A stretch of DNA of 64,000 nucleotides from Rhododendron vialii (taxonomy: Eukaryota > Streptophyta > Magnoliopsida > Ericales > Ericaceae): contig NC_080558.1 in assembly GCF_030253575.1 (NCBI RefSeq), positions 9,946,001 through 10,010,000 on the forward strand. The letters run 5' to 3'. Below the pieces are notes generated by a model. That model did no database searches, had not been told where the DNA came from, and saw only the letters and a program-made list of their open reading frames with translations. The translations under genes and the position numbers were made by a program. Below, in pieces: positions 1 through 64,000 of the stretch. The number at the start of each line of letters is the position of its first letter. The first letter of the stretch is position 1.

Positions 1-608
1 AACACTACTACTGTTCCAAAATACATTCTGCACATATCTTCCAAACACTCTTTCATTCTTCAAAACACATTCTGACCATAATCCAAAAAGCTAAAAAGCC
101 AAATAACTGAAAATGAAAAGCCAAAAAGTAGGCTCCCAAATACCCCATTTATCCCATTAATTGGTATTTATAAACTTGGAGAGATCCCCTTTCCTATTCG
201 GACTAGGAAACACACTAAGAATGAAACTCTTCCAACTAAGTTATACCACCGAGTATGGAACTCTTCCAACTTGTCATAAGATTTGATTCTCTAACCAAAA
301 CCGAATATACCATACCTACACGTGAATAATTACCAAGCATCACCTCAATAGATTATCACACATGGTTGAAGCCTAACAGGTGAACATTACCTCTACTTTT
401 ACTAACGTCTTGCCTATTCGATACACAAGAACGGGGAAAAAAATATGAGTGAAAACTTTTTCCAACCCTATTGTCCTATGCATCAGTGAGTTGACATATA
501 TGACTTTTAAAATTTATTTCATTTTCTCGCAAAAATAATAATAAATTCCACAACATTGAGAAAACAAAGATAGAAAGAAAAAAAATGATAGGTTTCATGC
601 AAAATAAA

Positions 609-665
<57 letters not shown>

Positions 666-1350
666 GTTATTTATTATGCAAAATAAAATATAATTAGCGT
701 CTTTTTTTTTTTTGCTTGGCAATATAATTAGCATCTTACTCGTTTGATGCACAAGGATCGAAAAAAATTAGTGAGAACTTTTACTCCCTTTCTCAGTGGA
801 TTGGCGTGTATGGCTCTTTGAATTTACTCCCTTTTTTCACACAAAATCAAGAAAATTTCACAACAATAAAAAAATGAAGAAGACATAGGTTTCAAGGAGT
901 ATTAATTTGTTACGTTATTCATTCATAACATGGTGGAAAATAGTGAAAACAAGTGTGACCCATGAATGTATTCAACTACACAATTGAAAAGTCACATAAA
1001 CCCCTTTTTGTCTCGTGTTCTCTTCTTCTTTTTTCTTAATTGAATGTTTGTTGGTTTGACCGATTGCTAATTACCCATTGGTGTTAATCTGGTATAGTTA
1101 TGCAAAAATGTTGATCATAGCAAGATACCCACCACAACCAAGCAGTCCACCAGCAGACCTTGAAAAAAAAAATTAATTATAACAGTCCACCATACTAATT
1201 TATCAGGTAATTTGGAAAACTAGATAAATACAAATATTTACATAAGAAATCAACCACATTATTTAAGGATTGTGTGAAAATCCCAGACCCTAAAGTGCAG
1301 AAATACTAGGTTAGTGATTGGATCCATTACAATTTCTACCCTGAGGATGA
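1..1350. other. Downstream flank of tandem kinase gene 1
   Basis: There is no gene here. Two diverged copies of a roughly 350-base unit lie near 390-600 and 735-900, sharing words such as 'agtgagttgacat' or 'agtggattggcgt' and 'ataggtttca'. A third copy is near 9140-9370. The stretch from about 1000 to 1350 is the gene's 3' flank and matches 12455-12807 downstream of pseudogene 2, so it was copied together with the gene. Confidence 0.7.
609..664. repeat. Compound (GT)n(AT)n microsatellite
   Basis: About 13 GT units run directly into about 14 AT units. The short peptide that can be translated through it is an artefact of the repeat. Confidence 0.95.
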
Positions 1351-3732
1351 CTAGTATCCTGATGAGGATATAGCACTCCATGGTGGAACCAAATCTGAAA
1401 TAAGATATTTCTGTCTACCGATTATGAACTCGCTTTCGCCAGAAATGATGTCATTGTAGGATCTAGGGCCGTCGGCCATATGTAACTCATCACCCATCTC
1501 GATGGAATTTTCCCAAGCCTCTTGCATTTTCAATGAACATTGAAGGCTGTCTAACACATCTTTCATAGAAGGGCGTCGGATCCCCTCATAAGGCAGGCAG
1601 CTTAGAGCTAGATTGACATAGTGCCTAAAACATTCAGGAGCGATTTTTCCGATAAGGTATGGATCAATCACCTCATCGATAGTTCCTATTCCGACGCATA
1701 CGCGGAACCAATCAACTAACCAAATCTCATTCCACCAAAGCTCATTCTTGTTTTGGTTGGAAGAAAAAGGGGTCTTAGCACATAATACTTCCAACAACAC
1801 GATGCCGAAAGCAAACACGTCAGTTTTCTTTGTCACTTTAGAAGTGCGCAGGTACTCAGGATCCAAATATGCATATGTGCCACACACAGCTGTTTCCACA
1901 CCCTTAGTTGCCTTGCTATTGTGAATCGGTAAGGACATTTCAAAAGCGGCAATTTTCGCGACCCATTCATTGTCCAAAAAAACGTTTGATGATGTTATGT
2001 CACGGTGGACGAATTGTTGCTCTTTGTTTGTATGGAGGTATTGGAGACCTTGTGCAATGCCGATGCAAATCTCAAGCCGCTTTTTCCAATGAAGTGGATC
2101 GTTATGGGTTTCGTGGAGACGACTTTCCAATGTCCCATTTACCATGTAATCGTACACGAGGATTAACTCATGCTTCTCTTTACAAAATCCCATCAAAGAG
2201 ACTATGTTAGCGTGACGAGGAAGTGATTGTACCCCAATCTCGGCACTAACTAGTCTGGCCGAGTGTGCCTCTCTCGCTTCGTACCGTTTGATCATAACTG
2301 CACGAGTTCCCCCCGCCATACATCCCTTGTATGACCTAAACCAACTATATCGGCCGATCAAAAGACCGTCATTGAAATCATTTGTGGCAGCCTGAATCTC
2401 CGGAAGTGAGAAACGGTGGTATACCGATTGGGTAAGGACATCTAAAATTGGTACTCCACCATTGTTTAAACCGTTGCTCTCCCCTGCTCTCAACCAACGA
2501 TTCATACCCATACCCATAGGCACAAGCTTTATGCCCTGAAACGCCTTTGCAATACTTCCCTGCGATCTTCCCTTACGCTCATGCAATACCAATGCAATCT
2601 CAAGGCTCTTCGCTACTTCAGACATTGTAGGCCTTTTCTTTGGTTCAGTATTTAAACAATTGTTCGCAAGTTTTGCAAAGTACTTAAGACTATGTGGTGT
2701 TGTTTCTCCATTAAGAGAGGGATCGATGATTCGGTCAAGCTTTCCCTTTTCGATGTACATTTTTGCCCAATTAATTAGACTAATTTGTTCCTCCTCGAGT
2801 CTATCATCTAACGGTGGCCGACCACACAAGACTTCCAACAACACGACTCCGAAGGCATACACATCAGATTTCCTAGTTACTTGACCAGTGATGAAATATT
2901 CTGGATCCCAATATCCTCTTGTTGCTTTTACTTTTGTGCTAACATGGGTTGTTGCTTGGCTTGTAATGAGTTTACATATCCCAAAATCAGAAATCTTTGC
3001 TACCAAATTCTCGTCCAACAAAATATTTGTGGTCTTCACATCTCGGTGTATGATACGTTGTTCGGTACCAGTATGAAGATAGTCGAGTCCTCGTGCAGCA
3101 CCAAAGCAAATGTTGAGCCTTTGAGCCCATGTTAGATGAGATATACTTTTACTACTTTCTTTTCTACTGGATTTGTAAAGATGATTGGCGAGATTTCCAA
3201 GTGCTATATATTCGTAAACAAGAATCATCTCATGATTTTCGTTGCAATAACCGATGAGCGAAACAAGATTAAAATGATGGAACTTTGAAAGCAATTTTAC
3301 CTCTGTCCAAAATTCTTCAGCTCCTTGGTTGGACTCGGCATTCAACCGCTTTATGGCAACAACGGTAGTTGAGGCACCATTACTGATGAACCCTTTATAT
3401 ACCTTACCGAATCCCCCAATCCCGATAACCAATGCATCGTCAAAAATGTTAGTAGCTACTTGTACCTCATCCAGTGTAAAGCGACGACAAGATCCCTCTG
3501 ACTGAATCACACCACCAACGATTCGATTCTGACTCTTTGAAATGGGCAACCGGTAGGACGAGGCTCCAGGTAGAGCAGGGTCCGAAGAGGGTAAGACGTC
3601 GGAAACCTTCGTCTCATTCCTAGAAAGACTATTTCCGTTACTCAAATCCGTACCACTAGTGACATTGGTGGCAAGGCATACTGGTTGACTAACTTGCCCT
3701 TCTTCGAAATTCTGGCTGTCTAAAGATGACAT
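1351..3732 (-). CDS. Tandem kinase gene 1 (kinase-pseudokinase, CrRLK1L-like), intact
   Basis: This is an intronless 793-residue protein. The start is chosen because the N-terminus (MSSLDSQNFEE) matches intact gene 4. No signal peptide or membrane segment is visible, so it is probably cytoplasmic. Kinase 1 (about 90-385) has the loop GIGGFGKVYKG at 104-114, the VAIK lysine K128, Glu144, HRD at 229-231, DFG at 249-251 and DVYAFG near 290, so it looks catalytically competent. Kinase 2 (about 441-740) keeps the VMIK lysine K482 and an HRD (576-578). Its glycine loop is degenerate (GRYSWFRSYKG), the lysine after HRD is Thr580, and DFG is replaced by AFE (596-598), so it is a pseudokinase. A tail of about 55 residues follows, ending SSSGY. 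Sequence style (RFSLxEIxAATNDF, YLDPEY) points to the FERONIA/CrRLK1L kinase clade. The role is unknown; immune signalling is inference from the architecture. Confidence 0.93.
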   Translation of the reverse strand: MSSLDSQNFEEGQVSQPVCLATNVTSGTDLSNGNSLSRNETKVSDVLPSSDPALPGASSYRLPISKSQNRIVGGVIQSEGSCRRFTLDEVQVATNIFDDALVIGIGGFGKVYKGFISNGASTTVVAIKRLNAESNQGAEEFWTEVKLLSKFHHFNLVSLIGYCNENHEMILVYEYIALGNLANHLYKSSRKESSKSISHLTWAQRLNICFGAARGLDYLHTGTEQRIIHRDVKTTNILLDENLVAKISDFGICKLITSQATTHVSTKVKATRGYWDPEYFITGQVTRKSDVYAFGVVLLEVLCGRPPLDDRLEEEQISLINWAKMYIEKGKLDRIIDPSLNGETTPHSLKYFAKLANNCLNTEPKKRPTMSEVAKSLEIALVLHERKGRSQGSIAKAFQGIKLVPMGMGMNRWLRAGESNGLNNGGVPILDVLTQSVYHRFSLPEIQAATNDFNDGLLIGRYSWFRSYKGCMAGGTRAVMIKRYEAREAHSARLVSAEIGVQSLPRHANIVSLMGFCKEKHELILVYDYMVNGTLESRLHETHNDPLHWKKRLEICIGIAQGLQYLHTNKEQQFVHRDITSSNVFLDNEWVAKIAAFEMSLPIHNSKATKGVETAVCGTYAYLDPEYLRTSKVTKKTDVFAFGIVLLEVLCAKTPFSSNQNKNELWWNEIWLVDWFRVCVGIGTIDEVIDPYLIGKIAPECFRHYVNLALSCLPYEGIRRPSMKDVLDSLQCSLKMQEAWENSIEMGDELHMADGPRSYNDIISGESEFIIGRQKYLISDLVPPWSAISSSGY

Positions 3733-3925
3733 ATTTCGTAGAATCTCTAAGGAACACTGGCAGCAACTTTAAGAATGGGGAATTTGGAGATCGAGTTCAC
3801 CGGTGATGGAGGAGAGAGAGGAAAGTGGATGAGAGAAGCAATTGGTAGTGTTTGAAGCCGCCTTTGAGGAATTGTTTAGGAAAACGGTGATCTTATGGAA
3901 AAGTCTACGATACACATATTTTAAA
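3733..3925 (-). promoter_or_regulatory. 5' leader and proximal promoter of tandem kinase gene 1
   Basis: This stretch is homologous to 51715-51900 upstream of gene 4, including 'aagaatggggaatt' and a GA-rich run. An A/T-rich 'tttaaaatatgt' word on the minus strand near 3915 could serve as a TATA element. Homology to the gene 4 flank stops near 3900, where a repeat element begins. Confidence 0.5.
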
Positions 3926-4160
3926 TGGGTATACCATATGCACCTATTTTATGGTTCATTCATAACATTCTAGTATGTTTCGTAACTTTTGTTCTAGAAT
4001 TTATAACCTTTCAGCAGTACGATTCGTAACATTTTCATTATGATTCATAACATTTTGGTGTATCTCATAACCTTTATACGATTCGTAATTTTTTAACAAT
4101 ACGATTCATAACATTTTTTCTATAATTCATACATTTTGGGGGTGCATATGATACACACCT
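3925..4160. repeat. Short tandem array with inverted ends just upstream of gene 1
   Basis: About eight imperfect copies of a 20-25 base unit of the form 'gattcataacattttt' or 'gattcgtaac' lie between two inverted words, 'accatatgcacc' at the left and 'gggtgcatatg' at the right. It looks like a small transposable element with internal tandem repeats. It begins only about 190 bases upstream of the start codon of gene 1. Confidence 0.6.
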
Positions 4161-4309
4161 AAATAAGGGGTGTTTATTGTAATCTTTCCCCTTAAATTTT
4201 TTTGAACAAGTCTTATTAAAGAAAACAAGTCTAATAAAGAAGGGTAAAGAAGCGGATCAAAAAAAAAAAAGAAGGGTAAAGAATCTTGCTGCTGACACAG
4301 CAAGTCTGT

Positions 4310-4640
4310 GCACAGATTGCGTTGTGGGGCCCACTAAAGATCCCATACAAATAATCCGATCTGTTAATTATGTTTAAAACATTTTTTCAAGGGCCTCCGC
4401 CAAAAATTAGCTCAATCCGATACCTATAAATGCTTTATCTAATCATCTAACTCTTCATTCAGGTTTTTAGAGAATGAAAAGTTAGTCGATTAGATCAAAT
4501 ACTTATAGGTATTGGATTGAGCTGATTTTTTTTTAGGGAGCCCTTGAGAAAATATTTTAAACATAATGAATGGCTCGAATCACTTGTGTGAGACCCGTGA
4601 TAGGCCCTACATAGCAATCTTTGCAAAGATTTACTCTGTC
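4310..4640. mobile_element. Foldback MITE with arms of about 130 bases
   Basis: The left arm (about 4310-4450) and the right arm (about 4490-4640) are imperfect inverted copies. Both contain 'tttaaaaYatttt', 'agctcaatcc' and 'atacctata' in opposite orientation. The exact ends and target duplication are unclear. A relative lies at 9561-9884. Confidence 0.75.
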
Positions 4641-4979
4641 TACAAACTTTTTGAAAGAGAACCTACCTACAACTCTAAAGGGAAGTGTGAATCACTCCTC
4701 TCCTAACAATATACACTTTTCATACGTCCAAAAGCAGTATTGTAAATTTATATTAATAAAGATAAAAGAGAGTCTGAATTGTAAAAATGAAAGTGTGAAA
4801 ATCATTTTCCTTCTCTAAACAGGAAGCAATCATTTATCTCCTAGGCTTCTTTTGAAGAAACTAGCGTTAGCTGATCATTATAACGCAAAAAAATTCACAA
4901 TATACACGACCATGCCAAATTTGGTCATTGCAACCTCATGTAATACTTCAGTTTTTATAAATTAGGCCTAACTTCCCAA

Positions 4980-5175
4980 GAAGCCGGTTTTTTTTGTCTT
5001 TACTCAATTTTTTTTTGCATTTACTAGTTTTGCGTCAAACTTTTGTGGGTTATTGAGAAGAATCGAAAAAGTAAAAGATTGTGACTTTTACCTAATTCTT
5101 TTTGAAAATATTCATTAATTGGCACTTTTAGCCAAACTAAAAGTCATAATCTTTTACTTTTAAAATAAGTGCTAA
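4980..5175. repeat. Fragment of a foldback element related to 18060-18410
   Basis: It shares 'tttactcaattttttttt', 'aaacttttgtg' and 'gaatcgaaaaagtaaaa' with the longer foldback element at 18060-18410. No coding potential is visible between 4640 and 5300. Confidence 0.5.
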
Positions 5176-5279
5176 ATTTTAAATATTTTTTAATTTTTTT
5201 TTGGGTAGAGGCCCGGTTTGATTTGACTTGGTTTTAAAATTCATAATACTCTGAAATGTCTTGATCATTATTCCCTCTG

Positions 5280-6060
5280 TTCATGATTTAAAATTGCGTT
5301 GGCCGGGGCTGGGCACGGGCAGAGTTTTGGATGACTGATCCCAAACTTGGTCGAAGTTGGGGAAGTTGACGCACAATTTGGGCTGCCCTTTCATTGATTG
5401 AGAAATAATCTTGCGGTAAAATTTTAGTGTCAAATTTGGAGATGACAAATTTCTGTGCACTTTATGGAAAAAATGTTCTCTAAAAATTAAAAAGTTTCCA
5501 TGATTTGACTTGTCAACGCCATTACTGTAAATTCAATCCAGGAAACCCAATCAACGGTCCATGTTTAAAGAATTTTGGATCTTTGATAGGATTTCCGGGA
5601 GGATTTCTAGTTTTCTCTTTCCTAAACTGTACTAGGTCTAAAAGAAGTATTATGGCTTGTGATTTCGAAAGTGAAGATTGTATTCATTATTCCTTTTCTT
5701 CATCAATCACACTTCAATCTCCAATTACTGCAAACCATTACGATTAAGCCATGTGCATATGTACATTTACTATAAGGCTGACTATACTATGTTTAAATCT
5801 TGTTCTGAAAGGCAATTTTGGTTACAATTGTTAGGTTTGTGAAGCCTCATTTGGTTTAATTTGCGCTTTGCTGACTTTTTAGATTTCGATTTAGATAAGG
5901 GTATTTCGGTAACTGATGAAGTAAACTCGAAGTTATAAATACTTGTCATACGCAGCCAATGTAACTTGTAGTCCATATTCATTCACCACATAGTGAAAAA
6001 TAGTGAAAACTAGTGTGACATGTGAATGTATTCAACTACACAATGTCGTGTAATTAGCTG
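5280..6060. repeat. Duplicated flank segment C, copy 1
   Basis: This matches 9440-9510 plus 9950-10262, for example 'tttaaatcttgttctgaaag', 'gggtatttcggtaa' and 'aaactcgaagttataaa'. Weaker matches are at 920-1000 and 62380-62610. The segment recurs on the 3' side of the tandem kinase loci and marks the duplication units. Short reading frames inside it are not conserved. Confidence 0.8.
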
Positions 6061-6782
6061 TATTTTCTGACTTGGTGGAGCAGATGCAGAAGATGAAGGA
6101 CCAGCAAATGTGGAATATACAGTAATCTAACTTTTTATTTAGCCCAACCAGGCCTGAACATATGTATGTCCCCTTATTTCTTTCTAAATTCTTTGATATA
6201 TCTTTGTATATACCATGGAAAAACTAAGGTACAAGACCCATTTTTACAACATATACATGCATATACATACATAAAGATAGACTAATAGATGAGAGAATGG
6301 AGGGTTACAGGGTCTATGAGGTGGTGAATTGAATGGGAGGCTATGGTGGGTTCAAGTGGAGGTGGCGGTGGGTGATGGCAATGAGTGATTGTGGATGCGA
6401 GTTGCTTATTGATGGTGGGTGCTAACAGACAAAATTTTTGGATTATTATTGTAATCTATTAAAAAAATAGCTTGGATAAAAAATATTATTTTTTGTCTAA
6501 ACCAATAATTCCACAAAATCTTACACAAAAATAAACAAATATGAAATAGCTGTGAATAAATCATGTAGCAATTGGGTAGGGGCTTAATTGTTATGCAAAT
6601 ATAAACGTTAAGGGTGATATTTGTAATTTATCCCATCAACATAAAAGAGAGAGGTGACGGCGTCAGACTCAATGACCTTCTAAACTCAAATTGCAAACAT
6701 TGGGAATGAAATTTGTGCAATTGATATGTTGGGGGACCAAAATGGCACGCAAAGAATACTTTGGAAACCAAAAATGTGACTT
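6061..6782. other. Non-coding interval
   Basis: This is AT-rich sequence with one GT/GG-rich patch near 6320-6420. I see no gene, RNA or defined repeat in it. Confidence 0.5.
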
Positions 6783-6987
6783 TGGGTTGGTACTATGCAG
6801 TGAGGTGCACAACAACATGCTGCACATCTCCGAGCCGTTGAATTGTATATCTAAAGACTCGGATTTCATCTCAGCAACCAACGATCAAGAGCCGTTCATT
6901 GCCGAGATGAGATTCAAGTTGTCAGATGCACAATCCGATGGCTTGGAGGTGCGCAGCACGGTACATCACTGCACAACACCATCCCCC
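6783..6987. mobile_element. MITE with imperfect terminal inverted repeats
   Basis: The left end starts GGGTTGGTACTATGCAGTGA. The right end read on the other strand starts GGGGATGGTGTTGTGCAGTG. The interior carries 'gagccgttcattgccgagat', a word almost shared with the MITE at 8430-8640. Confidence 0.75.
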
Positions 6988-7487
6988 AATTCATCAATAA
7001 GCTGTGTATCTCGATTAATAAGTTTAGAAGATCAATTTATAGACCGGAGATAATTTTGAAGTCTTTTAAACAAGATAAACCTACAGATGTCTCTTGTTCT
7101 ATATATTTTCTCTCAAGTCCAAGGAGTTGGACTAGACTCTAGATGATATAATCACAGTTAATCGACGAAAAGGAAAAAAAAAAAAGTCGAATTTACCCTG
7201 TAAGATTAATTCCGGAAGTTGATTAACGATTTTAAAAGGCAAACCCAGTGCACGAGACTCTCGTCATTACAGACTCTTCGCGACTCGGACCCAGAGAGAG
7301 AGAGGAGGGAAATCGGTGAAATGAGACGAGGAGGACCAGATGCAACGTGCTCAAAAGAAGGTTATTCAATGACTCGAACCTGCAACTCCAGAAACGTTAA
7401 TGGCAAGCAGGTCTTGTGCAAAATTCTCCATCTCTAAAGCTGAAATGGTGTGTAGACTTTTTCATAAACACTGGACAATGGGGGAGG

Positions 7488-8131
7488 TGATTACACCATA
7501 TTTTACCGCCTGTCGATGATCGACCAAAAGGTGACAATAATGAGAATGTTTTCTATTTTATTATTTCGTATTAATAATATAACTAGTTTTTATTCGTTTC
7601 TTTGTTTGTATTTTGATGGAGTGTAGGACACTTGGCATGCTCCTACACATTTAGAAGTTAAAAGGACACTTGTCATCGTCCTACACACTTTGAAGTTGAA
7701 GGGAAGTTATTTGGATACTTGGAAGCAAATTAGAAGAATGAAGAGTAGTGGAAAGTGAAGAAGTTATTTCCTACACATCTTTGTTTTCCTATAAATAGCC
7801 TTTTTAGGCCTCATTGTAAGACCCTCAATCAATCGCCCAAAGGCTTCTACTTTTATCTGTATTTTACATTTCTTGCTTTAGGAGTAGCTTGTAACGTAAT
7901 TGTCTGTTCGATTGTGTTCTCATCGTCGATCGACTTTTATCCCGAAGAATAATAAAGTCCATTTTGTTGTTCTTCTTTCATCTCTATTCACTTCATTAAG
8001 TTTGCTTCTAGAGAAGTCCTGAAATACGGCAAGGAACCAAACTCCACCATCATAAACACCCACATTCCAGCATACACGCATAACAACCCTTAGTCAATTC
8101 GTCGACTATAAGCGAGAAAATAGACAAACAG
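7488..8131. mobile_element. Solo LTR of an LTR retrotransposon (644 bp)
   Basis: The element starts TGATTACACC and ends AGACAAACA, so it has TG...CA termini. It is flanked by a perfect 5-bp target duplication, GGAGG, at 7483-7487 and 8132-8136. The paralogous segment at 48.2 kb lacks the insertion, which confirms both borders. Inside, 'cctataaatag' near 7790 looks like a TATA box and 'gaataataaag' near 7950 like a polyadenylation signal. There is no primer-binding site or internal domain, so this is a solo LTR, direction plus by the TATA box. Confidence 0.88.
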
Positions 8132-8429
8132 GAGGGATGAGTGATATTGATGAAACCCCGTTGATGATACTATTTGACTGCCGAAGAGTACTCTAGTAAA
8201 ACAAGACAGGGGGTTTGGTCGTCTCAAGTGGTTTCCAATTTGTGGTCTGCAGCAGCTTTAACTAGTATATGATAACATAACCACTTGAGGAGAAAGAACG
8301 TTCACAAGTTGGAGTATGCCCATCTTAAGTTGGAGTGTGCCCACCTCAATTTTTGTTTTTGTTTTAGTAGGAGTAACTTTTAGTGTGTCATGGAGAGCAA
8401 ATTTCTAAGTCGGGTTGGGAAGTGGGATT

Positions 8430-8640
8430 GGGACGGGCTGTAGTGCGGTTGCCGCACTACACCGTGTAGTGTGGTCAATCCGACTGTCCATGTCGGTATA
8501 GACGGCTCGGATTTAATCCGAGCTCCAAGTAATCCGAGCCGTCGATTGTTCGGATTCCAATCCGAGCCGTCCATTGCCGAGATGGATGGCCAGATTAGAC
8601 ACACTACACGTGTAGTGCGGGAGGTGCACTACAGCATCCC
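8430..8640. mobile_element. MITE with terminal inverted repeats of about 43 bases
   Basis: The left end GGGACGGGCTGTAGTGCGG and the right end (other strand) GGGATGCTGTAGTGCACC are followed by CGCACTACAC and GTGTAGTGTG in both arms. The interior carries repeated 'atccgagccgtc' words. No clear target duplication is visible. Confidence 0.78.
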
Positions 8641-9139
8641 CGGATCCATCAGCTTGACACGATAAACATGCAACTGTTTCTTGCTCTAGTCATTTTCATG
8701 TTTAATTCTATGTTTATAATTTGCTTGCTAGTTGTTACTGAGTGTTTAGACTAAATGAATTTACTCCTTTGTAAGATAATGATTAAACCCTTTAGTGAAC
8801 TTTTCTAGCATTTGCTTTTTAAATTTGTTTCTTTGAGGGAAATTAAAAATATTTAAAAAAGTATGGATTAGAATTGAAAAACAAAGAATAAAGCAACAAA
8901 TATGATTTTAATACTGTATGTTGTGAACTTTTGTTTGCTCATAGGAGTACTTATCATTTTTCACTTTTAAAAAAGTCCCCCAGTCAAGAGTAATTGAACA
9001 AAAAAGAAGAGAAAAGTGATCGAAAGGATAAGATTTGAGAGAAGGAGAGAACTTGCGGTTGATTTTGACACACTTTGACTAATTGGCTACCTATGAGAAT
9101 GATTGAGAGAGTACAGATCTGATTTTGTTGACTCTTACC

Positions 9140-9380
9140 AAATGACGGTTAACATTATGTTTACTTTTGCCTAGTATCTTGCATATTTGATGTACGGGGA
9201 TTAAAAAAAAATTGAATGAGAACTTTTTCCCTTGCCCTATGCATCAGTGAGTTGATATGGGATTCTTAAAATTTACTTCATCTTCTCACAAAAAAAAAAG
9301 AAAAAAGAAACATCAGCAAGATTAAGAAAAAAAAAAGATAGAAAGAAAAAAGATAGGTTTCATGAAATAAAAAAAGGTAT
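9140..9380. repeat. Third copy of the unit found at 390-900
   Basis: It shares 'ccctatgcatcagtgagttg' and 'ttctcacaaaaa' or 'ttctcgcaaaaa' with 390-610. It belongs to the duplicated 3' flank of the kinase loci. Confidence 0.7.
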
Positions 9381-9560
9381 ATATTTATTTTATATAAAAA
9401 AAAGTAAGGTTATTGGCTTGAGAAAAAGTTTTACAGTCGAATTTAAAATTGGGTTGGTCAGGGTTCGGCACGGGCGGAGTTTCGGATAACCGATCCCAAT
9501 TTAAAAATGTTCTCTTAAGATTACGAGTACTACCATGTGTACAAATGCAGTGTACATATC

Positions 9561-9884
9561 ATGTACATATGAATATTGTAGGGCACATTCCGTATTTCAG
9601 AAAGATGATTCGAACCGTCTACTATTTTTAAAACATTTTTTTATGAAATCCTATAAAAAATCAGCTCAACCCGATATAGGTAGGGATTTTAATTTTCTAA
9701 ATTTGTAGAGGCAAAACTGAACAGTTAAGTAGTTTCGCCCCCACACATTCAGAAAAATTCTAACCGATATCAAGTTGAGTTGATTTTTTTACGTGACTCC
9801 ATAAAAAAATATTTTAAAAATAATGGGCTATTCAAATCATTTTTGTCGGATCTGAGATGGACCCCACAAAATTCATATGTACAT
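9561..9884. mobile_element. Foldback MITE related to 4310-4640
   Basis: The ends ATGTACATATGAATaTTGT and its inverted partner (ATTCATATGTACAT at 9871-9884) match. The arms also share 'aaaatcagctcaac' and 'tatttttaaaacattttttt' in opposite orientation. Confidence 0.75.
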
Positions 9885-9949
9885 AGTATGTAAAAGCTCA
9901 TATGTGCCCATGACTTTTCCATAAAATTACTACATTACTGTACATTCAT

Positions 9950-10262
9950 TCTGAAGAAGAATTATGTCTTGTGATTTCGAAAGTATCGATGCTGCGATAG
10001 CCATGGGTATGTACTCTAATATTGACAAAACTATGTTTAAATCTTGTTCTGAAAGGCATTTTTGGATTCATCGGTTTTTGAAGACCCATTTGGTTTAATT
10101 TGCGTTTTGTTGACTTTTTGGATTTCGACTTGGACAAGGGTATTTCGGTAATTGATGATGTAAACTCGAAGTTATAAAATACTTGCTATATGCCGCGAAT
10201 GTAACTTGTACTCTATTCTTCATTTATCACATGTACTCTATTCTTCATTTATCACATGGTGG
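9950..10262. repeat. Duplicated flank segment C, copy 2
   Basis: This is homologous to 5640-6000. In this copy the segment is broken near 10262, after 'ggtggaaaatag', by the 10271-12460 insertion. The kinase 3' flank resumes at about 12461. Confidence 0.8.
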
Positions 10263-10270
10263 AAAATAGG

Positions 10271-12460
10271 CGAATGGTTAGCAGGTCAGCTAGCTCGGAT
10301 CGTGATTGTACTGTACAGAATTAAGTGTCACACTATGACCACCAGAGGAAGGTTTGCCACCAAGTTGGAGAGATTGTAAGATCCCATATCGGCAAAAGAT
10401 GGAAGGTTTAAATGATATATAAGGATCCGCAAGCAGCTACTGAGATTGTAAGATCCCATATCGGCAAAAGGTGGGGAGATTCTGACTGCCCCTACGTTCG
10501 GCCGCGCGTTCGGCCTCTCCGGTGACTGGAAGTGCAGCTACTATTTCGTCTTGGTTTGTATTTTTCGAGTTCGAGCTTGATTTCAACGAAAGCAGGGCCA
10601 CGCATCTGGAATCGTTTCGGCGAGACTGATCTTCTATAGGGGTTTGCTTTTTCGGTCAGCCGTTATCTTTCTGATTGCTTTGCTTTGTTGTTGGTTTTCT
10701 GGTTCTGCATATTTCCGATTTAGGAGTTTCGGTGGGTGTCTCTTTTGTTCTTCGAATTAAGCGTTTGGATTCTGTTAATATAATTGTGTTTGGTTTGCCT
10801 CTAGTGTGTTTTGCTCTGCTGTGTGTGTGCTTCTTATCTACCGATTGGGTGTCCGGTTGTTTGTTCATGGCTAGGGGATTTCGGTTGTCAAAAGGGTTGT
10901 TGAAGACTCTTAAGGGTCGTTCCAATAAGGAGGCTAAGGGCAAGGCTCTTGCATTGTCCCACGATATAGACTCTTCCTGGCGTAATCGGGATCTTTTTCA
11001 GCCTTGGGTATAATGGAGAGGGCCCTTGTGATGGATGACTTTGGTTTGGATTGGGAGCTGGATTCGCGTATGATTAAAGCCAGGGAGGGTACCAAAGCCC
11101 GGATGCGTGATATTTTTTATCCATCCTACGAACCGTGGGAGGAGATTAACGATGATTCGGATCTCCACTCTGAGATGGATCACTCCATGTCGGGACAATC
11201 TGATTTGAAGTTTTCTAAGCTGTCTCGTGGGAAACTCATTCGGGTTGATGAAAATCATCCTCAAGTGTCCTTTCAATTTGATGGCGCTAAAGGGGAGGCA
11301 TGTGAGGCTTTGATGGCGAATACTTTCAGAGCCGGGACTATGAGTCGTGGAGGGGCTTCTTCTAGTTATGTTGTTTCCAGTGGTTTTGAATCTGTTGCTG
11401 GGTTTGACAAGGTTAATAATGAGATGAGATGAGGCCTCGTTTTATCGAGTCTCGTCGGCGTAAGAAAAAGGTCATCATAGGTCGAGACTTTCTCCTTGTT
11501 AACCGCATTTGTTTTCTGGGATCCGACATGGGTAGGACATTCCAGTTCTTCCATATACCAAGTCTCTCGGCTGTTGAAGTTAAAGTGAAGGAGTCTTCTT
11601 TTGAAGCAAATTGTCTTGGCATGCATGATTCCCCTATGCCTCCGGGGGTTTCTTTTAGTGTTCAGGACATCGAACATCGATGGTTAGTGTGGCAGACCCT
11701 CCTAGTCCTCCCCAGTTGGAATCCTTGTCAACTTGCGTATCTGTTTTCCCAATGCCTAAACCTCAGCAGCTTAGCTTTGAGGAGTTCTCGTCTGATCGGT
11801 CATCGTTCAGATGTGTGACTGCATCTACAATGCCTGGCCCTCATCAGTTTAGCTGTGCGAATTCCTTGTTTGACAGGGTGGGATAGGTCCTCTGTGATAC
11901 TGCTTCTGGACCACAGAATATGCGAGCAAAGAGGATCATGGCTGTCTGGCACGATCCAGTAGCGAACTGTGGCCCTACATCTGCCAAGCATCTCGCTAGT
12001 CGGGAACAGAAGAAACTAGACAAAGCCAAGGCTCGTTATGGTTGTGGCCAGGCTATTCGACACCCCAGTCAAAGAAAGCGGAAACGGGAAAGGGTTATAG
12101 AGGATGACCCGCATATGTATCGCATCCCTCAGCGTCGTGCATTTTGTTGAGTTAGCTAGTCCTTTTGCTCCTAATCTTTGTTTTGCAGGTGAGAAATCGT
12201 GCGCTTAGCGTTGAGTCTTGGATGCTCTTTTTTGTTGGGTCTTGGCGGGGTGTCTATTTAATTTGTTTGGGTTAGGGCTTTGTTGTGCGTCTGGTCTGCC
12301 TTATGTTGTTTTTATGGAGGTCTGGTGTATGAGTTGTATAACTGTAGATGTACTGTTTTAATTTGATATATATGTTAAGTTTGTGCTTCCTCAAAAAAAA
12401 TAAAATCTTTTGAGCTACGTGATTAGACGAATGGTTAGCAGGTCAGCTAGAGCGGATCGT
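10271..12460 (+). mobile_element. LINE-like retroposon lacking reverse transcriptase, flanked by a 33-base direct repeat
   Basis: An almost perfect 33-base direct repeat (31 of 33 bases; begins cgaatggttagcaggtcagc) sits at 10271-10303 and 12428-12460. The insert interrupts the duplicated flank of pseudogene 2. The plus strand ends 'tgtgcttcctcaaaaaaaat' near 12385, similar to the A-rich end of plant LINEs. It carries open frames at 10675-11013, 11004-11432 and 11920-12150 with no recognisable domain. Two copies of 'agattgtaagatcccatatc' lie near 10375 and 10445. The class is inferred from the A-rich end and the direct repeats. Confidence 0.5.
11004..11432 (+). CDS. Unrecognised open frame inside the LINE-like insert
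   Basis: A 142-residue acidic and polar frame starts MGIMERALVMDD; the second Met may be the real start. No signal peptide, zinc knuckle or reverse-transcriptase motif is visible. A second frame (11429-11818) overlaps its end by four bases. A third, basic frame (11920-12150) has a KRKRERV-type cluster like a nuclear or nucleic-acid-binding patch. They may be pieces of one decayed retroelement ORF1. They could be chance frames, although their GC content is above that of the surroundings. Confidence 0.3.
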   Translation: MGIMERALVMDDFGLDWELDSRMIKAREGTKARMRDIFYPSYEPWEEINDDSDLHSEMDHSMSGQSDLKFSKLSRGKLIRVDENHPQVSFQFDGAKGEACEALMANTFRAGTMSRGGASSSYVVSSGFESVAGFDKVNNEMR

Positions 12461-12807
12461 TACAATAAACCCTTTTTCTCTTGCGTTCTTTGATTTCTTT
12501 TCTTAATTGCATGTTTGTTGGTTTGACCGATTGCTGATTACTAATTCTTGTTAATCTGGTACAATTATATATGCAAAAATGTTGATAATAGCCAAATACC
12601 CAGCACAACCAAGCAGTCCACCAGCAGATCTGAAAAAAACAAAAAAACAAGCAGTTCACCATAATAATTTATCAGGTAATTTGGAAAACTAGATACATAC
12701 AAATATTTGGATAAGAAATTCAGCCACATCGTTTTAGGATTGTGTGAAAATCCCAGACCCTAAAGTGCAGAAATATTAGGTTCGGTGATTTGGTCCTATT
12801 ACAATTT
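12461..12807 (-). other. 3' flank of pseudogene 2
   Basis: This matches 1000-1350 downstream of gene 1, including 'tgtttgttggtttgaccgat' and 'ccaccagcagatc'. It contains no separate gene. Confidence 0.75.
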
Positions 12808-14989
12808 CTACTCTGAGGATGACGAGTATCCCAAGGAGGATATAGGAGTCGATGGTCGAACCAAATTTGAAATAAGATAGGTCTGTCCACCAATTGTGAA
12901 CTCGCTTTGGACAGAGATGATGTCATTGTTGAATCCGGAGACGTGGGCCATATGTAACTCATCACCCATCCAATAGGAATTTTCCCAAGCCTCTTGCATT
13001 TGCAATAAAGATTGAAGGCCACGCAACACATCGTTCATAGAAGGGCGTCGGATGCCCCCTTCAACCACACAACTTAGTGCTATATTGACATAATGCCTCA
13101 ATGACCCCATTGATAGTTCCTCTTTCGATGCATGCGCGGAACCAATCAAGCAACAAAACCTCATCCCTGTTGGGAGAAAAAGGGGTCTTAGCACACAATA
13201 CTTCCATCAACATGACACCGAAAGCATACACGCCAGTTTTATTTGTCACTTTACAATTGTGCAGGTACTCAGGGTCCAAATATCCCTTGGTGCCAAAAAC
13301 TCCCATCATGCCAATGATATTTGTTTCCATGCCCTCGGTTGCCATGCTAGTGGGAATAGGTACGGAAAAGTCAAAAGTGGCAACTTTCGCAGCACATTTA
13401 TCATCCAAAAGTACGTTCGATGGGTTTAGGTCACAGAGGACGAATTGTTGCTCTTCATTTGTATGGAGGTATTCGAGAGCTCGTGAAGTGTTGATGCAAA
13501 TCTCAAGCCGTTTTTTCCAAAGAAGTGGATCGTTATCGCTTCCGTGGAGATGACTTTTCAATGTCCCGTTTCCCATGTAGTCGTACACGAGGATCAACTC
13601 ATCCTTCTCTTCACAAAATCCTATCAAAGAGACTGTGTTAGGGTGATGAGTCAGAGATTGTACCTCAATCTCGGCAATAAATTGTCCGACCAAGTTTGCC
13701 TCTCTCAATACATATCTTTTAATCATAACCGCATGAGTTCCCCTCACCATATATCCCTTGTACAAACTAAACCAAATGCCTTGGCTTATCAAGAGTCCGT
13801 CATTGAAATCATTAGTGGCAGCGCGAATCTCAACAAGCGAGAAACGGGTAAGGTCGCCTATAATTGGTCATCCACCGTCATTTGAACCATTGTCCTTCCC
13901 TGCTCTCCACCAACAATTCATACCCTGAAACGCCTTTGCAATGGTTCCCTGCGATCTTCGCTTACGCTCATGCAATTCCAATGCAATCTCAAGGCTCTCC
14001 ACTATTTCAGACATTGTAGGCCTTTCCTTTGGTTTAGTATGTAAACAATTGTTCGCAAGTTTGACAAAGTACTTCAGACTATGTTGTGTTGTTTCTCCAT
14101 TAAGAGAGGGATCGATAATTCGGTCGAGCTTTCCCTTTTCGATGTACATTTTCGCCCAAAGAATTAGACTAATTTGCTCCTCCTCGAGTCTTGTATCTAT
14201 TGGTGGTCGACCATACAAGACTTCCAACAACACCACGCCAAAGGCATACACATCAGATTTCCTGGTTACTCTGTTGGTGTAGACATAATCTGGATCCCAA
14301 TATCCTCGCGTTGCTTTGACTTTTGTGCTAACATGGGTTGTTGTTTGGCTTGTAATGCAGAAATCAGAAACCTTTGCTACCCAATTCTCGTCCAACAAAA
14401 TGTTTGTGCTCTTCACATCTTGGTGTATGATATGTTGTTCAGTACCTGTATGAAGATAGTTGAGTCCACGTGCTGCACCAAGGCAAATGTTGAGCCTTTG
14501 AGTCCATGTTAGATGTGAGATAATTTTACCACTTTATTCTCTACTTGATTTGTAAAGATGACTGGCGAGAGTCCCATGAGCTATGTATTCGTAAAGAAGA
14601 ATCATCTCTGGATTCTCGTTGCGATAGCCGATGAGTGAAACGAGATTAGTATGATGGAACTTTGAAAGCAACTTTACCTCTGTCCAAAATTCTTCAGCAC
14701 CTTGCTTGGACTCGGCATTCAACCTCTTTATGGCAACAACAGTGGTTGTAGCACCATCGTATATTAAGCCTTGATATACCTTACCGAATCCCCCAATTAC
14801 AACAACATCATCAAAGTTGTAACTCGCTACGAGTACTTCATCCAGTGAAAAGCAACGACAAGATCCCTCTAGTTGAATCATGCCACCATCTATTGGGTTC
14901 TTCATCTCTAAAGAGAAGCTGTTGGTGGACGAGGCTTCTGCATGATCGAAGGGATTCGGAGACGGCAAGGCACGTGAAACGTCACCCAT
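12808..14989 (-). pseudogene. Tandem kinase pseudogene 2 (subfamily B)
   Basis: The start is set at 14989 by the N-terminus MGDVSRALPSPNPFDHAEAS, which parallels pseudogene 3. Lesions in order are as follows. Two residues are missing from the kinase 1 glycine loop (VVIGGFGKVYQG). A TAA replaces GAA at 14534-14536. HRD has become HQD. About four residues are lost at DFG, leaving DFC. A TGA replaces GGA in the linker at 13868-13870. A 38-base deletion near 13100, relative to gene 4, shifts the frame, so the last part reads in another frame to 12808. Kinase 2 (13061-13792) already had pseudokinase motifs: LCD for HRD, TFD for DFG, and TGVYAFG for TDVYAFG. With at least three frame-breaking lesions it cannot make the full protein. 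Confidence 0.93.
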
Positions 14990-16690
14990 ATTTTTCAGGA
15001 GGTGATTTTTGTGACTCGAATCCGCACCCACTAGGAACGTTAAAGGTAAGCGGGCCTTGTGCAAAATTCTACATCTTCTGAAATGGTCCAGAGAATCTCT
15101 AGGAAACACTAGACAATGAGGAATGAGAGATATTGGCGAAACCGCCTTGATGATATTGACGGATATAACTAAAACAGGACAAGGGGATTTGGTCAACTTC
15201 AAGTAGCCCCCACCGTGCGCTATGCAACCTTAATTAAAGCTTGATAAAGTCAACCCACGACTTGGGAAAGTTATCGTCTGTGGGACTTGGTCAAAAAAAT
15301 ACCCTCAAATTAGAATCCGGGAATTCTATAGCACGCTGTTGATGTTGTTTTGTTGCCAATATTAAAGGACTTGCCGCGCCAACATCTTTCTTCCTCGCCT
15401 CGCTATTCAAAACAATTCAGTGGAATAAATTAGGGATCCAAGAAATTATATTCCCGTGCATCGAATTTGTAATTAAACAATCAATGTGAAATCATAAGAA
15501 AATTAATTCTAACAATGTAAACAAACTAACTTTCTAATTAATAAACAGGACCAGTTTGTATATTTCGTACACAGAAGCAATGTGAGTGCTACAAATTCCA
15601 ATTCCCCTTCTAGTATCCTAATACGCTCTCGCTGTACTTAGGAGAAAACTACATCAGATAGCTATACCACTTGTGGAATTTCAGTATAACCTCATTGTAT
15701 ACAGCAAACTGGTTCTAATTGATACATTCATATCATATTGCGGATGACTAAACTGTTGAGATGTGAAGAAAATTCAAGTGGGAGGTCGCAGTAAAATTGG
15801 CCCGTGCAGAAATCAAATTGGCCCGGGCCATTTTTTGCTTTTCGCCGGGCAGCCCCAAATTTGGCCCTGGTGGTCGGACACGAGAAAACATGCGGATTTT
15901 AGTGTTTTAAGGGTTTTTTGTGTATTGGCTTGGTTGTAACTATAAAAGCAAAGCTAGGGCTGTCTCCTATTGTAACTCTTACATACTTTCATCATAGTGA
16001 AACACCCTAACACCCCGTGAATGTACGATATATTAAGTAATCAGCTTAACTCGAAACCACGTAAATATCTGAGTCCTGTTATTTTCTTGCTTTAGATTGT
16101 TTTTTGTTCTTGGTATGTTCTTTGATTGTGTGAGTTTGCTTGCGGGTTTGGACGTTCGAATTCCCAACATTTATCTCTATAAGTTGCAAGTGGATCTACT
16201 CCTATGCATTTGACAGGGTTCAAATTAACTTCACTAACTACAACTAACAATGCTTACTTTTGCCGAGACAAAAAAGGGAAAAAAAAACTTCATCTCTATA
16301 AGTTACTGTAAACACGGGGTCCCATTAGCTGACTAAGCTCAAAAAACTCAGAGATGGCCCTGAGCTTTCACCAATCCCATTTGTACAAACACCAATATCT
16401 GATAATAAGCTGGACTGGTGTTGACCTAAAATGTTCCTCAATCGATATCAACAGGGTTTTGAAAAAACAACACTTGGAATGCTGGAATGTGATTTTTTAA
16501 TTTACGACTAGCTAGTTGTCTGGTGTGTTGCCGTGTTTCTAGAGTACTTCTTTGGATGCAAGTAGAAACTTTGAAGGATAATAAATAATCTTATTAATCT
16601 CGAAATCGGAACAATCGACAGTACTGCTGTATTTGAGAGGTATGAAGTCAAGTCTTTTTTTTTTTTTTTCACTTAAATTATGAAATTGCT
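14990..16690. repeat. Duplicated segment A, copy 1 (upstream of pseudogene 2)
   Basis: It matches 44912-46690 upstream of pseudogene 3 with shared blocks such as 'caattcagtggaa', 'gggatccaagaaattat', 'cttgtggaatttcagtataa' and 'ccaatatctgataataag'. A solo LTR (15754-16169) interrupts only this copy and a hAT MITE (46113-46453) only the other. No gene is present. Confidence 0.88.
15754..16169 (+). mobile_element. Solo LTR (416 bp), TGTTG...CAACA
   Basis: The element has inverted ends TGTTGAGATG and TTCCCAACA, 'ctataaaagcaaag' as a likely TATA box near 15940, and a pyrimidine-rich 3' part. It is absent from the paralogous segment at 46.0 kb. I find no 5-base target duplication (left flank TAAAC, right flank TTTAT), so one border may have been altered. 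Confidence 0.65.
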
Positions 16691-16699
16691 TAAAAGGTT

Positions 16700-17514
16700 T
16701 GAATTCAAATCCTCATCGGCCATCAAGCAACCACCTTATACTCTTCTCCACCTGAAATGTTACGTTCAACGTCTTAAGAACTAGCCTAGTGTGAGTCAAG
16801 GCATGTCAAATTTATTAGTTTCCACGAATTAACGAATTTCAATTTCATTTCAAAATTAAAGCATACATCTCATATCATATCAATAACCGTTCGGGTTTGG
16901 TTCGGTTATGGTATCGACTGCCAATACTATCCAACATTTTAGGATTATGTTGCAACCGCTTCATTTGTCAAATATTGGCTCTTGCAGGCCCGTTTTAGTT
17001 CCATATAAGTCCGTCAATGACACTGTTCAACAGCCACCACTACTTAGGGAGTGACCCAAAATATATGTTCAGTGTGATGTCATGCGCGATCATCTAGCTA
17101 TGATCCCCCTTATTCCATCATCCTCGCTACTCTTATTCCCCAAGCAGTTAGGACACTATTCGAACTGCACATCATCAACAATGATACTTTCCAAAATAGT
17201 CAATTTTCATTTAATTCCTAGTATCTTTCGAAGGCATGCATTTCCATTTGATTTCCACGTAATCAGATATCAAATAATTATCAAATAAATCTTTCATCTA
17301 GCTCATAAGGAATATCCAATGTATTCTTTCAAAACATTGATAAGTAACAATTTCATATATTGACAATTCGTAAAATAGGCTACGCATGCTTTCTTAAGAA
17401 ATACGAGTATATAAGGCAAATAATTATAACAAGACTCACCGAAAGCCCACTAGCTCTCCGAAAGCATGAGAAAGATCATCGAGCGATTCTCAAACCTATC
17501 AAGGTTTACGATAC
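16700..17514. other. Non-coding interval
   Basis: This is AT-rich unique sequence. A short frame at 17082-17288 has no recognisable features, and no defined repeat is seen. Confidence 0.5.
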
Positions 17515-17766
17515 ATCACTACTAGGGGTGGCAAATTGAACCCAAACCCATTAACTCATCAACTAAAAAATAGATCCAACCCAACTCATTTATTAGTTGG
17601 GTAAGATTGGGTCCAAACCCAGCTAACCCATTATTAGTTGGGTCTTAATTGGGCATCAATTGGGTCAACTTAAATGACCCATTGGGTCATGAAAGTAACC
17701 CACCAAATTCCCATCTCTTTACCAGGTTTCCCGTCTCTTTTGCAATTGGGGCGCCCAGGAGTATGG

Positions 17767-17768
<2 letters not shown>

Positions 17769-17841
<73 letters not shown>
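17769..17841. repeat. (CT)n microsatellite
   Basis: About 36 uninterrupted CT units lie inside the hAT element. The LSLSLS peptides are artefacts. Confidence 0.97.
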
Positions 17842-17846
<5 letters not shown>

Positions 17847-18059
17847 TTCCATTGTTCTGTGCTAAATCACACGCGTCCAAAAATTTTTTGTACGGTCCGG
17901 ATTAAAAACCAATTGTGACCGGTAATAATTATTTTGACCGGTCAAAATTGAAAACATATCTCATCCATTGATTGCGCAAATAGACCGGTGAAATTGCGCT
18001 CCGCTCTGAATAAGCTTCTCTAGTGGTAGTCCCGCATAGGGTTGGGATTAAAAAGTTAA

Positions 18060-18410
18060 GTGACTTATTTTTTTGTCCTTATTCAATTTTTTTTGCTTTT
18101 TTTGTTTTCTGTTAAACTTTTGTGACTAATTGATTTTTTTCGACGAGAGGAATCGAAAAAGTAAAAAAAATTTGATCAAAACTTACAATTTTTTTAATAA
18201 AGACAAAAATAAGTCAATAAGACAAAAAAAATTGACTTGTTCTTGTCTTTTTGAAAAAAATTATGAGTTTCGATCATAATTTTTTTTTACTTTTCCGATT
18301 TTTCTCAATGAGATGAATCACTAAATCACAAAAGTTTGATGCAAAACTATCAAATATGAAAAAAATTTGAATAAAGACAAAAAAAAATTACTGTTTAGTT
18401 TGGAAATACC
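18060..18410. mobile_element. Foldback element nested in the hAT element
   Basis: Inverted arms of roughly 110 bases share 'gtctttattcaaatttttt', 'aaacttttgtg' and 'cgaaaaagtaaaa'. A TTA triplet flanks both ends, which would suit a PIF/Harbinger-type (Tourist) element, but triplets are weak evidence. Confidence 0.6.
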
Positions 18411-18629
18411 TTAGTTATTTTAAAATTATATATGTGTGTGTGTGTGTGTGTGTGTAATTGGGCTAATGGGCGGGTCAGGTTCAATTTTAAATAAATGGAT
18501 CGGGTATAGGTCATTGACCTCATAACTAATGGGTTCTAAATGGGTCAATGACCCATTAAAGACCCAACTTACTTACATCTTACCCAATTTGGCTCATACC
18601 TGCACATTTGACACCCCTAATCACTACAC

Positions 18630-19689
18630 AAGTACATTAAGTGCCCACGGGTTTATCTAAGTCTTTCAAGACTCAAGTTATACAATTTTTCAAAACTAGA
18701 CATTCCCGGGAGATTAACGAAATCACATAACAAACTACCTCAGAAGATCATGAGATTTTACAGCACCATAGCTAACTATATGGATGATTTATATCATCGA
18801 CCATTTCAGCATATATTTTCAATGCAATATTCCCATTGTGTATGTAAATTAGAGAGTTCTTGACTCTGAAAGAAAAGAGACATACCTTTTAAGTAGATTC
18901 AAATCCTTGGCTTTTCCAAGCTGTTCGACATGAACTATCAATGGTTACCTATTGTTATCACTGCTGATTCAGAATAATCCATTTATTTGGATTTTGAACT
19001 TTGAAAATGTTTTCTTGATTAGTTGGTATAAATCATACGGAGACGAAATGATTCAATTATCTTGAATAATAACAGTATAAATAAACAGAACGAATAAGGG
19101 AGCATGATGCAAAATATTTAACGATATCTTGATCTCTAGCATTTAGACTAATATGTTTTATGAACCAATGTTGGTTATTTGCTTCACGGAAAAGAATCAA
19201 TTTTAATGACAATGGAAGTTTATGAAAATTTAAGATTGATAGCAAAGCGACAACTATGACCATTAAAAAAAATATAGATGCACTTATAATGATGAGAAAG
19301 TTCATTTAGCTGTTTGTCAGCTGATGCAACGTAGCTATATTTGGCAACGAAAGGTGCTATATTTGGCAATGTAGCTATATTTTACATGCTGAACAATACT
19401 AACAAAAGGTGCAGTGAGAATTATGACCATTGGCTAAACAAACAATCACTCAAATGAATGGAAGGGGGAATTACGATTCAGTGGAACAAGGGACAAATAA
19501 GTCTAAATTCATGGACTACTTTTTCGAAATTATGAAGTAATGGCAAGGAAACAAGTAATTACCAAGACATGGTATTTCAAACTTACATAGACAAAAATAC
19601 CCCTTCCCCTGTACGACATTTCATTGGCCCCCTTGTCCTCTGTATAGTGTAAGAACAAAACACAAATCCCCCTTCTCAGAATCTCAACC

Positions 19690-19690
<1 letters not shown>
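18630..19690. other. Non-coding interval
   Basis: This is AT-rich with no convincing coding frame. Short direct repeats 'gctatatttggcaa' occur near 19334 and 19359. Confidence 0.5.
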
Positions 19691-20566
<876 letters not shown>

Positions 20567-21035
20567 CTCTGTATATGTAAGTATCTATATGTGTGCGTGG
20601 GTGTGCTTTTTTGCTAGAAAATCAGAATGATACTAAGGGGGGTATATTAGTCTTTTTGTGTGGCCCTTTTCATGTATTATGAATTTGTTTTCTCCATTTC
20701 ATATCCAGAAGAATTTCACAAAAACTACTCCATAACTTGGGACTTATTTGCCCTAACAGCCACTGAACCGTAATTCCCCCTAGAAACTATTGATAGCACA
20801 TGTAGTCACAAACCTGAGTTACATAATTGGCATAAACTAATATATGTTAATGAAATATAAAAGTTAGAATGAAAAGATTATGCTAGCATTCTGTTCTTGT
20901 TTGAGATTGATAATAGGATAAGCGTGCATAGTACATGGTTGTTCAGTACTCGAATGAAAGGTCATGTTACAAAATACAGGCCAATATAGTTATTACAAGA
21001 TGCGATTTAGTATATTATGAAATAGCTACAAAATC

Positions 21036-21412
21036 TTAGAGGGTGCCAAAAGTGTCAGATTCATTCATGCCATCATTACATTCTTCATTGATGTAATGTT
21101 CTGGCAATTCTGTGTAGTATTTGGCCTCAAGCTTCGAGAATTCTTTCTCAAACTCATGCTCAATAATGGAATGGCATTCTTGTACTAAATCTAACACAGG
21201 TTCTTGGAGAACAATATTCCTAATTTCTGAAAGCATCTTTGAATCAAGTGCTCTCAGACGTCGCATGAACTCAACAACTTGTTCTTTGAATATGTACAAT
21301 GGAATTGTTGGTTTGCTTGAAACTGATTCACTGGAAATTTGGTCATTTGGTGTAGCAATAAAACCATGTGAATCTTGATCACTTGGAGGTGAATCAGAAG
21401 CTTTGCTATCTT
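21036..21412 (-). CDS. Unrecognised exon-like reading frame
   Basis: The frame can be extended upstream of its first Met (21299) to near 21412, giving about 125 residues. An Asp/Ser-rich start is followed by an amphipathic part with ...FMRRLRALDSKMLSEIRN and a Glu-rich helix, ending SDTFGTL. In the upstream A-run the frame changes by one base, after which a DQSPNEGSKLAS-like stretch continues. It may be the last exon of a decayed gene or of a transposon-carried gene. I do not recognise the family. Confidence 0.3.
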
Positions 21413-21469
21413 TTTTTTAACACAAGAGGCCAACTTGCTGCCTTCATTTGGACTTTGATCTTTAAATTA

Positions 21470-22560
21470 ACCAAAAAGTTCATCATTAGTAATTAGCTAA
21501 TAATTTGTAAACGATAGCAAGCCTTATAACGTGGACTGAGTTATTATTGGTAATAGAGGATATTTGTTGACTACGAATAATTAGATTCGAATAGAAAGCA
21601 TCATGCTTGCAATGAAGTTACAACAAACGCAGTAACCTTTTCATCCAATAGCCCAAAGGCCCCAAAGTGATTCATAGATGGTTCTCTTAATCAATTGACT
21701 AACCAATTGGAGTATGTAACACTACTAAATACAACAGCAAATAATAGAGCTCAAATTCAAAAGCAATTTTGGCTAGACCTTGTAAGCAGAACGAATTATT
21801 AGAACCACACTATACTCCTCTTGATCACAAGCAAACACAACAGCAATGGCCTGCAAGTAATTGCCAGTATAAAAGCAAACACAAATGACATACCAATGCA
21901 AGATAATAAATGTAATTTCATATCTATTTGCTTATACCGCAACGGTCTTTGATATATTTTTTATTGTGATAATGAAATAGTCTCTTTTCCCACTGTGGAC
22001 TCTTCTTTTGCGAATCTGTCTAACCCCTCTTGGCTTTTTGTTTTTTAAATCCAAAAGGAATATAGCTCCGGTGTTCCTTGGTGTCACTTGTGAAAACTCT
22101 GAGCCCAAAAAAAAAATAAAAAAGAGTGTAGTTATAAAAGTTGGAGCATGATAAATCAATTACCAAAAGGATAATGTGGGGTGCCTAACATCATCTCCAT
22201 GTTTCAATGCAATAGATTTCATCCCTATAAATTTAGCATTAACTACACATGTACAACATATGTATGTATCAAAAAATATGTGTGCAGATTGCAATCTCTG
22301 ATCATCACTGATTGCAATACTTCTAATTATGCTACTACATGTTGGCAAATATGCAGGGCAAAGATGATGAAATTACCATAAAAACCTCTGTAAAGGGACA
22401 ATACAACAAAGAACAAAACAGCAATACGGGCCACAAAGGAAAAACAATGAAAGTCCAAAAATCCACTAAAGTAATTTGAAAAATCGCTTGCACAGAGCAG
22501 GTGCAAAAGCTATGACTTGTCATCAATGACCCTACTCAAACGCAAGATCGTGCTTTAAAG
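21470..22560. other. Interval without a defensible gene
   Basis: A minus-strand frame at 21932-22159 is basic and opens after a possible acceptor 'tgggctcag' near 22100. It could be an exon of the same unknown locus as 21036-21412, but no family is recognisable. Otherwise it is AT-rich. Confidence 0.3.
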
Positions 22561-22586
22561 GGATATTTTGGTCAAATCAAGCCTAA

Positions 22587-22790
22587 ATGGCTTCGTCGCT
22601 TACATTGGCCATAATTTCAATTGCATTACTCTTTTTGATACTAAGCGGATCAACTCTAGTCAAACGTATCACTTTTATTCATTTCATAGGGATCACCTGC
22701 TTGCATACAGCTCCACAAATCTTGTCACGCCTCGCCCCGCAAACGGCACCCAATGTGGGCCCGAGATGGTTAATATGGTTGGGTGCATGA
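22587..22790 (+). CDS. Candidate small secreted peptide or truncated first exon
   Basis: This is a 67-residue frame. Its first 25 residues (MASSLTLAIISIALLFLILS and on) form a good signal-peptide-like hydrophobic run. The rest has one Cys, no dibasic maturation site with a known hormone motif, and ends in PRWLIWLGA. It could be the first exon of a lost secreted protein. Chance is quite possible. Confidence 0.25.
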   Translation: MASSLTLAIISIALLFLILSGSTLVKRITFIHFIGITCLHTAPQILSRLAPQTAPNVGPRWLIWLGA

Positions 22791-22799
22791 TTGGAATTC

Positions 22800-23284
22800 A
22801 TTTACGATTGGACATATGTGCATTGTGTATTGTAAGGATTTTTTTGGTTAGGGATGCAAAAAATAATCAATATGGAGGTAGAGATGGTTAAGGTTGATTA
22901 TGAACTAAATAGATAATCAAATGCTGACGTGACACATTTTGATTATTCCCATTGCGGATGCTCTAAGGAAATTACTCTCCCTCCTTCATTGCATGTTTCT
23001 ATAATGGGATTTATTAAAGTCTCTTTTAAACACAAGGCAAAATCCCTGTTGTTCTTTTGGAATGTTTGCACGAGCAAACAACACTACAAAAATTGAATGC
23101 TTATCTTGGAGACTACCATTATTTGATAATTTAATGTACAACAAAATGGCAAGGTCAAATGACACTGCCTCTCAATTGTTCTTCCCCTTGTTTCATACAG
23201 GATCATAAGCTATCAATTTGAATAATGGTTGCAGTGTTTTATTTTTTCACATAGTAATTATTAGAATGGAGACATAGTGATATA
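22800..23284. other. Non-coding interval
   Basis: This is AT-rich. The word 'cattgcggatgctctaa' near 22950 resembles MITE ends seen in many plants, but its partner is not evident. Confidence 0.4.
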
Positions 23285-24266
23285 CTCTCTCCATTCTAAA
23301 TTGAGAGTCCATTATTTCATTCCAAAATGAAGGCCCTTTTTCCAAAAATGAAAGGAAAAATTGGTGATTTTCCAAAAGTGTCCCTCAAAGGTGAATATAA
23401 GTGTTATTAAGTAGAGTTTTTTTTTTTTTTATCCACTAAACTATGTACATTTTCTCTACTTAGTCGCTAAATTATTGATTTGATGATTTCATCTCCTTAA
23501 CTATCATACCATAACCTACTTAGTCCAATAGATAATGAAAATTAGAGATTTGGCTGGAAAATGTCACGTAAGGCCCTATTTGGGACCCTATAAAGCAAAT
23601 ACTTGATTACGAGAGCCTTAGAGATAAAAATTAATTATGACCCTTTAGTGTAAAATGATCAGAAAAATAAGACATTCGTATCGGTTCAAATAGATAGAAG
23701 AATGGAGCACTTAATTTTTTTTACAAAGTTCATATATTAGAATCTTACGTGGCATTTTATAGAGACCAACACATACATTTTTTTTTTAAAAGACTGAGTT
23801 ATTTATATATAATTTAGACTTTTTATATATAAAAAATATGGTTAAAAATTAAGCGCTTTAATTTTCAATCCGTGTGAACCGGTGTGAAGATCTTGTTCTT
23901 CTGATCATTTTATCCTAAAGGGTCATAATTAATTTTTATCTCTAAAACTCTCATAATTAAGTATCTGCTTTACAATGTCTCAAACATGCCTTACATGGTA
24001 TTTTCCGTCAAAATTCCTAACTTCCGTTATCTATTGGACTAAGTAGGTAATGGTATGATAGTTGAAGTGATGAAATTGTCAAATTGATAGTTTAGGGACT
24101 AAGTAGAAAAAAGGTGCATAGTTTGGGGGACAAAAAAAAAACTCTATAAAGTAGGAAGAATATATGGGTAATAGTGGAAATAATAGGCATTGTAGGTATA
24201 ATCATTGCATGTCTCCTTAAATAGTTAAAATCCCCAAAAGGGACTCTCAATTTGGAATGGAAGGAG
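23285..24266. mobile_element. Stowaway-type element carrying a nested long inverted repeat
   Basis: The outer ends CTCTCTCCATTCTAAATTGA and, inverted, CTCCTTCCATTCCAAATTGA are flanked by TA at 23283-23284 and 24267-24268, typical of Tc1/mariner MITEs. Inside, two arms of about 270 bases (near 23418-23700 and 23880-24142) pair with each other. Examples are 'ctacttagtccaatagataa' and 'aaattaattatgaccctt' in both orientations. The inner element is therefore a second insertion. Confidence 0.85.
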
Positions 24267-24269
24267 TAT

Positions 24270-25295
24270 TTTTATGTATTTTTAAGAGATCTAGATGTCA
24301 AACAATTTTTCAAATCATTTCTTCATATGATGGAAAAGATTTCTTAAGCATCATCTGATAAGAGTTGTGGTGTAGCTATTTTTTCTTTTTTTACATGGCG
24401 TTTTAAATTTTTAGGAGAATATTTGAAGAAAAATAAATAAAATAATTTTTAATTGACTGTTTGGTCAATATAGCCTTTAGTAGTAAGGGTGCTTTGGTTA
24501 AATAATTTTATTAACACGTCAAGCATGTAAAGCATAATGCATGCAAGCATGAAAAGCAGGAGACAGAGGATGATTTTTTTTTTAGTTCGACTGTCAGCGT
24601 TGTTCAGGTCTGCACACATCGATTAATCCTGTCTTGGATTCGGTTAAAGACATTCTATTCATGCCAGATTAGATGAGAGGATAAACAAATGTAGGCATTT
24701 CTCTCACAATGAGAATTCGAGAAAGTAAAAGAGCTGGGCTAGGTCAAAGGTTTATATTTCAATTTCAATTTCGGAATTCGAACCACAAGTGATATTTAAA
24801 AGCGATAGTAGAAAATTACCTTCTGAAATTAAATTCTTTTGGACGACAGAGCATGTAAATTTGTTATACATAGATTTATTTATGCAACATGAGACTTCAT
24901 AATATTTTCATAACCGGATATGAGTCAGCTTATGTGCACCTCAACTAATATCAGAACCCTCCTGAACAGGTATTTTTAATGAAATTTTGTTTTCTAACAT
25001 GAAATCCTCTCCAACTGAGATAGTATTACTTTTACCAAGGTTTCAAAGGTATGAATAGGCCAATACCTATGAGTTATCAACCTCAGCAGCTGATTTTTGG
25101 GCCAAATTAATTTCCTATGTTAGCTAGTCATTTTTTCACAAATACACAAAATTAGACTCTTTACCCCATTCTCTCTTTAAGTAAAATATCAGTATTTATC
25201 CTTTTCTTTGGAAAACCATTTTCACTTTCCAAACCCATTACTCAACAATACCATTTTTCCCCTTGCTTCGTCTGTTCCTACGAGAGCAAAATACC

Positions 25296-25298
<3 letters not shown>
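24270..25298. other. Non-coding interval
   Basis: I see AT-rich unique sequence and no gene, RNA or clear repeat. Confidence 0.5.

Positions 25299-25377
<79 letters not shown>
25299..25377. repeat. (CT)n microsatellite
   Basis: It is an uninterrupted CT run of about 39 units. Confidence 0.97.
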
Positions 25378-25379
<2 letters not shown>

Positions 25380-27780
25380 ATTTTAATTCCCTCAAATTAA
25401 ACCTCTTCAAATTCTATCTTTCCAAATCAAGTAATGGCGAACTTCCCGCGAGATTTATCAGCCTTCATGATCACAACACTCATTGATCAAATTTAGCCAG
25501 ACTTAGTTTCATGAGCCTATGACCCAACTAAAGGCATTAAAGGTCAACAAACACTAATTAAATTTAAACTAGCGTAGCACTCTAATTTGTACTTTCGGGT
25601 ATATGTTTTAGTCGTTTGTGTGCATTTTGACTAATTCCAGGGCCTTAAAATTAACAACCAAGCAAATTCTCCAATGGCCTTAAGAATTGAAATGTTTGGC
25701 CTCCATAGAATATGAACATACATTCTTGTTGTTGGGGATTTGTTTTTGATGATGATGTTTTTTAGAATGAATTTCAATATTGTTGGGTATTTAATTTTGA
25801 TAATGATGTTAAAATGTTTTTAAATAGTATTTACAAGATATTGATATCAATTGGATATGATTATCTGGTGCTTGATTTTTGGATATGCAATGGTTTTTTG
25901 GGCTTTTTATAATTATTGGGTTCACTATTTCTTGGCCCATCATATTTATTATGTTTGTCAGACTTAATTTGGTGTTGGGTAGGTTTGTAATCATATTAGG
26001 GCTTTGGGCCTAATTTTTTTAATTGGGCTTTAATGGGCTCGATGGATTAGGAATCTAAGAATAAATTTGGGCAAGGCTCAATCTTTTGAGGATCTGGATC
26101 CTCTGTGAGCATTTCTCTGTAAAGATCTTGTGAGGATTTTAGCTTGACAACACACCAATAAGAAAATCTAATTGTAATAATCCAATTTTTACCTTAAAAA
26201 TTAAAAATACGATTATTGAAATTTTTTCTTGAAATACTAATACCGCAGTTAGATCCGAAATAATTTTTCTAGACTACGGTAAATTTTAGACAATTTTCTT
26301 AGTACGAAGTCTGAACAACGCAACCGATCGAAGACCAAATGTACTATGAGAAAAATATCAATTTTCCAGAACAATCAGTGTCGGCCAGATTTTTCCAGGG
26401 CAAATTATTTTATGGCAATGATTCAATTCATTTATTGAACCGACTGAACGAAAGGTTAAAAATGTGGTGAATCAGCAAGGATTAGTTTGATGAGTAAATT
26501 CTCATATTCAATTCTGTCGGAAATCATGGCCTTCTCCTCATAGTATAAATAATTTGTCTGCCATAGACTTGTTGCTCATAACTTTCATCAGCCATCACTC
26601 TCTCCCTCTCCTCCCCATCCACACAAACTTTTCCCTTTACCTTCCAGCCGAACACCCTCAATTCCGACACGACTCCGGCCAAAACAAACACCTCTCCGGC
26701 AACACATTTGTTTCTTCCGGTGAGCACTCTCTCTTTCATGGCTGTAAAAGAAAAAGAAGTAGTGGATTAGAGGGAATGGAAATGGAAAAGAAAACTATAT
26801 GCATACATACTTACCATGGCAGCTGCTGCCATCACCATTCCATTGCTTTTCTTTTCTCCTTTGTTCCATTTCTTTCTTTCTGCTTCACGGCTTGCACCAA
26901 AAGCCGCCTCCGCGCCGTGGCAATTCCGCACACGAGAATTACTCTGTTTCCCTCTTACTTCCATAGTTCTCGGCCGAACCTCTCTCTCATCTCTATCCTC
27001 TCGCCACCCCTTGAACCGCCACCACCTTCCTCTAGTCACCTGAACTACCACCCCCGCCGCGTATCACCTCGTGCCGTCACCGGCCGTTCACCACTTTTCA
27101 ACCACCACCATCACCGTGTATCACCATAACCACCACATTAACCGTCGCCACTCGGGCCCACTTCCGGACAACCCCCTCACCTCCCCCTAACTTTCCAGTG
27201 CTCTCTCTCTCTCTCTCGCACTGCCGTGACCCCTCTCGATCGCCCCGTAACTCAGTCTCTCTGCCCTCTCTTCCCCGTGCTCCTTTTCTCTCTCTATTGA
27301 CTATTTTCTCTCCTCATTATTTCATAGTATATAGTATAGATAATAATTATAATAGTACAAAAGAGGTTTTAATATGAATTGACTGGGCATCACCGAACCC
27401 CATTTTAGTGGTAAAAGTTATTGGGCGCGGCCGTTCGGATTACACTCGCATTCGATAATTTTTATCACCCGCGGGTATGCCTTCAGATTTATTTTGAAAA
27501 GGGGAGTAACTAATTAATTTTATCGCATAATTATGTGGCCTAATAAGTTTCGATAATTAATCAATTGTAAAGCATGTCTAATTGTGCTACATTGTTGAGA
27601 TGAGTTACAATTATACTCTGGCTACATATTGTTTCTGGTCGGGGAAGATATGTTTTTTTTCGCGCCAATTCAAAATTTCACAAAAATAAGGGCGGGCATT
27701 TTGGTAATCCATGACTAACTAGACTAACTAGTTAGTCGGCAAATGATTCTCCAACATGAAACGACACGGTTACACCTAAT
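25378..27780. other. Non-coding interval with a pyrimidine-rich patch
   Basis: 25700-26060 is rich in 'gggctt' and 'ttgggc' words. 26550-27300 is strongly C/T-rich on the plus strand, with CCACC and CTCTC runs, like a leader or low-complexity DNA. Frames here (for example 26554-27129) have biased, low-complexity composition and no known domain. Confidence 0.4.
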
Positions 27781-27994
27781 ATAAACCCGCACCAATTATA
27801 CGCTTCCCCTTTCTCCCTCACTTCATCAGTTCCTCCCTCTCAAGTCTCGTCTCCTCTCTTCGACCGCCACACCCTCTCAGCTCCCCCCTCCTCTCAATCA
27901 AACCCCCCACCAATGAAAGCCCCTCTCTCCTCGGACACTGCCTCCCCCGTTGCTTTTCCTCCGACTCTGTGCGCATCTCCAGCTGTGGTAGAGG

Positions 27995-28055
<61 letters not shown>

Positions 28056-28140
28056 CCGTGTCACTCCTACCAGGTATTCTCTCTCTTTCTCTCTCTCTCT
28101 CTCTATGTATATGTTTATCTAAGCCCTAGCCTTTTCAAAC
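27780..28140 (+). other. Leader-like stretch with CT and CG microsatellites
   Basis: 'ctaatataaacc' near 27776 could be a TATA box, followed by a C/T-rich leader. A frame opens at 27913 (MKAPLSSDTASPVAFPPTLC) but runs into a (CT)n tract (27998-28041) and a (CG)n tract (28041-28055). It may be the 5' end of a gene whose body is lost or decayed. The decayed gene at 30733-32803 is downstream on the same strand, but a link is not shown. Confidence 0.3.
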
Positions 28141-29076
28141 ATATGTGAGCATATACATACAAGGATTGCTTGAAATCGTGAGGACTATCAGCGCTACTAA
28201 ATTAGGGCTTTTAACCGGTGACAATGTTTGCTTGTTTTTCTGTTTGATTAGGGCTTTTACTCGGTGATAGGTAAGCATATACATACAATTATTTCTTGTA
28301 ATTTAGTTTTGAGTGTTACTTGTATGCATGTCGGGTTTGAGCTAAATCTATCGGTCCTTGAGTTTCTTAAACTTGATTTGTTTGATTACTCCTAACATTG
28401 ATGCCTTGCTTTATCCCAAAGCTTAGAATTAAGGCTTTTTGACAGATCTGGTTCTGAATTAATGTAAGAATTGCAAACTTGAAGTATGTAGAAGGGAAGC
28501 TGTGAGTGAATACGTACTTTGTGGTCAAAAGATTTCAAATTCTACACTTACAGTAACACAATTAGTATGACAGTGTCTTCAAAAGAAAAAAAGTTTGTGC
28601 GATGTGACAGTATTGGGAAGCTGTAGGACGTGGCATTTTGGGGCTTCCTCTGGGTTAGTTTAAAATCTCAGCTATAATTTTTTATTTGTATTAGACATTT
28701 ATGCTATCAACATGACTAATGTGGCCATGTAGGTAAGGCTAAGTCACATAATGCAGGTGCGGGAGTGAGAGCGAGAAAGTGCATTTCGTAAATATTACAT
28801 ACTACTAAAATTTGTGAGAGCGAGAATTGAGAGTGAAAGTGCAAGAGTTCGTAAGGATTACGTGACCTAGTATGCATACCTGAACAATGTTTGTTTCCAT
28901 TTGGGAAATCTATGTGATGTTCTGGTGTATTAACTTTAAAGGGAAAACTATCATAATTATGCTAAGTGGATTAATAAACTAGGCATTATCGATTTCTCTC
29001 AGAGAAAAAGTACTTCATAGAGTTAAGAGTTAATAATGTGACTCATGAAAAGAAAAATGAAGAGAATTCTATTATA
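28141..29076. other. Non-coding interval
   Basis: It is AT-rich. Two copies of 'attagggcttttac' or 'attagggcttttaac' occur near 28200 and 28249. No gene is seen. Confidence 0.45.
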
Positions 29077-29291
29077 CTCCCTCCGTCCCAAATTCTTTGT
29101 CTGATCCGCAAAATGGAGTGTTAAAAATAATACAATTTTTGCAAGAAAAAATCAAAAGTTTTTCAACAACTTACTAGATATCAATGAGTATTTTTAATTT
29201 GTGAAAAAAGTTTGAATTTTTTCTTAAAAAAATTGCATTATTTTTAACACTCCGTTTTGCGGACCGGACAAAGAATTTGAGAATGAGGGAG
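29077..29291. mobile_element. Stowaway MITE (215 bp)
   Basis: The terminal inverted repeat begins CTCCCTCCGTCCCAAATTCT on the left and CTCCCTCATTCTCAAATTCT on the right (inverted). The arms pair over about 60 bases. TA flanks both ends (29075-29076 and 29292-29293). This is the classic Tc1/mariner-derived Stowaway plan. Confidence 0.95.
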
Positions 29292-29660
29292 TATGATTTT
29301 AGGAAGATGTACAACTTTTTCCTATTTCATTGGAGGAAATGACTCTGTTTGTACTTGCCAAAAAAAATAATAGTGACTCCGTTTAGGCGTTTATGGTTGA
29401 AATTCAAATAATTGAGGTGAGATTTTTTGTGCATTGTTAAGATCTTTTAAATACGATCCTACACGAACACATGCTTATATGGGCTGGAATGGAAGAATGT
29501 AATTTTGGTAGAATGGATTATTGTTTGAACTAGTTTAAGTTAGTTTGTAGAGTCAGTCTACAGGTTGAGTTTCTCATTTTAATTAGTTCCATCAAAATCA
29601 TGATGTATTCTTCACTTAATTGCTTTATGTCCTTTAAAACTAATGGTTATTTGAATATGT
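29292..29660. other. Non-coding interval
   Basis: AT-rich sequence without a recognisable feature. Confidence 0.5.
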
Positions 29661-29665
29661 TCGGT

Positions 29666-30000
29666 AGACAAGCCTAATGGAAAGGTGCCAGATTTCTGTG
29701 ATATATACAAGGCATCACATGCATTGAAAGATGGTGGATGGATCAATCCTCAATGCGAGGAGCTATATGTATGCATCTAACATTTGCCAACTTATGTTCT
29801 TCATTTTGTTTTTTCTTTTTCAATTAGTCTATTCCTTATATTTTCGTTGTTTCTTTTCTTGTTTTTTAACAAAAGGAGAGGATGGTGGCCATGCGAGACG
29901 AGGCATCTCAATCAAGATGTCCAAGTACGGCAAAATAAATTTCAAGGAGTGTTCTTGGGGAAACAAGGTATTACTGGTAGCAAAAATTGAAATAAGTACC
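29666..30000 (+). pseudogene. Remnant of a plant transposase-like gene (Ptta/En/Spm, transposase_24 type)
   Basis: An exon reads ...KPNGKVPDFCDIYKAS and GGWINPQCEELY. A GT...AG intron (about 29769-29873) joins it to ERMVAMRDEASQ. The frame then breaks, and a 'VFLGKQG' piece follows in another frame. The layout (DIY...H...DGxWINxxxEELYERM) resembles the C-terminal module of plant Ptta/En/Spm transposase-like proteins. The family call rests on memory of that pattern and is tentative. There is no complete frame. Confidence 0.4.
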
Positions 30001-31677
30001 TTTTTACAAGCAGAATTAAAGATATGCTAATATAGTATTTAAGATATATTGTTGGGCTGGGCTTTTACGCATGCACTTTTTCAGATGAATGATATTTGGC
30101 CCCACAGAAATCGATACTCTTTCTATTTCCTGTTACTAATCCCCCTCAATATTCTAACCCCCACATAATTGCTCCAAAAATGGAAGAGAAATAGCCAGAA
30201 GAACATGGGGCCTCAGTGCTGTACGTGGACCCCACCAAAACTATAAAGCAAGACCCAGCAATCGTCTGGAAACTGAATGGGCTCTTGGTAGCTAGTGGAA
30301 AAACCTCCTTTGCCTCAGAGTTTCTGTATTTTGACTCCCTCTAACATTAGGAACTCTGTTTACGTCATATAGCTTTTCAAATCAGCATTATTCACAGAGG
30401 GAAAATGTCAGTTGATACTTGATAGTACGCGCATTTGTGGCAGTCTGTGCTTTTCTCTTGCTTTCAATTCATGAGGACCAAGTGGTTCTCATAGGATGTC
30501 TGTTTCATGTGATTGTGTATGATACTTAAACAGAGAGAACACTCTGCTTGATAATCTGACCTTATAGTTCTATTAGATCTTTCCATCATCAAGTTTGAGT
30601 TAAGATTCGGAACAAATTTTCCATACAATTTGGCATCTATTGATTCTCTTGGTGACTGTTCTGCTTACAGCAGTTTTCCGACTTAATTCCATGTTGTGAA
30701 TCACTAAGAATTTCGAGTTATTGCTTTGTCAGGTTGCAACAGGTGGTGGTTTTCACTTACTATGTTCTGATCCTACTATGGTATGTTAAAATTACTAAAA
30801 TCTATCTGCAAATTCTGAACCTTCGCGACCTTTGTTTGCTTTGCTTTCCTTCTTCTCGTTAAGGTATACAAGATTTTATAGTACATAGATCAATACTGTC
30901 AAGAAAACCAGCTCCCACCTCTTCCAGTCATTTTATGCGGGTAAGATCTAAGCCACCTTAGAACTAAGATAAAATAATAATGCTCTCCTCTCTCTTTCTC
31001 AAATGAGGAAATAATGTTTTATCTGACTCATCTGTCTTTGTAAAACTTTTTGCAGGGATTGGAATGGAAGTAAAAAGGGGAATGTATATAAGTTTCTGCA
31101 ATCAAAAGGTTTCATCTCAGCCTATGATATTGCTCATCCATGCACCAATGGCAGCGAAGATTTCTCTAAGGTGGTTTGGTGTTCGTGTTGTGCTTTAATA
31201 GACATATTGTAAGAAGTATGCTAAAGATATAGATTGTTTTGCAGTAGATTAGCCATTGTAACCACAGAAGCAATATGTACGGTGTAGATTTTATTTTGCT
31301 TCGCAATCCCAGCAAACATCTGAAGCCACTAAAAGAAAGCTTGATGGAAGCAGTTCTTAGGAACATCAATGTATGCACACTAATTTTATTGACTAGTTCT
31401 ACTGTTGGCACCAGTTTATGTTTTTGATAGAGAATTGCTCAATTTTTTTCGTAGAACCTGTCACTAAAATTGTCACTAGAGGCCATCGGCCCATTACACC
31501 TTCTTGAAGCTGATGGCAGTCACATAAACTATTCTTAGTTCTTGCAAGTTCTAGCTCAGGTATTTCCCTGTTCATGTTTGAGAATATTTTAAAATTTTTT
31601 TTTGTCCGAGTTGTTAGTTGTTTGTCGTATGCTTTTGATTTATAATTGTTTTATGGTTTTTTTAATGGTCAGCTGGG

Positions 31678-31800
31678 AACCAGGGATCTGTTGAATTTCA
31701 AGTATTCCGTTTTACCAATAAGATACGACGACTTTCCTTACATCTAGAATTGCACAAAAAAGGACTATTTATCTCAAAGAGGTCTATGAAAAAATCCAAA
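31678..31800 (+). pseudogene. rps15: Nuclear plastid DNA fragment: rps15 piece
   Basis: The plus strand reads [20 protein letters not shown], then LHLELHKK, the C-terminal half of plastid ribosomal protein S15. An extra G then shifts the frame. It sits in an intron-like position of the decayed EEP/EF-hand gene, in sense orientation to it. Confidence 0.85.
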
Positions 31801-31903
31801 ATCGTTGTAGACAGAGCCAATCATTAGTTCCCACCCATGAGTCGAATGGTATCTGGTACAGAAATCAGAAAATCGAAGAAAGGATCGACGTAGCAGTTAA
31901 ACT

Positions 31904-31929
31904 GGGGGGGGGGGGGGGGGGGGGGGGGG
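31904..31929. repeat. Poly-G tract (26 bases)
   Basis: An uninterrupted run of 26 G lies at the left border of the 110-142 base tandem repeats. Long poly-G is rare in plant DNA and prone to length errors. Confidence 0.9.
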
Positions 31930-31944
31930 ATGATTTAGTAGTGG

Positions 31945-32300
31945 TGGGCGGCAATGCATCATCAGGATTGTGCCATAGCCAACAGATATCCATCAGCCGG
32001 CGCTCACCACCAACGCGACGAGCTTACCTCTCAGCAAGGAAGCATCCCCTAAAAGGAGCACCAATGCATCATGGAGGAAGATTACCAAAGGGACATTGCC
32101 GTAGCCAATGGATGAGATCCATCGGTTGACGCTCGCCGCCCATCTCATTGAAATAGATGACGAGCTTACCTCTCAACAAGGAGGCATCCCACAAGAGGAA
32201 CATCAATGCATCATGGAGGAAGATTACCGAAGGGATAGTGCCATAGCCAACAGAGAACCATCAACCGGCACTCACCGCCTAGGCGACAAGCTTCTCCCTC
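31945..32300. repeat. Minisatellite-like tandem repeat, about 2.6 copies
   Basis: The anchor 'caatgcatcat' recurs at about 31952, 32062 and 32203. Each is followed by 'gccatagccaa' or 'gccgtagccaa' and 'cgagcttacctctcaacaag'-like words. The copies are diverged and units are about 110-142 bases. No protein function is implied. Confidence 0.8.
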
Positions 32301-32439
32301 AACAAACCTATTCCATTAGGAACTGCAGATTTTTTGGTCCATCACATTAAAGATAATACAGGAGACCAATAAAAAAATTCTACTGGCAAGGCTTATTTTT
32401 TTAGTAACTTGAAGTGCCAAAGCGTGCGTACTGTCCCCC

Positions 32440-32712
32440 TCTTAAAAAATAATCGCAAAAATCCAAACATTTATCTATCCAGCCATGAGGTAGATCCGCA
32501 ACTATTCCTTCAATACAAAAATAATTATGCATCATTCGCATACCAGTGGCAACTTTGAATAAATCATATATCAATTCTCTTTCACAAAAAATATAGAAGA
32601 AGAGAGTTTGCGTACCAATATCTGCCATAAAAGGTCCAAGCCATAATAAATGAGAAGCTATACAACTCAATTCTAAGATAATTACTCTGATATAGCTCGC
32701 CCGTTTAGTTAT
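32440..32712 (-). pseudogene. ndhH: Nuclear plastid DNA fragment: ndhH piece
   Basis: The minus strand reads [20 protein letters not shown], then [27 protein letters not shown] and [18 protein letters not shown]. This is the central part of the plastid NAD(P)H dehydrogenase subunit H. Several substitutions suggest an old transfer. It lies in the same intron as the rps15 piece but in the opposite orientation. The two genes are neighbours in plastid genomes. Confidence 0.92.
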
Positions 32713-32809
32713 TTGAAGTTGTATAGGTACCAAAGACATGAAAGAATTATGGGAACAGATAGATACAGATGGGGATGGTGTGATTGATATATCAGACTTT
32801 TCTGTATGT

Positions 32810-34035
32810 CCATCGCCCTTTTGTTATTTCCTACTCTGTTGTTTTTCTTCTTCAACTTATTTCTTGATGCCTTATGGTCCATTTGATTAGCAAGAAAATG
32901 AGAGAATGGGATGGAAAGAGACAAATATATCTACTTCTGATGTGTTTGAATTAGGAAGAGAATGAGAGAGAGTGCAAGAAACTAAACTTTCCTGTACAAC
33001 TTATGCATCTGGATTTTTTTTTCTTTGCATAAAACACCGGAAACTTTAAACCTTCTCGTGGAATTAGTCACCAACAATTTGTATTTCAAACTTTGTCTCT
33101 TTCAATAACTTGCTCCCTTGTCTCATACTAGTGGGTGTTAATTAATTAGATTGGGTCACAATAATGTGATGGTCAACAGAGAATTTTTGGTTTACTTTTT
33201 CAGTATGTTAATTTCTAGTGTGATAAGATGCCCCGTTGATGCCTTAGGTGTTTGAGTTTTGAGTGTCCATGTGTTCAATTCGGAAAAAGTTTATAGCTGC
33301 ACCATGACAAGGAAAATATACATGCACAATCCAGCAAAAAATGGCTAAAAGACTTACTGACCCGGAGGAAGATTGGATGATTCAATTAACTTGCTAAGTA
33401 GCTTGGTAGATTTGGTGGCTCCTATATAGGGTATGATAGTTTTTGCTTATGAAGTGTAGTGTCACTGATTTTGTTTTACTTTCGGTTGTATATGCCAAGG
33501 CCATCTCCTTCGTTTGCTTGTTCTTTTTTTGAGCTATAAAGAAGTGCATGCAGTACTCATCGAAAACAACAAAACCTTCAGAGTTATTTCTTTCTTAATT
33601 GAGTCCATCGAAAAAAAATGCTTTTTTTGTGTTTGTTTCTTAACCTTAGGCAATGACCAATACCCCAGTTGGTCTCCCGAGAGTTTCATTTTTTTCTTAC
33701 CTGATATGTGTTTGTCCATGTCCCATATATATTCTCAGCCCCTATTGCTCAGTGCTCATAGGTTGGAAATTAGAAGTTCAACTTTCTTTTTTGCCCATAA
33801 ATTTAGTTCTTTCTGAGAAGTGCCATTCATGTGTGATCCAGTTAAGGAAATTCTAGCAGAGCTGTTTTCTAGCTGCATTATCCGTGTTATAAGCTAAAAC
33901 CATGTTGTAGATTGCGTGGCTCTAACGTTAGGGTTATTTCTTTCTTAATTGAGTCCATACCCATAAGATGGACTCAATTAGCTTTTTATGCATTAAGAGG
34001 CACAAAATGTTAAGATAATTTTTTGTTTTGGCTTG
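32810..34035. other. Non-coding interval
   Basis: The word 'ttatttctttcttaattgag' occurs twice (near 33583 and 33934). No gene is seen. Confidence 0.5.
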
Positions 34036-34250
34036 TAATTAGTTAGTATCTACTTAAGAGTGAAATATCCTCAAACTGTTGGTACCATAGAGTTATAGCT
34101 TGTAATTCGTTAGTATCTACGTAAGAGTGGAAAATCCTCAAACTGTTGGTACCATAATTCGTTAGTATCTACGTAAGAGTGGAAAATCCTCAAACTGTTG
34201 GTACCATAGAGTTATAATGGAGAAAATCCTCAAACTGTTCGTACTATTGA
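34036..34250. repeat. Short tandem repeat, units of 52-66 bases
   Basis: Three full units start near 34041, 34106 and 34158, sharing 'gttagtatctac', 'taagagtg' and 'atcctcaaactgttggtacc'. A partial fourth unit ends near 34245. Confidence 0.88.
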
Positions 34251-35113
34251 TTGTAGAGGAAAGCCTGGCAAAAATCAAATCAAAGGCTATTTTGACATGT
34301 ATTTATCTTTCTAGAAATCCCACATAGAAAATTCATGTTGAATGGTTTTAGTTTTTAGGTTTCGTGGTATCAAAGACGTGGTGTGTGAATATGTTTTACT
34401 ACCAAACAAGTGTAGGATTAAGTTGTTTATGTGGAAGCCCAAGTAGTTTAATGGTGGTACCAATTAAAAGGCATTGATAGAGAGTGATATCCAAATTCTA
34501 TACTCAATACTCTAAATGCTTAGATTTGCTTAGATGGCTCTCTTCATTCTTATACCCATACTAGGGATGGCAATCTCGACCGAACCAATGGGTACCCGAA
34601 CCGTAACCAATTTTTTTCCCTGAACCATAACCGAAAAAATCCCCGTTGGTGCGGATATGGTGGAGGTTGGAAGATAACCGAACCGTTCCCCGAACTAAAC
34701 CGAAATAGGTTAATTAGAAAAATACCCTTGTATATATATACACACACTTATGGCACTTAGGGTTTCATTTCCATTTTCCACATGTCTCGGCCACTCATCT
34801 CCAGAGCAAACTCCACAGCTCCAGTCTATAGCGGCGACATGCGACTCGATCTGGACTCACTCCTCTCCGATGTCTTCGTGAGAACTCCAGACCAGACTCC
34901 ACAGCACCTAAGGTTTTCAACTTTTCCTTTCATTCGGCCACTCCTCAGTTCTCTCCGGTCTCCAGACCAGACTCCACAACTCGAGAGCAGCAACTACTCC
35001 GTGAGATCTCTCTCTCTCTCAATCTCGATCTCTCTTAGTCTCTCTCTCAATTTGGACTCTCTAATCTCTATTGCACACTCTCATGTCTCTATAACTCTAT
35101 TTTTGCAAGCTAC

Positions 35114-37213
35114 TGTGGGTAGCATGCCCTTTGGAAATTTCTGGTTTTTCCAAAAATGCAAGGGCCCGAAATCAAGGGAACGCTTTTAGCTAGACAACAA
35201 GTGCTCGCAAAATACAGAGTCGCCACCTGGGTTTTGAAGCTCCGACACCTAAGGAACCGTATTTCGAAGCACTTGCTGCGCTAATTTGAAAAAAAGAATT
35301 AAGGAACCAATCCGTCATAACCATATCTGGGTTCGAGAGCCAGGTTACGAGAGGGGAAGGGTTTTAAGGCACCTCTCTCGCCCAATCCAGAGATTGGTCT
35401 CTACTCAAGCATTTTGTGGAAAAAGTTTGCGATTCTTCTTTTATTAATCAATTTTTAGCCAATTAGGGCGGGGGAACAGTTTAATGGGGATTAAAGCTGT
35501 AACATATTTGCAGGATGTGATTAAAGACAAAATAAATGGATGGCATGCTTGAAAGATAAACGAGATAAAATCCAACACCATTATCGGGCATCAAAACAGC
35601 TCGTTGGCATAAATTAGGCACAAGCTGCAGCCACCTTGCATGCATGGCTCTACCAGCATGCAAGTAAACTGTCGCATGACTAACTCACACCATCGCGTGA
35701 TGGTTGTATCCCTCCAAACAGGTTGAGTTTCATCCCCTTCTGGGCTCTGGAAGGACCAGTGCACACCTAGGATTCAAACCAAGCAGATTATATATACTGA
35801 AAGTCAATAATTATTACAAATAGAATGGATAAGAGATAAGAACAAACCCCTAAACAGTGGGGGCATTAAACAATGATCATGGACCAAGCTGCCCATGCAA
35901 GGGCAACTTCTGGAAACAGACCGACCATCGTGCGATGGAGTCACTTCATCGCGCGAGCATCACAACTGGACTTCCAGGAATTGCTTTGCATGCCTGAACT
36001 CTGAGACATGTTCAAGAGTGACCCAGGGGCATTCCAAAGTTAAATTACTAAGAGCTAGGAGTTAAACTACAAATCTTAGCATGCAAGACTAGTGGGTCTG
36101 GTTTTAAACATGCTTCACAATTATCCAAAGCACTATAAAACAGAAAATAACTAGCATCCCATCCCCACGAGGACTGTCACGTGCAGACTCAAAGCGTTGC
36201 GTGATGCAGTGAGTCCATCGCGCGTGGGTTTGCTTGTTACACGGCTCTTGTAACCCTGCTGACTTTAGAACCAGGACTGATATTGATTATCAGCCTTGGC
36301 TCTGCCAGCCCCCCTCAGGGATCAAAACAGTAAACAGTAAAGGAGTTATACCTTTGCTTGTGTGTTACGGTAATGGATCAAACTAGGTGGAGTGGCTTGA
36401 GAGATGAATGTAGGGGAATGACTTGAGTAAGGAAGTAGGAGGAGTGTTTGAAAGTAGTATTCTTTGTTTGGTTTAAGTCTTAGAAAGTTATTTTTGAGAG
36501 TTGAGTGGTAATAAGTGGAAAGAGATAGAAAGAGAGATTTATTGAAAATTGTGCCGAGAGTTAAAAGCTACTCCCAAAGTTGGGAACCAAACGGAGTGAT
36601 TGTTTTTCTTTCTTGATTTTTTTTGTAACCCTTTGCAAGATGAACAATGGGGGGTATTTATAGGACAAGAAAATGTGTGAGGTGGGTGAAGGACTTGGCC
36701 TAGTGACTAGCCAACAAGGCTGGCCAACCCCCCCTTGGTGGAGGAAGTGGCCAACAAGGTGAGGGGAGTGGTTATGAGGGTGGTGCAACCCATGCACCCG
36801 CTAACGCTGTTCAGCCCACGAAAATGGGGTTCCCAAGTCAGTAGCCCCCTGATCATCACAAAATCCAGCTGGAAAAAGGTGAAAACGACAGGAGTTGACC
36901 ATCGCGCGAGGGACTAGGTTCATCACGCGATGGTTTTACCCACCCACGCGACGGTCAACAGTCAAGGTTTGACTTTGACCAACACCTGGCAAGTAGAGCA
37001 TCACGCGATATACTCAATGGGACGCCCGATGGTCAACCCTTGAGGTTAGGGTTTTGACTTAGGTTTTTTTTTTTGGGCTCAAGATGGATTTTGCCTACTC
37101 CAAGCTCAAGCCACTTTTACACTCAATACTGTTTTGACCTGATTCATCATCCGGGAAACAAGAAACCGAAAAAGAAAGTAAATCAATTGGGAAACCAGAT
37201 TGGGGTGTCTACA
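35114..37213. mobile_element. 2.1-kb solo LTR (Tat/Ogre-like Ty3/gypsy) nested in the hAT element
   Basis: The termini are TGTGGGTAGC and GGTGTCTACA (TG...CA), and a perfect 5-bp target duplication, GCTAC, lies at 35109-35113 and 37214-37218. Near its start 'cagagtcgccacctggg' and 'gggaagggttttaaggcacc' resemble the long LTRs of Tat/Ogre-type elements, which is the basis of the clade guess. No gag, pol or primer-binding site is present. Several copies of words like 'atcgcgcgatgg' occur inside. Confidence 0.82.
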
Positions 37214-37218
37214 GCTAC

Positions 37219-37248
37219 ATTGATCAATTGAGCCACTGAGCATCTGTG

Positions 37249-37288
<40 letters not shown>

Positions 37289-38017
37289 CTTGTCTCTCAT
37301 CTTTCGGTTTGTTCAGGAAATCGATTGCAGTAGCCCTAGCAGTCCACACTCTGCAGTCGCCACTCTTTGAAGCCCAGTTGTCTCTCATCTCTCGGTTTAT
37401 CTCTCTCTCTCTCTCTCCCTCTCTCTCTTATGTGCTCAAAAATATAATCTACTTCAGATCTATGTGCTTGAATTTGTTACATGTGGGCCAAGTGTTTGAT
37501 TTTGTTCATAGACTAGTGTACCAGTGGATGAGTTGACTGGACTAAAATTTGTTGCATGTGGATGTGTTCATAAATTTGTACCAGTGGATGTGTTCATAAA
37601 TTTGCTTAGCTGTTCAACTTCTGATGAATCAAGATAATTTTTTTTCTCTTGCCAATAGTCATTGTTTGTGCTTCTATAGTAGTAGGAGTTGGATTTCTTC
37701 AGTTTATTTCCACTCACAGTCACAAAGGAGGGTAAGGATATTTCTTATTGCTACTCCATTTAGGAAGCTTTTATAAAAGAATGAATAGTTATTGTTTGTG
37801 CTCCCTTTGTTTGCGTATATTGAGCTCAATTTAGCGGATACCTCTGACTGAGCCACCAATTCGACTTGAGGTGTAACGAAGCTAGATTGAGATCAATGTA
37901 CACAAATGGATACCTCCAGTCTGCGTAACTAGCTTGTGATCTGATTGTAGCTTGAACTATAATTGTAGTTTGAATCATGTCTGAATCTGCTGGTGTTTTT
38001 TTAGAACTAGATTAATT
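37219..38017 (+). promoter_or_regulatory. Upstream region of the hAT transposase
   Basis: This is hAT-internal DNA with a CT microsatellite (37252-37286) and CT-rich leader-like sequence. No separate gene is seen. Confidence 0.4.
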
Positions 38018-40892
38018 ATGTCTGAATCACCTGACGGTTCGAGTGCTCAGTCAACAAATCCGGTTGATGGTTCTGGACCATCACAACCAAGTGGTAGCCC
38101 CGTACCATCATCATCCCTTCTTGATAACCATGCAAGTGACAATCCTACTCATCCAAGTGACAATCCTACTGATGAAGTTGAAGTTGTATCAGAAAAATCT
38201 GATGATGATGATGGTGGAAAAAGGTTAAGGAGTCCTTATTGGGCTCACTATAATAGGGTGAAAATCTTAGTTGCAGAAACCTTCAACTATGCCCATGTTT
38301 CTTCGACGGAAATGCGTTTCCGCGTTCCCGTCGAAGGAAACTCCAAGAAACTCGTCCCAATGATAACGGAAACTCGTTCCTTACCTATACGGGAACTTAC
38401 ACCCAAAAAACGGTTGAGACTTACGATTCAAGCTCCAATTGGTACATTTAAAGTTGTTTTGTTCTTGTTGGTGTGCACATCTGATATTAACCTTCTAGAG
38501 TCATACTAATGCCTTTAACTTTTAAACCTACTTAATATGCACAAGAGCTCTATTGTATAATCATGTGCTACAATAAAAATGTTGAAATATAACTAGAAAC
38601 TTATAATTTTAATAACAATATTTTATGCTTTAGAATAATATTTTTATATTGACATTTAACAATATAAAATTTCAAAATATAATTATAATTTTAATAATTT
38701 TTCCTAACCACTTCCAATGGCGCTCCCACACTTCTATGATCATCCACACCCCCGCTCCCGCTCCCGCTCCCGCTCCCGCTCCCGCTCCCGCTCCTGCTTC
38801 GTGTAACTAAGGTGAAAATTAGCGGGGTTTACAAGGCCATTTGCAAGTATTGCGGAACAAAATTTCTGGAGAAACAAGGAATGGAACTTCGCATTTGAAC
38901 GAATACTATTTAAGGAAACACCAAAAGAAGGATAACATGAGACAACAAGTTCTAACAAACAATTTCATGAACAAAGACCGTCCTCCGCTACTAACTTCAT
39001 ATAGTTTTGATCATGAGACGGCACGGAAAGAACTTGCAAGTGCCATAATCATGCATGAGTATCCCCTTTCAATTGTGGACCATGTTGGATTTAGGAGGTA
39101 TTCAAATGCTCTTCAACCTTTATTTAAGGTGCCGTGTAGGAACACAATGAAAGCTGAAATATTTAAGATTTATGAGTACCGGAAGGGGAAGACAATGAGT
39201 TTGGTGGTGAGTAATGCAAGTAGATTAGCGATCACAACAAACATGTGGACTTCGAGTAATCAAAAGAAAGGCTTCATGACTGTCACAGCACACTTTATTG
39301 ATGATTCTTGGACTTTGCAAAGTCGCATTTTGAGGTATTTCTAACTTATATCGCTATATTTATTCCTTTATGCTATGTAAATCTTCATTTTTCCATTTTT
39401 AACTAAATATCAACGTTGCATATTAGGTTCATATATGTGCCATATCCACATACAAAAGAAGTTCTATGTGACCAATTGTTGAATTGTTTGATAGATTGGA
39501 ACATTGATAGAAAGATTTCAAGTATAACGGTTGATAATTGCTCTACCAATGATGCCATGATTGATCTTTTGTGGGACAAACTTTATAGTACGTCACTCAT
39601 GTTAGGTGGGAATTTGTTTCATATGCGTTGTTGTGCGCACATTCTTAATCTTATTGTTAAAGATGGGTTGGATGTTATCAAGGTGGGTACTAAGAAAATT
39701 CGGGATGACGTAGCTTATTGGACAGCATCACAAAAAAGAGAGGAAAAATTTGAAGAAACAGTCCGCCAATTGAATGTGACTAGTACTAAGAAATTAGGAC
39801 TTGATTGTGCGACTAGGTGGAATTCAACATTCTTGATGCTTCAAACAGCCCTACTTTATAAGGATGTGTTCATTCGCTTAAGCAAACGGGATGCTCAATA
39901 TAATTCCTTATTGAGTGAACGTGAATGGGGGTTTGCTAGAGATGTTTGTCAAAAGTTGAAATTTTTTTTTAAGGTGACAGAGTTGTTTTCTGGAACTAAA
40001 TACTCTACTACTAATCAATGCTTTCCAAATATACTTGAGATTAGACTTGAATTGAGAGATTGGCTCCGTTCTGAGAATTAGATGATTAGGGAAATGACCA
40101 AAAGAATGGTGGAAAAATTTGATAAGTATTGGTCTATGGTACATGGTGTTGTGGGGGTTTCTATTGTGTTGGATCCTAGGTATAAGATAAACGTGTTGGA
40201 GTTCTACTTTAAATTATTGTTTCCAACAACTTACAAGGAAGAAGTTGAGAAAGTTCATGCACTTTGTTATAAATTGCTTAAGGAGTATCAATGTCCTAGT
40301 TCAATGATGGAGAGTATTCGTGACTCTTCTTTCCAATCAAGTTCCATTGATGAAGATTCACTATCGAAGTATGATGTCTACATGCTTCGGGAGTCGAAGA
40401 GAAGTAGGACAATCGATACTGCAAAATTGGAGTTGGATCATCATTTGTCGAAAGTTGTCTTGCCAAAATCAGCAGGATTTGATGTCTTGAATTAGTGGAA
40501 ATCACATCAACCCAAGTATCCAATTTTGCAAGCCATGGCTAGGTATCTGTTAGCTATTCCGGTATCGACGGTTACTTCTGAGTCAGCATTTAGCACGAGT
40601 GGTAGGTTGGTGAGTCCACGTCGCAGTAGACTTCATCCCGATACGATGGAAGCCTTGATGTGTGCTCAAAGTTGGTTGTGGGCTGCCGAAATTAAAGGTA
40701 ATGAACTTAATATCTTGCATTTTTCTACTTTAGTAAACTCAAACTAGTACTTATGAATTTTTTACTTTATATTTGTTAGGTGAATCAACATCAGGGTACG
40801 CCACTATATTAGATGATGCTGAAACGAGGGATTCGTGCATGACTCGTGAGGTAATTGGCATTTGTCTTACGTCTCTCGTGCGTGACTCGTGA
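38018..40892 (+). pseudogene. hAT transposase (BED finger, RNase H-like core, hAT dimerisation domain), broken
   Basis: The frame opens MSESPDGSSAQSTNPVDGSG with an acidic, Ser-rich N-terminus. The BED zinc finger (SPYWAHYNRVK ... CKYC ... GTSHL) is split by a MITE and also frame-shifted by one base near 38865. The core has ITVDNCSTND (catalytic Asp region), CCAHILNLIV, CATRWNSTFLML and the C-terminal dimer domain YPILQAMARYLLAIPVSTVT, ESAFSTSGRLVSPRRSRL. Introns fit GT...AG at 39335-39426 and 40698-40779. In-frame TAG codons lie at 40079-40081 and 40493-40495; the second stands where a Trp is usual (WW before KSHQPKYPIL). The protein cannot be made whole. Confidence 0.9.
38266..38811. mobile_element. 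MITE inserted in the hAT BED-finger exon (546 bp)
   Basis: The ends CTTAGTTGCA and, inverted, CTTAGTTACA match in 9 of 10 bases. An 8-bp target duplication, GTGAAAAT, lies at 38258-38265 and 38812-38819. Skipping the insert keeps the reading frame across the BED finger, which confirms both borders. A (CCCGCT)n hexamer repeat lies at 38749-38795. Confidence 0.88.
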
Positions 40893-41796
40893 GGTAATTG
40901 ATATTAATTCACTTTTTCTGCCCTTCAATTTAACAGATATGAACTCAGCAAATGGAAGTTGGCATTTCAAGATGGAAATCAGAATTGATCCTATTGTTTT
41001 GTTTTTCCATCTCTTAATTCTACAAATGGAACTTTGTATTATTTCAAGATTTGTGATGTAGTGAGATTTGGTTGGCTGGACTGATTGGTGTGCATGTGGT
41101 GACTGGAGTCACTGGACTGACTGAACTTTGTATTATTTTTACTTTGCTTTGTAGTTGTTTTGTGGATTGATTGGCAGCATGTGGTAAGTGTTTTGTTGTG
41201 AATGTTGGTAGCTATTGTGTATTGAGAATGTTGGGGTATAAAATTGTCCACTGATGACTGGAGCCACTGGAACTCTATCTATTTCCATGGGGTATAAAAT
41301 GGTTGCGTGGAGCCTGCTACCGATGAATATGATCATGTGAGAGAGCCAGAGATTTTCTGATGCTTAGCATGCATGCTTCAGCTTTTTCATTCCTTGTACA
41401 AATCCAGTCCAGCTAGCAGAACTTATTCTATTTGTGGTATTTGTTAGCATTACATTTTAGCTTTAGTATCATAAAAATTTGGATACTAATTCCTCATAGG
41501 GGTGGGAATGAAATCTGATCCAGGATCAGTTTTTCTGCTTGATCAGTTTCTTTCTTTAACTTAAACTTGGCAGGATCAATTTTTTTGCTTGATTAAAAGG
41601 ATCAGTATTTTTGCTTCATTTCGGTTATCCGTTCGGTTCGGTTATTACCCGATATCCGTTTGGTTCGGTTATGGTTACCTAGTTCCCTCCCCGTTCGGTT
41701 ATCGGGGCGGATATGGGTGGTACTTTGGTTTCAGGTATCGGGTACGGAATACCCAATATCCGCCCCGTTTGCCCCAATGCCATCCCTAACCCATAC

Positions 41797-42275
41797 TCGA
41801 GAAATGTTGTATGTTCATGTATCAATATGATCATGGTGTTAGGTTTCTTTTCTCCCCTTGATGTAAGTTTGTATCGATAGCATGAGTCTTATTATTAAGT
41901 TTGTATCAATAGCATGAGTCTTATTATTGTGTTTTATTCTTTCCACAGATATTGGAGTATCTAGCATCTCGTTAAGTATTATATATGAAGAAGTTGGATT
42001 TCTGCCGTCAATTCTACCGTAATCTAGTTTTCTCGCTATTGAACTTTCCTATTATTTTGCGCTCTTGGGCTTGGATATGATATGTTTGATGTTACGTACA
42101 CTTTTCGTGGTACGATTTTTCGTTATTTTGTACTCTATGAATTCGGATACCGTTTGCTAAGTATTTGATGAACACTCTTTATTTATGGAAGTTATGAATG
42201 AATTGTTCTTGAATTTCAATACTTGATTACAGTAGATTGGTGAATAAATGTTGCTCAATTCAATTTACTGTGAAT
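41797..42275. other. Non-coding interval
   Basis: AT-rich sequence with a 30-base direct repeat of the 'agtttgtatcRatagcatga' type near 41867 and 41899. No gene is seen. Confidence 0.5.
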
Positions 42276-42666
42276 CACCACAAAAAAAAAACTAAGTAGA
42301 TTTTAGAATTAGTTTTAAAATTTGTAATATTATATTTGCCGACTAAATACTTAGTTGGTAAAAGCTGTAATATGCCAACAATAAATGTAACATTTTCTGA
42401 CTAAATAATTAGTTGGTAATTAACTAAACATTTGCCGACTAAATAATTTTGCCGACTGAATACTTTGTCGACAATAATTCAAATTAGCTGACTAAATAAT
42501 TAGTCGGGAAAAACCAACATATGCCGACTAAATTTTTTTTAGTCAGTAATTACTTTTGCTGACCTTAATTACCCAACTAAATCGCCGACCAAAGTTTTTA
42601 TTCGGGAAATACTATTGCCGACTAAATTTCTACATTTTGTCGACTAAAAGGGTAATGTCTTGTAGT
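42276..42666. mobile_element. CACTA-like (En/Spm) terminal fragment or small non-autonomous element
   Basis: The right end, read on the minus strand, starts ACTACAAGACATTACCC, close to the CACTACAAG terminus of CACTA elements. The interior repeats the subterminal word 'gccgactaaat' or its inverse 'tagtcggcaa' at least eight times, typical of CACTA ends. 'CACCACAAAAAAA' at 42276 may be the other end. No 3-bp target duplication is visible. It replaces the last codons and 3' flank of pseudogene 3. Confidence 0.7.
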
Positions 42667-44911
42667 TAAATTTGAAATAAGATAGCTCTGTCCACCGATT
42701 GTGAACTCGCTTTCGACAGAGATGACGTCGTTGTATGATTGGGGGACGTCGGCTGTATGCAACTGATCACCCATCTGGAAGGAATTTTCCCAAGCCTCTT
42801 GCATTTCCACTAAAGATAGAAGGCCACGCAACACATCGTCCATAGAAGGGCGTCGGATCCCCTCGGAAGCCAGGCAGCTTAGTGCTATATTGACATAGTG
42901 CCGAAAACATTCAGGAGCGATTTCTCCGATAAGGTATGGATCAATGACTGCATCGATTTCTGCACTTCTGATGCACATGTAGAACCAATCAAGTAACGAA
43001 GCATTGTACGGCCATTCTCGGGAAGAAGGGGTCCTAGCACACAATACTTCCAACAACACAAGACCAAAAGCATACACGCCAGTTTTTTCTGTCACTTTAA
43101 AATTGTACTGGTACTCAGGGTCCAAAAATTCCTTTGTGCCAAAAAATCCCATCATGCCAATAATATTTGTTTCCACACCTTCGGTTGCCATGCGAGTGGG
43201 TATACGTACGAAAAAATCAAAAGTGGCAAGTTTTGCGACATATTTATCATCAAAAAGTACGTTTGATGGGTTTAGGTCACAAAGGACAAATTGTTGCTCT
43301 TCATTCAAATGGAGGTATTCGAGAGCTTGTGCAGTGTCGATGCAAATCTCAAGCCACTTTTTCCAAAGAAGTGGATAGTTATCACTTCCGTGGAGAAGAC
43401 TTTTCAGTGTCCCGTTTCCCATGTAGTCGTACACAAGGATCGACTCATCCTTCTCTTCGCAATATCCTATCAAAGAGACTATGTTAGGGTGATGAGTCAG
43501 AGATTGTACCTCAATCTCGGCAATAACTTGTCCGACCAAGTTTGGCTCCCTCAACACGTATCGTTTGATCATAACCGCATGAGTTCCCCTCACCATACAT
43601 CCCTTGTACAAACTAAACCAAATGCCTTGGCTGATCAAAAGATCGTCATTGAAATCATTAGTGGCAGCGTGAATCTCAGCAAGCGAGAAACGGGGATTTG
43701 AACCATTCCCTGCTTTCCACCAATGATTCGGACCTTTAGGCACAAACTTTTGGCCCTGAAACGCCTTTGCAATAGTTCCCAGTGATCTTCCCCTACGCTC
43801 ATGCGATACCAATGCAATCTCAAGGCTCTTCACTACTTCAGACATTGTAGGCCTTTCCTTTGGTTTAAGTTGTAAACAATTGTTCGCAAGTTTGGCAAAG
43901 TACTTAAGACTATGTGGTGTAGTTTCTCCATTAAGAGAGGGATCGATGATTCGGTCAAGCATTCCCTTTTCGATGAACAATTTTGCCCAATTAATTAGAC
44001 TAATTTGCTCGTCCTCAAGTCTATCATCTAACGGTGGCCGACCACACAAGACTTCCAACAACACCACGCCAAAGGCATACACATCAGATTTCCTAGTTAC
44101 TTGACCAGTGATCAAATATTCTGGATCCCAATATCCTCATGTTGCTTTGACTTTTGTGCTAACATGGGTTGTTGCTTGGCTTGTAATGAGTTTACATAAA
44201 CCGAAATCAGAAACCTTTGCTGCCAATTTCTCATCCAACAAAATGTTTGTGCTCTTCACATCTCGGTGTATGATACGTTGTTCGGTACCTGTATGAAGAT
44301 AGTCGAGTCCTCGTGCAACACCAAGGCAAATTTTGAGCCTTTGAGCCCACTGTAGATGTGATATACTTCTACCGCTTTCTTCTCTACTTGATTTGTAAAG
44401 ATGACTAGCAAGAGTCCCACGAGCTATATATTCGTAAACAAGAATTAATCATCTCCTGATTCTCATTGCAAAAGCTGATGAGCGAAATGAGATTAGTATG
44501 ATGGAACTTTGAAAGCAATTTTACCTCTGACCAAAATTCTTCAGCACCTTGGTTGGACTGGGCATTCAACCTCTTTATGGCAACAACGGTGTTCGTAGCA
44601 CCATCGTTAATGAACCTCTTATATACCTTGCCGAATCCTCCAGTTCCAAGAACTAATTCATCATCAAAGTCGTTTGTCGCTATTAGTACTTCATGCAATG
44701 AAAAGCAATGACAAGATCCCTTAACTTGAATCACGCCACCGTATGTCGCTATTAGTACTTCATGCAATGAAAAGCAATGACAAGATCCCTTAACTTGAAT
44801 CACGCCACCATTGATTGGATTCTCCTTCTCAAAAGAGATCGGAGTGTTGGACGAGGCTTCTGCTTTATCAAAGTGATTTGGAGACGGCAAGGCATGCGAA
44901 ATCTCATCCAT
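42622..44911 (-). pseudogene. Tandem kinase pseudogene 3 (subfamily B), 3' end replaced by CACTA-like DNA
   Basis: The start at 44911 gives MDEISHALPSPNHFDKAEAS. An in-frame 69-base duplication (44675-44809) repeats the GSCHCFSLHEVLIAT stretch ahead of kinase 1. A 4-base insertion near 44446-44449 shifts the frame after NQEMI. A TGA at 44137-44139 replaces the Arg codon before GYWDPEY. Between these lesions kinase 1 still shows GTGGFGKVYK, VAIK, HRD and DFG, so decay looks recent. Kinase 2 (in the frame 42622-44115) is a pseudokinase with LCD for HRD, TFD for DFG and TGVYAFG. After ...YLISNL the last 14 codons come from the CACTA-like element. It is unlikely to make the full protein. Confidence 0.92.
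44675..44809. repeat. Recent tandem duplication, 66 identical bases at a 69-base period
   Basis: Units 44675-44740 and 44744-44809 are identical, separated by GTA. The duplication is in frame with pseudogene 3. Confidence 0.97.
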
Positions 44912-46690
44912 ATTTTCCAGGAGGTGAATTTAGCGACTCGAATCCGGACCACTAGAAACGTTAATGGCAAGCAGGCCGGTCTTGTGCAAAATTCTCCATC
45001 TGTAAATCTTAAATGGTCCGGAGAATCTCTAAGAAGCACAAGACAACGAAGGATGAGGGATATAGATGATATTGACGGAGATAATGGTCAAAATATTACC
45101 CTCAAATCAGGATCGGGGAATCCTATAGCGCATTGTCGATTTTGTTTTGTTGCCCATATTAAAGGACGACTTAACGCGGCAACATCTTTCTTCCTTGCCT
45201 CGCTATTCTAAACAATTCAGTGGAAGAAGTTAGGGATCCAAGAAATTATGCTCCGTGCATCAAATTTGTAATCAAACCAATCAATGTGAAATCGTAAGAT
45301 AATTAATTCTACGAAGTACACAATCAAAAGGTTCATAGCTGTTATGGGCAGAGCCATGCTCCATAGCTCTTTTAGCTCTTCTATTACCTAAACAGAGAGA
45401 AACAGAGCACATAATACATACATACAAATATGTACGTACATACAAAAACAAGCACAGGGGCGGTGTCAAGATTTAAAATCGTAAGAATATCAATTTACTT
45501 TGAAGAGTACATGTTCTAAAGTTAATTATCACAAATTTTCATAGTCTAATCATCGATCAACATACAACAAATAAAATAACACTCTATTAAGTTGGAACTC
45601 GACGTTTTCATTTCCAGAAATCGGTCATTTCCAATTGTCTCTTCCCGTTACATACATAAAAACGTGTATGTACAAATTTATATTGGCAGGGCCATTCCTC
45701 ATAGCTCTGTCAGCTCCTCTATTACCTAGACAGAGAAGAAACAGAGCACATATACATGCATACATTGGCAAAGCCAGGATTTAACATCGGAGGTGGCATC
45801 CAAAACTATAAAAAAGAAAAAAAAGAAAAAAAAAAGATTACAATACTTTAAAGTTAAGTGTTCATAATATCAAAAAATTTATACATTCTGATAGTTTAAT
45901 TCCCCTTCTAGTATCCTAATCCGTTCTTACTGTATTTAGGAGAAACCTACCTCAGATAGCTATAAACCACTTGTGGAATTTCAGTATAACCACATTTTGT
46001 ATACAGTACACTGGTTCTAATTGATACATTCATATATATCATGTTGCCAAGTAGGGGTACCATGTACTCCTATGCTTATGATAGAGTTCAAATTAACATC
46101 ACTAACTACAAGTAGTGGCTTAGCCAGGAATTTAGCTGGGTGGTGCACCATTAATTAACATGGTCTTAGAATTTTCTATTATTTTCCATGGTAAACAACA
46201 ATAATATAAAAGAAATAAACTTAGAACGTAAACTTTGCTACAATATACAGATGGATAACGGGCCTTTATAAAAAACAAACGCATTTTGGGGAATTGGATA
46301 AAGATATTAGGAGATGTAAGTGTTACAAGAGGGAAAATGTAACTTTCCAATATAAATTATCATGGCCTTTATAATTTCAGAGGTAAATTTGATATTATTA
46401 AAAATTACAGTGGGGCCCGTGCCCCCACTGGTCTCTATGTAGCTCCGCCACTAACTACAACTAACAATGCTTACTTTGGTCGAGACAAAAAAGGAAAAAA
46501 ACTTGTATCTCTACAAGTTGCTGTAAACACGGGGTCCCTTAAGCTCACTGAGCCTAGAAAACTAAGGGATGGCCCCGTGCTTTCACCAATCCCATTTGTA
46601 CAAATACCAATATCTGATAATAAGTTGTACTGGTGTTGACCTAAAATGTTCCTCAATCGAAATCGACAGAGTTTTGAGAAAACAACACTC
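44912..46690. repeat. Duplicated segment A, copy 2 (upstream of pseudogene 3)
   Basis: This is collinear with 14990-16690. It includes the leader words 'gaaacgttaatggcaagcag' and 'tgcaaaattctccatct' close to the start codon. It lacks the LTR present in copy 1 but has gained a hAT MITE and a 'ctcatagctctgtcagctcc' direct repeat (near 45350 and 45695). Confidence 0.88.
46113..46453. mobile_element. hAT-type MITE (341 bp)
   Basis: The ends TAGTGGCTTAGCC and, inverted, TAGTGGCGGAGCT are flanked by ACTACAAG (46105-46112) and ACTACAAC (46454-46461), an 8-bp target duplication with one mismatch. The empty site is preserved in the paralogous segment near 16237. Confidence 0.88.
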
Positions 46691-47150
46691 GGATAATGTT
46701 CGATAGGATTTCTAAGTGTATTAGGTTTGTAAGAAAAAAAAAGTGTGCAACATTGAATTGCAACCCATTTGACACAATTTGAAAAAAAGTGTACTGTTTT
46801 TTTTTTATAACCAACAAAAAAAAGGTTCTATTTTGATTAGTAAAAATTCAGTAGTTGATAATGAATTTTACGTTTTGTTTTTTCAAAATAGGTTCTCCAA
46901 CGGGTAAAACAAATTAAGTCATTTTGATTCAAAATAAAAAGAGAGTTGATCGTTTCTATTACTTTTTTATTGTTCAAGAGGATCAATTTTTGGATGTAAG
47001 TAACTTTTTGATCTTTACATAACGTGTTTCGACAATAGTTGTTGACTGGACATGTCGGTGAAACGCATATAGAAATCAAATGAGTTTATTTTAATTTACC
47101 CTTGTTTGTAACTGCAATAGTAGTAACTAATTAGGGTGACCAGTTAAGTT
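46691..47150. other. Non-coding interval
   Basis: AT-rich sequence with no recognisable gene. Confidence 0.5.
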
Positions 47151-47322
47151 ATGCACATCTCAATTAATAAGTTTAGAAGTTTAATTTATAGACCAGAGAT
47201 AATTTTGAAGTCGGCTAAATAAGATAAACCTGCAGATGTTCCTTGTTTCTATATATTTTCCCGACAATTTAAATGACTAAATCTGAACCATATATGGGTG
47301 CAATTAATCGACGAAAAGAAGC

Positions 47323-47552
47323 AAAAATAGAAGTTACCTTGTAAGATTCTGGAAGTTGATCGATGAGTTTCCCTCGCTAAAAAGTCAACTTGCCGCACTC
47401 TTTTTCCGTCAATGCTTCGTTAACCTCGAGAGAGAGAGAGAGACAAAAATAGAAGTTACATTGTAAGATTCCGGAAGTTGATCGATGAGTTTCCTCCGCT
47501 AAAAAGTCAAGTTGCCTCACTCTTTTTTCGTTAATGCTTCGATAACCTCTAG

Positions 47553-47631
<79 letters not shown>

Positions 47632-47806
47632 AATGAAAAGGGGAGGACGAAATGACTAAATCTGAACCATAAATGGGTGCAATTAATCAATGAAAAGAAA
47701 CAAAAATAGAAGTTACCTTGTAAGATTCCAGAAGTTGATTGATGAGGTTCCCCTGCTAAAAAGTCAACTTGTCTCACTCTTTTTCTGTCAATACTTCGAT
47801 AACCTC

Positions 47807-47846
<40 letters not shown>

Positions 47847-48060
47847 GAAAAGGGGAGGACGAAATGACTAAATCTGAACCATATAATATATATGGGTGCA
47901 ATTAATCGACGAAACGGAACAAAAATAGAAGTTACCTTGTAAGAATCAGGAAGTTGATGATGAGTTTCCCCTGCTAAAAAGTCAACTTGCCTCACTCTTT
48001 TTCCGTCAATGCTTCGACAACCTCTATTGTAGAGAGAGAGAGAGAGATGAAATGAAAATG
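47323..48060. repeat. Array of four units, each carrying a GA microsatellite
   Basis: Units begin 'aaaaatagaagtta' near 47323, 47444, 47702 and 47921. They share 'aagttgatcgatgag', 'gctaaaaagtcaa' and 'ctctttttccgtcaatgctt', and each ends in a GA run (the longest is 47554-47629). A single diverged relative is at 7180-7310, so the array expanded only in this copy of segment B. The LSLSLS frames on the minus strand are artefacts. Confidence 0.88.
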
Positions 48061-48079
48061 GGAGGACCGAGGACCAGAT

Positions 48080-49190
48080 GCAACGTGATCAAAAGAAGGT
48101 TATTCCATGACTCGAACCTGCAACACCAGAAATGTTAATGGCAAGCAGGACTTGTGCAAAATTCTCCATCTCTAAAGCTGAAATGGTCTGTAGAATTTTT
48201 CATAAACAGTGTACAATGGGGGATAGAGAGATTGAAGTAACCGCGTTGATGATATTGCCGAAGACTTTTAAAACGGGACATGGGTTCGGTCGTCTCCAAG
48301 TGGTCTGCAGCAGCTCTCTATGAAAAAGTAGAGATTGTCTTTTTTGGGCTGTGCGGTAAACAGATTTGTTTACCGCACCAATCAATCTCAGTCGTTTATT
48401 CGCACAATTAATGGTTGAGATTCATTTTTAATTATAACTAGTCTCAATTAATTCTTTTCCGAAAAAGTTTTATTAAAATCCGAATCGTTCAAAACTCTTT
48501 TGAACGGTCATAATTTAGTGTTGTGAGCACTTGTTTACAAATTTAGTGTTGTGAGCACTTGTTTACAACACAACCGGAAACAAATTTTTTTCAAAGTAAA
48601 AGAGAAAAAGCCACTTGACCAATTGAAGAGAGAGAATGTTCACATGTTGGAGTATGCCCCATCTCAATTTTTTTTTTCCTTTTTAGTATTAACTTTCAGT
48701 GTGTCATGATAAATTATGCACATCTCGATTAAATTTTAAAATATCAATTTGTAGGCTAAACGGAACCTGAGATCTTGTAAAGAGCAAACTTCTTAAGTCA
48801 GACTTGACAAGATAAACTTGCAATTGTTTCTTGCTCCAGACATTTTCATATTGTTTATTTCTATGTTTATAATTTGCTTGCCAGTTGTTACTGAAGGGGG
48901 ATTGTTTTGACTAAATGAATTATTTTTTAAGATAATGATTAAACCGTTAGTGAACCTTTTTAGCATTTTGCCTTTTAAATTTGTCTTCACGAGAGAAATT
49001 AAAGAAATTTTAAGAATATGGATTAGAATTGAAAAACAACGGAATAAAACAACAAATAAGATTTAAAAACTGTATGTTGTGGATTATATTCAGTTTCAGT
49101 GAACTTTTGTTTGCTCATAGGACTACTTAATTTTTCAATTTTAAAAAATTCGTGGTTGATTTGACACTTTGACTAATTGGCTACCAGATT
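48080..49190. repeat. Duplicated segment B, copy 2, with an orphan kinase-gene leader
   Basis: 48090-48320 matches the leaders of pseudogenes 2 and 3 and the orphan at 7360-8330, but no kinase body follows on its left. 48790-49190 matches 8650-9130. Between them, 48337-48573 has MITE-like inverted ends (GGGCTGTGCGGTAAACA and CGGTTGTGTTGTAAACA) and a 26-base tandem repeat 'gtgttgtgagcacttgttta'. Confidence 0.82.
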
Positions 49191-49266
49191 ACAGAAAACA
49201 AGAAAACTAACAGATTACAGATCTCTTTATGTACTAAACTAGATACAGTACTTTGGCACATACGTG

Positions 49267-51714
49267 TTACAACTCCCAGTAATGAACTGGTGGACGAACC
49301 AAATTTGAAATAAGATAGCTCTGTCCGCCGATTGTGAACACGCTTTCGACAGAGATGAAGCCGTTGTAGGTTTGGGGGACATCGGCCATCTGGACGGAAT
49401 TCTCCCAAGCCTCTTGCATTTGCAATGAAGATTCAAGGCCGTGCAACACATCGTTCATAGAAGGGCGTCGGATCCCCGGGCTAACCAGGCAACTCAGTGC
49501 TATATTGACATAATGCCTCAGGCATTCAGGAGCTACTTTGCCGATTAGGTATGGATCAATGACGGCATCGATAGTTCCTATTTCGATGCAAAATCGGAAC
49601 CAATCAAGTAACAAAACCTCATCCGTGTTTTGGTCTCGAAAACAAGGGGTCTTGGCACACAATACTTCCAACAACACAACTCCGAAAGCATACACATCGG
49701 TTTTCCTTGTCACTTTACCGGTGTGCACGTACTCACGGTCCAAATATCCCATCGTACCAAAATATCTCATCGTGTCAATAATATTTGTTTCCACGCCCCC
49801 GGTTGCCATCCTAGGGTGAATTGGCACGGAATGTTCAAAATTGGCAACTGCCGCAACACATTTATCATCTAGAAGTACGTTTGACGGGTTCAGGTTACAG
49901 TGGACGAATTGTTGTTGTACATTCGAATGGAGGTAATCGAGACCTCGTGCGGTGTCGATGCAAATCTCAAGCCGCTTTTTCCAAAGAAGTGGATCGTAAT
50001 CGCTATCGTGGAGATGACTTTTCAATGTCCCATTTAGCATGTAATTGTACAAGAGAATCAACTCCTGTTTTTCATTACAAAATCCTATCAAAGAGACTAT
50101 GTTAGTGTGACAGCTAAGAGATTGTACCTTAATCTCGGCACTATATTCCTTCAAGCTTTGTCTCGACGCCGATATGAACTTTTTGATCGCAACATCAAGA
50201 TTTCCCCCCACCATATATCCCTCGTACAAGCTAAAGAAACCGTATTGGCTAATCAAAAGACCCTCATTGAAATCATTTGTGGCAGCGCAAATCTCAGCAA
50301 GAGAGAAACGACGGTATACGGATTGGGTAAGGTCGCCTAAAATTGGTCCTCCACCATCATATAAATCGTTGCCCTTCCCTGCTCTCAACCAACGATTCAT
50401 ACCTTTAGGCACAAGCTTTATGCCCGCCTGAAACGGCTTTGCAGTAGTTCCAGGCGATCTTCCCTTACGCTCATGCGACACCAATGCAATCTCAAGGCTC
50501 TCCACTACTTCAGACATTGTAGGCCTTTCCTCTGGTTTAGTATGTAAACAATTGGTAGCAAGTTTTGCGAAGTACTTAAGACTATGTGGTGTTGTTTCTC
50601 CACTAAGAGAGGGATCGATGATTCGGTCAAGCATTCCCTTTTCGATGTACATTTTTGCCCAAAGAATTAGACTGTTTTGCTCCTCCCCGAGTCTATCATC
50701 TAACGGTGGCCGACCACACAAGACTTCTAACAACACCACGCCAAAGGCATACACATCAGATTTCCTGGTTACTCGACCAGTGATTAAATATTCTGGATCC
50801 CAATATCCTCGCGTTGCTATGACTTTTGTGCTAACATGGGTTGTTGTTTGGCTTGTAATGCATTTACATATCCCGAAATCAGAAACCTTTGCTACCCAAT
50901 TCTCATCCAACAAAATGTTTGTGCTCTTCACATCTCGGTGTATAATAAGTTGTTTGGTACCAGTATGAAGATAGTCGAGTGCTTGTGCGGCACCAAGGCA
51001 AATGTTGAGCCTTTGAGCCCACGTTAGATGAGATATACTTTTACCATATACTTCTCTACTTGGTTTGTAAAGATGATTGGCAAGAGTCCCACGAGCTATG
51101 TATTCGTAAACAAGAATCATCTCTTGATTCTCGTTGCCATAGCCGATGAGTGAAACGAGATTAGTATGATGGAACTTTGAAAGCAACTTTACCTCTGTCC
51201 AAAATTCTTCAGCACCTTGGTTGGACTGGGCATTCAACCTCTTTATGGCAACCATCGTAGCACCATCGTCGATGAACCCCTTATATACCTTACCGAATCC
51301 CCCGATCCCGATAACTAATGCATCATCAAAATTGTTAGTCGCTATTAGTACCTCGTCCAGTGAAAAGCAACGACAAGTGCCCTCCGATTGAATCACATCA
51401 CCGTCGATTGGATTCTGACTCTTTGAAATGGGTAACCGATTGGACGAGGCTCCGGGCAGAGCATGTTCTGGAGAGTGTAACAAGTCAAAAAACTCAGTAA
51501 CATTGGCGGCAAGCCTAACTGGCTGACTAATTTGTGTCAAGAAATCGGTGTTTTGGTTCTGATCCTTTGAAATGGGTAACCGATTGGACGAGGCTCCGGA
51601 CAGAGCATGTTCTGGAGAGGGTAACAAGTCAAAAAACTCAGTAACATTGGCGGCAAGCCCAACTGGCTGACTAATTTGGTCTTCTTCAAAATTCTGGCTC
51701 TTTAGAGATGACAT
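49267..51714 (-). CDS. Tandem kinase gene 4 (kinase-pseudokinase, CrRLK1L-like), intact
   Basis: This is an intronless 815-residue protein. The start MSSLKSQNFEE matches gene 1. No signal peptide or membrane segment is visible. Residues 14-53 are repeated in frame at 62-101 (ISQPVxLAANVTEFFDLL...). Kinase 1 (about 118-415) has GIGGFGKVYKG (136-146), K158, E174, HRD (259-261) and DFG (279-281), so it looks active. Kinase 2 (about 470-768) keeps VAIK (K511), but the glycine loop is lost (SQYGFFSLYEG), HRD is HCN (605-607), DFG is NFE (625-627) and DPEY is DREY. The conserved tail FTIGGQSYLISNLV ends the protein. The downstream flank is segment B and the upstream leader matches gene 1. Cytoplasmic location and signalling role are inferred. 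Confidence 0.93.
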   Translation of the reverse strand: MSSLKSQNFEEDQISQPVGLAANVTEFFDLLPSPEHALSGASSNRLPISKDQNQNTDFLTQISQPVRLAANVTEFFDLLHSPEHALPGASSNRLPISKSQNPIDGDVIQSEGTCRCFSLDEVLIATNNFDDALVIGIGGFGKVYKGFIDDGATMVAIKRLNAQSNQGAEEFWTEVKLLSKFHHTNLVSLIGYGNENQEMILVYEYIARGTLANHLYKPSREVYGKSISHLTWAQRLNICLGAAQALDYLHTGTKQLIIHRDVKSTNILLDENWVAKVSDFGICKCITSQTTTHVSTKVIATRGYWDPEYLITGRVTRKSDVYAFGVVLLEVLCGRPPLDDRLGEEQNSLILWAKMYIEKGMLDRIIDPSLSGETTPHSLKYFAKLATNCLHTKPEERPTMSEVVESLEIALVSHERKGRSPGTTAKPFQAGIKLVPKGMNRWLRAGKGNDLYDGGGPILGDLTQSVYRRFSLAEICAATNDFNEGLLISQYGFFSLYEGYMVGGNLDVAIKKFISASRQSLKEYSAEIKVQSLSCHTNIVSLIGFCNEKQELILLYNYMLNGTLKSHLHDSDYDPLLWKKRLEICIDTARGLDYLHSNVQQQFVHCNLNPSNVLLDDKCVAAVANFEHSVPIHPRMATGGVETNIIDTMRYFGTMGYLDREYVHTGKVTRKTDVYAFGVVLLEVLCAKTPCFRDQNTDEVLLLDWFRFCIEIGTIDAVIDPYLIGKVAPECLRHYVNIALSCLVSPGIRRPSMNDVLHGLESSLQMQEAWENSVQMADVPQTYNGFISVESVFTIGGQSYLISNLVRPPVHYWEL
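51412..51675. repeat. In-frame 144-base tandem duplication in gene 4
   Basis: The two copies (about 51532-51675 and 51412-51531) encode nearly the same 40-residue stretch at an offset of 48 residues. They differ at only a few residues. Gene 1 has a single, more diverged equivalent. Confidence 0.92.
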
Positions 51715-51900
51715 GTTCCGGAGAATATTTTTGGAACAATGGCAGCTACTGTTAAGAATGGGGAATTCGGAGATATTGATCTCACTGGTGACGAGGGGGA
51801 GAGAGAGGGAGAGAGACAGGGGGAAACGGGATAAGGGAGAAACACATGGTAATGGTTGAAGCCAATTGAACCTCTAGGAAATTACTGGGAAAATGTTTAA
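51715..51900 (-). promoter_or_regulatory. 5' leader of tandem kinase gene 4
   Basis: This is homologous to 3733-3900 upstream of gene 1, with 'aagaatggggaatt', a GA-rich run and 'ggttgaagcc'. Similarity ends near 51900. Farther upstream the sequence is AT-rich, and no definite TATA box can be placed. Confidence 0.5.
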
Positions 51901-52840
51901 CTCCTAATGTCAAAAAGTGCCCCCCTACTCCACACGGTTTGCGTCTCTAAAACCCGAGAATTTGTGCCCTTTTTTTATCGATTATATTTTTTAATTTATA
52001 ACGAATTTCATGATTTTACGAACTTTGTATATTAAAACTAATTGAAATCTATCAAACAATATTCATTTTGCATATATTTTGAGAGCCATATTAAAAGATT
52101 TAAGCGATTAAAAATGGTACACCAAATAAGTATTTATTTCTTAAGAATACTTAGTGGAACAAGAACTCTGAATTATTTTTCTTTCCAAAGTTGCAAAATA
52201 AGACTTCATCCTTCTCTTTTTTAGAGTCCACTATTTTATTTTGGAATATCCCTTAATAAGTGTCAATTTTGTAAAATTAGTGGGTAAAAGTTTGTATATT
52301 TTTCATTTTATCCATAAAAGTAGATTCTATTTTGAAAAGTTAGTAATTAAAAAAGTAATGATGATGTCCCATAGAGGGAAAGTAAGAAAAGTGAAGGTAA
52401 AAGCTAATGTGAAAAATATAATGATGATGTCTGTTTAATAAGTTAAAATTATGAAATAAATATTTAAAAAAAGACGAGTGCGTACTTTTTTTTTTAAAGA
52501 AGGCTTATTAGCGGTTTAACAGAACGAGACATGCATGGGGGTGTGGTCTGCACCGTTAATTAAAGCTTTTGATAGGGTCCACTCTCAACTACTTCCACTA
52601 GAGTGTGTCCAAGTCAGTTTATTTACTGTAATTCGGGGAGTTGACTTATCAGCAGTGAACTAACTAATGAGAGATTACTGTATATAGACTCAACGACCCA
52701 CATGAATTAATATACAATCCTAAGACGTTTTGAACTTGACATATAAGAGTAATCAAGTCCCCAAATCTCGAACTCTTGATTAAATAAAATTGTCTCATGC
52801 TCTATACATTTTCACGTGTGTGTCTATGTGTTTATTAATT
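51901..52840. other. Upstream non-coding interval of gene 4
   Basis: AT-rich sequence with no recognisable gene. The frame at 52042-52224 has no support. Confidence 0.5.
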
Positions 52841-53260
52841 TTTTTGCATCCTAGTTGTAACTTAATTAAGGAGGAGTTTTTAGACTGCATCATTTGCATT
52901 TTAAGATAATGAATTCTTTTTCAGCATTTCCTATGGAAACTAAAAAGAACAAATGAGACTCGGAAACTCTGTTCATTTTGAGCTATTTTATTTTATTTTT
53001 TTAACCGAGGAACAATCCTGCATCCGAGCCACAATTGGACCCGACTGCGCAATCCAAACCTCGGGGAAGAGTAGCACAGCAACCCACCGCCATGGTCCCC
53101 CACTTAAATCATGGTTTGCCTAAAGAGGGAATCGAACTCTGCTATGTTGCAAGCGCAGGTTTGACCTTACCATGTTGACAACTCATGGGTGGGTTTTGAG
53201 CAAACTTTTGTTCGCTCATATTTCTTTTTACTTTTAAAATTCCTCCGGTCATAAAGAGAA
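52840..53260. repeat. Third, diverged copy of the segment B flank
   Basis: Short blocks match 48860-49130, for example 'taagataatga', 'agcatttcc' versus 'agcattttgcc', and 'aaacttttgttYgctcata'. A SINE interrupts it. This shows that the kinase fragment to its right was once part of the same duplication series. Confidence 0.6.
52984..53193 (-). mobile_element. tRNA-derived SINE (210 bp)
   Basis: Read on the minus strand, the element has a box-B-like 'agttcgattcc', a box-A-like region about 35 bases before it, a body with 'ggaccatggcggtggg', and an A-rich 3' tail (taaaaaaataaaataaaa). A perfect 8-base target duplication, TTTTGAGC on the plus strand, lies at 52976-52983 and 53194-53201. Confidence 0.8.
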
Positions 53261-53903
53261 ACCAAAAAAAAAAAAAAACCCACAAATGACTTATATAAGT
53301 ATCAACATTCAGAAAACTCAAAAAAGCGAATCACAAATGGGGCCTTCATTGGACTGGACGAACATGTTTTGATGTACGTGATTGTTGCTGAATTTCATTA
53401 GCTCACACGACAAAGAGATAGAAGGATTTCAGAAATAATCACGCCAAATAACATGGCGTCTACCGTAGAAGCTTGATACCGCAGGCTAGTACTGTAGCTA
53501 TGATAGTTCGTCCAAAAATACTAGTTACAGACACGCAAATGCACGGGCACGCGGCACACACACTCACACCGGCCATGGGATCCACCGTGTCCGTGTGATG
53601 GGAGAAAAGAGAGTGATAACTGATTATTAATTGCCCAAGTAAAGATGGAGTAAAGATGGAGAAAGATTGAGCAAAGTAGAGATGGATAACATGGATAAGA
53701 AATTTGGGAAAGAGAATAAGAGAACTCGTGGTATATTTTAGGCCCACTGTAGTTTTGGGCTTTGTTTGGCCCTCGGGTGTCCTTGAGCTTTCATTGTATA
53801 TTCTGGGTATGGTAGATTCATAGGTGTTTGGGCTTTGTCTCAATTTGACTATATTCCGATGTTTCATTGATTCTAATTGATGCATTCACAAAAAGAATCA
53901 TAT
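53261..53903. other. Non-coding interval
   Basis: A minus-strand frame (53460-53885) has no recognisable domain and no support. Nothing else is seen. Confidence 0.45.
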
Positions 53904-54150
53904 GAACTCAAACACAAACTATTGGATAACGAGTAATTATTCAGGAGCCTGGAAGCACCACGTTTTCAAAACCACATATTTATGTAGGTTACATATAGTT
54001 GGTCGTGGATCCTATTGGAATGTGTGGTTATGGCAATGCTTCCGGAATACTGAATAATTTCACTTGAATAACGAACCCTTTTTGCTTAATCTTTGCCAGC
54101 TTGGGTCCAGTCTGTTTTCAAATTTTCAAACTTGTTTCGTCTATTAAAGA
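53904..54150. repeat. Duplicated segment D, copy 1
   Basis: It matches 63178-63415 over about 240 bases ('cagcttgggtccagtctgtt', 'aatttcactYgaataac'). It contains a palindromic pair, 'attcaggagcctggaagc' and 'gcttccggaatactgaat', which looks like an old MITE already present before the duplication. Confidence 0.85.
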
Positions 54151-54315
54151 GCATTTTACGAGCCGGTCTTATTCCCTCCGACTCCCACCCAATTTCTTAA
54201 ATATACCTCTAAGGATTCAACATACTTTTATACCAACGATACCCCTTAATCCTCCTCGGTAAGAACCTCGGCATATAGTTGTAAAAACTCAGCTAATAAG
54301 CATGAGTTCATAATC

Positions 54316-54856
54316 TCGAGTCACTTCTTCCAAAGAACAGTATCCGCATCGGTTATGTGGAGATGACTTTCCAACGTCCCATTGACTATGCACTCATACA
54401 TGAGGATCAACTCATGCTCCTCATTACAAAATCCATCAAAGAGAGTATGTTAGGAAAGCGTGCGGGTCAGAGATTGTACCCGATCGAATCTTCGTACTAA
54501 CTAGTTTGGTCAAGTTTTCTTCTCTCGATAGGTTTCGTTTGATCGCAACCACACTAGTTGCCCCCACCATACATCCCTTGTACAAACTAAACAAATTGTC
54601 TTGGCCGATCATAAAACCATCATTGAAATCGTTCGTGGCAGCACGAATCTCAGCAAGCGAGAAACAGGGGATTCCAATTGGGTAAGGTCGTCTACAATAG
54701 GTCCTCCACCGTCGTTGCAACTGTTCCAACGATTCATACTTTTATGCCCAAGTTTTATGCCCAGAAATGCCTATGCACTAGTCCTCTGCGATCTTCTCTT
54801 ACGTTCATGAGACACCAATGCAATCTCAAGGCTCCCCACTGCTTCGGTCATTGTAA
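54316..54856 (-). pseudogene. Tandem kinase remnant 5 (linker and N-lobe of kinase 2 only)
   Basis: The longest frame (54436-54729) reads CFSLAEIRAATNDFNDGFMI, GQDNLFSLYKG and VVAIKRNL, the start of the second kinase. Flanking bases continue the homology out of frame: 54316-54430 matches the middle N-lobe and 54770-54856 the end of kinase 1. Both ends are cut off. Nothing functional can be made. Confidence 0.87.
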
Positions 54857-54859
54857 GCC

Positions 54860-56225
54860 GGGCCCTCGGGCTTCATTCTTATCTTTCTTCTTCTCCTCAA
54901 TATTTTTCTCTTTCATCTTCCAATATTCAAGCTTCTGTGCACTTTCTTTCAACTTGAGTAATTAATTTCCGTTTTGTGTTCAAACGGCGTCCAAGGGAAA
55001 TTCAGTTAGTTTCTTTTCTTTAGCCAAAACGTTAATAGTTTCGAAGGACAGCAGATCCTGCTGTGAGAAAGTCACAGCAAGTCACCCGAGGCCCTTAAAT
55101 TCCTAAGAAAAATTTGCGAAAATTTATTCTCCATTTCACTATGAGTTCTCCTAAGCGGTCCGACAACAAAGTCCAATTAACTACATCCAAACTACTTTGA
55201 TTTTGCGCTCTCTCTTTCTCTTAAAATTCTTTGCTTTTTGCTTTTGCAGGAGATAATAGAACCGTTAGAAAAAAAACAAAAGCCAAAGTTTGATTTGCGA
55301 TCTTTAGTGGAGTCTTTACATTTTCTCTAACAGCTTGCTCGAGCACACGAGCTCTTGCAAGGCAATCTCTGGGTGACTTTTCCCTATTAACTGATAAATG
55401 ACCTAAATAAACTACATTGACTAAAACTCGTGTCTTTACGGATTTTTAAGCAGTCATTTCACTCACACAAATCAACTCGAATATCATTTAAAAAAAACAA
55501 CCTGACTATATATTGTCATTAGTCTGGGAAAAAAAATAGTGGAAACTCAATGTTCACTTGACAGTGTGTCTAATCATGTGGTCAAGAGTTTAACTTGGAG
55601 ATTTTTTTTTTTTTTGCATCCAAACTTATACAAAAAAAAAAAACCCTTCTTTTATCACATCTTCAAGGATTATGAAAGGATGCCTGGAGCAGCCAAGCTC
55701 TCAATCTTAGACCCCATGTTGGATTGAAGTAATAGGGATTTGGAGGGTCATTTCCTGCCGCCTAGCCCCTTGAATTGTCTTCAGAGTGACACACTTGGGA
55801 ACTTGCAAGAGCCATGGCCTACTCAACAAAATTTACACGAAGGAAATATCAATCAGTATAAGGATAAAAACCGTACTTATAATAACAAAATACACATATT
55901 ACTAGTATTTGTTAAGCTAATTTATCACACGAGCCTGTTTATTTGATCGGATATAATTTACCAAATTGAACCATACAATGTGACTCCTGTTAAATGTTTT
56001 CTGGCCTGGATAAATCATCCATTGGTTTTATATCACGAAGTATACTACGAGGGGTATGGTATTATAGTCCAATCACTATTACTTCAATGGGACAATCGAT
56101 CCTGTGAGATTATATATCCCTTTGCTGTTTGTCCCGGCAAACAAACGGTCAGAGTGACTAAAAGGACTATTCCTAATTTCCAAAACTCAAGGCATTTCAT
56201 TGGGGTTTTCCTTTTTTTTTTTTTT
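54860..56225. other. Non-coding interval between the kinase remnant and the glucanase
   Basis: AT-rich, with poly-T and poly-A runs near 55600 and 56210. The 56210 T-run lies directly after the glucanase stop codon. The words 'agtcacccgagg' near 55082 and 'gggtgactttt' near 55372 could be ends of an element, but this is weak. Confidence 0.45.
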
Positions 56226-58005
56226 TTAAATTGCTGTCCTAGCTCTGACTCTCTCTCCCAAATGGTAAAAATGGAACTTACTTGGATCCCTTGTGGTTTG
56301 AACAGCAAGTCCATTGAAATAGCAACTAGTGCCAGCGTTCCGAAACTTCGCCCAATACGAACTAAAAGCATAACTCGCGTGCGAAATCACTGAAATCGGC
56401 TCATAACACTCCCTCCCGTGCTCAATCGCAGCGCAAGTCCCATTCCCCCGACCACAAACATCCCCTAATGCCGACTCTAGCTCTGTCGAATTCACCCCCT
56501 TCGCCGCCACACACCATATGTTTCCCCGGTATGGCCTATTATTCGTCGCCTCTGGCAATGGTGTAGCATATTTGGATTCTGACCTTCTCCCGGTCAAGTC
56601 CAACTTATAGACGGGCCTTCCGTTAGGGTAAAACAAGCCCCAATGTCGCTCTGTTCCTGGCCCGGGCTTCTGGTTCTCATTATACAAGGAAAAAATAAAC
56701 GTTGGTATTATCAACCCTGGCCTAGCCGGTGTCCCTATTGGTGGTTTGGCAGTCATCTTTTGTACTAGGTTGCGGTTGTAAGTGGCTGCATTGTATATAT
56801 TTGCACCATATTGTTCAATGTCACCGTCGTTAGGCCAACCGGTCTCTGCTATCGCTAACTTGATATTTTGATGCCCTAATTTGGTCATGGCAAAGATGAT
56901 CGAGTCTAGCATTTGGTCCAAAAGGTTGTTGTACTCTAACCCGGTAACAGGGTCCGTGTAGATTAGGTTTTTGCTTCTACATAGCGCAAAATCAAGGTTT
57001 ATGTTAGTAGGATCTTCAGACCATGGAAAGTACGGGTAAACATCGATGAAGAAAAATGACCTGGTCCTCCCCAAGAAATCTAACAACGGAACCATGATTC
57101 GTTCCGATATATCGAACCTAAATCTTCCGGAAGAAGGCGGATAGCTCGATTCCAACACGTCCATGGCGAGTGGAGTCCCGACTTTAATGTTCCTAATGTT
57201 GTGCCACTTGAGCGCGATCTGGATCCTGGTCATGGTCGGGACCAGGTCACGCCACAACCGTTGGTCTTGGGTGCCGTTGTAGCTCAGGATTTCGTTCCCG
57301 ACAAGTATGAACCGGATCATGGTCTCTGGGTAGTACGGGAGGACATTTTCGCGTACCCAAAGGTCCGCTTCAGCTCTGTTCGAAGCGATTTTTGGAATTA
57401 GGTCATTTGGGACCATTATAGCGACATGCATATCAGTTCCTGATAATTGCCTGAGGATTTCAGGGTTAGCATCGTATATCTTCACTAGACCGGCATTCAT
57501 GCTTTCGAGGAGCTGAATTGATTGGGAGGGGGGTGGTAAATCGTTGCCTAGCTGCCCATAGTTAACTCCAATCCTGTTTGAATTTGTTGCACCTGCCAAA
57601 GGGAGTGAGAGAAAGGTTAGTGGAAGCCAGAATAAGAGAGAGAAGAATCGCGTACGACGAATTAAAAGGACGTACGAAATCATCCACAGGCGGATATGGA
57701 CATCGGAATTTCACTACGAAAGAGAGAGAGAGAGAGAATGTTTTGCTAAAACGCTAGAGCCTCGAAACTCCTGTTATGTTCTAAGAGTATCGCGCATAAC
57801 GAATTGTCAAAATACCCAAAGAAAAACTCAGGTCAAAAAATTAATCGGGTTAGTGCAAGTCGTAAATGAATCATAACCCGAACTCGAGATGCCAGTGACA
57901 ACAACAAAGAACATTTGTTACATAAAGAGACTTACATGAGAAAGCAAGGGGACAGAAGAAAAGCAGGGCAAGAAGTGCCGTCTCTCTCATTTTGTGTTTG
58001 TCCAT
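56226..58005 (-). CDS. Glucan endo-1,3-beta-glucosidase (GH17 plus X8/CBM43)
   Basis: Two exons: 57936-58005, starting MDKHKMRETALLALLFFCPL (a signal peptide), and 56226-57592. The intron has GTAAGT and TTTGGCAG borders and joins ...AFS-C-ATNSNRIGVNYGQ, giving 478 residues. The GH17 domain (about 27-351) has IGVNYGQ, the acid/base Glu in ILVGNEI (E124) and the nucleophile in AIAETGWPN (E273). The X8 domain (about 383-463) starts WCVAAKG and shows five Cys. It hydrolyses callose-type beta-1,3-glucans in the cell wall. The C-terminus (ERVRARTAI) has no hydrophobic tail, so a GPI anchor is unlikely, unlike several relatives. A Met in the intron (57683) gives a false alternative start. Confidence 0.95.
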
Positions 58006-58019
58006 CTCAAAATTCCTCC

Positions 58020-58035
58020 AAAGTGAGCAAGCAAG

Positions 58036-58070
<35 letters not shown>

Positions 58071-58399
58071 CAGAAAATGGAGTGAAGGATGAGGTGCATA
58101 TGTAGTGAAGTGAGTGCTAATTAAAAGAACTCGTGGAACAGTTCAACAACCAGAAATGTGAAACGTACTTAAGCGAGAATGTGTTAGTTTTTAGGCTGGG
58201 TGATCTTTGCGAGATCATTCACAAGGAAAGTGAGTTCCTATTGTTTTTAGTTTCATTTGGTTCTTGTTAAAACGAATTCAAACAAGAAGGTGAATATGTA
58301 AATTAGAGCGATGTTGAGAAATTTCAAGCCTCGATTACTTGGAAATTTGGAAGGTAAATAACAAAACAAAACAAAATAGAACGATATAGATCATTGAAT

Positions 58400-58400
<1 letters not shown>
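58020..58400 (-). promoter_or_regulatory. 5' untranslated region and promoter area of the glucanase
   Basis: On the coding strand a CT run (plus-strand GA run at about 58038-58070) lies just upstream of the start codon, as is common in plant leaders. No definite TATA box is assigned. Confidence 0.4.
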
Positions 58401-61566
<3,166 letters not shown>

Positions 61567-61775
61567 GTGCCGGGAGGGGTATATCCCATGTGGTACCCAC
61601 TCAGCACATTCAGGCCGTTCAATACACTTTTAGACGGGCTCGGATTGAAACTCTCTCTCTCCTCTCATCCCAACACTTTCTCTTTTATTTTTCTCTCTCC
61701 AAATCCGAGCCGTCAAAAAACGCAATGGATGGCTCGGATGCATCGAGCAGGCACCACGTGGTACCCACCCGGCAC
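61567..61775. mobile_element. MITE with ends GTGCCGGG (209 bp)
   Basis: The left end GTGCCGGGAGGGGTA and the right end (inverted) GTGCCGGGTGGGTACCACGT pair over about 28 bases. The interior has 'aatccgagccgtc' and 'gatggctcggat' words like those of the MITE at 8430-8640. The target duplication is not clear. Confidence 0.75.
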
Positions 61776-62115
61776 TAAAAGTACGTATTTTTTGAATTAA
61801 ATGCAATGTATTATAAGAGAATGACTTGTCTCGTAAAACAAAAAATAAATAATTAAAAAATAATAACTTTAGCAAAACATGGCCTAATTAAGCACATTCA
61901 GACATTCTGTCTTTCCAGTGGCAAAATTTTAAAGTACTAACAAATCTTTCCAATAAGCTAAGTTTATATAAAATAAAAAAAACAAAACAAAACAAAACAA
62001 AAAAGAAGAAAGGAATAAAAAGAGCAGATGGTTTCATTTGGTTAGAATTTATGACATTGATATATATGAGATGTGGGCCTTGCATGATTGTACAGTTGGT
62101 AAGGATATGGGAGGT
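61776..62115. other. Non-coding interval
   Basis: AT-rich, with an (AACAA)n-like stretch near 61980. Nothing coding is seen. Confidence 0.5.
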
Positions 62116-62395
62116 TTTTTTTTTTTTTTTTGGTACACTGAAAATGAGGATATCGGAGATGATGCTTGAAACCACAACAAGCCTTGCAATCACAATTCTC
62201 AACCAAATCAACAACCCCAAATTGTCAAAGTTAGGTTTGTAAAGTTTGATTCGGTTTTTTTTTTTTCTTTTGGTACACTGGAAATGAGGATATCGGAGAT
62301 GATGCTTGAAACTACGACAAACCTTGCGATCACAATTCTCAACAAAATCAACAACCCCAAATTGTCAAAGTTCGGTTTGTGAAGTTTGATTCGGT
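62116..62395. repeat. Tandem duplication of a 140-base unit
   Basis: The marker 'tggtacactg' lies at 62131 and 62271, so the period is 140. Both units contain 'gaggatatcggagatgatgc' and 'caaccccaaattgtcaaag', with a few substitutions. Confidence 0.93.
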
Positions 62396-62610
62396 GTTTC
62401 TTGCACTTCGTTGACTATTTGGGATTGAGCTACTGGTAAAAAATTACGGAACAGTGCCCATATCGGAGGCTCGCGGGCAGCGTCTCCAGAATCTAGATAG
62501 GGGTATTCCGTTAATTGCTGATGTAGACCTTAAGTTATAAATACTTGAATTCTCTTCATCCACCATGTAGTGAAAATTGGTGTGAATTGTGAATGTACTC
62601 ATTTACACAA
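62396..62610. repeat. Diverged copy of flank segment C
   Basis: 'gggtattccgttaattgctg', 'agttataaatacttg' and 'agtgaaaattggtgtgaa' match 5890-6020. Together with segment D at 63178 this suggests that another kinase-locus flank lies here, without a kinase body. Confidence 0.65.
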
Positions 62611-63177
62611 TTAGGAACGACATAAAGATATTTGTCTTTTTTATCTGTATTATACTTGATTGTTCTTTTTGCATTGTGTGTATTGTGATTTTGCGGATTT
62701 CTCAAAAGTACAGACACCATCAATCAGATGTCACATAGCTGGTCGGAGGTGCATGCAAAAGCTAAACCAAACACCTTTTACATCACTAAATCTAACAAGG
62801 ATCGATGTCACTTATTTAACCAATTTGGTATATGCTAGAAATTCACTACCTGGTCATGCCAACTTATACTTAATTCTTGGTTAGAAAAAAAAATACTAAT
62901 AATCAAGCTCCGCCCAAACCTGCACGATACAAGCATCTTGACTTGGACTGCTTTTCTCTAATGGTGAAAACGTGCCTCAAACAAAAAAATAACCCAAAAA
63001 ATATTTGAGACAAAGTACCCACAGGCCACATCATGTGCACAAACATGCAACAACAAAAGTCTTCTTCAAATAACAATCACCAAAACAATACTCCCCTGTA
63101 TCTGCCTTCTAAAATCCCATGTGACAATTTGACTTTAAACTTCATACCCACCAAAAAAATCCTAAAAGGATTCATCG
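62611..63177. other. Non-coding interval
   Basis: No recognisable gene. Short frames here lack support. Confidence 0.5.
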
Positions 63178-63415
63178 GAACTCAAATACAAACTAATAAC
63201 GAGTCATTATTCAGTAGTTCGGAAGCACCACGTGAGCATCACATATTTATGTGGATTACATACACTTAGTCGTGGACCCTATGAGAATATGTGGTTGTGA
63301 CGGCGCTTCCGGACTACTGAATAATTTCACTCGAATAACAAGCCCTTCTTGCTTAATCTTTGCCAGCTTGGGTCCAGTCTGTTTTCAAAATTTCAAACTT
63401 GTTTGGTCTATTATA
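63178..63415. repeat. Duplicated segment D, copy 2
   Basis: It matches 53904-54150. The inner palindrome 'attcagtagttcggaagc' and 'gcttccggactactgaat' is better preserved here. Confidence 0.85.
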
Positions 63416-63823
63416 GCCAGTAAACCTAGCTGGCATATTGATAGTCCACGGGTCTACCAGTTTTATACAGACTGGAAACCAATCGAACATACCCAACCTT
63501 AAATGTATCCACAATTGCAGATTGCAAGAAAATTATGGACACAATCATAGAAAAAAACCAAAGAGTAACCAAGAACCCTCAAAAATAGGTATACCATTGT
63601 CAAAATGTCAATGAATTCGATACAATTGGTTAACTCTTTGTTCTTTTATTTGTTCATTTACGCTGTGCTAATTCTAACCCCTCAAAAGTAAACAACAAAA
63701 GATAATAAGAGTAGCATTACAAAAAGAATACATACATGATTTTCTGTCATCTCTTTTCCTTTCACACGGTTGCAGCACTGTCATCTCCTTTTTTTCAAAC
63801 CCATTTGATCTTTGATTTTTCGT

Positions 63824-64000
63824 CTATCGACAGTCGGTTGAATCAAACGAGTCTGCAAACCCGAAAGGTTTCGACGGGATGCTTGATTGTGTTTGGCTGT
63901 ATGAAGAATCACTAAACATTGATGAAGTGCCTTCATTTGCTTGCCATCTTTGAAGGGCCTGAGGAAGACTCATGTGGAAGTCAATACCGGAATCTTCTTC
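63824..64000 (-). CDS. 3' end of a gene entering from the right edge
   Basis: An open minus-strand frame runs from the window edge to a TAG at 63824-63826 and gives 58 residues. They include GIDFHMSLPQALQRWQANEG, a Ser-rich stretch and PFGFADSFDSTDCR at the end. GC content and codon use are higher than in the surrounding DNA, which supports a true last exon. It has no start within the window. I do not recognise the family; it could also be a spurious edge frame. Confidence 0.5.
   Translation of the reverse strand, partial: EEDSGIDFHMSLPQALQRWQANEGTSSMFSDSSYSQTQSSIPSKPFGFADSFDSTDCR

Follow-up and report, generated by a model that had tools for sequence, protein, structure and literature searches.

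What kind of protein do the five related loci in the 64-kb stretch of DNA analyzed here (hereafter the window) encode, and what might such a protein do? All five lie on the minus strand, to which every coordinate below refers. The first-pass annotation had proposed five related loci, two of them intact, that share the order N-terminal tail, active-looking kinase, linker, pseudokinase and C-terminal tail. A tblastn search across the window with the two intact proteins, A and B, recovered all five, at 1354-3732 (A), 12841-15094 (P2), 42667-44971 (P3), 49270-51714 (B) and 54183-54869 (P5). As claimed, A and B are single uninterrupted open reading frames (ORFs), each with two Pfam kinase stretches; the other three of the five loci are broken. 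The order N-tail, kinase 1, linker, kinase 2, C-tail was seen in A, P2, P3 and B, but not in P5, which consists only of the tip of kinase 1, the linker and the N-lobe of kinase 2, so that the proposed order holds for four of the five loci.

P2 (12841..15094) retains both kinase halves but is a pseudogene with stops and a frame break, as judged from tblastn, ORFs and motif alignment. P3 (42667..44971) is likewise a pseudogene with both halves; its kinase 1 P+1 loop is interrupted by a stop, and its frame breaks near 44447. The broken fragment P5 (54183..54869) was found by tblastn and blastn: its positions 54312-54859 match 2068-2633 of A at 74.8% (blastn), and it aligns to A residues 364-592 (tblastn). 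A one-frame protein alignment of P5 contains 6 stops, but this alignment is partly out of frame. Some cells of the motif table for P2, P3 and P5 were misassigned through cross-matches between kinase 1 and kinase 2, and the motif readings of P2 and P3 therefore also rest on the kinase multiple alignment. The flanks contain relics, possibly of further copies.

Gene A (1351..3732; ORF, Pfam, start and stop) encodes 793 aa and gene B (49267..51714; ORF, Pfam, A-B alignment) 815 aa, within stop-to-stop open frames of 805 and 868 codons, respectively, and both proteins start with MSSLxSQNFEE. In A, motifs and alignment place kinase 1 at 2572..3486 and the pseudokinase (kinase 2) at 1510..2418; the linker is the interval between them (2419..2571), and the C-tail (1354..1509) is alignable with that of B, its core motif being found also in P2 and P3. 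In B, kinase 1 lies at 50464..51372 and kinase 2 at 49402..50313. Each protein thus carries two kinase domains in one continuous reading frame, as tandem kinase proteins do, rather than the single kinase of the Pto type. Since one open frame covers both domains, a reading of each locus as two separate transcripts is disfavored for A and B. In A and B, Pfam found kinase-type families and, for B, a match to APH that stayed under its cut-off, but no additional conserved domain in either; the available part of the Yr15 survey likewise reports none in its 92 tandem kinase proteins.

The two halves differ in their catalytic motifs. Kinase 1 of A and B has an intact glycine loop, VAIK, HRD and DFG (in A, GIGGFG 3406-3423, VVAIK 3349-3363, HRDVK 3034-3048 and SDFG 2980-2991). 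In all four readable copies of kinase 2, the glycine loop and the DFG Asp are gone (AFE, NFE, TFD, TFD) and the VAIK Lys is retained, which bears out its earlier description as a pseudokinase. In A, it keeps the Lys (VMIK) and HRD while DFG has become AFE; in B, HRD is replaced by HCN and DFG by NFE. At the motif level, catalytic residues are therefore present in one domain and missing in the other, as in tandem kinase proteins. The description of kinase 1 as active-looking holds in A and B as far as the four catalytic motifs go, whereas its P+1 loop is altered (KATRGYWDPEY, 2896-2928, in A; IATRGYWDPEY, 50788-50820, in B). At the position of Pto Leu205, an Arg is found in 3/3 readable copies, the corresponding codon of the fourth being a stop; Ala at Pto position 203 and Trp at 208 are each present in 4/4. 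The Pto Ser198/Thr199 sites are retained in all four copies of kinase 1, and kinase 2 has a Glu at the Ser198 position in all four. Judging from its altered P+1 loop, kinase 1 could be something other than a normal active kinase. The remodelled P+1 loop is a new detail relative to the available portions of the published descriptions.

Both halves had been called CrRLK1L-like, and FERONIA is indeed the nearest solved relative of each. It is the best solved-structure match for kinase 2 of B alone and for the whole of A, where the best stretch listed falls within kinase 1. Identity to the FERONIA kinase is 54-57% for the kinase 1 domains (56.3% for that of A) and 40-43% for the kinase 2 domains. 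Tomato Pto, which we take to be the kinase in chains 3hgk and 2qkw (labelled 'Protein kinase') and which fits the published residue numbering, is the nearest solved kinase after FERONIA. In a tree with only three outside kinases, the kinase 1 domains form one group (ultrafast bootstrap 99), the kinase 2 domains another (100), and FERONIA groups with Pto (99). These two groups support growth of the cluster from one ancestor that was already fused. Regarding an internal duplication as the source of the two halves, the best tree is against it, as it places kinase 2 with FERONIA/Pto (79), yet the AU test does not reject kinase 1 and kinase 2 as sisters (p = 0.094 for the full domain, 0.383 for the N-lobe, 0.088 for the C-lobe); bp-RELL alone places this topology outside the set (0.028 full, 0.031 C-lobe). 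We also asked whether the C-tail descends from that of FERONIA, but the TIGGQS/SIGGRS look-alike was no better than shuffles, of which 422 (B), 538 (P3), 1486 (P2) and 1579 (A) of 2000 reached its score.

Taken by architecture, the proteins thus very probably belong to the tandem kinase proteins and derive from the CrRLK1L-1 (FERONIA/Pto-like) lineage. They share the kinase domain lineage of FERONIA and other CrRLK1L receptors; unlike in those receptors, the kinase is doubled, and the window yielded neither a malectin ectodomain nor a membrane segment. The first-pass annotation knew of no well described eudicot cluster of this kind and suggested an undescribed family; the literature contradicts the first point and does not support the second. 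According to the accessible parts of the sunflower papers, the same gene type is in print: a cluster on sunflower chromosome 4 encodes CrRLK1L-1 proteins that have two kinase domains, with active and ATP sites in the left domain only, and lack transmembrane and extracellular domains, and two lettuce relatives also have two kinase domains (PMC8866362); a sunflower count gives 67 CrRLK1L-1 kinases that have more than one kinase domain (PMC11646777). We likened these proteins to A and B by published description rather than by sequence: in both, the halves are CrRLK1L-like, only the left one looks active, transmembrane and extracellular domains are absent (for A and B, from the window), and the genes are clustered. 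They differ in length (588-691 aa where the excerpts give it, vs 793 and 815 aa here), and the clusters described there combine proteins of one and of two kinase domains. The sunflower genes have been likened to Rpg1, Yr15 and Sr60 (PMC8866362) and, in the same partial sources, lie within the broomrape-resistance candidate intervals OrDeb2/OrAnom1 as mapping candidates whose role in resistance is not proven (PMC8866362, PMC10884359).

The cereal tandem kinases WTK1/Yr15, RPG1, Sr62 and RWT4/WTK3 also combine kinase and pseudokinase in one protein, although another source lists RPG1 as HMA, pseudokinase, kinase. In the portion of the Yr15 survey at hand they derive, unlike A and B, from other lineages (L-LPK, LRR, RLCK, RK, WAK and soluble kinases), and 'CrRLK' is missing from the main text of that survey. 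The tandem kinases with tested resistance function in the sources available to us are cereal genes, and Sr62 and RWT4 are described there as dependent on a helper NLR.

Constraint on the two halves is unequal. In the A-B comparison, kinase 1 has an omega of 0.33 (bootstrap 0.21-0.52) and kinase 2 one of 0.63 (0.47-0.89), and the excess in kinase 2 is significant (permutation p = 0.0205). The same direction was seen in all six locus pairs, with 0.29-0.47 for kinase 1 vs 0.54-0.73 for kinase 2. As omega of kinase 2 is below 1, diversifying selection is not thereby demonstrated. In a kinase 2 window chosen post hoc (A residues 469-508), pN was 0.40 vs a pS of 0.23, a difference that was not significant on approximate, hand-entered counts (Fisher p = 0.11).

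The explanation that we prefer, at slightly under an even chance, is that a sensing pseudokinase is coupled to a signalling kinase. An ancestor in which kinase 1, linker, pseudokinase and C-tail were already fused would have duplicated several times and undergone birth-and-death, two copies being kept and three decaying. Kinase 2, which lacks residues needed to use Mg-ATP normally and changes faster, would act as the sensing or bait half inside the cell, and the constrained kinase 1 would convert a change in kinase 2 into a phosphorylation or conformational signal. Most likely, an NLR encoded elsewhere in the genome would read this signal, a partnership modelled on Sr62 and RWT4 of wheat and, for kinases that are separate molecules, on tomato Pto/Prf. 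An immune role of A and B is thus possible by analogy. No NLR domain was found among the 20 window ORFs scanned with Pfam: eight of the first ten had matches, as did three of the second ten at E up to 0.1, two of these three above the cut-off. The cluster offers a compact test of tandem kinase immune function in another kinase lineage, made useful by two intact, unequally constrained genes amid decayed copies, and the P+1 loop pattern offers a point test of the mechanism.

Alternatively, and with perhaps one chance in four, the proteins could modulate FERONIA-type signalling in growth or at the cell wall from inside the cell rather than serve as immune receptors; they would bind substrates or partners of CrRLK1L receptors and so compete with or tune those receptors. 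The identities to the FERONIA kinase given above fit this, and the available part of PMC8866362, where the Arabidopsis genes At5g39000 and At5g38900 are named in print, links the Arabidopsis best matches of the sunflower genes to metal-ion stress, though also to regulation by bacterial infection and elicitors. However, the kinase 1 P+1 loop is unlike that of FERONIA in the substrate-docking segment, which argues against simple substrate copying, and the decay of the cluster together with a fast kinase 2 would better suit receptor-like turnover.

That the cluster is decaying and has little present function, A and B surviving by chance or being weakly used, appears unlikely. The three broken loci, a linker omega of 0.89 between A and B and the flanking relics, perhaps of further copies, would agree with it, but A and B have kept full ORFs at an overall dS of 0.32, and the low omega of kinase 1 and the upper bootstrap bound of kinase 2 both point to constraint.

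A more specific reading, which we consider improbable, would make each protein a sensor and helper of the Pto type joined within a single chain, with a naturally unlocked kinase 1 P+1 loop that the protein's own dead kinase restrains. The proposal draws on the P+1 residue pattern and on the behavior of Pto mutants. In the published excerpts, Pto and the NLR Prf sense cytoplasmic effectors via sensor and helper kinase molecules; Pto L205D is kinase-inactive and yet signals constantly via Prf if Ser198/Thr199 are trans-phosphorylated, and the kinase-dead partner D164N suppresses this signalling. Pto has one kinase per chain, joined by Prf, whereas here two kinases share a chain. If the proposal were true, disturbance of kinase 2 would release the NLR signal.

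The absence of an ectodomain and a membrane segment, claimed earlier, was confirmed within the window. Across its 64 kb, the best tblastn matches to malectin-like ectodomains had E values of 1.0 (FERONIA) and 2.2 (ANXUR1), and when 2095 stop-to-stop ORFs of 20 aa or longer were scanned with a two-sequence malectin profile, the only matches were at E 7 and 8.2; a hidden malectin ectodomain was not found there. Peak 19-residue hydropathy was 1.69 in A and 1.63 in B, slightly above the usual membrane-helix mark of 1.6; as both peaks lie inside the conserved kinase 2 core, we attribute them to that core rather than to a membrane segment. It is highly improbable that an upstream exon makes these proteins membrane receptors by supplying both parts, as CrRLK1L receptors normally possess them: the frame of B is open for 53 codons upstream of its ATG and such an exon could lie outside the window, but the window has no malectin match, the first ATG is common to A and B with similar leader DNA, and the frame of A is closed 12 codons upstream.

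NCBIfam returned 13 families for A and 11 for B, all prokaryotic models below their own cut-offs, and seven stretches of prokaryote genomes fitted a word pattern, none of which was confirmed. The AlphaFold model of A had a mean pLDDT of 36.1 and a pTM of 0.26. The N-tail of B contains a repeat (51408..51678), in which 51408-51534 and 51553-51678 are 95.3% identical.

Loci were defined by six-frame ORFs and by tblastn with the two intact proteins, A and B. Our results showed five related loci on the minus strand, as proposed in the first-pass annotation. A (1354-3732) and B (49270-51714) are both open over their full length, share a common start and are 68.3% identical in their tblastn match. 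P2 (12841-15094) and P3 (42667-44971) contain both kinase halves, interrupted by stops and frame breaks, while P5 (54183-54869) is a short fragment. Two loci are intact, as claimed, and the two halves expected at all five loci are present in A, B, P2 and P3 but incomplete in P5. Pfam kinase families were found in 7/7 locus pieces scanned, which covered A, B and the larger pieces of P2 and P3. The cluster is real and well-formed. P3 carries a 70-bp tandem repeat (44671-44809, 98.6% identical) where its kinase 1 begins.

The best solved match of the whole protein A was the CrRLK1L receptor kinase FERONIA (E 1.2e-100), followed by a probable Pto chain; FERONIA was also the top match of the right half (K2) of B alone (4.8e-76), with the same chain second, which bears out the CrRLK1L-like nature of both halves. 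This chain carries the database label 'Protein kinase' only, and we take it to be Pto. The residue numbers given in PMC3561153 fit this identification. In one alignment, the left halves (K1s) are 54-57% and the K2s 40-43% identical to FERONIA, and K1 and K2 are 37-43% identical to each other. In both A and B, K1 has an intact glycine loop, VAIK, HRDVK and DFG. Among the four readable K2 copies (P5 lacks most of these parts and was not counted), all retain the VAIK lysine, none has the glycine loop, all have lost the DFG aspartate, and the HRD motif is unchanged in A but replaced by HCN in B and by LCD in P2 and P3. Judged by these losses, K2 is a pseudokinase, in agreement with the annotated kinase-pseudokinase order.

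Between A and B, omega is 0.33 for K1, 0.63 for K2, 0.89 for the linker, 0.37 for the N-tail and 0.80 for the C-tail, with wide intervals for short parts. The K2 value is higher than that of K1 (permutation p 0.0205); the direction is the same in 6/6 locus pairs, which are not independent (one intact/intact, four intact/pseudogene, one pseudogene/pseudogene). At the sequence level, K2 is retained yet faster-changing than K1.

We numbered the P+1 loop after Pto, anchored on Ser198/Thr199. Position 205 is Arg in all three readable K1s and its codon is a stop in P3, while the three outside kinases compared have Leu (Pto), Phe (FERONIA) and Ile (BAK1). In 4/4 K1s position 203 is Ala and position 208 Trp, and in 4/4 K2s position 198 is Glu. 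According to PMC3561153, Pto L205D is kinase-inactive; when phosphorylated in trans it signals constantly via Prf, and a kinase-dead partner suppresses it. Given this behaviour, the altered loop points either way: it may turn K1 into a signalling switch, or it may mean that K1 is no ordinary active kinase.

The ectodomain and membrane segment, annotated as absent, were not found within the window. FERONIA and ANXUR1 ectodomains gave a best tblastn match of only E 1.0 in the 64 kb, and an ectodomain profile search of its 2095 ORFs nothing better than E 7, while the FERONIA kinase, used as positive control, recovered the kinase halves with E down to 1.5e-105. The highest hydropathy windows (1.69 and 1.63) are borderline but fall within the core of kinase 2. 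Receptor parts could, with low probability, be supplied by a spliced exon lying outside the window.

The suggestion of an undescribed eudicot family does not stand. The same architecture was already described in a sunflower resistance interval, with two lettuce relatives, in PMC8866362, which compares the sunflower dual kinases with Rpg1, Yr15 and Sr60. Two-domain kinases are reported at the corresponding wild sunflower locus (PMC10884359), 67 sunflower CrRLK1L-1 kinases have multiple kinase domains (PMC11646777), and the tandem kinase-pseudokinase family was named in PMC6170490. A 2025 survey across plants by Reveguk et al. may well list such genes. No CrRLK1L tandem kinase proven to confer resistance was found in the open-licence literature searched, outside which most subscription journals fall. 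By analogy, an immune role of the cluster is plausible.

In an ultrafast bootstrap tree, the K1s form one group (support 99) and the K2s another (100), and on this topology the fusion of the halves predates the cluster; K2 could derive from K1 or from another CrRLK1L. The duplication extends into flanking DNA: P2 and P3 have upstream blocks in common as far as about 1.4 kb away, and A and P2 have downstream DNA in common. Leader-like relics without kinase body occur at 7370-7483 and 48108-48301, one in each of two collinear paralogous blocks (7008-8977 and 47157-49151) with no kinase body inside, which suggests that additional copies were lost. At A residues 323-392 (2557-2766), the synonymous difference from B drops to 0.08-0.09, against 0.15-0.35 in the remaining kinase 1 windows, possibly reflecting gene conversion.

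Adjoining the cluster, an intact minus-strand ORF (56226-57710) in which Pfam finds glycosyl hydrolase family 17 and X8 domains is predicted to encode a beta-1,3-glucanase-like protein. A hAT-like transposase RNase-H fold lies at 40082-40492 (plus strand); the plus-strand ORFs 38823-39344 and 39407-40081 had no Pfam match but seem to belong with it to one element. A minus-strand fragment (32404-32823) matches the 49 kDa NADH dehydrogenase family and resembles plastid ndhH, so it is perhaps an organelle insertion. Five self-palindromic stretches (4294-4640, 8437-8635, 9553-9892, 23421-24141 and 29071-29297) look like small inverted-repeat transposons.
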